From contig NBBA01000017.1 in assembly GCA_002794785.1 (NCBI GenBank), positions 868,001 to 932,000 on the forward strand: a stretch of DNA of 64,000 bases. Direction: 5' to 3'. Origin of the DNA: Coniferiporia sulphurascens. Its lineage: Eukaryota > Basidiomycota > Agaricomycetes > Hymenochaetales > Hymenochaetaceae. The position numbers were made by a program, and so were the translations under genes. Under the pieces are notes generated by a model. It saw only the letters and a list, made by a program, of their open reading frames with translations, did not search any database and was not told the DNA's origin. Below, piece by piece: positions 1 to 64,000 of the stretch (the stretch's first letter is position 1; the number at the start of each line of letters is the position of its first letter).

Positions 1-914
1 GTGGTGGTGGTGGCGGCCTGGGCCTTCTGGGCCTGTGGGGCCCGGGGGGTGGGCCGGTTTACGAGAGTTGAGACCTGTCATGAGATGGTGGCAACCTCTG
101 TGGACAGCTGTTTGACAATGTTGGTCAGCGCAGCCACATCGGGTGATACGTTAGTGGTTCCAGGGGTCCTGGTAAGGGCAGAGGGTTGGGTAGCGGTGGT
201 TGGGGTCCTTTGTTGGGGGCGAGCTGGGGCGAAGGGCACTGGCAGGGAGGCTTCCGCCCTCCCTCTTGCGATGTTGTAGGCCACCTCTATGTTGCGTGAG
301 ATGATGTATTGGGGGTCCTTCTCGTCTCTCAAAACTCTGGCGATGGTCTGTTGGACATTCCAGAGGAGGTCGCCTACAAACTTGGCCGCCGCATGGTCGA
401 TCTCATCGGGGTTGTAGCGGTGGGTCTTCCTATCGAAGTCCTCCAGCACTTGGGAAATTGCGTACATGAAGCCTGAAGTGTGCGGCTCGAACTGGGCTCG
501 AGGGCGGGGTCGGGGGGTGTGCGGGGACAGGTTCTCTGATGACCTCTTGTTGGTGAGTGGCGGTGACAGGGTGTGGGGGTTCTTGAGGATGTCTTCCATT
601 GCTCCCTGGTCGCTGACCGGGGGGTTGGAGCCTCCAGAGGGGGGGCGGCTTATGTGCTCAAATGTTCTGGTGAACTCCGTGTTCAAGACTCTGATGACGG
701 GGGATGGGGCGAGACGGAGCACGTCTGGGGATGACGCCAGGAGGCCTGGGTCGATTTGGGCAGGGGTGGGGGTTGTGCCGTGCATAGTGGCGGCAATGTT
801 GCCAGCAGCCACCCAATTGGCGGCCCTGTCGGCATCGGCGCTGGCCAATGAGGGAGGTGGGAGGGGTGGTTGAGTCGAGCGTAGAGCATTTCTGTATCCA
901 CTGGGGTTCGACAT
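1..914 (-). pseudogene. gag-like ORF1, family A, N-terminal part
   Basis: Starts MSNPSGYRNAL at 914 and runs leftward. It carries the Pro/Ser-rich N-terminus, the conserved GFMYAISQVLEDFD block and the region up to the Ala/Thr-rich linker. ORF1 proteins of this LINE class bind element RNA and form the RNP. A TGA at 78-80 interrupts the frame where sister copies read CGA or CGG (SISRQV). The frame then continues open to base 1, so the window edge, not a real end, truncates it. The zinc knuckles lie outside the window. Confidence 0.85.
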
Positions 915-971
915 GGGGGAGTTTTAGCTGCCTGCACTAGTTGATGGTGGTGGTTACTGATCAAGAAGGAT
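1..971 (-). mobile_element. LINE family A, 5' end, runs off the left edge
   Basis: Antisense copy holding the 57-nt leader (915-971) and the first ~300 codons of gag. Its outer end matches the other LINE starts (ATCCTTCTTGATC on the minus strand, ending at 971). It abuts a + strand family B gag at 972 without a visible target duplication. Confidence 0.88.
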
Positions 972-1010
972 GTCCATGGCTCCTTAGAAACTGGTGAGAC
1001 AGCCCCAGCA

Positions 1011-2687
1011 ATGGCGGTGGACCCCCATACCCCCCTGCAACAGGTGGGAGGCGCAAGCCTCGGGCAGAAACACTCCTTGGCCACCATGTCGCCTCTCACT
1101 CCGAGAGGACCCCCTGGCCGACAACATGAACAGCACACTGCAGGGTTCATGTACTCCCTCACCCGCGCCCTGGACAACTTCGACCAGCAAACCAGGGATG
1201 CCACTACTGAGACAATCGACATGAAGGCAGCACAATTTGTAGGCGACCTCCTATGGAATGTACAAAGGACGCTAGCCAACATAGAGCAAGACAGGACATA
1301 CCCCGACAACATCATTCACCGCAACGCGGTAATGGCCTACAACTTCACGAGGGAGGGGGCGGTAATTGCCCTCCCAGAACCCTTCGCCCCAGCTCGCCCC
1401 CCCCAAAGGGCCCCGGCCACCTCCGGGACCCCCAACACTGCCCCCGTGACCCCAGAAATGAGGGCGCTGACTGATGCAGTCAAGCGCCTGACTACTGACG
1501 TAGCTTCTATCTCATGTCAGATGGCCTCCATCAGCTCTAGGCCCGCCCCCAGACAACAGCAACAACAACAACAGCAACCCGCCCCTCAGGCTGCCATTCA
1601 GGCTGCCCCCACCTCCTATGCACAGGTCGCCGCAGCTGCGGCCCCCCCAACATCCACCAACCCAGCCCCAGTGGCCCCAGCTGCTGGAGCAGTCATCAAC
1701 CCGGCCCAGAAGAAGAAGAAACGCCAAAGGAAGGTGCCCCCACCACCCACAATGTACGCCAAGGACCCAACCTTGGTCCTCACCCCCACCATCGGCATAC
1801 AGGCCGAAAACCAGAAGTCAGCTATGGCCCTGACCAAAACATCCTGTGAGTTCTTCGCCTCCCTCCCCACTGCAGACCAAGTCCTGGTCCTTTCCTCTTC
1901 CTACAACATAAAGGGGAACATCGTGACCACATTTGCGGCACACCCATCTTCCGCTAACCTGACCACGGAGACGATCATTGACCATCACTCCGTGGCCTAC
2001 GCCTCCCACATGCACACAGAGTGCATAGCAGCAGGGATTAACGTCCCGGCTGCATTCTCTCTAACCCCCTCCAGAGTCTGCCCCCGGTCTGCACTGTGCA
2101 TCTCCATGGTGCCCTGCAAAGACTTCCTGTTCGGCCAGAATGGACACACCATCAACGAGAAGGCCCTCATGGCCGAAATCCGGCACAACCCAGCACTCCA
2201 CAACCTTGACTTTGTAGTCACCCCTCACTTTGCCGCCACCGAGGACCACCTGCCAACACTCGACAGGTGCCCAGTGGTCTTCTCCTTCGTAGATCCCGAC
2301 GGCACCATATGCGAATGCCTCCTCAAGAGACCCCACGTCTGGATGTTCGGATCCACCCTCCGACTCTCAGTCCCACCGGTCCGCCCCACCCTCACTCAAT
2401 GCGAGAGGTGCCAGGGTTTAGGCCATGGAACCAAGGGCTGCCGAGCCCAACCCTGTTGCGCTGACTGCGCGGGTGCCCACCTGACCCGTAATCACCGCAA
2501 ATTGTGCACCCACTGCGCAACCAACGCAGTGCCCGAAGGCAACACATGTCCCCACCCCCGCCTATGCAACAACTGCAAGGGCGACCACCCTGCCACCCTA
2601 CCGGCTTGCCCTAAGAAGAGGTGTTACCGCCAAATCGAAGAGGCCCTCACCGCCGACCCCATTGACAATCAGATGGAGGAAATATGA
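1011..2687 (+). CDS. gag-like ORF1, family B (5'-truncated, otherwise open)
   Basis: Open for 558 codons from ATG 1011; the frame is also open upstream to 972, so the true N-terminus is missing. It has a polyQ tract near residue 185, an Ala/Pro-rich linker, a basic KKKKRQRK patch, and a C-terminal cluster of zinc knuckles: CERCQGLGHGTKGC (C-x2-C-x4-H-x4-C), a CADCAGAHLTRNH-type repeat and CNNCKGDHPATLPAC. These support nucleic-acid binding as in LINE ORF1 proteins. This is the longest uninterrupted family B gag in the window. It ends ATATGA, overlapping the ORF2 start by 4 nt. Confidence 0.9.
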   Translation: MAVDPHTPLQQVGGASLGQKHSLATMSPLTPRGPPGRQHEQHTAGFMYSLTRALDNFDQQTRDATTETIDMKAAQFVGDLLWNVQRTLANIEQDRTYPDNIIHRNAVMAYNFTREGAVIALPEPFAPARPPQRAPATSGTPNTAPVTPEMRALTDAVKRLTTDVASISCQMASISSRPAPRQQQQQQQQPAPQAAIQAAPTSYAQVAAAAAPPTSTNPAPVAPAAGAVINPAQKKKKRQRKVPPPPTMYAKDPTLVLTPTIGIQAENQKSAMALTKTSCEFFASLPTADQVLVLSSSYNIKGNIVTTFAAHPSSANLTTETIIDHHSVAYASHMHTECIAAGINVPAAFSLTPSRVCPRSALCISMVPCKDFLFGQNGHTINEKALMAEIRHNPALHNLDFVVTPHFAATEDHLPTLDRCPVVFSFVDPDGTICECLLKRPHVWMFGSTLRLSVPPVRPTLTQCERCQGLGHGTKGCRAQPCCADCAGAHLTRNHRKLCTHCATNAVPEGNTCPHPRLCNNCKGDHPATLPACPKKRCYRQIEEALTADPIDNQMEEI

Positions 2688-2788
2688 TAGATACAATATC
2701 TATCCTGCAGTGGAACACTGCCCGCTCATTAGCGGTGATACATTCCCTCATTCCTGTCCTTACAACTGACCCATCCCCCCCACACCTC
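2684..2788 (+). CDS. ORF2 start (endonuclease N-terminus), truncated
   Basis: Begins MIDTISILQWNTARSL at the ATG that overlaps the gag stop (ATGA). It keeps only ~35 codons of the APE-type endonuclease before the next LINE leader begins. The sequence breaks just before the conserved IQEPPWYQ motif, so this is a remnant. Confidence 0.75.
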
Positions 2789-2845
2789 ATCCTTCTTGAC
2801 CAGTAACCACCACCATTGACTAGTGTGGGCAGCTAAAACTCCCCC
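2789..2845 (+). promoter_or_regulatory. LINE 5' leader (probable internal promoter start)
   Basis: 57-nt leader beginning ATCCTTCTTGACC, then an ACCACCACCAT block and CAGCTAAAACTCCCCC just before the gag ATG. The same block begins the other full-length copies (antisense at 915-971 and 18718-18774; sense at 38314, 39142 and 55305), so it marks the true 5' end. Promoter function is inferred. Confidence 0.6.
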
Positions 2846-4888
2846 ATGTTGAACCCCAGTGGATACAGGAATGCTCTCTGATCGACTCGACCACCCCTCC
2901 CACCTCCCTCATTGGCCAGCGCCGATGCCGACAGGGCCACCAGGGCCGCTGCCAACTGGGTGGCCGCTGGCAATGTTGCCGCCGCTTTGCATGGCACAAC
3001 CCCCACCCCCACCCAAATCGACCCAGGCCTCCCGGCATTGTCCCTGGACACACTCCGTCTCACCCCATCCCCCGTCATCGGAGTCTCGAACACAGAATTC
3101 ACCCGCACATTTGAGCACGTCAGCCGCCCCCTGTCTGAAGGCTCCAACCCCCCCGCCAGCTCTAACGAGCAAGGTGAGATGGAGGCTATCCTCGAGAATC
3201 CGCACACTCCCTCACCACCGCTCACCAATAAGCACTCATCCGAAAACCTCTCCCCACACACCCCCCGACCCCGCCCACGAGCCCAGTTCGAACCGCACAC
3301 ATCGGGATTTATGTACGCCATCTCCAGAGCGCTAGAGGACTTCAACAGGAAGACCCACTGCTACAATCCTGCAGAGATCGACCGAGCTGCGGCTAAGTTT
3401 GTGGGCGACCTCCTCTGGAACATCCAACAGACCATCGCCGGCGTTTTGAGGGACGAGAAGGACCCCCAATACATCATCTCACGCAACATTGAGATGGCCT
3501 ACAACATCACTAGGGGGGGGGCGGAAGCCTCCCTACCAGCGCCCTTTGCCCCAGCTCGCCCCCAACAACGGACCCCGGCCACCACCTCACAACCCTCTGC
3601 CCTGATAAGGACCCCCGGAACCACTAACATGTCACCTGACATGACTGCTCTGACTAATATTGTCAAACAGCTCTCCACAGAAGTGGCCTCCATCTCCCGG
3701 CAAGTCTCCACGCTCGTCAACCGGCCTGCGCCCTGTGCCCCACAGACCCAGAAGGCCCAGGCCACCACCACCACCACCACCACCGCCCAGCCCGCTATCA
3801 CCACGGTGCCGACAGGCTCCTATGCACAGGTGGCGGCCGCCCCGGCCCCACCCACCACATCCAACCCCAGCCCCACTGCCCCAACCCAGGGCGCTGTGTT
3901 TACCACAGTGACCCATAAAAAGAAGAAAAAGCAACACCAGGTCCCACCCCCGCCCCTGGTCTACACCAAGGACCCAACCCTGGTCCTCATCCTGGCCGTC
4001 ATCCCCAAAACAGAACTCCAGCTCCCGGCCATGCGCCTCACGGCCACAGCACATGAGTTTTTCTCTTCCCTTCCCACTGCTGACCAGGTCACAGTCCTCA
4101 CATCCTCCTTCAATGTGAAGGGGAACCTCATGACCTCCTTTGCCAAGCGACCAGCCTCCACCTCTCCAGCCACCGACATGATCATAGATCATCACTCAGT
4201 GGCGTTTGCGGCCCATATGCGCGACAGATGCCTATCCACAATGGCCGAACAAATCTCGGCCCACTTCACCCTCACCCCAGTCTGGGTCCGCCCAAGGTCC
4301 GCCCTCCACATCTCTATGGTGCCATGCGTGGACTACCTCTTCGGCCAAAACGGACACACCATTTCCCCGAAGGCCCTCATGGCCGAAATCCGGAATAACC
4401 CAGCACTCCACACCCTCGACTTTGTAGTTGACCCACACTTTGCCGCCACAGAGGATCACCTACTGACCCTCCAGAAATGCCCTGTGGCCTTCTCCTTCTC
4501 CGACCCCGATGGCTCAATATGTGCACAGCTCCTTAGGCACCCACGAGTTTGGCTGTTCAGATCCGCCCTCTCCCTCTCCGTCCCGCCCTACCACCCCAGC
4601 CTCACCCAATGTGAGCACTGTCAGGGCCTAGGACATGGGACAAAAGGCTGCCACGCCCAGCCCTGCTGCGCGGATTGCAGAGGGGGGCATTTATCCCACA
4701 ACCACCGTAAGTCATGCGCATCATGTGCTACCAAAGCCATCGAGGGCGACCATTGCCCTCATCCCCGCTACTGCACTAACTGCAAGGGCAACCACCCCGC
4801 TACCCTCCCTCAATGCCCCAAGAAATGGCGATTCCGCCAGATCCTAGAGGCAGTTGAGGGACCCGAAGACAAACACATGGAGGACTAA
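2846..4888 (+). pseudogene. gag-like ORF1, family A (one early stop)
   Basis: 681 codons from ATG 2846, with a single TGA at codon 12 (2879-2881); after it the frame is open to TAA 4886-4888. Order of parts: Pro/Ser-rich N-terminus, a conserved GFMYAISRALEDFN block, an Ala/Thr/Pro-rich linker with a (T)n run, the basic KKKKKQH patch, a conserved core (FGQNGHTISPKALMAEIR), then zinc knuckles CEHCQGLGHGTKGC, CADCRGGHLSHNH and CTNCKGNHPATLPQC. Translation from the downstream ATG at 2912 would give a 658-residue protein. The stop overlaps the ORF2 start as TAATG, a known arrangement for coupled stop/restart in the LINE SART1. Confidence 0.9.
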
Positions 4889-7800
4889 TGAATAGAGACA
4901 TCTCTATTCTTCAGTGGAATGCCGCCCGCTCACTAGCCACGGTCCATTCCCTTATTCTGATCCTCACCACTGACCTGTCCCCACCCACCATTATTTTGAT
5001 CCAGGAACCGCCATGGTATCAAATTGGCCTCCAACCCTCACTCACTGACCCAGCCGGCACACTGGTATTCAATGTCCTGTCCCTCCCAGGATACATAGCC
5101 ATCCTCCCCCCAGCCACCTGGCCAAGGGTAGTGATGTATGTATCCCGAACCATCCCAATAACTGCCTGGTCAGTCTTAGGCGCTGCATCCTTCAGCACCG
5201 ACATCCTCACCATCAAAATCCGATCACAACTGACAATCTGCCTCTGCAACTACTATGGCATGCACACACCGGATCATACCACCGCCACCCCCCTCTACCC
5301 CAGTGAGTCGTTCCTTTTTACACTCCCACCGGCTTTGGCCTCTACTCTCATGGTGGCTGGCGACTTCAACCATCGCCACCACTCATGGTCCGAACTCCTC
5401 GCTACCCAGCAGGAGAACTCGAGGGCCCAACCCCTTGATGACTTCTTCCGGGAGCACGGTCTTGCGCCAGCTCACCTTCCGGACTCAGACTCTAGGCCCA
5501 TCGACAATCGTTGGCGGTGCCCAATTGACATGATCTGGTCCCCCCCCCGCAATTAATCCCAACACAATCCTAGACTCGGGCACTTCAACTGCCTCTGCCT
5601 TGTCCGACCACATTATTCTACGATGGTCCTTGCCGTCTTGGCCTCCACCTCCCACCATCAAAACCCGCTGGCTATTACCGGCTGACAAGGAGGAGTGGAC
5701 CGACATTGCCTTTCCACTACTTGAAGCCACTTTCTTAATACAAGCGAACAACACCCTCACCCTCGACACCAAAGCGCAAAAAGTGGTCGACTCCATGATC
5801 GCCACTCTCACCCCCTTCATCTGCATCAGCAAGCCATCCAAAACCGAGGTCCCCTGGTGGACCCCGACATGCAAAACGCTCCTCCAGGCGATCTCAGCGG
5901 CCCCCACCCCCCTTCAACGGTTAGCAGCCTGCTGCGCATTCAAGCAAGGCATCCAGGTAGCAAAGTGAAATTTTTATGCAGAACAAGCAGACCAAGCAGA
6001 CGCTGCCAACATCTGGGGCTGGGCCAAACGAGGCCTCGGCAACCGACCATCACCGATCCCCTCGCTTAAAAAGCGAGATGGCACCTTCACCCAATCGGAC
6101 GACGAGAAAGGTGAGCTCTTCCGCACTACTTTCTTCATGCCCCTGCCACCCCAACAAGTGTCCAAAACGCCACCACCTCCCCCCCAACCAGCTGCCCTGC
6201 CCATACTCCTCTCGGAGCTTATGGGGGCACTGATTGACACCTCCAACTTGTCGGCCTCGGGCCTCTCGGGGATCGGCTACTGCCCTCTTAAATGGGTGGT
6301 GGACGCCTACCCCGAGGAGATCCTCACCCTTTTCAACAACTGTCTGCGCATGGGGCACCACCCCAAGTGTTGGCGGTCGGCAAAAGTGGTAATGCTCCGG
6401 AAGCCAAACAAGAAGGACCCTTTCTCACTGCGCTCGTACCGGCCCATCTCCCTCAAGGAGACCTTAGGGAAACTCCTCGAAAAGATAATAGCTAACCGGC
6501 TCCAGTTCCTCGCTAACACGAGGGATTGGCTGCCACCTAACCAATATGGGGGGCGCCAAGGACACTCTGTCTACGACGCCGCCCAGCACCTCTTACAGAT
6601 TGCGGAAAGAGCCCACGCCGAGGGCCGCATATGTTCGGTCCTTGCGGTCGACATACAAGGCTTCTTCGACTTGGTACACCCACAACTCCTCCACCGGCAA
6701 CTGCTGGACCTCCAGTGCCTGCCAGACATGGTGGACTGGTGCTTGTCCTTCATGACAGATAGGCAGGTAGCTATCGCCTTCAATGGCACCACCCTCCCAA
6801 CTGCCCAGAAACCCGACCTCGGCACCCCCCAAGGGTCACTGGTATCCCCTATCTTATCAACCATATTCGTGGGCGTGGTCCTCCGGAAGTTTCACCAAAC
6901 CAGCACCACCGCCCTCGCATATGTTGATGACCACCTCCTTGTGTGTGTGGGACCCAGCATGGCATCCAACTGCCAGCAATTGTCCAACGCATACCACCAA
7001 CTCAATGCCCACTTTGGGGCCATCGGTCTCAACATTGAAGCCGCCAAAACGGAAGCCCTTCACTTTCACCCACCCCGATGCCGTTCTGCTGCATATACCG
7101 ACTGGGACACCGCCAGAGTCTGGGTCGCCCCCACCACCCTTATCCGACCATCTATCCCCCTTTGTTGGCTGGGAATATGGTGGGATCCCGCCCTTACCTT
7201 CAAAGCCCACGTGGAGCACATGCGCTCCAAAGGCCTCTCCACCCTTGCTGCCCTCCGCATCCTGGGCAACACTGAACACAGAATCTCGGCCCTCCTCCTC
7301 CATCGACTATACACCGCTTGCATCCGCTCTGTCCTCACATGGGGCGCCCCGGTATGGTACCATGGCCGACACCAAAAAACACTAGTAAGCCGCCTGCAGG
7401 CAGTGTAAAACACGTCATGCAGGTGGATTCTCGGCGTCTATAAAGGTGCCTCCCCACACTCCACAAATTTCCTTTGTTCCCTCCCCCCCCTTTCATACTA
7501 TTTCGAATATGCTAAGACTCTCCACTCTCTGTGCCTCTGGCGCACCCCACACTCCATCGGTAGAAAGCAATATTATAAAAACATAACTAACCGTCCCTTT
7601 TCCACTTCTCTGCAGGTTTGGGTCCCTCGGGTACAACCGGTCCCTGCATACACTCATCCCCCATGGACGGATCCTCTGGCATTTACGAATGGACAGGTCT
7701 CATTTGCCACTCCTATCACTCCGGTCAGCAAAGATACCTGCAAGGAATTTGTGGGCACTGCACGCTCCCTGAGCACCCTCCCCCACCTCCAGGTCTTCAC

Positions 7801-8896
7801 TGATGGCTCCCGCATTGGCTCAAAATCTGGATCAGCAGTCTGCACCATGGAGGGCCTCACCCACCTTAAGTCCCGCCGGCTTGCCTCCCCTACCTGCGCA
7901 ACTGCCACGGACGCCGAGATTTTCTCCCTCACTTCCGCACCAAGCTGGGCTGCACACCATCTCCAAGAGCACCTGCTCACCGCATCTGACATCTTTTTCC
8001 TCTCAGATTCGCTGACTGCACTCCACCTGATCCACACATGGGCGCCAGTTCCAGGCGCGCACCTCCTCCACCAATGGAAGGCGGGGGTCCAGACTCTCTT
8101 GGACTCATACTCGGATCTTTCCGTTCACTTCATTTGGTGTCCGGGTCACTCAGACATCCCCGGGAATGAATGGGCAGACCACGAGGCAAAGTTTGCAACG
8201 AATCTCCCCCCATCCCCCCTAGCACCCTCCACCTCAGCTTTGAAAGAGGTCGCCGTCAACACCCTTATGGAGCGATGGTCCCTCTCACTTGCCCGTCCCC
8301 TAGCCTCGACAGCCGACAAATACCTAGCTGTCAATGGTGCCCCTTCTCACCACCCCCGAAAGCTCATTATGCAGTCGGTCGACCACCCCTGCCGGGAGCT
8401 CTCCACAGTCACCCAGGTTCTCTGTCGTGCCGGTCCCTATGGGGGTTACTGGCTGAGCTTTGACTCAGCCTACCGACACAGGCACGGCCTGATCTCGCAC
8501 TGCCGATGGCACAACCACCCCCCCTGGCCGGCCCAGTTGACAGCACATGTACTGGGAGGATGCTCCACCTTCTGCCCATGGATCCGCAAAGTCTGGCCCC
8601 CCCACGACCCACTTCTGACCCACCATGCTGAATGGGCCGATGAAAACTGTCTCCAGGTTCTACACCACTGGCTTAAGCTGACAGGGCACCTGAACTGCCT
8701 TTCAGACTGCACCTCCGCTGCCATCTGCCTGGCTTATGCGGTGATGGAGCAGGAGGGACACCCAACCAATGAAGATATGGACTTGGACCTCCTCCAGGAT
8801 TACATGAGTCGTATGCTTGGACCCCGTACCCAGGACCTGGACCTGGCTCTCTTGGAGCTTTCAGGTACGCTTCCCCCCTTTCCCTCTGATCTATGA
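4888..8896 (+). pseudogene. ORF2: endonuclease, reverse transcriptase, RNase H (near-intact)
   Basis: About 1,336 codons. The APE-type endonuclease (residues ~1-230) shows ILQWNAARS, LIQEPPWYQ, VAGDFNHRHHSW and a C-terminal SDH; it would nick target DNA. The reverse transcriptase (~500-760) shows KPNKKDPFS, VDIQGFFD, GTPQGSLVSP and the catalytic AYVDDHL. The RNase H (~960-1110) shows FTDGSR, TDAEIF, SDSLTALH and GNEWADHEAK. A conserved C-terminal region with HCRWHNHPPW follows. Lesions: a frameshift in a C-run (5540-5548), TGA 5966-5968 and TAA 7406-7408. All catalytic residues I can see are kept. Of the full ORF2s here, this and the one at 22875-26880 are least damaged. Confidence 0.92.
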
Positions 8897-9213
8897 ATGC
8901 CTTTCGGACTCTCTTGCGTATGTCCCGGCCGGTGCTCTCGCCCTCCCTTTCCTATTCTAAGCTACCCCCTTTTGCCTGATGTTGTCTGTTTGGCTTGGCC
9001 ATAGTAACACGTATTCCTCCCTCCTTCTGTCTATTTACTAATAGGGGCCCTTCCCACTCTGGCTCCCCACGGGGAGCAGGGCCCCCGCCCAGTTTTGTGC
9101 GTTGTGCGATGACCGGCGCCTCTGTTGTTATGTAGTTAGGGCCCCCCCTTCGGGGGGGCAGCTTGTAATTATGTAATACTGCAGGAATAATAATAATAAA
9201 TAAATAAATAAAA
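8897..9213 (+). other. LINE 3' UTR with two stem-loops and tail
   Basis: Outer stem GGGGCCCT 9044-9051 pairs with AGGGCCCC 9078-9085, enclosing an inner GCTCCCC/GGGGAGC hairpin. The terminal hairpin 9141-9159 is an 8-bp GC stem with a TTC loop. The conserved CTGCAGGAATAATAA motif and an A-rich tail follow. Probably the site recognised by the element's own reverse transcriptase (inference). Confidence 0.8.
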
Positions 9214-9424
9214 TTCGGCATGGTGGGTCGGAAGTGGGTCACGGGGAGGCCAGACCTTGTGGATCCAGGGGCGAAAAGTGCGACATCCCCCAATACATGG
9301 GCGGTCGACTGGGCTGGCCAGGGGGGGTGGTTGTGCCATCGGCAGTGCGAGATCAGGCTGTGCCTGTGTCGGTAGGCTGAGTCAAAGCTCAGCCAGTATC
9401 CCCCGTAGGGACCGGCATGGCAGA

Positions 9425-9681
9425 TATTAAATAAATATAACGAACGATATAAAAATAGTATGTGGTCATATGAACAACCACCTTACTAAGTGAACGATAA
9501 CGCAATGATAATGCCATATGATATAGGAGCTAGATAGTTATAGTAGTACTAGCCCACAGAACGTGTATATAAGGGGAGCTGGTCTCGCCCTAGAAATACA
9601 TCGGTTTACGCTGATAACCCACCTTGCCTGAACTTCACCACTGCACCTCATCATCTACCACAACGTGTGTAGATTTTAAGA
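9425..9681 (+). mobile_element. Short LTR-like element (possible solo LTR), copy 1
   Basis: 257 bp of AT-rich sequence inside LINE ORF2, flanked by the 5-bp duplication GCAGA (9420-9424 and 9682-9686). It begins TATTAAATAAA, ends ATTTTAAGA, and has a TATA-like GTATATAAGG near 9567. Removing it restores the host reading. The 5-bp duplication and internal TATA box fit a solo LTR, but the ends are not TG...CA, so a MITE-like element is possible. A second copy lies at 16756-17006. Confidence 0.65.
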
Positions 9682-11178
9682 GCAGAGAACCTGGGCGACT
9701 GCTGAGAGCTCCCGGCGGGGGTGGTCGACTGATTGCGCCATGAGCTTTCGGGGACGATGGGAAGGGATGCCGCTGATAGCCAGGTATTTATTGGCTGTTG
9801 AGGCGAGGGGGTGGGCGAGAGAAAGGGCCCAGCGCTCCATGAGGGTGTTGACGGCGGCCTCTTTCAGTGCGGAGGTGGAGGGTGCGAGGGGAGACGGGGG
9901 GAGATTCATTGCGAACTTTGCCTCGTGGTCTGCCCATTCATTCCCCAGGATGTCAGAGTGACCTGGACACCAGACGAAGTGAACGGCAAGATCCGGGTAA
10001 GAGTCCAAGAGAGTCTGGACCCCTGCCTTCCATTGGTGGAGGAGATGCATGCCTGGCACTGGCGCCCAGGTTCGGATCAGGTGGGGTGCCATCAGTGAAT
10101 CCGACAAGAAGAATATGTCGGATGTGACAGGCAGATGCTCCCGGAGATGGTGTGTGGCCCAGCTAGGCATGGAGGTGAGAGAGAAGATTTCTGCATCTGT
10201 AGCTGTAGCACAGGTGGGGGAGGCAAGCCGGTGAGACTTGAGGTGGGTAAGGCCTTCCATGGCACAGACTGCTGACCCAGACTTTGCGCCAATGTGGGAG
10301 CCATCGGTGAAAACCTGAAGGTGGGGGAGGGTGCTCAGGGAGTGTGTGGCACCCACAAATTCCTTGCGGGTGTCTTCACTGACTGGAGTGATTGGAGTGG
10401 CAAACGAGACTCGACCATTCATAAATGCCAGAGGATCTGTCCACAGGGGATGAGTGTATGCAGGGACCGGTTGTACCCGAGGGACCCGGGCCTGCAGAGA
10501 AGTGGAAAAGGGACAGTTAGTTACTGATTTATTATATCTTTTTCTACCGACAGAGTGTGGGGTGCACCAGAGGCGCAGAGAATGGAGGGTCTTAGCATAT
10601 TCAAAATAATAAGCGAGAGGGGGAAGGGAACAAAGAAAATTTGTTGAGAAGGGGGAGGCGCCTTTGTAGACGCCCAGAATCCATCTACAAGCCGTGTTTT
10701 GTACAGCCTGTAGGCGGCTTACTAGTGTTTTTTGGCGATGGCCATGATACCACACCAGAGCACCCCATGTAAGAACAGAGCAGACACAGGCGGTGTACAG
10801 TCAACGAAGGAGGAGGGCCGAGATTCTGCGTTCCGTATTGCCTAGAATGTGGAGGGCGGCAAGGGTGGAGAGGCCCTTAGAGCGCATGCGCTCTATGTGG
10901 GCCTTGAAGGTGAGGGCGGGATCCCACCAGATTCCCAGCCAGCGGAGCGGGATAGAGGGTCGGATTAATGTGGTTGGTGCGACCCACACCCCGGCAGTAT
11001 CCCAGTTGGCATAGGCGGCTGATCGGCGTCAGGGTGGGTGAAAGTGTTGGCATTCCGTTTTGGCAGCTTTGATGTTGAGACCGATGGCACCGAAGTGGGC
11101 ATTGAGTTGATGGTAGGCGTTGGACAATTGCTGGCAGTTGGATGCCATGCTGGGTCCTATGCACACTAGGAGGTGGTC

Positions 11179-14042
11179 GGGCCAAACGCGGCCTCGGAAA
11201 CCGACCCACCCCCATCCCATCACTGAAACGGCGAGATGGCACCTTCACCCAAATGGATGACAAAAAAGGTGAGCTCTTCCGCAAAACCTTCTTTATGCCC
11301 CCTCCACCCCAGGCAGTGGCCATTACCCCGCAGCCACCACCACAACCAGCTGCCCTGCCCATACTCCTTACAGAGCTTACGGGGGCACTGGCTGATACAT
11401 CCAACCTGTCGGCTCCAGGCCTCTCGGGAATAGGCTACCACCCTCTGAAATGGGTGGTGGACGCTTACCCTGATGAGATTCTCACACTTTTCAATGACTG
11501 TCTATGCTTGGGGCACCACCCTGAGTGCTGGCGGACAGCAAAAGTGGTAATGCTCCAGAAGCCAAACAAGAAGGACCCATTCTCACTGTGGTCATACCGG
11601 CCCATCACCCTTGAAGAGACCCTTGGGAAACTCCTTGAAAAGATAATAGCTAACCGGCTACAGTACCTTGCTAACACAAGGAATTGGCTGCCACCTAACC
11701 AATATGGGGGGCGACAGGGCCATTCGGTCTATGACGCCACCCAGCACCTTCTACAGATAGCGGAGCGTGCCCACTCAGAGGGCCTTGTGTGCTCAGTCCT
11801 TGTGGTCGACATACAGGGCTTTTTCAATTCGGTGCACCTGCAGCTCCTTCACCGACAACTGTTGGACCTCGGTTGCATGCCAGATATGGCCAACTGGTGT
11901 TTGTCCTTCATGATGGATCGGCAGGTCGCAGTTGCCTTCGACAGCACCACCCTCCCAACCACCCCAAAACCAGACTACGGCACCCCCCAGGGCTCACCAG
12001 TCTCCCCCATCCTGTCAACAATATTTGCAGGTGTGGTACTCCGGTGCTTTCACCAAGCCGGCACCACAGCCCTGGCCTACATTGACAACCACTTACTAAT
12101 CTGTGTAGGACCCTCAGTGGCATCCAACTGCCGTGAGCTAGCCAACGCCTACCGACAACTGGACAACCTCTTCGGCACCATCGGTCTCAACATTGAGGCT
12201 GCCAAGACAGAATGTCTCCACTTCCACCCCCTCAGCAACATTGAGGCTATAACGGCTGGGACACAGCCAGGGTACAGGTCGACCCCAACACCCTCATCCG
12301 CCCCTCAATCCCACTATGGTGGCTGGGGATCTGGTGGGACCCAGGCCTCTCCTTCAAGCCCCACATCGAGCGAATGTGCTCAAAGGGGCTCTCCACCCTC
12401 ACCACACTCCACATCCTGGGCAATACCCAATGCGGCATATCAGCCCTCCTCCTCCGCCGCCTCTACACCTCCTGCATCTGCTCTGTCTTGTCATGGGGAG
12501 TGCCGGTCTGGTACCACAGCCACCACCAAAAAACTCTGGTAAACTGACTACAGGCCGTGCAAAACACGGCCTGCTGTTGGATCCTGGGCATCTTCAAAGG
12601 CACCTCCCCCATGCTATGAATTTCCTTTGCTCCATCCCCCCTCTCGCTTTCTATTTTGAGTATATAAAGACCACCCATTCCCTTCGCCTCTGGCGCACCC
12701 TGCACTCTGTTGGTAGAAAATTTTATAAAAATGGGACTAATAGACCTTTCTCCCTTTCTCTGCAGGTCCGAGCCCCCTGGGTTCAACAGGTCTCTGCATA
12801 CATGCATCCCCCATGGACGGACCCACTGGCATTCACGAAAGGCTGGGTCCGCTTCACCACCCCCACCACTCCGGTTGGAGCGGACACACAGAAATCGTTT
12901 GTGACAGCCGCACAACAACTAGGCCACACCCCCCACATCCAGGTATTCATGGATGGCTCCCGCATAGACAATAAGTCGGGTTCGGCTATATGTGCAATGC
13001 TGGGCCACACCAGACTCTGGTCATGACAACTGGAATCCCCCACCTGTGCCACAGCCATGGACGCCAAGGAGTTCTCCCTCGCAACGGCCCAGGCTGGGTG
13101 GCATGCCGCCTCCCGGCACAATTGCATGTCGCATTGGACATCTTCTTCCTGTCCGATTCGCTGACCGCTCTCCACCTCTTCCACACATGGGCCACTGTCC
13201 CCGGTGCCCACCTCCTGCACATCTGGAAAGCAGGCATGGAGACTCTACTGGACTTGTACCCCCAGCTCACGATTCACTTCGTATGGTGTCCCGGCCACTC
13301 GGACATCCCCGGGAATGAATGGGCTGACACGGAGGCGAAGCTGGCTACAGAGCTCCCCCCATCTGACCTTAAACCTTCCACCTCCGCACTAAAAGAAGTC
13401 ACCATATGCACCCTCATGGAACGATGGTCACTCTCACTAGCCCACCCCCTAGCCTCAACTGCTGACAAGTACCTGGCAGTTCATGGCCTCCCCTCATGCC
13501 ACCCACGAAAGCTACTCATGCATGCAGTCGACCACCCACGCAACGAGCTATCCGCAGTCGCACAGGTCCTCTGTTGTGCCGGTCCCTACGGGGGATACTG
13601 GCTGAGTTTCGACTCGGCCTACCGTCACAGACATGGCCTGATTTCGCACTGCAGGTGGCACAACCACCCCCCCTGGCCCGCACAGTTGACCGCTCACATT
13701 CTAGGCGGCTGCAGCACATTCCACCCATGGATACGAAGGGTGTGGCCACCAAGAGACCCTCTCCCAACCCACCACTCAGAGTGGGCTGACGAAAACCGAC
13801 TCCCGGTTTTGCGCTGATGGCTTAAGCTAATGGGGCACCTAAACCGCCTTTCTGACCACACCGCAGGCGCCATACGGCTCTCCTTTGCTGCTATGGACCT
13901 AGACGGACACCCGACCAACGAGAATATGGACGTGAACCTCCTAAGGGAATACATGTGTTGTATGCTCAGACCCTGAACCCAGGACTCGGACCCAGCCCTT
14001 TTGGAGCTTTCAGGTACGCTCCCCCCTTTTCCTCATGAATAG
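11179..14042 (+). pseudogene. ORF2 type II, RT to C-terminus, decayed
   Basis: Reverse transcriptase frame is open from the start to about 12235: VDIQGFFN, GTPQGSPVSP and AYIDNHL, so the second catalytic Asp is Asn and the enzyme would be dead. A frameshift follows near HFHPL (~12235), then stops near 12547 (TGA), a lesion near 12615, and frame changes around 13020-13110. RNase H is damaged (FMDGSR first motif; SDSLTALH and GNEWADTEAK kept). The C-terminal region has TGA at 13815 and 13974. It ends PPFPHE with TAG 14040-14042. Confidence 0.85.
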
Positions 14043-14367
14043 CACCCACCTTTCAAATTCCCTTGAATATGTCCTGGCCAGTGCTCTCGCCCTCCCTTTC
14101 CAATTCTAAGCTTCTTACTTTTACCTGCCCTTAACCGCCCGGTTTGTTTGTAGCAATATGTACTCCTCCTTCTCCCATTGTCTTCTTTCTAAATAGGGGC
14201 TCTTCACACACCGGCACCCACTAGGGAGCAGAGCCCCCGCCCAGTTTTGTGTGATGCGCAATGACGGGCGCCTCCATTGTTATGTAGTTAGGGCCCCCCT
14301 CCAGGGGGCAGCTTGTAATTATGTAATACTGCAGGAATAATAATAAAAATAATAAAAATAATAAAAA
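14043..14367 (+). other. LINE 3' UTR with terminal hairpin and tail
   Basis: Type II 3' UTR. Terminal hairpin 14293-14309 has a loop changed to CTCCA, with the GC stem kept. CTGCAGGAATAATAA and an (AAT/AAAAAT)n tail follow. Confidence 0.75.
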
Positions 14368-16418
14368 CACCAGGAGGTGGTCATCTACATATGCAAGGGC
14401 AGTGGTGCCGGTTTGGTGAAATTTCCGGAGGACCATGCCCGCGAATATGGTCAAGAGGATCGGGGAGACCAGTGACCCTTGGGGGGTGCCGAGATCGGGT
14501 TTCTGGGCGGTTGGGAGGGTGGTGCCGTTGAAAGCCATAGCTACCTGCCGATCCATCATGAAGGACAAACACCAGTTTGCCATGTCTGGTGGACACTGGA
14601 GGTCCAGCAATTGCTGGTGAAGGAGTTGGGGGTTTACCGAGTCGAAGAAACCTTGTATGTCGACTGTGAGGACCGAACATACAAGGCCCTCAGCCTGGGC
14701 TCGTTCCGCAATCTGAAGGAGGTGTTGGGCGGTGTTGTAGATGGAATGTCCTTGACGCCCCCCATATTGGTTAGGTGGCAGCCACTTTCTTGTGTTAGAG
14801 AGGAATTGGAGCCGGTTAGCAATAATCTTTTCAAGGAGTTTCCCTAGGGTCTCTTCGAGAGAGATGGGCTGGTAAGAGCATGGTGAGAAAGGGTCCTTCT
14901 TGTTTGGCTTCTGGAGCATTACCACTTTTGCTGACTGCCAGCATTTAGGGTGGTGCCCCATGCACAGGCAGTTGTTGAAAAGGGCTAGAAACTCATCTGG
15001 GTAGGCGTCTACTGCCCATTTTAGAGGGCGGTATCCGATCCCTGAGAGGCCCGGAGCTGACAAGTTGGAGGTGTCGGCCAGTGCCCCCATAAGCTCCGTG
15101 AGGAGAATGGGCAGGGCAGCTGGTTGGGGGGGGGGCGGTGGAGTGTCGGCCGCTTGTAGTGGTGGCAGGGGCGTGAAGAAAGTAGTGCAGAAGAGCTCAC
15201 CTTTCTCGTAATCGGGCTGGGTGAAGGTGCTGTCACTCTTTCTGAGCGAGGGGATAGGTGTAGGACGGTTGCCAAGGCCACGTTTGGCCCAGCCCCAAAT
15301 GTTGGAGGCATCTGCCTGGTCTGCTTGCTCAGCGTAAAAGTTTTGCTTTGCTGCTCGGATGCCCTGCTTAAAGGTGCAGCGTGCAGCTGACCGTTGGAGG
15401 GGGGTGGGAGCCGTTGAAATTGCCCATAGGAGCATTTTGCATGTTGGGGTCCACCACGGGACCTCAGTTTTGGACGGCTTGGTAATTCGGGTGAAAGGGG
15501 CAAGGGCTGTGATCATTGAGTCAACCACGGCCTGCGCTTTGATGTCTAGGGTGAGGGTGTTGTCCGCCTGTTGTATGAAGGCGGCTTCGAGTAGTGGGAA
15601 GGCGATGTCGGTCCATTCCTCCTTGTTGGCCAGGGTTAGCCAGCGGGTTTTGACAATAGGAGGTGGGGGTCGAGTTGGCATTGACCAGCGTAAAATGGTG
15701 TGGTCGGATAGTGCGGAGGTGGTTGAGGTGCACAAATCTAGAATAGAGTTGGGGTTGATCGTGGGAGGGGACCAGATCATGTCAATTGGGCACCGTCAAC
15801 AATTGTCGATGGGCCATGAGTCCGAGTCTGGGAGGTGGGCTGGTGCAAGGCCATGCTCCCTGAAGAAGTCATCAAGAGGTTGCGCTCTCAAATCCTCCTG
15901 CCGGGCGACAAGTAGTTCGGACCATGAGTGGTGGTGACGGTTAAAGTCGCCTGCCACCAGGAGAGTGGAGGCCAACGCCGGTGGAATTGTGAAGAGAAAC
16001 GACTCACTGGGATAGAGGGGGGTGGCAGTGGTGCAGTCCGGGGCATGCATTCCATAGTAGTTGCAGAGGCGGATCGTCCACTGGGAACATATTTCGATGG
16101 TGAGGATGTCGGTGCCAGAAGATGTGGCGCTGAAGACCGACCAGGTGGTTGATGGAATGGTCCGGGATACATATGTGACGACCCGTGGCCTGGTGGCTGG
16201 GGGAAGAACAGCTATGTAGCCAGGGAGGGATGGGACATTGAATACCAGCGTGCTGGCGGGGTCAGTGAGTGAGGGCTGGAGGCCTATTTGGTACCAGGGC
16301 AGTTCCTGAATCAAAATAATGGTGGGTGGGGATGGGTCAGTGGTGAGGATCAGGATAAGGGAATGGACCACAGCTAGAGAGCAGGTGGCATTCCACTGAA
16401 GAATAGAGATGTCTTTAT

Positions 16419-18717
16419 TCATTGATCCTCCATGATTTCATCGTCGGTTCCTTCAACAGCCTCGAGGATCTGGCGGAATCGCCGTTTCTTGGGGCATTGA
16501 GGGAGGGTGGCGGGGTGGTCGCCTTTGCAGTTTGTGCAGTAGTGGGGGTGGGGGCACTGGTTGCCCTCGATGGCTTCGGTTGCACAGGATGCACACAACT
16601 TACAGTGGTTGTGGGAGAGATGCCCCCCTCCACAGTTGGCGCAGCATGGCTGGGCTCGGCACCCTTTCGTCCCATGGCCTAAGCCCTGGCAGTGCTCACA
16701 CTGAGTGAGGCTGGGGTGGTAGGGAGGGATGGAGAGGGAGAGGGAGGTGCCGAACTTTTAAAATCTACACACATTGTGGTAGACGATGAGGTGCAGTGGT
16801 GGTTCAGGCAAGGTGGGTTATCAGCGTAAACCGATGTATTTCTAGGGCGAGACCAGCTCCCCTTATATACACGTTCCATGAGCTAATACTACTATAACTA
16901 TCTAGCTCCTATATTGTATGGCGTTATCATTGCGTTATCATTCACTTAGTAAGGTGGTTGTTCATATGACCACTATATTTATATCGTTCATTATATTTAT
17001 TTAATATGAACAGCCAAACTCATGGGCGCTTGAGGAGCTGCACATGTATTGATCCATTGGGGTCAGAGAAGGAGAAAGCCACAGGGCACTTCTGGAGGGT
17101 CGGGAGGTGGTCCTCGGTGGCAGCGAAGTGGGGGTCGACTACGAAGTTGAGGGTGCGGAGCAACGGGTTATTCCATATTTCGGCCATCAGGGCCTTCGGG
17201 GAGATGGTGTGGCCGTTCTGGCCGAATAGGTAGTCCATGCACGGCACCATGGAGATGCGGAGGGCGGACCTGGGGCGGACACGGACTGGGGTGAGGGTGA
17301 ACCGGGCAGAGATTTGATCGGCCATTGCGGATAAGCACCTGTCACGCATATGGGCCGCAAATGCCACGGAGTGTCGATTGATGATTGTATCTGTGGCGGG
17401 AGAGGCAGAGGCTGGGCGCTTGGCGAATGAGGTCACAAGGTTCCCCTTCACGTTAAAGGAGGATGCGAGAACCGTGACCTGGTCAGCAGTGGGAAGGGAG
17501 GAGAAGAACTCATGGGCAGTGGCGGTGAGGCGCATGGCAGGGAGTTGCAGCTCCGTCTTTGGGACGACAGCAGGGATTAGGACCAAAGTTGGGTCCTTGG
17601 CGTATACTGGGGGGGAGGCGGAACCTGGCATTGCTTTTTCTTCTTTTTGTGGGTCACTGTCGTGAAGACCGTGCCCGAGGTCAGTGCAACTGGGTTGGGG
17701 TTGGAGGCAGTGGGTGGGGCTGGGGTGGCCGCCACTTGGGCGTAGGAGTTTGTCGGCACCGCAGTGTTAGTGGACTGGGTGGTGGTGGTGGTGGTGGTGG
17801 CGGCCTGGGCCTTCTGGGCCTGTGGGGCACATGGTGCGGGCCGGTTGACAAGTGTGGATACTTGCTGGGAGATGGAGGCCACTTCTGTGGAAAGCTGTTT
17901 GACAATGTTAGTCAGCGCAGCCATGTCAGGTGACAAGTTAGCGGTTCCGGGGGTCCTGTTCGGGGCAGAGGGTTGTGGAGCGGTGGTCGAGGTCCATTGT
18001 TGGGGGCGAGCTGGGGTGAAGGGCACTGGCAGGGAGGCTTCTGCCCCCCCCTAGTGATGTTGTAGGCCATCTCAATGTTGCGTGAGATGATGTATTGGGG
18101 GTCCTTCTCGTCCCTCAAAACGCCGGCAATGGTCTGTTGGACATTCCATAGGAGGTCGCCCACAAACTTGGCCACAGCTTGGTCAATCTCTGCAGGGTTG
18201 TAGCGGTGGGTCTTCCTGTCGAAGTCCTCTAGCGCTCTGGAGATGGCATACATAAATCTCAATGTGTGCGGTTCGAACTGGGCTCGAGGGCAGGGTCGGG
18301 GGGTGTGCGGGAGAGGTTTTCGGACGAATGCTTGTTGGTGAGTGGTGGCGAGGGAGTGTGCAGGTTTTCGAGGATATCCTCCATCTCGCCTTGCTCATTG
18401 GAGCTGGTGGGGGGGTTGGATCCTCCAGATGGGGGGCGGCTGATGTGCTCGAACATGTGGGTGAATTCCGTGTTCGAGACTCCGATGACAGGGGATGGGG
18501 CGAGACGGAGTGCGTCCGGGGACGACGCCGGGAGGCCTGGGTCGATTTGGGCGGGGGTGGGGGTCGTGCTGTGCAATGCAGCGGCAACGTTGCCTGCAGC
18601 CACCCAGTTGGCAGCGGCCCTGGTGGCCCTGTCGGCATCGGCGCTGGCTGATGAGGGGGATGGGAGGGGTGTTCGAGTCGATTGGAGAGCATTCCTGTAT
18701 CCACTGGGGTTCGACAT
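16419..18717 (-). pseudogene. gag-like ORF1, family A, broken by frameshifts and an LTR-like insert
   Basis: Starts MSNPSGYRNALQSTR at 18717. Frameshifts lie near 18315 (lost C before the HTPRP block), near 18045 (G-run) and near 17620 (C-run before VYAKDPTL). The conserved core FGQNGHTISPKALMAEIW is present. The LTR-like element 16756-17006 splits the region just before the zinc knuckles. The end reads CKGDHPATLPQC...MEDQ with a TGA at 16419-16421 overlapping the ORF2 ATG. Several lesions make a functional product unlikely. Confidence 0.86.
16756..17006 (-). mobile_element. Short LTR-like element (possible solo LTR), copy 2
   Basis: 251 bp, inverted relative to copy 1 at 9425-9681, with the same TATA-like block and ends. 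Flanks CGAAC (16751-16755) and TGAAC (17007-17011) form a 5-bp duplication with one mismatch. It interrupts the antisense gag of the same host LINE. Confidence 0.63.
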
Positions 18718-18774
18718 GGGGGAGTTTTAGCTGCCCACACTAGTTGATGATGGTGGTTACTGGTCAAGAAGGAT
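18718..18774 (-). promoter_or_regulatory. LINE 5' leader, antisense copy
   Basis: Same leader as at 2789-2845. It begins ATCCTTCTTGACC at 18774 on the minus strand and ends CCCCC before the gag ATG. Confidence 0.6.
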
Positions 18775-20544
18775 GAGGTTGACCCTAATACCCTTATCTG
18801 CCCCTCAATCCCACTAAGATGGTTAGGGATATGGTGGGACCCCGGCCTCTCCTTCAAGCCCCATGTTGAGCGGATGCGCTCCAAGGGGCTCTCCACCCTC
18901 GCCGCACTCCGCATCCTGGGCAACACCCAATGCGGCATATCGGCCCTACTACTCCGCCACCTATACACCTCCTGTGTTCGTTCCGTCCTGTCATGGGGAG
19001 CGCTGGTATGGTACCATGGCCACCGCCAAAAAACCCTGGTAAACCGCCTCCAGGCTGTGCAAAACACAGCCTGCCAATGGATCTTGGGCGTCTACAAAGG
19101 CGCCTCCCCCCATTCCACTAATTTTCTTTGCTCCGTTCCCCCTCTCTCTTTCTATTTTGAGTATATAAAGACTACCCATTCCCTTCGCCTCTGGCGCACC
19201 CCCCACTCTATTGGCCGTAAACTATTTAAAAATGTAGCTAACAGACCCTTCTCCCTTTCTCTGCAGGTCCGAGCCCCCCAGGTTCAACAGGTCCCTGCAT
19301 ACACGCATCCCCCATGGACAGACCCACTGGCTTTCACGAAGGGCCGAGTCCGGTTCACCACCCCTGTCACCCCAGTTAGCGCTGACACTCGGAAATCATT
19401 CGTAACGGCGGCGCGCCAACTAGGCTCCACCCCCCATGTCCAGGTCTTCACTGACGGCTCCCGCATAGACAATAAGTCGGGCTCAGCAATCTGTGCAATG
19501 CTGGGCAACACCCGCCTCCGGTCACGCCAACTGGAGTCCCCCACCTGTGCCACAGCCACGGACACCAAGGAGTTCTCACTCGCCATGGCCCCGGGCTGGG
19601 TAGCACGCCATCTCCCAGCGCAACTGCGTGTCGCATCAGATATCTTCTTTCTATCCGATTTGCTGACTGCTCTACACCTTTTCTGAACTTGGGCTGCTGC
19701 CCCCGGTGCCCACCTCCTCCACATTTGGAAAGCAGGTGTGGAGACTCTGCTGGACTCATACCCACAGCTCACCATCCATTTCGTATGGTGCCCCAGACAC
19801 TCGGACATCCCTGGAAATGAATGGGCTGACACGGAGGCAAAGCTGGCAACTGAGCTCCCCCCATCTGACCTCAAACCTTCCACCTCCTCCCTAAAAGAAG
19901 CTGCTGTCCACACCCTCATGGAACGATGGATGCTCTCACTAGCCCGCCCCCTCGCCTCAACCGCCGATAAATACCTGGCAGTCCACGGCCTACCATCACG
20001 CCGACCTCGAAGGCTCCTCATGCATTCGGTCGACCACCCATGAAGCGAGCTATCCACAGTCGCACAGGTCCTCTGCTGCGCCGGACCCTACGGGGGTTAC
20101 TGGCTGAGCTTTGACTCAGCCTACCATCGCAGGCACGGCCTGATATCGCACTGCAGATGGCACAACCACCCCCCCTGGCCAGCCCAGTCGACCGCCCACA
20201 TCCTCGGCGGCTGCAGCACCTTCCATCTGTGGATACGACGTGTGTGGCCACCACAGGACCCTCTCCCAGTCCACCACTCCGAGTGGGCTGACGAAAACTG
20301 CCTCCCGGTTCTGTGCCGCTGGCTAAAGCTAATGGGGCACATGAACTGCCTTTCGGAATGCGCCGCAGGTGCCATCCGGCTGTCTTTCGCCATGATGGAC
20401 CTTGATGGGCACCCCACTGATGAGGATATGGACCTGGACCTCCTACGGGATTACATGCGTTGTATGCTTGGACCCTGAACCCAGGACTCGGACCCAGCCC
20501 TTTTGGAGCTCTCAGGTACGCTCCCCCCTTTCCCATCGGACTAA
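18775..20544 (+). pseudogene. ORF2 type II C-terminal half (thumb, RNase H, tail region)
   Basis: One continuous frame of 590 codons interrupted by only three stops, all TGA: 19684-19686, 20041-20043 and 20475-20477. Each aligns with CGA in a sister copy. RNase H motifs FTDGSRID, TKEFSL, SDLLTALH and GNEWADTEAK are visible; PRHSDIP replaces the usual PGHSDIP. The C-terminal YWLSFDSAY...HCRWHNHPPW block is complete. Frame integrity with only CpG-type stops suggests young, then decayed, sequence. Confidence 0.88.
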
Positions 20545-20862
20545 CACCTGCCTTTCGAATTCCCCATGATATGTCTCAGCCAGCACTCTTGCCCTCCCTT
20601 TCTCATTTCTAAGCTTCTTATTTTAACCTGCTCTCACACACGTGGTTTGTTCGTAGCGATATGTATCCCTCCCTCACGTTTTGTTTTGTACTAAATAGGG
20701 GCTCTTCACACTTAGGCACCCTCCAGGGAGCAGAGCCCCCGCCCAGTTTTGCATGATGCGCAATGACGGGCGCCTCCATTGTTATGTAGTTAGGGCCCCC
20801 CTTCGGGGGGGCAGCTTGTAATTAGGTAATACTGCAGGAATAATTTTTAAAAAAAAAAAAAA
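20545..20862 (+). other. LINE 3' UTR with two stem-loops and poly(A)
   Basis: Outer stem GGGGCTCT 20698-20705 pairs with AGAGCCCC 20732-20739 (T-A where the type I copy at 9044 has C-G). Terminal hairpin 20795-20812. Tail is AATTTTT then A14. Confidence 0.8.
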
Positions 20863-22878
20863 GGATACAGAAATGCTCTACATTCGACTTGACCACCCCT
20901 CTCACCTCCCTCATCGGCCAGTGCCAATGCGGATAGGGCCGCCAGGGCCGCCACCAATTGGGTGGCCGCCGGCAACATCGCCGCTGCTCTGCACAGCATG
21001 ACCCCCACCCCCGCCCACATCGACCCAGGACTCCCGGCGTCGTCTCCAGACGCCCTCCGGCTAGCACCATCCCCGTCTATTGGCGTCTTGAACAACGAGT
21101 TTACTTGCTCCTTCGCACACATCAGCTGTCCCCCCTCCGAAGGCTCCAACCACCCGGCCGGCTCCAATGAGTCGGGTGGGATGGAGGACATCCTTGAGAA
21201 CCCACACACTCCCTCACTGCCGCTCACCAACAAGCGCTCTGCAGAGAGCCTCTCCCCGCACACCCCCCGTCCCCACCCTCGAGACCAATTCGAGCCGCAC
21301 ACAGCGGGCTTTATGTACTCCATTTCCCATGCCTTGGAGGACTTTGACTGGAAGACCCTCCACACCAACATCGCTGAGACTGACACGGCCGCTGCCCAGT
21401 TTGTAGGGGACCTCCTCTGGAACCTCCAGCAAACCATCGCCGGCGTCATTAGGGACAAGAAGGACCCCCAGCACATCGTCTCCTGCAACATGGAGATGGC
21501 CTACAACTTTGCCAGAAAGGGGGTGGAAGCCTCCCTCCCAGCACCCTTCGCCCCAGCCCCCCCCGTCAAAGGACTCCAGCCACTGCCCCCCAACCCTCTG
21601 CCCAGACCAGGACCCCCAGAACTGCTAACATCTTGCCCGATGTGGCCGCGCTGGCTAACATTGTTAAACAGCTCTCCACAGAGGTAGCCTCCATCTCCCG
21701 ACAGGTCTCAACCCTTGTCAACCGGCCCGCCCCCCACGCCCTCCAGCCCAGAAGGCCCAGGCCCCCACCACCACCCCCCAGGCCGCCATTGTTGCAGCAC
21801 CAATGTCATATGCCCAGGTGGTGGCTTCCTTGGCCCCACCCACCGCCCCCAACCCCAACCCCATTGCACCTGCCCAGGGCACTGCCTTCACAACAGTGAC
21901 CCACAAGAAGAAGAAAAAGCAACGCCAAGTTCCACCCCTGCCCCTGATGTACGCCAAGGACCCCACCCTGGTCCTCCTCCCAGCGATTTCGCTTAAATCT
22001 GAGATCCAGCTCCCAGCCATGCGCCTCACTGCCACCGCCCGTGAGTTTTTCTCCTCCCTTCCCACTGCTGACCAGGTCATGGTATTGGCCTCCTCTTTCA
22101 ACGTGAAGGGGAATCTCGTGGCCTCCTTTGCCAAGCGCCCCGCCTCCGCCTCCCCAGCCACGGACATGATCATCGATCGACACTCCGTGGCCTTTGCGGC
22201 CCACATGCGTGAGCACTGCCTCTCAGTCCCAGTCGACAAGATCCCCGAGCAGTACATGCTCACCCCCATCCGTGTCCGCCCCTGGTCCGCCCTTCACATC
22301 TCCATGGTGCCCTGTGTGGACTACCTCTTCGGTCAGAATGGCCACACCATATCCCCCAAGGCCCTCATGGCCGAAATATGGAACAACCCGTCTCTCCGCC
22401 CCTCGACTTCGTAGTCAACCCCCACTTCGCCACCACCAAAGAGCACCTCCCAACCCTTCAAAAGTGCCCTGTGGTGTTCTCCTTCTCCAACCCCGATGGA
22501 TCCATCAGGGCACAACTCCTTAAGCGCCCATGTGTATGGCTATTCGGCTCCGCCCTCTCCCTCTTGGTCCCACCCTACCGCCCAGGCCTCACACAATGTG
22601 AGCACTGCCAGGGCCTCGGCCATGGAACGAGGGGGTGCCGTGCCCAGCCCTGCTGCGCCGACTGCGGGGGAGGACATCTCACCCACAACCACCATAAGTC
22701 GTGCGCATCCTGCGCCTCCGAAGCCATTGAGGGCGACCACTGCCCTCACCCTCGCTACTGCACAAACTGCAAAGGCGACCACCCCGCCACCCTACCTCAG
22801 TGCCCCAAGAAACGGCGTTTCCGCCAAATCGAGGCGGCCATTGACGGACCTGATGACAACCACATGGAGGACCAATGA
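20863..22878 (+). pseudogene. gag-like ORF1, family A, four frameshifts
   Basis: In-frame TGA at 20893-20895, then open from 20896. Frameshifts near 21560, 21735 (both in C-runs) and 22400 break it; the last joins LMAEIWNNPSLR to the LDFVVNPHF block. The basic KKKKKQRQ patch and knuckles CEHCQGLGHGTRGC, CADCGGGHLTHNH and CTNCKGDHPATLPQC are intact. It ends MEDQ with TGA 22876-22878 overlapping ATG 22875. Confidence 0.87.
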
Positions 22879-25800
22879 ATAGAGACATCTCTATCCTTCA
22901 GTGGAATGCTGCGCGCTCTTTAGCCGCTGTCCATTCCCTCGTCCTGACCCTCACTACTGACCCATCTCCACCCACCGTCATATTGATTCAGGAACCCCCA
23001 TGGTACCAAATCGGCCTCCAGCCATCCCTCAGCGACCCCACCAGCACCCCAGTCCTTAATGTTCCCTCCCTCCCCGGGTATATAGCTGTCCTACCTCCGG
23101 CCACTCGGCCCAGGGTGGTCACCTATGTTTCCCAGGCCATCCCCACCACCTCATGGTCTGTTCTTGGGGCCGCCTCATCCGGCACCGACATCCTCACCAT
23201 CGAAATCCATGCCCACCTGACGATCCACCTGTGCAACTTTTACGGGATGCATGCACCAGACCGCACCACCACCACCCCACAATACCCAGGTGAGTCTTTC
23301 CTCTATACGATCCCACCAGCCTTGGCCTCCACCCTCCTAGTGGCAAGCGACTTCAACCGTCGCCACCACTCATGGTCCAAACTCCTTGCCGCTTGGCAGG
23401 AGGATTTGAGGGCGCAACCCTTGATGACTTCTTCCGAGAGCATGGCCTTGCGCCAGCCCACCTCCCAGACTCTGACTCATGGCCTGTCGGCAACTGTCAG
23501 CAGTGCCCTATTGACATGATCTGGGCCCCACCCGCCATCAATCCTGACTCCATCATAGACTCAGGCTCGTCAGCCACCTCCCTACTGTCTGACCATGCTA
23601 TGCTACACTGGTCCCTGCCGTCTCGACCCCCACCCCCTGTCATGAAAACACGCCGGCTTCTCCCAGACGACAGGGAAACTTGGACCGATATTGCCTTCCC
23701 ATTACTTGAAACTGCCTTCAGCCTCCCAGCGGGCGACACCACCACCCTAGACACCAAAGCGCAGGCAGTAGTCGACTCCATGACCGCCGCCCTCGCCCCC
23801 TTCACCCGACTCACCAAGCCATGCAAAGCCGAGGTCCCATGGTGGACCCCGACATGTAAATCGCTCCTTCAAGCGATATCGACGGCCACCACCCCCCTTC
23901 AGCGATCAGCAGCTCACTGTGCTTTTAAACGTGGCATATGAGTGGCCAAGCGACAATTTTACGCTGACCAAGCCGACTCCGCAGACGCCACCAACATCTG
24001 GAGCTGGGCCAAGCGCAGCCTAGGCAACCGACCTACACCCATCCCATCTTTAAAGAAGGGCGATGGCACCTTCACCCAATCGGATGATGAGAAAGGTGAG
24101 CTCTTCTGCACGACCTTCTTCATGCCCCCCCCACCCCTGGTAGTGGCCGTCACCCCTCCACCCCCACCCCAACCAGCTGCCCCGCCTATACTCCCAGTGG
24201 AGCTTACGGGGGCACTGGCCGACACCTCCAACTTGTCGGCTCCTGGCCTCTCAGGGATCGGCTATCGCCCACTCAAATGGGTGGTAGACGCTTACCCCAA
24301 AGAGATACTTACACTTTTCAATGACTGCATATGCATGGGGCACCACCCCAAGTGCTGGCGGGCGGCAAAGGTAGTAATGCTGCGGAAGCCTAACAAGAAG
24401 GACCCATTCTTGCCGAGATTATACCGGCCCATCACCCTTGAGGAGACATTAGGGAAACTCCTCGAAAAGATCATAGCTAACCGGCTCCAGTTCCTCGCTA
24501 ACACAAGGGACTGGCTGCCACCTAACCAATACAGGGGGCGTCAGGGACACTCAGTCTATGACACCACCCAGCACCTCCTACAGATTGCAGAACACACCCA
24601 CACAGAAGGCCTTGTATGTTCGGTCCTCGCGGTCGACATACAGGGCTTCTTCGACTCAGTGCACCCGCAACTCCTCCACCGACAACTGCTGGACCTCCAG
24701 TGCCTGCCCGACATGGCGGACTGGTGCCTCTCCTTCATGACGGATCGGCAGGTCGCCATCACTTTCGACGGCACCACCCTCCCAACCGCCCAGAAACCTG
24801 ACCTTGGCACCCCTCAGGGATCGCCAGTCTCCCCTATCCTATCCACCATATTCATGGGCGTGGTCCTCCAGAAATTTCACCAAACCGGCACCACTGCCCT
24901 CGCATATGTGGACGATCACCTTCTTGTGCGTGTCGGCCCCAGTGTGGCATCCAACTGCCAGCAACTTGCCGCTGCCTACCATCAACTCGACGCTCTCTTC
25001 GGCGACATCGGTCTCAACATCGAGGCTGCCAAGACAGAGTGCCTACACTTCCACCCACCCCAGTGCCGTTCCTCAGCATACACCAACTGGGACTCCGCCA
25101 GGGTTCAGGTCGACCCAACCATGCTCATCCGACCTTCAATCCCACTCCACTGGCTGGGGATTTGGTGGGACCCTGCCCTCACCTTCAAGGCCCACATAGA
25201 GTGAATGCGCTCCAAAGGCCTCTCCACCCTCGCCGCCCTCCGCATCCTCGGCAACACTGAACGCAGCATCTTGGCCCTTCTCCTACGCCGCCTATACATC
25301 ACCTGCATCCGCTCGGTTCTCACATGGGGCGCACCGGTTTGGTATCATGGACAATGCCAAAAAACCTTAGTAAGCCGCCTGCAGGCTGTGCAAAACACGG
25401 CATGCAGATGGATTCTCGGTGTCTACAAAGGCGCCTCCCCTTTTTCTACAAATTTCCTTTGCTCCCTCCCCCCCCTTTCTTATTATTTTGAATACACTAA
25501 GACTCTCCATTCTCTGCACCTATGGTGCACCCCACACTCTGTTGGTAGAAAACGTTTTTATAAAACAGTAACTAACCAACCCTTTTCCACTTCTCTGCAG
25601 GTCCGGGTCCCTCGGGTTCAACCGGTCCCTGCATACACTCATCCCCCATGGACGGATCCTCTGGCATTTACAAATGGTCGAGTTTCGTTTGCCTCTCCTA
25701 TCACTCCGGTTAGCAAAGACACCTGTGAGGAATTCATGGATGCCACACACTCCCTGAGCACCCTCCCCCACCTCCAGGTCTTCACTGATGGCTCCCGCAT

Positions 25801-26880
25801 GGGCACGAAGTCTGGTTCCGCCATCTGCACCATGTTGGGCCTCACCCGCCTAAAATCGCGCCGACTTGCCTCCCCCACATGTGCCACAGCAATGGACGCG
25901 GAGATTTTCTCCCTTACCTCCGTGCTGACGTGGGCCGCACACCACCTCCAGGAGCTCCTGCCTGTCGCATCTGACATCTTCTTTCTGTCAGATTCACTGA
26001 CAGCACTCCACCTCATACGCACATGGGCGCCAGTCCCAGGCACACATCTCCTTCATCAATGGAAGGCTGGGGTCCAGACTCTCTTGGACTCGTATCCAGA
26101 TCTCTCCATGCATTTCGTATGGTGTCCGGGTCACTCCGACATCCCCGGAAATGAATGGGCAGACCAGGAGGCTAAGTTCACGACAAACCTGCCCCTGTCC
26201 TCTCTTGCACCCTCCACCTCCGCACTAAAAGAGACCGCCATCAACACACTCATGGAACGATGGTCCCTCTCTCTGGCCTGCCCACTCGCCTCGACAGCCG
26301 ACAAGTACTTGGCTGTCAACGGTGTCCCCTCCCACAGACCATGGAAGTTACTCAACCAGTCGGTCAACCACCCCCGCCATGAGCTGTCGGCAGTCACCCA
26401 GGTCCTCTGTCGCACCGGTCCCTATGGGGCTACTGGCTGAGCTTTGACTCAGTCTACCAGTGCAGACATGGCCTTATCTCGCACTGCAGGTGGCACAACC
26501 ACCCCCCCTGGCCAGCCCAATCCACCACCCACGTCTTGGGCAGGTGCCGTACATTACGGCCATGGATCCGTAAGGTCTGGCCTCCCCATGACCCACTTCT
26601 GACCCACCACACAGAGTGGGCCAATGAAAACCGCCTCCAGGTTCTGCGCCGCTGGCTGAAACTGACCAGGCACCTGAACTGCCTATCCAACCACACCTCC
26701 ACTACCATCCACCTGGCTTTTGCGGCGATGGACTTAGAGGGGCACCCCACCGACAAAGATATGGACTTGGACCTCCTTCGGGAATACATGAGTCGTATGC
26801 TTGGACCTCGACCCCAGGACCCGGACCTGGCTCTCTTGGAGCTCTCAGGTACGCTTCCCCCCTTTTCCTCTACTCAGTGA
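22875..26880 (+). pseudogene. ORF2 type I, full span, two stops and two frameshifts
   Basis: Endonuclease: ILIQEPPWYQ, then VASDFNRRHHSW, where Ser replaces the usual Gly. A frameshift sits near 23420 (C lost in CAACCCC). TGA 23939-23941 and TGA 25202-25204 both align with CGA in sisters. The reverse transcriptase between them is open and keeps VDIQGFFD, GTPQGSPVSP and AYVDDHLLV. RNase H keeps FTDGSRMG, MDAEIF, SDSLTALH and GNEWADQEAK. A second frameshift (one G lost, ~26427) precedes the C-terminal block. End TGA 26878-26880. One of the two best ORF2s here. Confidence 0.9.
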
Positions 26881-27168
26881 CTGCCTTTCGGACTCTCCCA
26901 CGCATGTCCCGGCTGGCGCTCTCGTCTCCCCTTTCCCATTCTAAGCTACCCCTTTTACCTGCCCTCACCCGTTTGGTCTCGTCGTAGCGATATGTATTCC
27001 TCTCCCTTTCTTCTCCTTTACTAATAGGGACCCTTCCCACCTTGGCACCCTTCGGGGAGCAGGGTCCCTGCCCAGTTTCATGCATTGTGCGATGACGGGC
27101 GCCTCTGTTGTTATGTAGTTAGGGCCCCCCCTTTGGGGGGGCAGCTTGTAATTAGGTAATACTGCAGG

Positions 27169-27200
<32 letters not shown>
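26881..27200 (+). other. LINE 3' UTR with compensated outer stem
   Basis: Outer stem GGGACCCT 27027-27034 pairs with AGGGTCCC 27061-27068; both arms differ from the type I consensus and still pair. Terminal hairpin 27124-27142 has a TTT loop. Tail is (AAT)n. Confidence 0.82.
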
Positions 27201-29783
27201 GACGAGATCCTTGCCCTTTTCAACAACTGCCTGCGCATGGGGCACCACCCTAAGTGCTGGCGGTTGGCAAAAGTGGTAATGCTCTGGAAGCCAAACAAGA
27301 AGGACCCTTTCTCACTGCACTCATACTGACCCATCTCCCTTGAGGAGACCTTAGGGAAACTCCTCGAAAAGATTATTGCTAACCAGCTCCAATTCCTCGC
27401 TAACACAAGAGATTGGCTGCCACCAAACCAATATGGGGGGCGTCAAGGACATTCTGTCTACAACGCCGCCCAGCACCTCCTCCAGATTGCAGAGCGAGCC
27501 CATGCAGAGGGCCAAGTCTGTTCAGTCCTTGCGGTTGACATACAAGGTTTCTTTGACTTGGTAAACCCCCAACTCCTTCACCGGCAATTGTTGGACCTCC
27601 AGTGTCCGCCAGACATGGCGAACTGGTGTCTGTCCTTCATGACGGATCGGCAGGTAGCCATCGCATTCGATGGCACTACCCTCCCAACCGCCCAGAAACC
27701 CGACCTCGGCACCCCCCAAGGGTCGCTGGTATCCCCGATCCTCTTGACGATTTTCGTGGGCGTGGTCCTCCGGAAATTTCATCAAACCGGCACCACCACA
27801 CTGGCATACGTCGATGACCATCTCCTTGTATGCGTCGGACCCAGCATGGCATCCAACTGCCAGCAACTGTCCAATGCATACCACCAACTCAATGCCCATT
27901 TCGGCACCATCGGTCTTAACATTGAAGCTGCCAAAACGGAGTGCCAACACTTTCACCCACCCTGACACCGATCAGCCGCCTATACCAACTGGGACACGGC
28001 AGGGGTCTGGGTCGCCCCCACCACGCTAATCCGACCCTCCATCCCACTATGCTGGTTGGGAATATGGTGGGACCCCGCCCTCACCTTCAAGGCCCATGTA
28101 GAGCACATGCACTCCAAGGGCCTCTCCACCCTAGCCACCCTCCGCATCCTTGGCAACACAGAACACAGAATCTCAGCCCTTCTCCTCCATCGACTGTACA
28201 CCGCCTGTGTCCGCTCCATCCTCACATGGGGTGCCCCGGTTTGGTACCATGGCCGGCGCCAAAAAACATTAGTAAGCCGCCTGCAGGCGGTACAAAACAC
28301 GGCCTGCAGATGGATTCTGGGCATCTATAAAGGCGCCTCCCCCTTCTCAACAAAGTTTCTTTGTTCCCTTCCCCCTCTCTCTTATTATTTTGAATATGCT
28401 AAGACTCTCCATTCTCTGCGCCTCTGGCACACCCCGCATTCCGTCGGTAGAAAACGATATAATAAATCAGTAACTAACCGCCCCTTTTCCACTTCTCTGC
28501 AGGTCCGGGTCCCTTGGGTACAACCGGTTCCGGCATACACTCATCCCCCGTGGATGGTTCCTCTGGCATTTACGAATGGTCGAGTCTCGTTTGCCACTCC
28601 TATCACTCCAGTCAGCGAAGACACCTGCAAGGAATTTGTGGGCGCAGCTCGCTCCCTGAGCACCCTCTCCCATCTCCAGGTTTTCACCAATGGCTCCCGC
28701 ATCAGCTCAAAATCTGGTTCAGCGGTCTGTGCCATGGAAGGCCTTACCTGCCTCAAGTCTCACTGGCTTGCCTCCCCCACCTGTGCCACAGCTACGGATG
28801 CAGAAATCTTTTCACTCACCTCCATGCCTAGCTGGGCTGCACACCACCTCTGGGAGCACCTGCCGGTCACATCTGACATCTTCTTTTTGTCAGATTCACT
28901 GATGGCACTCCACCTGATCCGAACATGGGCGCCGGTTCCAGGCGCACATCTCCTCCACCAATGGAAGGCAGGGGTCCAGACCCTCTTGGACTCTTACCTG
29001 GATCTCTCCATTCATTTTGTCTGGTGCCCAGGTCACTCGGACATCCCAGGGAATGAATGGGCAGACCACGAGGCGAAGTTCGCAACGAATCTCTCCCCAT
29101 CTCCCCTTGCACCCTCCACCTCTGCACTGAAAGAGGTCACCATCAAAACCCTCATGGAGCGATGGACCCTTTCTCTCGCCCATCCCCTCGCCTCGACAGC
29201 CGATAAATACCTCGCTGTCAACGGTGTCCCCTCCCGCCATCCCCGAAAACTCATGACACAGTCAGTGGACCACCCTCACCGGGAGCTCTCAGCAGTCGCC
29301 CAGGTTCTATGCTGTGCCGGTCCCTATGGGGGTTACTGGCTGAGCTTTGACTCAGCCTACTGACACAGGCACAGCCTGATCTCGCACTGCCAATGGCACA
29401 ACCACCCCCCCTGGCCAGCCCAGTCGACCGCCCACATACTGGGTGGATGTCGCACTTTCCGTCCCTGGATCCATAGGGTCTGGCCCCCCTGTGACCCACT
29501 GCCGACCCACCATGCCGAATGGGCCGATGAAAACTGCCTCCAGGTTCTGCGCCACTGGCTTAAGCTGACAGGGCATCTTAACCACTTTTCTGACTGCACC
29601 TCTGCCGCCATCTGCCTGGTGTTTGCCATGATGGAACTAGAGGGGCACCTGACCGACGAAGATATGGACTTGGACCTCCTCAGGGACTACATGAGTTGTA
29701 TGCTTGGAACCTGTACCCAGGACCCGGACCCGGCTCTCTTGGAGCTTTCAGGTGCGCTTCCTCCCTTTTCCTCTGCTCTGTGA
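27201..29783 (+). pseudogene. ORF2 type I, RT to C-terminus, three TGA stops
   Basis: A single unbroken frame of 861 codons with TGA at 27327-27329, 27963-27965 and 29361-29363. RT motifs VDIQGFFD, GTPQGSLVSP and AYVDDHLLV are intact. The first RNase H Asp is lost (FTNGSR), so RNase H would be inactive; DAEIF, SDSLMALH and GNEWADHEAK remain. The C-terminal block ends PPFSSAL with TGA 29781-29783. Confidence 0.89.
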
Positions 29784-29899
29784 ATGCCTTTCGGACTCTC
29801 CTGCGTATGTCCCGGCTGGCACTCTCGCCCCCCCTTTCCATTTCTAAGCTACCCCCTTTTGCCTGATGTCGTCCATTTGGCTTGGCCGTAGTGATACAT

Positions 29900-30233
29900 T
29901 TTTTTTAATTTTTTTTAATTTGGTTTATTATTCCTACTGTGTTCTGTAATACACCTGTGGCCCCGTAGGGGCTGCCTGTAAACTACCTAACTACTGAGGC
30001 ACCCGTCATCGCTCATCGAGTGAAACTGGGCGGGGCGCGTGCCTCCAGGGAGGTCTAGTGTACTTACGTGCCCTACTAGGGATAAATAAGGAGGGGAAGA
30101 GGGAGGAATACATATTGCGACTACAAAGAACCCAAGCAAGTTAAAACGAGGTCAGGAAAAATGAGTCCCTTAGAAGCGGAAAGGAGTGGCTGTGATTGCC
30201 ATAGAAGAAACCGATGGGGGATCCGAAGGGCAG
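29900..30233 (-). other. Divergent LINE 3' UTR retaining both stem-loops
   Basis: Sequence differs strongly from types I and II, but the folds persist. Outer stem 30033-30040 pairs with 30066-30073 (7 of 8 pairs), inner CCTCC 30042-30046 with GGAGG 30049-30053. The terminal hairpin 29960-29972 is a GCCCC/GGGGC stem. The GATGACGGGTGCCTC box and AGGAATAATAA end are conserved. It may belong to family C, whose 3' end is not otherwise seen. Confidence 0.75.
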
Positions 30234-30363
30234 TCACAAGTCAGAGGGAAATGGGGGGAGTGTACCTGAGAGCTCCAAAAGGGCCTGGTCCGCGTCCTGA
30301 GTCCTGGGTCCCAGCAACCTGCGCACGTAGCCCCGGAGGGTATCCATGTCGAGGTTGTTGTCC
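30234..30363 (-). pseudogene. ORF2 C-terminal stub of the divergent LINE
   Basis: Reads DNNLDMDTLRGYVRRLLGP, aligning with DEDMDLDLLRDYMRRMLGP of types I and II, and ends PPFPSDL with a TGA at 30234-30236. Only ~43 codons are kept; the upstream side is the module B junction. Confidence 0.8.
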
Positions 30364-31634
30364 ACGATTAAGGGCGCCCTTGCGGGACCCATCACTACGC
30401 ATACACCTTCCTCATGACATCGCTGCCCCCAGGACAAAGGCCTTACACACGACATGCTGTCCTCTATGGTGCATTGGGTTGGGTAAGGCGTGCCGCGCCA
30501 GGAGAACACCCCGAGTGGAGGCCATGGCGCCATAGGCACTACTCCACCCATTGAGATGCCCCCCCTACCCTACACATTCCCTCCCTTGCCCCACTTTCCA
30601 CTGTAGAGCGCTGCTGGATCATGGGAATCAACTTAAGCCCGAAATGGGAATTACCCCCACCCGAACCCACAGAGGATTTAGTTCTCTCAAGCCAAATGAA
30701 GGGAACTACCCCCCACCGCTACGGCCCACTCAGAGGTCAGGTTACCCCAACATGAGTTTCCCGTTCCCATGCACGCGCTTCGGAGCCCAGGGTAAACCCC
30801 AGGGAATACTCAGGACAGAGTCCCACTTCCGGATCCGCAGCATACACAAGTCTCCGTGTTGCCAGAGGCTTGGACCCCGGCCTATCTCTTTCGAGGCTGC
30901 CAGGGAGTCTGCTTGACTAACCACCCCCAGTGGAGCACTGACCACCTCCTGTCGTTCCCAGTGAAGGGTTCATGAGTAGGGGCCTGCCATCTCCCCCAAG
31001 GGCCTGTGGTGGCCTGTTGCTCTCGCATCGGCTGGTTATCACCGACAACACCACATGTTATGAGACCCCTATGTCCTTATGGCATCCAATGCCGTCATCA
31101 GACACCCTCTCGGGATTTGGGGACGGCAGTTCTTTGATTAGTCTATGCCGAGGACTACGCAGCCCCAGGTCCGAGTTTCCCCAAACCCGAGGTTTCCCAA
31201 CTGAAGCTGACCGCTAGATGGGCAGGGGGTTTCCACCCTCCCGTAGGGATGTTAACGTCATGTCCCCCCCCGACTGGCAGGCATACGCACCCTTGCACCA
31301 CCGAGAGGTGGACCAGTGAGCACACTGCCTCGAGAAGGTCAGTGCAGACGTGAAGAAGGATCATCCTCACCGAGTCACCCCCCCCATTGCAACGTTTTCG
31401 ACAGGTTGCATACCCTCTGGTGAGCGGTTAAGCCCCTTTCACGCCATCCAGCGATGCCGCTACAGCACCTCGGTGGCCAGTGAGCAGCGCTCCTTAATAA
31501 AAGGTGCGCAGTCGGATGCCTTCTCTCATGACGCCCCAGTAGTATACCAGAGCAGAGCATGGGTTGCTGTGACTGACCAGAGACAACCCCAGAGCGAAGG
31601 TGAGATGGTGGCGGTAAGAGGACAAGAAGGATGT
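30364..31634 (-). repeat. Module B, copy 1 (full length, divergent)
   Basis: 1,271 bp, antisense. Starts ATCCTTCTTGTCC at 31634 and ends CAAGGGCGCCCTTAAT at the LINE junction. It matches the copies at 35995-37278 and 52415-53739 throughout, with many differences. No reading frame is preserved across copies, so it is likely non-coding. Most copies sit 5' of a LINE 3' piece. Confidence 0.82.
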
Positions 31635-31849
31635 GTAGTGATATGTATTCCTCCCTCTTTCTGTCACCACACTAATAGGGGCCCTTCCCACTTTGGCTTC
31701 CCTTGGGGAGCAGGGCCCCCGCCCAGTTTTGTGTGTTGCATGATGACGGGCGCCTCTGTTGTTATGTAGTTAGGGCCCCCCCTTTGGGGGGGCAGCTTGT
31801 AATTATGTAATACTGCAGGAATAATTTTAAAAAAAAAAAAAAAAAAAAA

Positions 31850-32456
31850 GGGTGTCACAGTTGGGTGGGTGGGCTGGTTCATGGCCGTTTTCCCTGAAGA
31901 AGTCGTCTAGAGGTTGTGCTCTGCAGTTTTCTTCTTGGGTGGAGTCGAGGGTTGACCACGAGTGGTGGCGACAGTTGAAGTCACCAGCAATCATGAGGGT
32001 GGAGGTGAGAGCCGAGGGGAGAGAGCTGAGGAATGTCTCACCTGGGTACCCTAGTCTGGCTCCCGCCCTATCCGGGGGCAACATACCATAGTAGTTACAC
32101 ACCCTGATGGGGCGGTTTCCTTGGATCTCCACTGTCACCATGTCGGTGCCACTTGAGGCTGGGCCAACGACCGACCATGAAGATTGGAGGAGGGTCCTTG
32201 AGATGTAAGTCACCACCCTAGGTTGGGTAGTTGGTGGGAGTACTGGTATGAAGCCGGGGATTGTCGGTATGTTGAGGACCGCTTCCCCGGCTGGGTTGGT
32301 GATTGAGGGCTGTAGCCCGATTTGATACCATGGCGGCTCCTGGATCAGAATCAGGTGAGGGGGGGATGGTTCGTTAGTGAGGACGGGGATTGGGGAATGA
32401 ATTGCCACAAGTGAGCGGGCAGCGTTCCACTGGAGTACACAGATTTGTGCACTCAT
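31850..32456 (-). CDS. ORF2 of family C, endonuclease part (open, truncated)
   Basis: Starts MSAQICVLQWNAARSL at 32456, overlapping the gag end by ATGA. Open for ~202 codons to the break at 31850. APE-type endonuclease motifs: LIQEPPWYQIGLQPS with the catalytic Glu, GTDMVTVEI, VCNYYGM and IAGDFNCRHHSW. The C-terminal catalytic SDH is lost with the rest of ORF2. No stops or frameshifts, unlike most ORF2s here. Confidence 0.88.
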
Positions 32457-34137
32457 ATGTCCTCCTCCATGAAGGCATCAGTGTCCTCTTCTTCCTATAG
32501 GGCATAGTCTATGGCACAGTAGCACTTCTTCTTCAGGCAGGTGGGAAGGGTGGCAGGGTGGTCGCCTTGGCAGTTAGCACAGTGGTGGGGGTGGGGGCAG
32601 GTGTCTCCTTCGACTGCATCATTTGCACAATATGTGCATGACTTACAATGGTTGGCTGTCAAATGCTGTCCAGCACATTCGGCGCAATGAGCCTGGGCTT
32701 GGCAGCCCTTCTTTCCATGGCCAAGTCCTTGGCAGCGCTCACACTGGGTGAGGCCAGGTCGGACTGGTGGGACTGAGAGGCGGAGGGAGGATCCGAATAG
32801 GTAAACCCTGTTTCTCTTGAGGAGGCAAGCTTGGGTTTGCCCATCCGGGTCGACGAAGGTGAATGATACTGGGCAGGCTGCTAGTTGAGGGAGCTTCTCC
32901 AGTATCGTTGTGTAGTGGGGAGGCACCACAAAGTCTAGGTGCTTGAGGGAGGGGTTTTGTCGGACTTCTGCAAGGTGGGCCGCCTCGGTGATGGGGTGGG
33001 GGTTTTGCCTGAAGAAGACGTCCCAGCAGGGCACCATTGGGATGCGCAGCATCGATCTGGGTTGTACTCTGGATGGGGTCAGTTGGAACCGGTCTGAGAT
33101 GGGCCAGTCCACTGGAAGAGCTAGGCAGCAGTCATGCATGTACTTCATGAATGCATCTGCATGGTGATCAATGATTGCCGATGTGGTTGGGGTGGAGGAG
33201 GCGGGTCTTTCTGCAAAGGTGGTCACCAGGTTGCCTTTAGCGTTAAACTTGGAGGACAACACGGTGACCGCATCAGCAGTGGGCAGGGCCCGGAAGAAGC
33301 CCCGGGCCATTTCGGTGAGGGAGGCACCTGACTTACGCATGGCTGCAGGAGCGACTAGGTCCCTTGGTGTTAGGACCAAGGTGGGTTCCTTGGCGTACAT
33401 CTTGGGGGGGGGTGGGGGTTGCCGGACTTTCTTCGCCTTCTTTGCTGGGGCCATCTGGGTTGCTGGGGGCTGGGGGAGGTTAGCTGCGATTACCGCTAAC
33501 TGGGCGTACATCATAGGGGCTCCTGCTGGCACGACTTTCGCTGCAGCTTCCAGTTGAGCCAGAGTGATGGTAGTGGCTACTGTTGCCACAGTGGTGGGGA
33601 TGGGGGTGGTTCCTCCCATGTTGGTGGGAGTCTGCTGTGGGGCCTGTTGCGGCCACGGAGCAGGGCATGAGGCCATGGAGGAGACCTGGCAGGTGAGGTT
33701 CCCCACATCGACTGAGAGCCGCTTGACGATGTCTGCCAGTGCTGTTATCTGTGTGTCGGGGGGGTTAGGTTGGTTTTGAGTCTGCGGGTTAGACCTTGTG
33801 TTAAAGGTAAACGGGGCTCTTAGGGCGGAGGAGAAGGGTGCGCCGAGTGAAATTCTCGCTCCCATTGTGGCCTGGGCGTACTCCTGTTCCGCTGCATGGG
33901 TGGCTACATGTTCCGGGTCATCCCTATCTTGCGTCCGGTACGTTGTCGACAGAGCTTCGTGGCTGAGGGCTGTTAGTTTCCCCAGGAATGCCACTGTCGC
34001 TTGTATGACTGCTGTGGAGTTGGCGGCCTGTTCAATTCCAGCCTTGAGGATGTCGAGGGCCCTCTCCACGTTTGGCGCAAAGTCTGTCAGGGCTTGTACA
34101 AACTCCGATGTTACTGGCCGGTTGCGAGGGGTCTTTT
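32453..34137 (-). pseudogene. gag-like ORF1, family C (one late stop)
   Basis: Open from 34137 (true start missing) to a TAG at 32495-32497; the frame then continues EEEDTDAFMEED to TGA 32453-32455, so the TAG removes only ~14 residues. It has a Pro/Thr/Ala-rich middle, the basic AKKAKKVRQ patch, a conserved core DVFFRQNPHPITEAAHLAE and three zinc knuckles: CERCQGLGHGKKGC, CAECAGQHLTANH and CANCQGDHPATLPTC. The knuckles support RNA binding. Because the stop spares the knuckles, a shortened protein could be made. Confidence 0.87.
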
Positions 34138-34459
34138 TTTAATTATTATTATTATTATTATTATTCCTGCAGTATTACATAATTACAAGCTGCCCCCCCA
34201 GAGGGGGGGCCCTAACTACATAACAATGGAGGTGCCTGTCATTGTGCATCACACAAAACTGGGTGGGGGCTCTGCTCCCCAAAGGGTGCCGAAGTGTGGA
34301 GAGCCCCTATTTAGTAAGAAACAACTCGAGAGGGAGGGGTACATATCACTACAAACAAACCACGCAGGTGAGGGCAGGTTAGGGTAAGAAGCTTAGAAGT
34401 GGAAAGGGAGGGTGAGAGTGCCGGTCGAGACGTATCCATAGGAATTCGAAAGGCTGGCG
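34138..34459 (-). other. LINE 3' UTR with terminal hairpin
   Basis: Terminal hairpin 34192-34210: perfect GCCCCCCC/GGGGGGGC stem with a 3-nt loop (TCT on the sense strand). Type II outer stem region upstream and (AAT)n tail. Confidence 0.76.
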
Positions 34460-35994
34460 CTAATCAGAAGGAAAGGGGGGGAGTGTACCTGCTAGCTCCA
34501 AAAGGGCTGGGTCCGAGTCCAGGGTTTGTGGTCTGAGCATATGATGCATGTAATCCCATAGGAGGTCCAGGTCCATATCCTCATTGGTGGGGTGACCATC
34601 AAGGTCTATCGCAGCAAAGGAGAGCCGAATGGCACCCGCGGTATGGTTAGAAGGGCGGTTCAGGTGCCCCGTTAGTTTGAGCCAACGGCGTAGAACCAGG
34701 AGGCGGTTTTCGTCGGCCCACTCTGAGTGGTGGGCTGGGAGAGGGTCACATGGTGGCCACACGCGTCGTATCCATGATCGGAAAGTGCTGCAGCCGCCTA
34801 GAATGTGGGTGGTCGACTGCATGGGCCATGGGGGGTGGTTGTGCCATCTGCAGTGTGAAATCAGGCTGTGCCTGCGCCGGTAGGCCGAGTTGAAGCTCAG
34901 CCAGTAGCCCCCATAGGGACCTGCGTGACAGAGGACTTGTGCTACTGCTGATAGCTCATTGCGTGGGTGGTCAACCGAGTGCATGAGGAGCTTTCGCAGT
35001 TGCCGTGATGGGAGGCCATGTACTGCCAAGTATTTGTCGGCAGTGGAGGCGAGGGGGCGGGCTAGTGAGAGCATCCATCATTCCATTAAGGTGTGAACAG
35101 TGACCTCTTTTAGTGTGGAGGTGGATGGTTTGAGATCGGATGGGGGGAGTTCTGTCGCCAGCTTTGCTTCCGTGTCAGCCCATTCATTTCCGGGGATGTC
35201 CGAGTGTCCGGGGCACCATACGAAATGGACGGTGAGCTGGGGATACGAGTCCAGCAGAGTCTCCACACCCACTTTCCATATGTGGAGGAGGTGGGCACCA
35301 GGGGCGGCTGCCCATGTGCGGAAAAGGCATAGGGCGGTCAGCAAATCGGACAAGAAGAATATGTCCGATGCGACATGCAGTTGTGCTGGGAGGCGGCATG
35401 CTACCCAGCCCGGGGCCATTGCGAGGGAGAATTCCTCGGCATCCATGGCTGTGGCGCAGGTGGGGGACTCCAGTTGTCGGGACCGGAGTTGGGTGTGGCC
35501 AAGCATGGCACAAATGGCCGAGCCTGACTTATTGTCAATGTGGGAGCCATCGGTGAAGACTTGTACATGAGTGGTGTGGCCTAGTTGGCACGCAGTGGCC
35601 ACAAATGATTTCCGAGTGTTGGCGCTGACTGGGGTGATGGGGGTGGTGAAGCAAACGTGGCCCTTTGTAAAGGCCAGGGGGTCCATCCATGGGGGATGCG
35701 TGTATGCAGGGACCTGTTGAACCCGGGGGGCTCGGACCTGCAGAGAAAGGGAGAAAGGTCTGTTAGCTACGTTTTTAAAAAGTTTGTGGCCAATAGTGTG
35801 AGGGGTGCGCCATAGGCACAGAGAATGGGTCGTCTTTATATACTCAAAGTAGAAAGAGAGAGGGGGAACAGAGCAAAGAAAATTAGTGGAGTGGGGGGAG
35901 GCACCTTTGAAGACGCCCAATATCCAGTGGCAGGCTGTGTTTTGCACGGCCTGTAGGCGGTTTACCAGGGTTTTTTTTTTTTTTTTTTTGGCAC
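34460..35994 (-). pseudogene. ORF2 type II, thumb to C-terminus
   Basis: Reads KTLVNRLQAVQNTACHWILG onward in one frame to TAA 34460-34462. A single TGA near 35075 (ME*WMLSLA) matches CGA in sisters. RNase H motifs FTDGSHID, DAEEFSLA, SDLLTALC and GNEWADTEAK are all present. Near the 5' truncation the normal A6 in GCCAAAAAAC is an A19 run (35971-35989), adding lysines. Confidence 0.87.
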
Positions 35995-37278
35995 ATCCTT
36001 CTTGTCCTCTTACCACCACCATCTCTGGTTTTCACTGGGGGTTGTCTGGGGGTTCGTTGCAGCAACCTGTGTTCTGGTCTGGTATTCTACTGGGTTGACA
36101 TGAGAGAAGGCTTCTGACTACACACCTTTTACAAAGGAGTGTTGCTTGCTGGTCGCCGAGGTGCTGTAGCGGCGTCGTCTGATGGCGCAAAAGGGGCTCA
36201 CACCCGCCAGGGGGCAGGCAACCTGTCATTAACGTTGCAATGGGGGGGGATGGCTCAGTGAGTACTAAGATCCTTCTTCACATCTGCTGTGCTCTCTTGG
36301 GGCATGGTGCTTGGCTGGTCTGCCTTTCGGTGGCGCAAGGGGCACATGCCTGCCAGTCGGGGGGGACACGACGTTAACGTCCCCACACCCGCGCAGGGGG
36401 GGTAACCCTCTGCCCTTCAGTGGTCGGCTTCGGCCGGGAGACCTCGGGTTCGGGGAAACTCGGATCTAACCTTCGGGTTGGGACTTAAAAAATCCTGGGG
36501 CCGCGTTGTCCTTGGCATGACAAACCATAAAAACGGCCGCCCCAAATCCCGAAAGGGTCTCTGATGACGGCACTAGTTGCTATAAGGAGATAGGGGCTTC
36601 ATAACACATGGCGTTGTGGTAAGAACCAGCCGACGTGAAAGCGACAGGCCACCATGGGCCTTTTGGGGGGGTGTGGCTGGCCTTAGCCCTTTTGAGGGTA
36701 GGCATTGGTGCCCCCTGAGAGGTGGTTAGTCAAGCAGACTCCCTGGCAACCTTGGAAGAGATAGGCCGGGGTCCAAGCCTCTGGCGACATGTCAACTCTG
36801 GTATGCTGCGGATCCAGAAGCAGGCCTTGTGCCTGAGTATTCCCCTTCGGGGTTCTGAAGCGTGTGCTGGGGAACAGGAAACTCCGGGGGGGCCTAGGAA
36901 ACCCCTCCACTATGGAGCGAACTGTAGTGGTGGGGGATAGTTCCCTCCACTGGCTCCAGAGCACTAAATCTGGCATGGGTGCGTGTAGGAGCAAGTCCTA
37001 TTGCATGCTTAAGTTGATTCCCAGAAACTAGCAGTGCTCTACAATGGAAAGCGGGGTAAGGGGGGGAATGTGTAGGGTAGGGGGGGCACCCAATGGGTGG
37101 GGTAGTGCCTATGGCGCCACAACCCCCACTCGGAATGTCCTCCTGGCGCGGCACGCCCTTCCCAATCCAGCGCACTGTAGAGGACAGCATGTCGGGTATA
37201 AGTCCTTTGGTCAGGCATCTATGTCACGAGGAAGGTGTACACATAGTGGGGCCCCGCAAGGGCACTCTTTAATTCTGG
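35995..37278 (+). repeat. Module B, copy 2 (reference copy)
   Basis: 1,284 bp. The first ~30 nt (ATCCTTCTTGTCC, then ACCACCACCATC) resemble the LINE leader. Internal features include the palindrome GACGTTAACGTC at about 36370-36381, several short stems with TTCG loops (GGCTTCGGCC near 36426; ACCTTCGGGT near 36470), and two GGCGCAA...GGGGC motifs near 36185 and 36332. The 3' end is CTCTTTAATTCTGG with no A-tail. Function unknown. Weak A-box-like (36251-36262) and B-box-like (36447-36452) strings exist but are too far apart to be convincing. Confidence 0.8.
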
Positions 37279-37919
37279 CTGTCCCCACTCTCATGGAACA
37301 ATGGACACTCTCCTTAGCCTGCCCACTAGCCTCGACTGCTGACAAATATCTGGCGGTCCATGGCCTACCCTCACGCCGACCCCAAAAACTCCTCATGCAT
37401 TCGGTCAACCACCCTTGCAGTGAGCTATCGGCAGTCGCACAGGTCCTCTGCCGCACCGGTCCCTACAGGGGATACTGGCTGAGTTTTGACTCAGCCTACT
37501 GCCGCAGGCATGGCCTGATCTTACACTGTAGATGGCACAACCACCCTCCCTGGCCCGCGCAGTTGACCGCCCACATCCTCGGCTGCTGCAGTACTTTCCA
37601 TCCCTGGATACGATGCGTGTGGCCACCGTGGGACCCTTTCCCAGTCCACCATTCAGAGTGGGCTGACGAAAACCACCTCCCGGTTTTGCACTGCTGGCTA
37701 AAGCTGATGGGGCATCTTAACCGCCTCTCCGACCACGCCACGGGCGCCATCCGGCTGGCTTTTGCTGTGATGGACCTTGACGGCCACCCCACCAATGAGG
37801 ATATGGACTTGGACCTCCTAAGGGAATACATGTGTCATATGCTTGGACCTCGAGCCTGGGACTTGGACCCAGCCCTCTTGGAGCTATCAGGTATGCTCCC
37901 AACCTTCCCATCTGACTAA
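37279..37919 (+). pseudogene. ORF2 type II C-terminal part in the chimera
   Basis: Starts after the RNase H catalytic region (AVPTLMEQWTLSLA) and runs open to TAA 37917-37919. It keeps LASTADKYLAVHGLPS, YWLSFDSAY, HCRWHNHPPW and DEDMDLDLL-type blocks (here NEDMDLDLL). The frame is also open backward into module B to 37044, giving a 291-codon chimeric ORF; whether that is translated is unknown. No enzymatic domain is left. Confidence 0.85.
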
Positions 37920-38245
37920 CGCCTGCCTTTCGAAATCCCCCATGATACATCTTGGCCGGCACTCTTGCCCTCCCTTTCCATTTCTAAGCTTCTTACTTTA
38001 AACCTGCCCTCATCCGTTTGGTTTTGTTCATAGCAATATGTATCCCTCCCTCTCGTTTTGTTTCTTACTTAATAGGGGCTCTCCACACTACGGCACCCTT
38101 TGGGGAGCAGAGCCCCTGCCCAGTTTTGTGCAATGCGCAATGACGGGCGCCTCCGTTGTTATGTAGTTAGGGCCCCCCCTTCGGGGGGCAGCTTGTAATT
38201 ATGTAATACTGCAGGAATAATAATAATAATAATAATAAAATAAAA
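37920..38245 (+). other. LINE 3' UTR with terminal hairpin and tail
   Basis: Terminal hairpin 38172-38189 (TTC loop) and (AAT)n tail. The type II outer stem with the AGAGCCCC arm is present. Confidence 0.77.
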
Positions 38246-38313
38246 GGAAAGAAGGGCTGCCAAGCCCAGGCTCGTTGTGCCGAATGTGCTGGCCAGCACT
38301 TAATGGCCAAACC
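38246..38313 (+). pseudogene. Family C gag scrap (zinc-knuckle region)
   Basis: 68 bp encoding KGCQAQARCAECAGQHLMAK, matching the second knuckle of the family C gag at 32453-34137. It sits between a LINE tail and the leader of the family B LINE, so it is probably the pre-existing target. Confidence 0.7.
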
Positions 38314-38372
38314 ACCCTTCTTGACCAGTAACCACCACCATCAACTAGTGTGGGCAGCTAAAACTCCCCCAT
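38314..38372 (+). repeat. LINE leader, first of two flanking copies
   Basis: 59 bp, ACCCTTCTTGACC to CTCCCCCAT. It recurs at 39142-39200 with about five differences. The inserted unit 38373-39141 lies between, so this is either a very long target duplication or two independent leaders brought together. Confidence 0.6.
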
Positions 38373-39141
38373 TTTTTTAAAATTTATTATTATTATTATT
38401 CCTGCAGTATTACATAATTACAAGCTGCCCCCCCAAAGGGGGGGCCCTAACTACGTAACAATGGAGGCACCCGTCATGGCGCATTGCACCAAACTGGGCA
38501 GGGGCTCTGCTCCCCGAAGGGTGCCATAGTGTGAAGAGCCCCTATTTAGTAGAGAAACTGAGAGAGGGAGGGATACATATCACTATGAATAAACCAAGCG
38601 GTTGAGGGCAGGTTAAAGTAGGAAGCTTAGAAGTGGTAAGGGAGGGCGAGAGCACTGGCCGGGACATATCATGTGGGATTCCGAAAGGCAGGCTTTACTC
38701 GAGTGGGAAGGGAGGGAGCGTACCTGAAAGCTCCAAAAGGGACATGCCTGCCAGTCGGGGGGGGACACAACATTAATGTCCCCACACCTGTGCGGGGGGG
38801 GTAACCCTCTGCCCTTCAGTGGTTGGCTTTGGTCGGGAGACCTCGGGTTCGGGGAGACTCAGATCTGACCTTCGGGTCGGGACTTAAAATCCTGGGGCCG
38901 CGTTGTCCCTGGCATGACAAACCATAAAAACGGCTGCCCCAAATCCTGAAAGGGTCTCTGATGATGGCACTAGTTGCTATAAGGAGATAGGGGCTTCATA
39001 ACACATGGCGTTGCAGTAAGAACCAGCCGACACGAAAGTGACAGGCCACCATGGGCCTTTTGGGGGGTGTGGCTGGCCCTAGCCCTTTTGAGGGTAGGCG
39101 TTGGTACCCCCTGAGAGGTGGTTAGTCAAGCAGACTCCACA
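38373..39141 (-). mobile_element. Inverted chimeric insertion (LINE 3' end antisense, module B sense)
   Basis: From the left: antisense tail (38373-38399), antisense LINE 3' UTR with hairpin 38427-38445 and a ~15-codon ORF2 stub to 38741, then a module B fragment in + orientation (38742-39138). A normal chimera would have both parts in the same orientation. Inversion of the 5' portion alone fits twin priming, known for L1. Confidence 0.65.
38742..39138 (+). repeat. Module B, copy 3 (internal fragment, inverted)
   Basis: Matches 36334-36740 of the reference copy, from ACATGCCTGCCAGTCGG to GTCAAGCAGACTCC. The palindrome appears as ACATTAATGT, with CpG sites turned to TpG/CpA on both arms. Confidence 0.8.
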
Positions 39142-39198
39142 ACCCTTCTTGTCCAGTAACCACCACCATTGACTAGTGCGGGCAGCTAAAACTCCCCC
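39142..39198 (+). promoter_or_regulatory. LINE 5' leader of the family B element
   Basis: ACCCTTCTTGTCC start, ACCACCACCAT block and CTAAAACTCCCCC just before ATG 39199. The GTCC variant is the one also used by module B. Confidence 0.58.
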
Positions 39199-41238
39199 AT
39201 GTCGAACCCAGGCGATTACAGGAACACAATCCATCGAACAACCAGAACCAACCCCCTACCTGCCCCATCGGCTAGCGCCGATCCCGACTGGGTCGCCAGG
39301 ATGGCCGTCAACTGGGCCTCCGCCAGCGCCACCGCTGCCGCAAGGCACAGTACAACTGCCCCCACCACCCCCAGCCCCAACCCCTCCCAGGAACCGGCAT
39401 CCTCCCCAGACGTCCTAGCACCCTCCCCAGCCATCGGCGACTCCCAAATGATCTCGGCCTACGACTTCACTGCCCAAGTGCGCGGAATCAAGGGCAGCAT
39501 CCCGAGCTGGCTCCCCAGCCACCTCGGAAGGGTCGATCCATGGATCCATTGAAACAGGTGAGACAGCCCCAGGAATGGCAGTTGACCCCCATACCCCCCC
39601 GCAACAGGTGGGAGGCACAAGCCTCGGGCAGAAACACTCCTCAGCCGCCATGTTGCCTCTCACACCGAGAGGACCCCCACCCAACAACATGAACAGCACA
39701 CCGCAGGGTTCATGTACTCCCTTACCCGTGCCCTGGACGACTTTGACCAGCAGACCAGGGATGCCACCATCGAAACGATCGACATGAAGGCAGTGCAGTT
39801 TGTGGGCAACCTCCTCTGGAATGTCCAGAAGACACTGGCCAACATTGAGCAAGACAGGACATACCCCCAGAACATCATCTACTGCAACACGGTGATGGCC
39901 TACAACTTTGCGAGGGAGGGAGTGGTAATCGCCCTCCCAACGCCCTTCGCCCCAGCTTCCCCCCCCCAGAGGACCCCAGCCACAACCGGGACCCCGAACA
40001 CCGCCACCGTGACCCCAGAAATGAAGGCGCTGACTGATGCAGTCAAGCACCTGACAACTGACATAGCTTCCATCTCACGTCAGATGGCTTCCATTAGCTC
40101 TAGGCCCGCACCCTGACAACAGCAACAGCAACAACAGCAACCCGCCCCACAGGCCGCCCCCACCTCCTATGCACAAGTCGCCGTGGCAGCGGCCCCCCCA
40201 ACAGCCACCAACCCAACTCCAGTGGCCCCAGCCGCCGGAGTGGTCATCAACCCGGCACAGAAGAAGAAGAAGCATCAGCGTAAGGTGCCCCCCCCACCCA
40301 CAATGTACACCAAGGACCCAACCTTGGTCCTCACCCCCACAGTTGGCATATGGGCCAAAAATCAGAAGTCAGCAATGGCCTTGACTAAAACGTCCCATGA
40401 GTTCTTCGCTTCCCTCCCCACCGTGGACCAAGTCCCGGTCCTGTCCTCTTCCTACAATGTAAAGGGGAACATCGTGACCACATTCACGGCATGCCCATCC
40501 TCAGCTAACCTGACCACAGAGACGATTATCAATCGCCACTCCGTGGCCTACGCATCCCATATGTGCACAGAGTGCATAGCAGCAGGGATCAATGTCCCGG
40601 CTGCTTTCTCACTAACCCCCTCCAGAGTCCGCCCCCGGTCGGCATTGCGCATCTCCATGGTGCCCTGCAAAGACTTCCTGTTCGGCCAGAATGGACACAC
40701 CATCAACGAGAAGGCCCTCATGGCCGAAATCCAGCACAACCTGGCACTCCACAACCTCGACTTCATTGTCACCCCCCACTTCGCCACCACTGAGGATCAC
40801 CTGCCAACACTAGACAGGTGCCCAGTGGTCTTCTCCTTCGTCGACCCCAATGGCTCCATCTGCGAAAGACTCCTCAAGAGGCCGCGCATCTGGATGTTTG
40901 GATCTGCCCTCCGGCTCTCAGTCCCACCTGTCCGCCCCACCCTCACCCAGTGTGAATGGTGCCAAGGCCTTGGCCATGGAACCAAGGGCTGCCGTGCCCA
41001 GCCATGCTGTGCTGACTGCATGGGTGCCCATCTGACCCACAACCACCACAAATTGTGCGCCCACTGCACAACCGACGCAGTGCCTGAAGGCGACACATGC
41101 CCACACCCCCGCCTATGCAACAACTGCAAGGGTGACCACCCCACCACCCTACCGGCTTGCCCAAAGAAGAGGCGCTACCGCCAAATCGAAGAGGCCCTCA
41201 CCACCGACCCTACCAACAATCAGATGGAGGAGATATGA
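39199..41238 (+). pseudogene. gag-like ORF1, family B (frame breaks near the N-terminus)
   Basis: ATG 39199 opens 117 codons (MSNPGDYRNTIHRTTR) to TGA 39550-39552. The frame that continues through HGSIETGETAPGMAVDPHTP is shifted relative to it, and the copy at 49520 shows the same break. A second frameshift lies near 39680. From 39712 one frame holds to the end except TGA 40114-40116 (CGA in a sister) in front of the polyQ tract. Basic patch KKKKHQRK; knuckles CEWCQGLGHGTKGC, CADCMGAHLTHNH and CNNCKGDHPTTLPAC. End TGA 41236-41238 overlaps ORF2. Confidence 0.87.
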
Positions 41239-44200
41239 TAGAGAAACTCTCTATCCTACAGTGGAACACCACCCACTCACTAGCGGCAATACACTCCCTA
41301 ATCCCAATCCTCACAACTGACCCCTCCCCCCTGCACTTAATTCTTATTCAGGAACCGCCCTGGTATCAAATAGGTGTGCAACCCTCACTCACTGACCAGA
41401 CCGGCACCCCGGTCCTCAACGTCCCCACCATCCCAGGCTACGTCCCTGTACTACCACCAGAGGTCCGCCCTCAGGTAGTCACATACATATCCAGAGCCCT
41501 CCCTCCAACCTCATGGTCAATCCTTGGAGCCGCCTCACATGGCACCGATGTACTGATGGTGGAGGTATGATCCCAAATCACCCTCTGGGTGTGCAACTAC
41601 TATGGCATGCACCCTCTGGACCGAGAAAACGTTTCCCCACAGTACCCAGGTGAGTCTTTCTTATTTTCACTCCCCTCAGGGCTAGCCACCACCCTACTCG
41701 TGGCCGGCGACTTCAACCATCGCCACCACACATGGTCCGAATTCTCCATCCCACGATGGGATGACTTGAGGGCGCAACCCCTTGATGACTTTTTCTGTGG
41801 ACACAGCCTGGCACCTGCCCACCTCCCCGACTCTGACTCACAGCCCAACAGCAATCGCCAACGGTGCCCCATTGACATGATCTGGGCCCCACCTGTGGTC
41901 AACCCCAACTCTATTTTAGACATGGCCACCTCCGACCCCTCACCACTGTCCGACCACGCCCTCCTGCGGTGGTCACTGCCATTCCAGCCCCCCCCTCCCG
42001 TCCTAAAAACACGCCGGCTACTTCCAGCCGACAAGGAGGAATGGACCGACATAGCCTTCCCTCTCCTCGAAGCAGCCTTCTGCCTTCCAGGGCATGACAC
42101 CCACTCCCTGGACATCAAAGCCAAAGCGGTCCTCGACTCAATGGTCGCCACCCTCCAGCCGTTCACCCGCCTCTCCAAGCTGTCGAAAACGGAAGTCCCA
42201 TGGTGGTCACCCCACTGCAAGACCCTCCTATCTGCAATCCAGATGGCCACCACCCCCCTCCAGTGTGCATCAGCAAGAAGAGCCTTTAAAAGGGGCATAC
42301 GAACAGCCAAATGACAGTTCTACATGGACCAGGCATCGGAAGCGGATGCATCCAACATCTGGAACTGGGCCAAACATGGCCTCAGCAACCGACCCACCCC
42401 CATCCCCTCACTAAAAAGACGAGACGGCACCTTCACACAAACGGATGACGAGAAAGGTGAGCTCTTCCACGAAACTTTCTTCATGCCCCCCCCACCCCAG
42501 GCAGCGGCCAACCCCCTGCCGCCACCACCCCAACCAGCTGCCCTGCCCATACTCCTCATGGAGCTTACAGGGGCACTGTCAGACACATCCAACTTGTCAG
42601 CCCTGGGCCTCTTGGGAATAGGTTACCACCCCCTGAAATGGGTGGTGGACACCTACCCTGACAAGATTCTTACCCTTTTCAATGATTGTCTGCGCACAGG
42701 GCACCACCCCACATGCTGGCAAGCAGCAAAAGTGGTAATGCTCAGGAAGCCAAACAAGAAAGACCCCTTCTCACCGCGATCATACCAGCCCATCACCCTC
42801 AAGGAGACCTTAGGGAAACTCCTTGAAAAGATAATTGCTAACAGGCTCCAATACCTCACGAATACGAGGGATTGGTTGCCACCTAACCAGTATGGGGGGC
42901 GTCAGGGACACTCGGTCTACGACACCACCCAACACCTATTACAGATTGCGGAACGTGCCCACTCAGAAGGCCGTGTTTGCTCGGTCCTTGCAGTCGACAT
43001 CCAGGGTTTCTTCGACTCGGTACACCCACAACTCCTCCACCGACAACTGTTGGACCTCAGTTGCACGCCAGACATGGCCGACTGGTGTCTGTCCTTCATG
43101 ACAGACCGGCAGGTTGCTGTCGCCTTCGATGGTACCACCCTCCCTACTGCCCCCAAACCCGACTTCGGCACCCCACAGGGATCGCCAGTCTCCCCTATCC
43201 TGTCAACTATATTCGCAGGAGTGGTCCTCCGGCGCTTCCACCAAGGCGGCACCACCGTCTTGGCGTACATTGACGACCACTTACTTATCTGTGTAGGTCC
43301 CTCAGTGGCATCCAACTGCTGTGCCTTAGCATGCGCATACCAACAACTTGACACCCTCTTTGGCACCATCGGTCTCAACATCAAAGCCGCCAAGACAGAG
43401 TGCCTCCACTTCCACCCCCCTCGGTGACACACCGGCTATGACGGCTGGGACACGGCCAGGGTACAGGTCGACCCCAACACCCTGATCCGCCCCTCAATCC
43501 CACTCTGGTGGCTGGGGATATGGTGGGACCCAGGCCTCTCCTTCAAACCCCACGTGGAGCGAATGCGCTCCAAGGGGCTGTCCACACTCGCCGCCCTCCG
43601 CATTCTGGGAAACACCCAATGCGGAATTTCAGCCCTCCTCCTCCACTGCCTTTACACCTCCTGTGTCTGCTCTGTACTTACATGGGGGGCACCAGTTTGG
43701 TACCATGGCCGCCGCCAAAAAACTTTGGTAAACCGCCTGCAGACGGTACAAAACACGGCTTGCAGATGGATCTTAGGCATCTTTAAAGGCGCCTCCCCAT
43801 ACTCCACCAATTTTCTTTGTTCTGTTCCCCCTCTCTCTTTCTATTTTGAATATATAAAGACTACCCACTCCCTGCGCCTATGGCGCACCCCTCACTCTAT
43901 TGGCCGAAAATTATTTAAAAACATAGCTAACAGACCTTTCTCCCTTTCTCTGCAGGTCCGAGCTCCTCGGGTTCAACAAGTCCCTGCATACACGCATCCC
44001 CCATGGACAGACCCCCTGGCCTTTACTCAAGGAAGGGTCTGATTCTCCACCCCCTCTACCCTGGTCAGTGCTGACACATGGAAGTCTTTCGTAACAGTGG
44101 CGCATCAACTAGGGTCCACCCCCCATGTCCAGGTATTCACAGATGGCTCCTGCATTGACAATAAGTCGGGTTTGGCCATCTGTGCCATGCTGGGCAACAA

Positions 44201-45233
44201 CCGCCTCCGGTCCTGTTGACTAGAGTCCCCCACCTGTGCCACAGCCACGGACACCAAGGAGTTCTCCCTCGCCACGGCCCCCGGCTGGGTGGCATGCCGC
44301 CTCCCAGCTCAACTGCGTGTCGCATCAGACATCTTCTTCCTGTCTGATTCGCTGACAGTATTACACCTTTTCTGAATGTGGGCTGCTGCCCCCAGTGCCC
44401 ACCTCCTCCACATCTGGAAAGCGGGTGTAGAGACTCTTCTGGACTCGTACCCCCAACTCACCATTCACTTCATGTGGTGCCCCGGCCACTCGGACATCCC
44501 CAGGAATGAATGGGCCAATGCGGAAGCGAAACTAGCAATGGAGCTCCCCCCATCCGATCTCAAACCATCCACCTCTGTGCTAAAGGAAGTCGCCATCCAC
44601 ACCCTCATGGACAGGTGGACCCTCTCGCTAGCCCGTCCCCTCGCCTCAACTGCCAACAAATATCTGGCAGTACAGGGCCTCCCCTCCCGCCGACCCAGGA
44701 AGCTACTCATGCACTCAGTCGACCACCCACAAAGTGAGCTATCAGCAGTAGCCCAAGTCCTCTGTCGAGCCGGTCCCTATGGGGGCTACTGGCTGAGTTT
44801 TGACTCAGCCTACTGGTGCCGACACGGCTTGATCTCCCACTGCAGGTGGCACAACCACCCCCCATGGCCTGCACAGTCGACCACCCACATTCTAGGCGGC
44901 TGTAGTACATTCCAACCATGGATACGACGCGTATGGCCACCTTGGGACCCTCTCCCAACCCACCATTCAGAGTGGGCTGACGAAAACTGCCTCCCAGTTA
45001 TGCGCTGCTGGCTTAGGCTAACAGGGCATCTCAACCGCCTCTCTGAATGTGCCGCAGGTGCCATCCGGCTGTCATTCGCTGCGATGGACCTGGATGGACA
45101 CCCAACCAATGAGGATATGGACTTGGACCTCCTACGGGATTACATGCATCGTATGCTCAGACCCTGAACCCAGGACTCAGACCCAGCCCTTTTGGAGCTA
45201 TCAGGTACGCTTCCCCCCTTTCCGCTCGAGTAG
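41235..45233 (+). pseudogene. ORF2 type II, 1,333 codons, seven TGA stops and no frameshift
   Basis: Starts MIEKLSILQWNTTHSL. All of it lies in one frame, interrupted by TGA at 41568, 42312, 43425, 44040, 44217, 44373 and 45165; none is TAA or TAG, and most align with CGA in sisters. Endonuclease: LIQEPPWYQ, VAGDFNHRHHTW, LSDHALL. RT: KPNKKDPFS, VDIQGFFD, GTPQGSPVSP and AYIDDHLLI (active-site Asps kept). RNase H: FTDGSCID, TKEFSL, SDSLTVLH; the last Asp is lost (NEWANAEAK). End TAG 45231-45233. It shows the full-length design of type II. Confidence 0.92.
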
Positions 45234-45561
45234 AAATGCCTGCCTTTCGGATTCCCACAAGATATGTCTCAGCCGGTGCTCTCGCCCCCCCTTTCCTATT
45301 CTAAGCTTCTTACATTTAACCTGCCCTCAACCACCCGGTTTGTTCGTAGCGATATGTACTCCTCCTTCTACCACTCTCTCATTAAACAGGGACTCTTTTC
45401 ACTTCGGCACCCCTCAGGGAGCAGAGCCCCCGCCCAGTTTTGTGTGATGCGCAATGACAGGTGCCTCCATTGTTATGTAGTTAGGGCCCCCCCTTCGGGG
45501 GGGCAGCTTGTAATTATGTAATACTGCAGGAATAATAATAAAATAAAATAAAATAAAAAAA
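45234..45561 (+). other. LINE 3' UTR with terminal hairpin and AAAAT tail
   Basis: Terminal hairpin 45486-45504 (TTC loop). The outer stem here reads GGGACTCT against AGAGCCCC, one uncompensated pair. Tail is (AAAAT)n. Confidence 0.77.
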
Positions 45562-46112
45562 GTCAAGTGGACTCCCTGGCAGCCTCAGAAGAGATAGGCC
45601 GGGGTCCAAGCCTCTGGTGACATGTCAACTCTGGTATGCCACGGATCCAGAAGCGGGCCTTATGCCTGAGTATTCCCCTTCGGGGCTCTGAAGCGTGTGC
45701 TGGGGAACAGGAAACTCTGGGGGGGCCTAGGAAACCCCTCCACTATGGAGTGAGCTGTAGCAGTGGGGGATAGTTCCCTCCACTGGCTCCAGAGCACTAA
45801 ATCTGGTGTGGGTGCATGTAGGAGTAAGTCCTATTGCATGCTTAAGTTGATTCCCAGAAATGAGTGGCACTCTACAATGTTAAGTGGGGTAAGGGGGGGA
45901 ATGTGTAGGGTAGGGGGGGCACCCAATGGGTGGGGTAGTGCCTACAGCGCCACGACCCTCACTTGGAATGTCTCCCTGGTGCGGCACGCCCTTCCCAATC
46001 CAGCGCACCATAGAGGACAGCATGTCAGGTATAAGTCCTACCAGTCAGGCATCTATGTCATGAGGAAGGTGCACATGTAGTGGGGCCCCGCAAGGGCGCT
46101 CTTTAATTCTGG
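45562..46112 (+). repeat. Module B, copy 4 (3' 551 bp)
   Basis: Begins at GTCAAGTGGACTCCCTGG, matching 36729 onward of the reference copy, and ends CTTTAATTCTGG. It contains the ~80-codon ORF string SGVRGGMCRVGGAPNGWGS, also present at 37044 onward and antisense before 52651. Confidence 0.82.
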
Positions 46113-48503
46113 TGCTCATACCGACCCATCTCCCTCGAAGAGACCTTAGGGAAACTCCTTGAAAAGATCATTGCTAACTGGCTCCGGTTCCTCGCTAACA
46201 CGAGAAATTGGCTGCCACCTAACCAATACGGGGGGCATCAAGGACACTCTGTCTACGACACCACCCAGCACCTCCTACAGATTGCAGAAAGAGCCCATGC
46301 CGAGGGCCGCATATGTTCAGTCCTTGCAGTCAACATACAAGGCTTCTTCGACTCAGTAAACCCTCAACTCCTCCACCGGCAACTGCTGGACCTCCAATGC
46401 CTGCCAGACATGGCGGATTGGTGTCTGTCCTTCATGATGGATCGGCAGGTAGCCATCGCTTTCGATGGCACCACCCTCCCAACTGCCCAGAAACCCGACC
46501 TCGGCACCCCCCAAGGGTTGCCAGTATCCCCAATTCTCTCGACCATATTTGTGGGCGTGGTCCTCCAGAAATTTCATCAAACCGGCACCACTGCCCTAGC
46601 ATATGTCGACAACCACCTCCTCATGTGCGTCGGACCCAGCATGGCATCCAACTGCCAGCAACTGTCTAACGCCTACCACCAACTCAATGCCCATTTCGGC
46701 GCCATTGGGCTCAACATCGAAGCCGCCAAAACGGAGTGCCAGCACTTCCACCCACCTCGACGCCGCTCAGTCGCCTACACCGACTGGGACACTGCCGGGG
46801 TTTGGGTGGCCCCTACCACACTAATCCGACCCTCCATCCCGCTTCGCTGGCTGGGAATATGGTGGGACACCGCCCTCACCTTCAAGGCCCACATAGAATG
46901 CATGCACTCCAAGGGCCTCTCCACGCTAGCCGCCCTCCACATCCTCGGTAACACGGAACACGGAATTTCGGCCCTCCTCCTCCACTGACTATATACCGCC
47001 TGCATTCGCTCTGTTCTCACATGGGGCGCCCCGGTTTGGTACCATGGCCGGCGCCAAAAAACATTAGTAAGCCATCTGCAGGCTGTGCAAAACACGGCAT
47101 GTAGATGGATTCTGGGCATCTACAAAGGTGCCTCCCCCTTCTCCACAAATTTCCTTTGTTCCCTTCCCCCTCTCTCTTACTATTTTGAATATGCTAAGAC
47201 TCTCCATTCTCTTCACCTCTGGCGTACCCCACACTCCATCGGTAGAAAATGATATAACAAATCAGTAGCTAACTGTCCCTTCTCCACTTCTCTGCAGGTC
47301 TGGGTCCCTTGGGTACAACCGGTCCCCACATACACTCATCCCCCATGGACAGATCCTCTGGCATTTATGAATGGACGAGTCTCGTTTGCCACTCCTATCA
47401 CTCCGGTCAGTGAAGACACCCGCAAGGAATTTGTGGGCGCCGCGTGCTCCCTGAGCACCCTCCCCCATCTCCAGGTTTTCACCAATGGCTCCCACATTGG
47501 CTCAAAATCTGGGTCAGCAGTCTGCGCCATGGAAGGCCTTACATGCCTCAAGTCTTGCCGGCTTGCCTCCCCCACCTGTGCTACAGCTACAGATGCTGAA
47601 ATCTTCTCTCTCACCTCTGCACCAAGCTGGGCTGCACACCACCTCCAGGAGCTCCTGCCTGTCACATCCAACATCTTCTTTTTGTCAGATTTGCTGACGG
47701 CACTCCACCTGATCCGAACATGGGCGCCAGTTCCAGGTGTGCACCTCCTCCACCAATGGAAGGCAGGGGTCCAGACTCTATTGGACTCATACCCGGATCT
47801 CTCCATGCATTTCATCTGGTGTCCGGGTCACTCCGACATCCCAGGGAATGAATGGGCAGACCGTGAGGCGAAGTTTGCAACGAATCTCCCCCCATCTCCC
47901 CTTGCACCCTCCATCTCCACACTGAAAGAGACCGCCATCAACACCCTCATGGAGCGATGGACCCTCTCTCTCACCCGCCCACTTGCCTCGACAGCTGACA
48001 AATACCTAGCTGTCAACAGCATCCCCTCTCGCCGGCCCTGAAAGCTCATTACTCAGTCAGTCGACCACCCCTGCCGGGAGCTCTCCACAGTTGCCCAGGT
48101 TCTCTGTCGTCCCAGTCCCTATGGGGGCTACTGGCTGAGCTTCGACTCAGCCTACCGACACAGGCACAGCCTGATCTTGCACTGCCATTGGCATAACCAC
48201 CCCCCTCCACCACGAGACCCTCTCCCGGTCCACCACTCAGAGTGGGCTGATGAAAACTGCCTACCGGTTTTGCACCGTTGGCTAAGGCTAACAGGGCACT
48301 TAAACCGCCTCTCCGACCACACTGCAGGCGCCATATGGCTAGTATTTGCTGCAATGGACCTCGACGGACACCCAACCGACGAGGATATGGACCTGGACCT
48401 CCTACGGGACTACATGCGTCGTATGCTCGGACACTGAACCCAGGACTCGGACCCGGCCCTTTTGGAGCTCTCAGATATGCTCCCCCAATTCCCTCATGAT
48501 TAG
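46113..48503 (+). pseudogene. ORF2 mosaic: type I RT/RNase H joined to a type II C-terminus
   Basis: One frame of 797 codons. RT active sites are mutated: VNIQGFFD (Asp to Asn) and AYVDNHLLM (second Asp to Asn). TGA stops at 46986, near 47248, near 48039 and 48435. RNase H first Asp is Asn (FTNGSH). At HCHWHNHPP (about 48208) ~90 nt are missing, and the sequence changes from type I to type II (PLPVHHSEWADEN), including the 3' UTR. This indicates recombination or template switching between types. End TAG 48501-48503. Confidence 0.86.
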
Positions 48504-48840
48504 TGCCCGTCTTTCGGACTCCTATGGATACGTCTCGGCCGGCGCTCTTGCCAACCCCCTTCTCCATTCTAAGCTTCTTATTTGACCTGCCCTCGCCCGC
48601 TTGGTTAGTTCGTAGCGATATGTACTCCTCCTCCTCTCACTGCATTTCCTTCACTAACCCAATAGGGGCTCTCCACACTTCGGCACCCTTTCGGGAGCAG
48701 AGCCCCCGCCCAGTTTCGTGCGATGCACGATGATGGGCGCCTCTGTTGTTATGTAGTTAGGGCCCCCCCTTCGGGGGGGCAGCTTGTAATTATGTAAACA
48801 CTGCAGGAATAATTTAAAAAAATAAAAATAAAAATAAAAT
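48504..48840 (+). other. LINE 3' UTR with terminal hairpin and tail
   Basis: Type II 3' UTR. Terminal hairpin 48762-48780 (TTC loop); tail (AAAAAT)n. The usual AATACTGCAGG reads AAACACTGCAGG. Confidence 0.76.
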
Positions 48841-49224
48841 AACCACCCCCCCTGGCCAGCCCAGTCAACCGCCCACGTCTTGGGCGGATGTCGCACTTTC
48901 CGACCATGGATCCACAAGGTCTGGCCCCCCTGTGACCCACTTCCGACCCACCACGCCGAGTGGGCCGATGAAAACCGCCTCCAGGTTCTGCACCGCTGGC
49001 TTAAGCTGATGGGGCACCTCAACCGCTTTTCCGACTGCACCTCTGCCGCCATCCACCTGGCCTTCACCGCAATGGAGCTGGAGGGGCACCTGACCGACGA
49101 AGATATGGACTTGGACCTCCTCAGGGAATACATGAGTCATATGCTTGGACCCCGTACCCAGGACCCGGACCCAGCTCTCTTGGAGCTTTCAGGTGTGCAT
49201 CCTCCCTTTTCCTCTGATCTATGA
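48841..49224 (+). pseudogene. ORF2 type I C-terminal stub
   Basis: Open for 127 codons from NHPPWPAQSTAHVLGG to PPFSSDL, stop TGA 49222-49224. It contains the HAEWADEN and DEDMDLDLLREYM blocks. No catalytic domain remains. Confidence 0.84.
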
Positions 49225-49519
49225 CTGCCTTTTGGACTCTCCCGCATATGTCCCAGCCGGCGCTCTCGCCCTCCCTTTCCAATTCTAAGCTACCCCCTTT
49301 TGCCTGATGTCATCCATTTGGCCTGGCTGTAGTGATACATATTCCTCCCTCCTTCTGTGTACTTACTAATAGGGGCCCTTCCCACTCTGGCTCCCACCCA
49401 GTTTTGTGTGTTGCACAATGACAGGCGCCTCCGTTGTTATGTAGTTAGGGCCCCCCCTTTGGGGGGCAGCTTGTAATTATGTAATACTGCAGGAATAATA
49501 GAAAAAAAAAAAAAAAAAA
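49225..49519 (+). other. LINE 3' UTR with inner-stem deletion
   Basis: About 20 nt between CTGGCTCCC and CCCAGTTTTG are missing, removing the 3' arm of the outer stem. Terminal hairpin 49450-49467 (TTT loop) is kept; the tail is poly(A). Confidence 0.75.
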
Positions 49520-50461
49520 GGCAGGCATCCCGAGCTGGCTCCCCAGCCGCCTCGGTCGGGTTGACCCATGGATCCAATGAATTCAGTGAGACAGCCCCAG
49601 GAATGGTGGTTGACCCCCATACCCCCCCACAACAGGTGGGAGGCGCAAGCCTCGGGTGGAAAGACTCCTCAGCCACCATGTTGCCTCTCACCCCAAGAGG
49701 ACCCCCGACCCAAGCACAGCACGAACCCCATGCCATGGGGTTTATGCATGCCCTCTCACACACCCTGGACGACTTCGACCAGAACACCAGGGACGCCTCC
49801 ACCGAAGACATCGACATCAAGGCAGCACAGTTTGTGGGCGACCTCCTCTGGAATGTCCAAACAATGCTGGCCAACATTGCACAAGAAAGGAAAGACCCCC
49901 AACACATCATCTACTGCAATGTGGTCATGGCCTACAACTTCGCAAGGGAGGGGGCGGAAATTGCCCTCCCAGAACCCTTTGCCCCAGCTCACCCCCCCCC
50001 AGAGGGCCCTGGCCACCACTGGGCCCTCCGGAACCACCACCATGACCCCAGAAATGAGGGCGCTGACTGATGCAGTCAAGTGCCTGACTACTGACATGGC
50101 TTCTATTTCACGCCAGATGGCTTCCATCAGTTCTAGGCCCGCCCCTCGCCAACAGCAGCAACAACAACAACAGCAACCCACCCCCCAGGCCATCATTCAG
50201 TATAACCACCCCCCCTGGCCCACACAGTCGACTGCCCACATCTTAGGCGGCTGCAGCACATTCCACTCATGGATATGATGTGTATGGCCACCTCGGGACC
50301 CTCTCCCAGTCCACCATTCAGAGTGGGCTGATGAACACCACCTCCTGGTTTTGCGCCATTGGCTCAAGCTGACAGGGCACTTAAACCGCCTTTCCGACCA
50401 CACTGCAGGCGCCATCAGGCTGGCATTTGCCGCGATGGACCTAGACAGCCACCCAACCGAC
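49520..50461 (+). mobile_element. Internally deleted family B LINE (gag fused to ORF2 C-terminus)
   Basis: Family B gag 49520-50197 passes directly into the ORF2 C-terminal region at 50198, a deletion of about 4.7 kb compared with 38314-45561. The right end is cut at 50461 by an antisense tail. Confidence 0.8.
49520..50461 (+). pseudogene. gag::ORF2 fusion fragment
   Basis: Gag part: SIPSWLPSRLGRVDPWI, then the same frame break as at 39550, then MVVDPHTPPQQVGGAS to PFAPA, a C-run frameshift near 50005, and the polyQ tract (50153-50177). After PQAIIQ the frame enters ORF2 at YNHPPWPTQSTAHILGG, so gag and ORF2 pieces are fused in frame until TGA 50276-50278 (CGA in sisters). ORF2 sequence continues to HPTD at 50461. 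No intact domain. Confidence 0.8.
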
Positions 50462-50783
50462 TTTTTTTATTTATTTATTTATTTATTATTCCTGCAGTGT
50501 TACATAATTACAAGCTGCCCCCCCAAAGAGGGGGCCCTAACTACATAACAATGGAGGTGCCTGTCATTGCACATCGCACAAAACTGGGTGGGGGCTCTGC
50601 TCCCTGTAGGGAGCCGAAGTGTGAAGAGCCCCTATTGCGTAGGAAACCAAGAGAAAGAGGGATACATATCGCTACGAACAAACCAGGTGGTTAAGGGCAG
50701 GTTAAAGTAGGAAGCTTAGAAGTGGAAAGGGAGGGCGAGAGCGCTGGCTGGGACGTATCATGGGGGATACCGAAAGGCAGGCT
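50462..50783 (-). other. LINE 3' UTR with terminal hairpin
   Basis: Terminal hairpin 50517-50535 with one mismatch in the GC stem; AAAT-rich tail at 50462-50490. Confidence 0.75.
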
Positions 50784-52414
50784 TTATTCGAGGGGGAAGG
50801 GCGGGAGTGTACCTGAGAGCTCCATAAGGGCTGGGTCTGAGTCCTGGGTTTGGGGTCCGAGCATACGACACATGTAATCCTGTAGGAGGTCCAGGTCCAT
50901 ATCTTTGTCAGTAGGGTGCCCATCCAGGTCCATTGCGGCAAAGGATAGCCGGATGGCGCCTGCGGCGTGTTCCGAAAGGCGGTTGAGGTGCCCCGTCAGC
51001 TTTAGCCAACATCGCAGAACTGGGAGGTGGTTTTCGTCAGCCCACTCTGAGTGGTGGACTGGGAGAGGGTCCCAAGGTGGCCATACACGTCGTATCCACG
51101 GGTGGAAAGTACTACAGCCGCCCATGATGTGGGCGGTCGACTGCACAGGCCAGGGGGGGTGGTTGTGCCATCTGCAGTGCGAAATCAAGCCATGCCTGTG
51201 GTGGTAGGCTGAGTCAAAGCTCAACCAGTAGCCCCTGTAGGGACCGGTGTGGCAGAGGACCTGAGCGACTGCAGATGGCTCGTTGCATGGGTGGTCGACC
51301 GAATGCATGAGAAGCTTTCTAGGTTGGCGTGAGGGTAGACCCTGGACCGCCAAGTATTTGTTGGCTGTCGAGGCAAGGGGGCAGGCTATTGAGAGTGTCC
51401 ATCTTTCCATGAGGGTGTGGATGGCGACCTCTTTTAGGGCAGAGGTGGAGGGTTTAAGGTCGGATGGGGGGAGCTCCATCGCCAGCTTCGCTTCCATGTC
51501 AGCCCATTCGTTTCTGGGGATGTCCGAGTGTCCGGGACACCACATGAAATGGATGGTGAGTTGGGGGTACAAGTCCAGCAGGGTTTCCACACCCGCTTTC
51601 CAAATGTGGAGGAGGTGGGCACCTGGGGCGGCAGCCCAAGTTCGGAAAAGGTGGAGGGCGGTCAGCGAATTGGACAAAAAGAAGATGTCCGATGCGACGT
51701 GCAGTTGCGCTGGGAGATGGCATGCTACCCAGCCCGGGGCCGTTGCAAGGGAGAACTCCTTGGCATCTGTGGCTGTGGTGCAGGTGGGGGACTCCAGTTG
51801 GTGTGACCGGAGTTGGGTGTTGCCTAGCATCGCGCAGATGGCTGAGCCCGACTTATTGTCCATGCGGGAGCCATCGGTGAAGACCTGGACGTGGGGGGTG
51901 GCGCTTAGTCAGCGCGCAGCAGTTACGAATGACTTCCGGGTGTTGGCACTAACCGGGGTGGTGGGGATGGTGAAGTGAACCCGGCTCTTCATGAATGCCA
52001 GTGGGTCCATCCATGGGGGATGCATGTATGCAGGGACCTGTTGAACCCGGGGGGCTCGGGCCTGCAGAGAAAGGGAGAAGGGTCTATTAGTTACATTTTT
52101 AAAAAGTTTACGACCAACAGAGTGCGGGGTGCGCCAGAGGCGCAGAGAATGGGTTGTCTTTATATATTCGAAATAGAAAGAGAGAGGGGGAACAGAGCAA
52201 AGAAAATTAGTGGAATGGGGGGAGGCGCCCTTAAAGACACCCAGAATCCAGCGGCAGGCCGTGTTTTGTACCGCCTGCAGTCGGTTCACCAGAGTTTTTT
52301 GGCAGCGGCCATGGTACCAGACTGGCGCCCCCCATGATAATATGGAGCGGACGCAGGAGGTGTATAGGCAGCGGAGTAGGAGGGCCGATATGCCGCGTTG
52401 GGTGTTGCCTAGAA
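50784..52414 (-). pseudogene. ORF2 type II, thumb to C-terminus, in the chimera
   Basis: One frame from ILGNTQRGISALLLRCLY at 52414 to PPFPLE at 50784, with one TGA at 51909-51911. RNase H motifs FTDGSRMD, DAKEFSLA, SNSLTALH (Asp to Asn) and NEWADMEAK. The C-terminal YWLSFDSAY and HCRWHNHPPW blocks are complete. Entry into the LINE is ~12 codons into the thumb, different from the other chimeras. Confidence 0.87.
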
Positions 52415-53739
52415 TGCCAGAGTTAAAGAGCGCCCTTGCAGGGCCCCACTATGCGTACACCTTCCTTGTGACATAGATGCCTGACCAAAGGACTTATACC
52501 CGACACGCTGTCCTCTATGACGTGCTGGATTGGGAAGGGCATGCTGCGCCAGGAGGACATTCCGAGTGAGGGTCACGGCGCCATAGGCACTACCCCACCC
52601 ATTGGGTGCCCCCCCTACCCTACACATTCCCCCCCTTACCCCACTTTCCATTGTAGAGCGCCACTAGTTTCTGGGAATCAACTTAAGCACGCAATAGGGC
52701 TTACTCCTACATGCACCCACGCCAGATTTAGTGCTCTGGAGCCAGTGGAGGGAACTATCCCCCACCGCTACAGCTCGCTCCATAATGGAGGGGTTTCCTA
52801 GGCCCCCCTGGAGTTTCCTGTTCCCCAGCACACGCTTCAGAGCCCCAAGGGGGAATACTCAGGCACAAGGCCCGCTTCTGGATCCGCAATGTACTGGAGT
52901 TGACATGTTGCCGTCACTTGGACCCCAGTGCTTGTTACAGCCGCCAGGGAGTCCGCTCCGACTAACCACCTCTCGAGGGGTACCAGCGTCCTTCCCACTT
53001 CGATGGGAGAGGGCCGGCTACCAGGGACTTCCCATGACTGCTAGGTGAGCCCCAGCATTGTCCCCCCAAGAGGCCCATGGTGGCCTGTCACTTTCGTGTC
53101 GGCTGGTTCTTACTGCAACGCCATGTGTTATGAAGCCCCTATCTCCTTATAGCAACTAGTGCCGTCATCAGAGACCCTTTCAGGATTTGGGGTGGCCGTT
53201 TTTATGGTTTGTCATGCCAAGGACAACGCAGCCCCAGGATTTTTTAAGTCCCGACCCAAAGGTCAGATCCGAGTTTCCCCAAACCCAAGGTCTCCCGGCC
53301 GAAGCCGACTGCTGAAGGGCAGAGGGTTACCCCCCCCCGCGCAGGTGTGGGGACGTTAACGTCATGTCCCCCCCCGACTGGCAGGCATGCGCCCCTTGCA
53401 CCGCCGAAAGGCGGACCAGCCAAGCACCATGCCCCAAGAGAGCACAGCAGACGTGAAGAAGGATCTTGGTACTCACTGAGCCATCCCCCCCCATTGCAAC
53501 GTTAATGACAGGTTGCCTGCCCCCTGGCGGGTGTGAGCCCCTTTCGCACCATCAGATGACACCGCTACAGTGCCTCGGCGACCAGCGAGCAACACTCCTT
53601 TGTAAAAGGTGTGTAGTTGGAAGCCTTCTCTCATGTCGACCCAGTAGAATACCAGACCAGAACACGGGTTGCTGCAACGAACCCCCAGACGACCCCCAGT
53701 GAAAACCAGAGATGGTGGTGGTAAGAGGACAAGAAAGAT
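52415..53739 (-). repeat. Module B, copy 5 (full length, antisense)
   Basis: 1,325 bp. Starts ATCTTTCTTGTCC at 53739, ends CTTTAACTCTGG at the LINE junction. Colinear with 35995-37278, including the GACGTTAACGTC palindrome (53352-53363). Confidence 0.84.
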
Positions 53740-53742
53740 GGC

Positions 53743-54759
53743 CGACTGGAGTCCCCCACCTGTGCCACAGCCATGGATGCCGAGGAATTCTCCCTTGCCA
53801 CGGCCCCTGGCTGGGCAGCACACCGCCTCCCAGCTCAACTGCATGTCGCATCAGACATCTTCTTCCTGTCTGATTCGCTGACTGCACTCCACCTTTTCCG
53901 AACATGGGCAGCCATCCCCAGCGCCCACCTCCTCCACATCTGGAAAGCGGGTGTGGAGACTCTGCTGGACTCATACCCCCAGCTCGCCATTCACTTTGTA
54001 TGGTGCCCTGGTCACTTGGACATCCCCGGGAATGAATGGGCCAATGTGGAAGCGAAGCTGGCAATGGAGCTCCCCCCATCCGATCTAAAACCGTCCACCT
54101 CCACACTAAAGGAGGTCGCTGTCCGCACTCTCATGGACAGGTGGACCCTCTCGTTAGCCCGTCCCCTCGCCTCAACTGCTGACAAATACTTGGCGGCACA
54201 CGGCCTCCCCTCTCGCTGACCCAGGAAGCTTCTCATGCACTCGGTCAACCACCCACGAAGTGAGCTATCGGCAGTAGCTCAAGTCCTCTGTCGAGCCAGT
54301 CCCTATGGGGGCTACTGGCTGAGCTTTGACTCAGCCTACCAGTGTCGACATGGCCTGATCTCGCACTGCAGGTGGCACAACCACCCCCCATGGCCCACAC
54401 AGTCGACCGCCCATATCCTAGGCGGCTGTAGCACCTTCCAACCTTGGATACGATGCGTATGGCCTCCCAGGGACCCTCTCCCAACCCACCACACAGAGTG
54501 GGCTGACGAAAACCACCTCCCGGTTTTGCGATGCTGGCTTCGGCTGATGGGGCACCTAAACCGCCTTTCCGACAGGACATCAGGAGCCATCCAACTAGCT
54601 TTTGCTGTGATGGACCTCGATGGACACCCAACCGATGGGGATATGGACTTGGACCTCCTACAGGATTACATGCATCATATGCTCGGACCCAGAACCCAGG
54701 ACTCGGACCCAGCCCTTTTGGAGCTTGCAGGTATGCTCCCTCCCTTCCCTACTGATTAG
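53743..54759 (+). pseudogene. ORF2 type II, RNase H to C-terminus
   Basis: One frame with a single TGA at 54217-54219 (CGA in sisters). RNase H residues: DAEEF and SDSLTALH kept, last Asp lost (NEWANVEAK); the first Asp motif is missing through truncation. End TAG 54757-54759 after PPFPTD. Confidence 0.86.
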
Positions 54760-55077
54760 CAACTGCCTTTCGAATTCCCTTGAATATGTCTCGGCCGGCG
54801 CTCTTGCCCCCCTTTCCATTTCTAAGCTTCTTATTTTAACCTGCCCTTAACCGCTTGGTTTGTTCGTAGCGATATGTATCCCTCCGTCTACCCTCTTCTT
54901 ACTAAATAGGGGCTCTTCACACTTCGGCACCTCTCAAGGGAGCAGAGCCCCTGCCCAGTTTCATGCGATGTGTGATGACGGGTGCCTCCGTTGTTATGTA
55001 GTTAGGGCCCCCCCTTTGGGGGGGCAGCTTGTAATTATGTAATACTGCAGGAATAATAATAATAATAATAATAAAAA
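54760..55077 (+). other. LINE 3' UTR with terminal hairpin and tail
   Basis: Terminal hairpin 55007-55025 (TTT loop), type II outer stem, (AAT)n tail. Confidence 0.77.
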
Positions 55078-55304
55078 GGGTCCGTCCATGGGGGATGTGT
55101 GTATGCAGGGACCTGTTGGACCTGGGGGGCTCGGACCTGCAGAGAAAGTGAGAAAGGTCTATTAGCTATGTTTTTAAATAATTTCTGGCCAATAGAGTGG
55201 GGGGTGCACCAAAGGCACAGGGAATGGGTGGTCTTTATGTACTCAAAATAGAAAGAGAGAGGGGGAATGGAGCAAAGGAAATTCATGGAATGGGGGGAGG
55301 TGCC
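55078..55304 (-). pseudogene. ORF2 type II fragment, antisense
   Basis: 227 bp encoding NFLCSIPPLSFYFEYIKTTH to YTHPPWTDP, between a LINE tail on the left and a LINE leader on the right. Probably the remains of a pre-existing target. No stop inside. Confidence 0.78.
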
Positions 55305-55361
55305 ATCCTTCTTGACCAGTAACCACCACCATCGACTAGTGCGGGCAGCTAAAACTCCCCC
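55305..55361 (+). promoter_or_regulatory. LINE 5' leader
   Basis: Identical in layout to 2789-2845: ATCCTTCTTGACC, ACCACCACCAT block, CTAAAACTCCCCC before ATG 55362. Confidence 0.6.
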
Positions 55362-56660
55362 ATGTCGAACCCCAGTGGATACAGGAATGCTCTATGATCG
55401 ACCTGACCACCCCTCCCACCCCCCTCATTGGCCAGCGCCGATGCCGATTGGGCAGCCAGGGCCACCGCCAACTGGGCGGCTGCTGGTGCTACCACCGCCG
55501 CCTTACACAACACAACCCCCACCCCTGCCCACATAGACCCAGGCCTACTGGGGTCATCCCCAGATGCTCTCCAGCTCGCCCCATCCCCCATCATTGGAGT
55601 CTCGAACACCGAGTTCACTTGCATGTTCAAACACGTTAGCCATCCCCCCTCAACAGGGTCCAACCCCCCCGCCGGCTCCAACAAGTTCGGTGAGATGGAA
55701 GATATCCTCGAGAACCTGCACACACCTTCGCCACTGCTCACCAACAAGCATTCATTGGACAACCTATCACTGCACACCCCCCGACCTCACCCATGTGATC
55801 AGTTCGAGCCGCACACATTGGGGTTCATGTACTCCATCTCCCATGCACTAGAGGACTTCGATAGGAAGACCCACCACTACAGCCCCGCTGAGGTCGACCA
55901 AGCAGCCGCTTGGTTTGTTGGTGACCTCCTTTGGAACGTCCAACAGACCATTGCCGGCGTTTTTAGGGATGAGAAGGACCCCCAGTACATTGTCTCCCAT
56001 AACTTGGAGATGGCCTACAACATCACAAGGGGGGGGGTGGAAGCCTCCCTGCCAGTGCCCTTCGCCCCAGCTCGCCCCCATCAAAGGACCTCGACCACCA
56101 CCCCACAACCCTCTGCCCCAATTAGGACCCCCAGAACCGCTAACATGTCACCTGACGTGGCTGCACTGACAAACATTGTTAAACAGCTCTCCACAGAAGT
56201 TGCATCCATCTCCCAATAGGTCTCAATGCTTGTCAACAGGCCTGCACCCTGTGCCCCACCGGCCCAGAAGGCCCAGGCCCCCACCACCACTGCCCAGGCC
56301 GCCTCCATTGCGGCACCAGCCTCCTACGCCCAGGTGGCGGCCACCCCGGCCCCACCCACTGCCTCCAACCCCAACCCAGCAGCTCCAGCCCCAGGCACCA
56401 TCTTCACAACAGTGACACACAAGAAAAAGAAGAAGCAGTGTCAGGTCCCACCCCCGCCCCCAGTATATGCCAAGGACCCGACCCTGGTCCTCCTGCCGAC
56501 CATCGCCATCAAATCTGAAGTCCAGCTACCGGCCATGCGCCTCACTGCCACCGCCTGTGAGTTCTTTTCCTCCCTCCCCACTGCTGACCAGGTCACGGTC
56601 TTGGCCTCCTCCTTCAATGTAAAGGGGAACCTCATGACCTCTTTCACCAAGTGCCCATCC

Positions 56661-56971
56661 TTTTTTTTTTGTTATTCCTGCAGTATTACATAATTACAAG
56701 CTGCCCCCCTGAAGGGGGGGCCCTAACTACATAACAATGGAGGCGCCCGTCATTGTGCATCGCACAAAACTGGGCAGGGGCTCTGCTCCCCGAGGGGTGC
56801 TGGCGTGTGAAGAGCCCCTATTTAGTAAAGAAACTGGGAGAGGGAGGGATACATATCGCTACGAACAAACCAAGCGGTTGAGGGCAGGTTAAAGTAGGAA
56901 GCTTAGAAGTGGAAAGGGAGGGCGAGAGTGCCAGCCAAGACATATCATGTGGGATACTGAAAGGCAGGCTT
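56661..56971 (-). other. LINE 3' UTR with terminal hairpin
   Basis: Terminal hairpin 56703-56721 (sense loop TTC); short poly(A) tail of ten T on the + strand at 56661-56670. Confidence 0.77.
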
Positions 56972-59900
56972 TTACTCGAGTGGAAAGGGAGGGAGCATAC
57001 CTGAAAGCTCTAAAAGGGCTGGGTCCGAGTCCTGGGTTCGGGGTCCGAGCATACGACACATGTAATCCCGTAGGAGGTCCAGGTCCATATCTTTGTCGGT
57101 AGGGTGCCCATCCAGGTCCATTGCGGCAAAAGACAGCCGGATGGTGCCTGTGGCGCATTCTGAAAGGCGGTTCAGGTGCCCCATCAGCTTTAGCCAACAG
57201 CGCAGAACCGGGAGGCAGTTTTCGTCGGCCCACTCAGAGTGGTGGACTGGGAGAGGGTCCTGAGGTGGCCACATGCATCATATCCATGAATGGAAGGTGC
57301 TGCAGCCGCCGAGGATGTGGGCGGTCGACTGCGTGAGCCAGGGGGGTGGTTGTGCCATCTGCAATGTGAGATCAGGCCATGCCTGTGGCGGTAGGCTGAG
57401 TCAAAACTCAGCCAGTATCCCCTGTAGGGACCAGTGTGACAGAGGACCTGAGCGACTGTGGATAGCTCGTTGCATGGGTGGTTGACTGAGTGCATGAGGA
57501 GCTTTTGCAGTCAGCGTGATGGTAGGCCATGGACTGCCAAGTATTTGTCAGCGGTCGAGGCAAGGGGGCGGGCTAGTGAGAGCGTCCATCGCTCCATGAG
57601 GGTGTGGATGGCAACTTCTTTTAGGGCGGAGGTGGAAGGTTTGAGGTCGGATGGGGGGAGCTTGGTCGCCAGCTTTGCTTCCGTGTCAGCCCATTCATTT
57701 CCGGGGATGTCCGAGTGTCTGGGGCACCATACGAAATGGATGGTGAGCTGGGGGTACAAATCCAGCAGAGTCTCCATGCTCGCCTTCCAAATGTGGAGGA
57801 GGTGGGTGCCAGGGGTGGCAGCCCAGGTTCGGAAAAGGTGGAGAGCAGTCAGCGAATCGGATAGAAAGAAGATATCCAATGTGACACGCAGTTGCGCTGG
57901 GAGGCGGCATGCTACCCAGCCCGGGGCCATGGCGAGGGAGAACTCCTTGGCGTCCGTGGCTGTGGCGCAGGTGGGGGACTCCAGTCAGTGTGACCGGAGT
58001 TGGGTGTTGCCCAGCATTGCGCAGATGGCCGAGCCCGACTTATTGTCCATGCGGGAGCCATCAGTGAATACTTGGACATGGGGGGTGGAGCCTAGTTGGC
58101 GCGCGGCTGTTACAAAAGACTTCCGGGTGTCGGCGCTAACCAGGGTGACAGGGGGGTGAAGCGGACCCTGCCCTTCATGAATGCCAGTGGGTCCATCCAT
58201 GGGGGATGCGTGTATGCAGGGACCTGTTGAACCCGGGGAGCTCAGGCCTGCAGAGAAAGGGAGAAGGGTCTATTAGTTATGTTGTTTTTAAAAAAATTTC
58301 GACCAATGGAGTGCGGGGTGTGCCAGAGGTGCAGAGAATGGATAGTCTTTATATATTCAAAATAGAAAGAGAGAGGGGGAACTGAGCAAAGGAAATTAGT
58401 GGAATGGGGGGAGGTGCCTTTGAAGACACCCAGGATCCAGTGACAGGCCGTGTTTTGCACAGCCTGCAGGCGGTTTACCAAGGTTTTTTGGCAGCGGCTG
58501 TGGTACCAGACTGGCGCTCCCCATGACAGGATGGAGCGGATGCAGGAGGTGTATAGGCGGCGGAGTAGGAGGGCCGATATGCCGTGTTGGGTGTTGCCTA
58601 CTATGCGGAGTGCAGCGAGTGTGGAGAGCCCCTTGGAGCGCATCCGCTTGACATGGGGCTTGAAGGAGAGGCCTGGGTCCCACCATATCCCCAGCCACCT
58701 GAGTGGGATTGAGGGGTGGATGAGGATGTTGGGGTCGACCTGTATGCCGGCAGTGTCCCAGCCGTTATAGCCGATGCATCACTGCAGAGGGTGGAAGTGG
58801 AGACACTCTGTCTTGGCGGCTTTGATGTTGAGACCAATGGTGCCGAAGAGGGTGTCGAGTTGTTGGTAGGCGCGTGCGAGCTCACGGCAGTTGGATGCTA
58901 CTGAAGGTCCTATGCAGATAAGTAAGTGGTCATCAATGTATGCTAGGGTGGTGGTGCCGGCTTGGTTAAAGCACTGGAGGACCACCCCTGCAAATATTGT
59001 TGACAGGATGGGGGAGACTGGCGATCCCTGGAGGGTGCCGAAGTCGGGTTTAGGGGCGGTTGGGAGGGTAGTGCCGTCAAAGGCAATGGCTACCTGCCGA
59101 TCTGTCATGAAGGACAAGCACCAGTTGGCCATGTCTGGGGTGCAACCGAGGTCCAACAGTTGTCGGTGGAGGAGTTGTGGGTGCACTGAATCGAAGAAGC
59201 CCTGAATGTCGACTGCAAGGACCGAGCACACAAGGCCCTCTGAGTGGGCGCATTCCACAATCTGTAAGAGGTGTTGGGTGGCGTCGTAGACCGAATGGCC
59301 CTGACGCCCCCCGTATTGGTTAGGTGGCAGCCAGTCCCTCGTGTTTGTGAGGTACTGGAGCCGGTTAGCGATAATCTTTTCGAGGAGTTTCCCTAGGGTC
59401 TCCTCCAGGGTGATGGGTTGATATGATCATGGTGAGAAGGGGTCCTTCTTGTTTGGCTTCCGGAGCATTACTACTTTTGCCACCCGCCAGCATTCGGGGT
59501 GGTGCCCCAAGCGCAAGCAGTCGTTGAAAAGTGTAAGAATCTCATTGGGGTAAGCATCCACCACCCATTTCAGGGGGCAGTAACCTATACCTGAGAGGCC
59601 CGGGGCCGACAAGTTGGGTGTGTCGGACAGTGCCCCCATGAGCTCCGAGAGGAGTATGGGTGGGGCAGCTGGTTGGGGTGGTGGCCGTGGGGTGTTGGCT
59701 GCTGCCTGGGGTGGGGGGGGCATGAAGAAAGTTTCATGGAATAGCTCACCTTTCTCCTCATCCATTTGGGTAAAGGTACCGTCTCACCATTTCAGTGATG
59801 GGATGGGAGTGGGTCAGTTGCCGAGGCCACGCTTGGCCCAGTTCCAGATGTTGGAGGCATCTGCTTCCGATGCCTGGTCAGCGTAGAACTGCCGTTTGGC

Positions 59901-60971
59901 CATCCGTACTCCCCTTTTAAAGGCTCTTCTTGCTGATGCATGCTGGAGGGGGGTGGTTGCCGTTGTAATGGCGGCTAGGAGGGTCTTGCAGTGGGGTGAC
60001 CACCATGGGACTTCCGTTTTCGACAGCTTTGAGAGGCAGGTGAACAGCTGGAGGGTGGCGACCATGGAGTCGATGACTGCTTTAGCTTTGATGTCCAGGG
60101 CATGGGTGCTGTGCCCCGGAAGACCGAAGGCTGATTCGAGGAGAGGGAAGGCTATGTCGGTCCATTCCTCCTTGTTGGCTGGGAGTAGCTGGCGTGTCTT
60201 TAGGGCAGGAGGGGGGGGCCGAAATGGCACCGACCAGCGTAGGATGGCGTGGTCGGACAGTGGTGAAGGGTCGGAGGAGCCCGAGTCTAGAATAGAGTCG
60301 GGGTTGACCACGGGTGGGGCCCAGATCATGTCAATGGGGCACCGGCAGTGGTTGCTGTCGGGCTGAGAGTCAGAGTCAGGAAGGTGGGCAGGTGCCAGGC
60401 CATGCCCACGGAAGAAGTCGTTGAGGGGTTGTGCCCCCAAGTCATCCCGTTGTGGGATGGAGAAGTCGGACCACATTTGGTGGCGACAGTTGAAGTCACC
60501 TGCCATGAGTAGGGTGGTGGCTAGCGCCGAGGGGAGTGAGAATAAGAAGGACTCACCAGGGTACTGGGGGGAGGCGTTCTCTCAGTCCAGGGGGTGCATG
60601 CCATAGTAGTTGCACACCCGGAGGGTGAGCTGGGATCATATCTCCACCATCAGTACATCGGTGCCATACAATGCGGCTCTGAGGATCGACCAGGAGGTGG
60701 GAGGGAGGGCCCTGGATACATATGTGACTACCCGAGGGCGAGCCTCTGGTGGTAGGACGGGGGTGTAGCCCGGGATGGTGGGGACATTGAGGACCGGAAT
60801 GCTGGTCGGGTCGGTGAGTGATGGTTGCAGGCCTATTTGATACCAGGGCGGTTCCTGGATAAGAATTAGGTGCGGGGGGGAGGGGTCAGTTGTAAGGACA
60901 GGGATTAGGGAGTGTATCGCCGCTAGAGAGCGGGTGGCGTTCCACTGCAAGACAGAGATTGTCTCTATCAT
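56972..60971 (-). pseudogene. ORF2 type II, full span, heavily decayed
   Basis: Starts MIETISVLQWNATRSL. Endonuclease motifs LIQEPPWYQ and MAGDFNCRHQMW are present. Stops at about 60636, 59811, 59785, 59427, 58779 and 58242 are TGA, mostly CGA in sisters; frameshifts near 58155 and 57340 follow, with further TGA near 57985 and 57511. RT motifs VDIQGFFD, GTLQGSPVSP (Pro to Leu) and AYIDDHLLI. RNase H FTDGSRMD, DAKEFSLA, SDSLTALH and NEWADTEAK all present. End after PPFPLE at 56972. Confidence 0.87.
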
Positions 60972-61407
60972 ATTTCCTCCATCTGGTTGTCAGTGGGGTC
61001 GGCGGCAAGGGCCTCTTCGATTTGGCGGTAGCGCCTCTTCTTGGGGCAGGCCGGCAGGGTGGCGGGATGGTCGCCCTTGCAGTTGTTGCATAGGCGGGGG
61101 TGAGGGCACGTGTCGCCTTCTGGCACTGCGTCCGTTGCGCAGTGGGCACATGATTTGCGGTGGTTGCGGGTAAGGTGGGCACCCATGCAGTCAGCGCAGC
61201 AGGGTTGGGCTCGGCAGCCCTTGGTTCTGTGGCCGAGGCCCTGGCACTGCTCACATTGGGTGAGAGTGGGGTGGACAGGTGGGACTGAGAGGCGGAGGGC
61301 GGATCCGAACATCCAGATGCGTGGCCTTTTGAGGAGGTGCTCGCGGATGGAACTGTCAGGGTCGACAAAGGAGAAGACTACTGGGCATCTGTTGAGTGTT
61401 GGCAGGT

Positions 61408-61723
61408 TTTTTATTTTTATTTTTATTTTATTATTCCTGCAGTATTACATAATTACAAGCTGCCCCCCCGAAGGGGGGGCCCTAACTACATAACAACCAA
61501 GGCACCTGTCATTGTGCAATGCACGAAACTGGGCGGGGGCCCTGCTCCCCACAGGGAGCCAGAGTGTGAAGGGCCCCTATTAATGAGATAACAGAAGGAA
61601 GGAGGAATACATATCACTACAGCCAAACCAAATGGACGACATCAGGCAAAGGGGGTAGCTTAGAATTGGAAAGGGGGGGCGAGAGCACCGGCCAGGACAT
61701 ATGAGGGAGAGTCCGAAAGGCAG
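61408..61723 (-). other. LINE 3' UTR with terminal hairpin
   Basis: Type I 3' UTR; perfect terminal hairpin 61462-61480 (sense loop TTC); A-rich tail (AAAAAT)n. Confidence 0.8.
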
Positions 61724-62653
61724 TCATAGGTCAGAGGAAAAGGGAGGAAGCGCACCTGAAAGCTCCAAGAGAGCTGGGTCCGGGTCCTGGGTATGGGTTC
61801 CAAGCATACGACTCATGTATTCCCGAAGGAGGTCCAAGTCCATATCTTCGTCGGTCGGGTGCCCCTTGAGTTCCATTGTGGCGAAGGCCAGGCAGATGGA
61901 GGCAGAGGTGCAGTCGGAGATGTGGTTCAGGTGCCCTGTCAGCTTAAGCCAGCAGTGCAGAACCTGGAGACGGTTTTCATTGGCCCATTCGGCATGGTGG
62001 GTCGGAAGTGGGTCATGGGAGGCCAGACCTTGCGGATCCAGGGGCGAAAAGTGCGACATCCACCCAATATGTGGGCGGTCGACTGGGCTGGCCAGGGGGG
62101 GTGGTTATGCCATCGGCAGTGCGAGATCAGGCCATGCCTGTGTCGGTAGGTTGAGTCAAAGCTCAGCCAGTAACCCCCGTAGGGACTGGCACAGCAGAGA
62201 ACCTGGGCGACTGCTGAGAGCTCCTGGCAGGGGTGGTCGACTGATTGCGTCATGAGCTTTCGGGGGTGGCGGGAAGGGACGCCGCTGATAGCCAGGTACT
62301 TGTCGGCTGTCGAGGTGAGGGGGCGGGCAAGAGAAAGGGCCCAGCGCTCCATGAGGGTGTTGACGGTGGCCTCTTTCAGTGCGGAGGTGGAGGGTGCAAG
62401 GGTAGATGGGGGGAGATTTGTTGCGAACTTCGCCTCGTGGTCTGCCCATTCATTCCCCAGGATGTCGGAGTGACCCAGACACCAGACGAAGTGAACGGCA
62501 AGATCTGGGTATGAGTCCAAGAGAGTCTGGACCCCTGCCTTCCATTGGTGGAGGAGATGCACACCTGGCACTGGTGCCCAGGTTCGGATCAGGTGGAGTG
62601 CTGTCAGCGAATCCGACAAGAAGAATATGTCAGATGCGACAGGCAGATGCTCC
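61724..62653 (-). pseudogene. ORF2 type I, late RNase H to C-terminus
   Basis: Open from EHLPVASDIFFLSDSLTALH at 62653 through GNEWADHEAK and YWLSFDSTY to a frameshift near 62030 (one C lost before CDPLP), then open to PPFSSDL with the stop at 61724. No nonsense codons, consistent with being young. Confidence 0.87.
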
Positions 62654-63439
62654 TGAGTGTTGGCAGGTGGTCCTCGGTGGCAGAAAAGTGGGGGGCAAGT
62701 GCCCATCCTCCGCCACCCTGGCCACAGACATGATCATCGATCAGCACTCCATGGCCTTCGCAGCCCACATGCAAGAAAAGAGTCTGTCCCTGGAGACCAA
62801 CAAGATCCCCAGGACATTCTCCTTCAACCCCATCCGTGTCCGCCCCCAGTCCACACTCCGCATCTCCATGGTGCCATGCAAGGACTACCTCTTCGGCCAG
62901 AATGGCCACACCATCACCCCAAAGGCCCTCATGGCCGAAGTCCGGCACAACCCAACACTCCGCCTCCTCGACTTCATTGTCAACCCCCACTTCGCTGCCA
63001 CCGACAATCACCTGCCAACCCTAGACAGGTGCCCTGTGGCCTTCTCCTTCTCTGACCCCGATGGATCCATCCGAGTGCAGCTCCTCAAGCACCCTTGGGT
63101 GTGGATGTTCAGCGCCTCCCTCTCCCTCTCAGTCCCCCCTTTCCGCCCTAGCCTCACCCAGTGTGAGCGCTGCCAGGGCCTAGGACATGGAACGAAAGGT
63201 TGCCGATCCCAGCCCTGTTGCGCCGAATGTGGAGGAGGTCACCTCTCCCACAACCACCGTAAGTCATGCACACACTGCGCCTCCAAAGCCATCGAGGGTG
63301 ACCACTGCCCTCACACTTGCTACTGCACTAACTGCAAGGGCGACCACCCCGCCACCTACCCTCAGTGCCCCAAGAAACGGCATTACTGCCAGATCAAGGC
63401 AGCCATCGATGGACCAGAAGATGAAACAATGGAGGACTC

Positions 63440-64000
63440 ATGAATAGAGACATCTCTATTCTGCAGTGGAATGCCGCCCGCTCGCTAGCTGCAGTCCATT
63501 CCCTCATTCTGATCCTTACCACTGACCCATCCCCTCCCACCGTCATTTTAATCCAGGAACCACCCTGGTACCAAATTGGCCTCCAGCCCTCCCTCACAGA
63601 CCCCACCAGCAATCCGGTCCTCAATGTCCCATCCCTTCCGGGATACACGGCTGTCCTCCCCCTGGCCACCCGGCCGAGGGTCGTCACATACATATCCCGA
63701 GCCATCCCCCCCACCTCATGGTCCGTCCTCAGAGCCGCCTCCTACAGCACCGACGTCCTCACCATCGAAATCCATTCACACCTGATGATCCATCTGTGCA
63801 ACTATTACAGCATGCACACACTGGACTGCACCACCACCACCCCCCTCTACCCTGGTGAGTCGTTTCTCTTCACAATCCCACCGGCATTGGCCTCCACTCT
63901 ACTTGTGGCCAGCGACTTCAACCGTCGCCACCATTTGTGGTCCGAACTCCTCTCCTCACGGCAGGAGGACTTGAGGGCGCAACCCCTTGACGACTTCTTC
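63440..64000 (+). CDS. ORF2 endonuclease domain (open, runs off the right edge)
   Basis: Starts MNRDISILQWNAARSL at the ATG inside the gag stop and is open for 187 codons to the window edge. APE-type endonuclease motifs: LIQEPPWYQIGLQPS with the catalytic Glu, STDVLTIEI, LCNYYSM and VASDFNRRHHLW (Ser for Gly, as at 23345), then LRAQPLDDFF. Clean so far; the RT lies outside the window. Confidence 0.88.
   Translation, partial: MNRDISILQWNAARSLAAVHSLILILTTDPSPPTVILIQEPPWYQIGLQPSLTDPTSNPVLNVPSLPGYTAVLPLATRPRVVTYISRAIPPTSWSVLRAASYSTDVLTIEIHSHLMIHLCNYYSMHTLDCTTTTPLYPGESFLFTIPPALASTLLVASDFNRRHHLWSELLSSRQEDLRAQPLDDFF

Follow-up and report, generated by a model that had tools for sequence, protein, structure and literature searches.

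In the genome of Coniferiporia sulphurascens, a ~1.3-kb module (B) that is copied >100 times and always ends 3' in GG is fused directly to LINE 3' pieces. The LINE entry points differ between copies and are not arbitrary, being located at a CCG↓C motif (arrows mark joints or cuts throughout). In units with clear target-site duplications, B, LINE and tail entered the genome together. As the explanation we favour a template jump of the LINE reverse transcriptase, and we think it probable that B is a non-coding RNA unit that lives off LINEs and is joined to them in this way. B seems to hitchhike on LINE machinery, often taking a new tail.

The window is the whole 64,000-nt stretch that was analysed (contig NBBA01000017.1). 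The original prediction placed module B at five positions within it. B sequence is present at all five, but the number of copies is four, since a later full-length LINE, with its target GTCAAG(C/T)(A/G)GACTCC on both flanks, has divided one 5'-truncated B into two of the five (Table 1). Each of the four copies runs into a LINE 3' piece of the same orientation, with no A-tail between; in the coordinates of the LINE copy R2788, the entry points are 3644 (RT domain), 4471, 5466 (after RNase H) and 5980. The region as a whole is a dense nest of LINEs.

Table 1. B copies and LINE pieces in the window. Limits of the B copies at 30362..31633, 35994..37278 and 52417..53740 include the first C; entry points are in R2788 coordinates.
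Feature	Position	Strand	Remarks
LINE copy R2788, coordinate frame	2788..9213	+	begins with B's leader; RT 3623-4291 and RNase H 5000-5407 of R2788
Divergent LINE 3' end (~67% to other LINEs) fused to W31-type B	29900..30361	-	junction same as in L107, L110, L115
Divergent (W31-type) B	30362..31633	-	end TTAATCGTGG
Full-length B	35994..37278	+	leader CATCCTTCTTGTCCTCTTACCACC at start, CTTTAATTCTGG at end
LINE 3' piece fused to B 35994..37278	37279..38246	+	entry 5466, after RNase H; AAT/A tail at end
5' half of 5'-truncated, LINE-interrupted B	38739..39138	+	B positions 347-748
Later full-length LINE within split B	39139..45561	+	target duplicated
3' half of split B	45562..46112	+	B positions 734-1284; end CTTTAATTCTGG
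LINE 3' piece fused to split B	46113..49519	+	entry 3644, RT domain; 5'-truncated LINE 48206-48840 inside
LINE 3' piece fused to BII copy 52417..53740	50458..52416	-	entry 4471
Full-length B, subfamily BII	52417..53740	-

To look beyond the window, we searched the genome with a 15-base pattern for the B end, which gave 80 places; 70 were B and 10 were not (L071, L077-L085). A LINE follows the B end in the same orientation in 70/70 cases for subfamilies BI-BIII and in 45/45 for BIV (44 by BLAST, one by eye), and these 115 junctions fall at 73 distinct LINE positions, 71 of them usable for motif work. The predicted constant 3' end, varying LINE truncation and direct fusion without poly(A) thus hold genome-wide. 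A single junction shared by all copies, which would have pointed to one master element, is absent for BI-BIV and present for most W31-type copies and for family BV on a third LINE; neither a poly(A) tail of B's own nor an independent B insertion was seen among the 115 B ends read. When B matches were collected irrespective of their ends, 39/45 started within 3 bases of the B start and 29/45 reached the last base. No solo B (i.e. without a LINE) was found in the 31-contig assembly among the 100 of 147 core matches listed, a search from which 8 of the 45 matches, ending short of B's end, were left out; a solo source gene may have escaped it.

We tested 21 of 24 units (all except L014, L023 and W45) for target-site duplications. 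In 8/21, duplications above the mispaired control adjoin B's first C and come after the LINE tail, although L025 is marginal (5.9 versus a control maximum of 4.9); the other 13 showed none above the control. Because the duplications enclose the whole unit, B, LINE and tail represent a single retrotransposition event in these cases, in support of the earlier proposal.

On the LINE side, the junction sites of BI-BIII and again those of BIV gave CCG↓C (-3 C, -2 Y, -1 G, +1 C). In BI-BIII, an ancestral CpG occupies -2/-1 at 32/46 sites (9.1% background; P = 4 × 10^-23) and 25/32 of these have C at +1 (36% background); in the BIV replicate the values are 19/35 for CpG and 28/35 for +1 C. Other bases at +1 were found at 11/46 and 7/35 sites, respectively, and G at +3 was not enriched (0.16). 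The Fisher test of +1 C pooled the two sets (46 and 35 sites), which have 9 positions in common. W31 was excluded from the motif counts, BIV sites L138 and L161 had no LINE context, and L132, unmapped to a reference, is counted within the 35 BIV sites and outside the 71. The third LINE is joined at TTGCCG↓ACACC, which has only the CCG part of the motif. We also considered junction hot spots; the 9 sites common to BI-BIII and BIV equal what the motif alone would give (8.9 expected), and the claim was dropped.

Simple microhomology does not fit these sites. Pairing with B's terminal GG should make GG common at -2/-1, yet it occurs at only 1/40 sites with G at -1 (30% expected; P = 9 × 10^-6). 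Ten truncated LINEs without B resemble the B sites in base preference (pyrimidine at -2, 0.79; G at -1, 0.57), which is what frequent stopping of the enzyme at such bases would produce. Their first base was C only once, so that B joints do not simply mark places of general stopping. RNA unpairedness at the junctions equalled that at control sites, giving no sign of structural pausing.

Template jumping would require a B RNA whose 3' end is defined and not polyadenylated, as the DNA copies suggest. While LINE RNA undergoes target-primed reverse transcription, the enzyme would stop before a YY dinucleotide, mostly CC; the C that ends the LINE cDNA would pair with the last G of B RNA, and the reverse transcriptase would then copy B through to its 5' end. 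As no solo B was found, the free B RNA may be supplied by the chimeric copies themselves. Occasionally a chimera may turn into a lasting element, as with the W31 type or BV on a LINE cut only in ORF1.

Because microhomology alone does not fit, cleavage and ligation of RNA is a live rival, which we regard as possible but doubtful. Here LINE RNA would be cut at CYG↓C by an endonuclease of Ire1-like specificity; before reverse transcription sets in, an RNA ligase would attach the 3' fragment to B RNA at the 3' end of the latter. The same kind of cut (G↓C), made in old chimeric transcripts where B meets the LINE (GG↓C), would free B again. The LINE-side motif matches specificities reported for Ire1 in the part of the literature drawn on here, CNG↓(C/A)NGN and UG↓C, with G↓C as the minimum (PMC8104961), the depletion of GG speaks against simple microhomology, and ligation is among the routes proposed for U6/LINE-1 chimeras in the portion of that report considered (PMC13174262). 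On the other hand, neither G at +3 nor unpaired bases are in excess, 11/46 and 7/35 sites lack C at +1, B would need a ligatable 3' end, and the tendency of non-B LINEs at -2/-1 is better fitted by enzyme stopping; in a similar fungal system, the MINE sites described are GCC↓A/U and not Ire1-like (PMC2104539, as far as that description goes). A further extension, in which B is a self-perpetuating parasite without a solo gene, freed at GG↓C and re-joined at CCG↓C in an RNA-level cut-and-paste coupled to LINE reverse transcription, appears unlikely to us; if true, such a cycle could also give LINEs a new 5' region.

The remaining explanations fare worse. Amplification of a single master B-LINE element, or of a few, with a fixed junction would suit most W31-type copies (4/5 readable ends), BV on the third LINE (four places) and some BI-BIII joints common to near-identical, possibly duplicate copies (L041/L042, L054/L059, L072/L075 and L030/L064/L066). 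For BI-BIV as a whole it is refuted by the diversity of junctions: even among the B pairs with the highest identity (94%, the maximum among the 22 compared), 8/9 differ in junction, and B families sit on LINE types ~27% apart. We consider it very unlikely. A separate insertion of B beside LINEs, as a DNA or LTR-type element, or of LINEs beside B, might be expected in so dense a nest, but is extremely improbable given that duplications enclose B, LINE and tail in 8/21 units and that the 3' neighbour is a LINE at 115/115 B ends read while 5' flanks differ; nor was a solo B with its own flanking duplication seen. Splicing of B as a 5' exon to LINE RNA at cryptic 3' splice sites would give a constant B end and variable LINE entry. 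It is almost certainly wrong: AG was the commonest -2/-1 pair at 0/71 sites, where the motif is CG, TG or CA followed by C, and this composition rules out spliced LINE derivatives.

B and the LINEs have in common a 5' leader of ~30 nt that is nearly the same in both (664 places versus 0 in the control), and which may be an internal promoter. With this leader, B resembles a parasite driven by LINEs more than a host RNA captured by chance. The longest open frames in B encode 115-160 aa and the frames differ (6 copies checked); B appears to be non-coding. Rfam searches of the window and of B gave nothing at gathering (one match lay far below it, with E 2), so that the 5' unit matches no known host small RNA of the kind seen in U6/LINE-1 chimeras, and a tRNA scan found no tRNA. 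One B family has become a fixed composite: the W31-type family, to which the B at 31633-30362 belongs, has one common junction in 4/5 copies with a readable end. BV took the place of the 5' part of the third LINE, the LINE being cut only within ORF1, and this arrangement was found at four places.

SINEs and composites such as SVA are non-autonomous passengers of LINEs, and SINEs carry one fixed LINE-like tail. The W31-type family behaves similarly, with mostly one fixed tail, whereas BI-BIV have no fixed 3' tail and take up new tails repeatedly. Judged by architecture, the closest system is MINE/WEIRD of Magnaporthe, in which WEIRD, a 1.1-kb non-coding 5' unit (~1.3 kb in B), forms composites with the LINE MGL (PMC2104539). 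The parallel, suggested at the outset, stands: as in B, the described composites have a full-length 5' unit with fixed ends, fused directly and in the sense orientation to LINE 3' pieces truncated to varying extents, with flanking duplications, no solo copy found, a preferred junction sequence and some sites common to several elements. The differences, within the same description, are that MINE junctions are GCC↓A/U with no microhomology found, whereas those of B are CCG↓C with one common G at many sites, and that B has a leader common to unit and LINEs and several diverged families, of which one forms a fixed composite and another replaces the LINE 5' part. That account regarded WEIRD as something other than a transposable element, perhaps a non-coding RNA with a housekeeping role (PMC2104539). 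The U6/LINE-1 chimeras of mammals, as described in part, likewise have a full-length RNA 5', in sense, on a truncated LINE with flanking duplications, and both ligation and template switching were proposed for them (PMC13174262); their RNA is the host U6 snRNA, whereas B matches no Rfam family at gathering, and the matches listed include no solo gene of B.

New here are the sequence-specific CCG↓C junctions, repeated in BIV and with CCG on the third LINE, the leader common to B and LINEs, the fixed composite family, and the replacement of a LINE 5' part by B. The MINE description leaves two puzzles, the missing solo WEIRD and joints at a motif. The 115 junctions described here, from a 31-contig assembly, have a sharp motif that is replicated, and no solo unit was found among the matches listed, which suggests that such units may be parasites with a LINE-like leader rather than host RNAs. 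A choice between template jumping and RNA ligation becomes directly testable, and a route is shown by which LINEs can exchange their 5' region.

B subfamily and LINE type are strongly associated: BI is with LINE I in 14 cases and with II in 1, compared with 7 and 19 for BII/BIII (Fisher P = 5 × 10^-5, with 3 undecided of 44 dropped, W31 assigned to BII and narrow margins behind the typing of some short pieces). This may reflect only common periods of activity. A telomerase RNA was rejected, there being no CUAACCCUAAC-like template stretch (repeat unit assumed) in B 35995-37278, the one copy inspected by eye. A AAUUCUGG at the B 3' end was considered as a candidate Sm-like site. B scored below column shuffles for RNA structure (z ≤ -3 in 12/16 windows), whereas LINE 3' windows 1-4 of six, taken as coding, gave z of +0.7 to -0.9. 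Windows 5-6, taken as 3' UTR, also scored below the shuffles (-5.9 and -7.4) and antisense B (mean z -2.53) was close to sense B (-2.63), so that these values hint only weakly at a conserved RNA structure in B.

All the places in the window at which the original prediction set module B (B), a presumed non-coding unit of ~1.3 kb, were confirmed. Its five pieces are all B, but they are not five separate copies: a full-length LINE, flanked on either side by the target GTCAAG(C/T)(A/G)GACTCC, interrupts one 5'-truncated B, and the halves of this B account for two of the pieces. The window therefore holds four copies. All four pass into a LINE 3' piece, with no A-tail between.

A first genome search returned at least 45 B matches (a lower bound), of which 39/45 reached B's start (≤3 bases), 29/45 its last base and 25/45 both. 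Among 32 aligned full-length copies, 29/32 started with CATCC or CATCT and 29/32 ended in CTTTAATTCTGG; as selection was on full length or on the end, the values are not independent, and 39/45 and 29/45 are fairer. A genome-wide search for the B-end pattern GCNCTTTAATTCTGG (≤1 mismatch) gave 80 places, compared with 13 for the reversed control; inspection of all 80 identified 70 B ends and 10 non-B sequences. Directly after every one of the 70 ends, and after W31 (the divergent window copy), lies a LINE in the same orientation. These 71 junctions, which include a few near-identical pairs or trios as possible duplicates, fall at 47 distinct LINE positions. For the diverged family BIV, with the end GCTCTTAATTCTGG, there were 45 places (0 for the control), all inspected; 44/45 ends map to LINE references, and the last (L132) looks by eye like the W31-type LINE tail. 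BIV junctions occupy 36 LINE positions, 9 in common with the first set. The expectation of recurrent chimeras with varying LINE entry was thus borne out. One BIV junction (L142) is at LINE position 94, near the LINE 5' end.

The entry points differ, as anticipated, but are not arbitrary: a CCG^C motif (caret, junction) occurs at both BI-BIII and BIV sites. The LINE side of 46 BI-BIII junction sites had C at -3 (0.74), C or T at -2 (0.89) and G or A at -1 (0.82), followed by C at +1 (0.76). CpG loss affects much of this DNA, and CG, TG and CA were therefore pooled in reading the sites. An ancestral CpG lay at -2/-1 in 32/46, compared with a background of 9.1% (P 4e-23; 10,936 positions in LINE pieces of the same chimeras); +1 was C in 25/32 of these (background 36%), and -3 was C in 18/25 with both features (background 49%). 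BIV repeated the motif, with CpG in 19/35, +1 C in 28/35 and the full CCG^C in 16/35. BV, a fifth B family, is fused to a third LINE type at TTGCCG^ACACC (native sequence, one copy). Sites reused across LINE types and B families numbered 9, compared with 8.9 predicted from the motif. In a small control sample, ten 5'-truncated LINEs that lack B and have clear duplications, the first base was C in 1/10, so that +1 C distinguishes B joints (Fisher P 5e-5). These LINEs had a -2 pyrimidine (0.79) and -1 G (0.57), with YR^Y fitting in 3/10; the -2/-1 preference may be a general trait of the enzyme.

Ordinary splicing was excluded, as AG was commonest at 0/71 sites. On the sequence evidence we lean towards template jumping, in which the reverse transcriptase would quit the LINE immediately ahead of a YY dinucleotide, mostly CC, as in the MINE (WEIRD-MGL) composites of Magnaporthe according to the accessible part of PMC2104539. 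The base after YY is A/U there but mostly G here, which matches B's terminal G. In 40/71 combined sites the LINE has G most often at -1, the base in which B ends, but GG at -2/-1 occurs in 1/40 of these compared with 30% expected (P 9e-6), and pairing with B's end by itself therefore does not choose sites. Cutting of the LINE RNA at CYG^C followed by joining to B would be a less likely route: CYG^C is an Ire1-type site in the available text of PMC8104961, and ligation is proposed for U6/LINE-1 in that of PMC13174262, but the +3 G and the loop preference are absent at our sites, and the MINE motif, as far as the accessible text gives it, differs. Among the open-licence papers listed, PMC2104539 is the one devoted to fungal chimeras of this kind, while others (e.g. 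PMC3978060, in its available part) name MINE in passing; no earlier report of B or of CCG^C was found among these papers.

The original prediction would have yielded to a single shared junction, i.e. one master element copied with a fixed junction. This does not describe the closest B pairs, since in 8/9 pairs at 94% identity (the highest among 22 compared) the junctions differ. It does describe W31, L107, L110 and L115, which have junction and LINE tail in common and are a fixed composite (L111 has a W31-type B but another junction), and BV on the third LINE, whose four places (three uninterrupted matches, and one that an insertion divides) share one joining point. The other 36 scored third-LINE matches all start exactly at the junction, and thus have a different 5' part. 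The W31-type and BV junctions indicate that a chimera can turn into a lasting element. The third LINE family (L116, L167, L168) lies in chromosome arms (40 scored matches, 94-100% identity, 123-base stretch) and is apparently younger than the nest LINEs. No solo B turned up in the 70 + 45 junctions, in L116 or in the ten outlying loci (L106-L115, two of which were read via L136 and L148); the search covered 100/147 core matches and all but 8 of the 45 first-search matches, those 8 stopping short of B's end, and a solo source gene may still exist.

In 8/21 units a target-site duplication abuts B's first C and the LINE tail end, with a score higher than any of 200 mispaired controls (L025 barely so); in these units B, LINE and tail are one insertion event. 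The duplication was absent in 13/21, including W31, which scored zero yet has TATCACTAC at both its ends. Both leader and ...GG end are retained in W31 and L019b, old families that differ from a BI copy by 24% and 30%. LINEs start with CATCCTTCTTGACCAGTAACCACCACCATC and B with CATCCTTCTTGTCCTCTTACCACCACCATC; the common leader pattern (≤1 mismatch) occurs at 664 genome places (control 0), for which an internal promoter would be the simplest reason. Within families, ~70% of B differences are CpG-type, the remainder being 2-3% of positions. Two copies on different contigs have an insertion, with a 6-bp duplication, at an identical position inside B; the third such locus has one of similar length at another B position.

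Coordinates of window features, other loci and example match blocks
Sequence	Coordinates	Strand	Feature
Window	1-64000		LINE nest, strong CpG loss (observed/expected 0.52)
Window	2788-9213	+	LINE copy used for LINE positions
Window	30362-31633	-	W31
Window	38313-38372		60-nt LINE fragment, leader only, facing inverted LINE
Window	39139-45561		Full-length LINE splitting B
L019	4712-5272		~560-bp insertion inside B
L087	777-1338		~560-bp insertion inside B
L088	459-1017		~560-bp insertion inside B
L093	1-44		44-nt inverted B 5' end, upstream of a B
L119	463-568		Two ~1-kb elements head to head, ~46 bases between
C1	1.31-1.55 Mb		Leader/B-end block
C2	1.51-1.73 Mb		Leader/B-end block
C3	2.04-2.33 Mb		Leader/B-end block
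C4	from 0.60 Mb		Leader/B-end block

The assembly holding the window (C17:868001-932000) comprises 39.3 Mb in 31 contigs, and LINE copies form a nest in the window. LINE ORF2 contains both RVT_1 and RNase H; its best protein matches (60-62% identity, most of the query covered) are mostly hypothetical proteins with RVT_1 or RNase H domains from Coniferiporia weirii, a Hymenochaetales basidiomycete, which makes a fungus related to it the most likely source. The two final windows, in the last ~250 nt of the LINE 3' end, have strong scores for structure conservation (z -5.9 and -7.4) and may contain an element recognized by the reverse transcriptase. Among the matches listed (for the leader, 100 of 664), most leader and B-end matches genome-wide cluster in a single block on each contig, a pattern that would be expected for LINE-rich centromeres. 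Dispersed over the chromosome arms is a non-autonomous element of ~1 kb (L117-L120, L166) with a nearly identical leader; its tail is (CAT)n, its duplication AAGTCGTTA(T/C)GGTC, and its longer copies are 79-90% identical.
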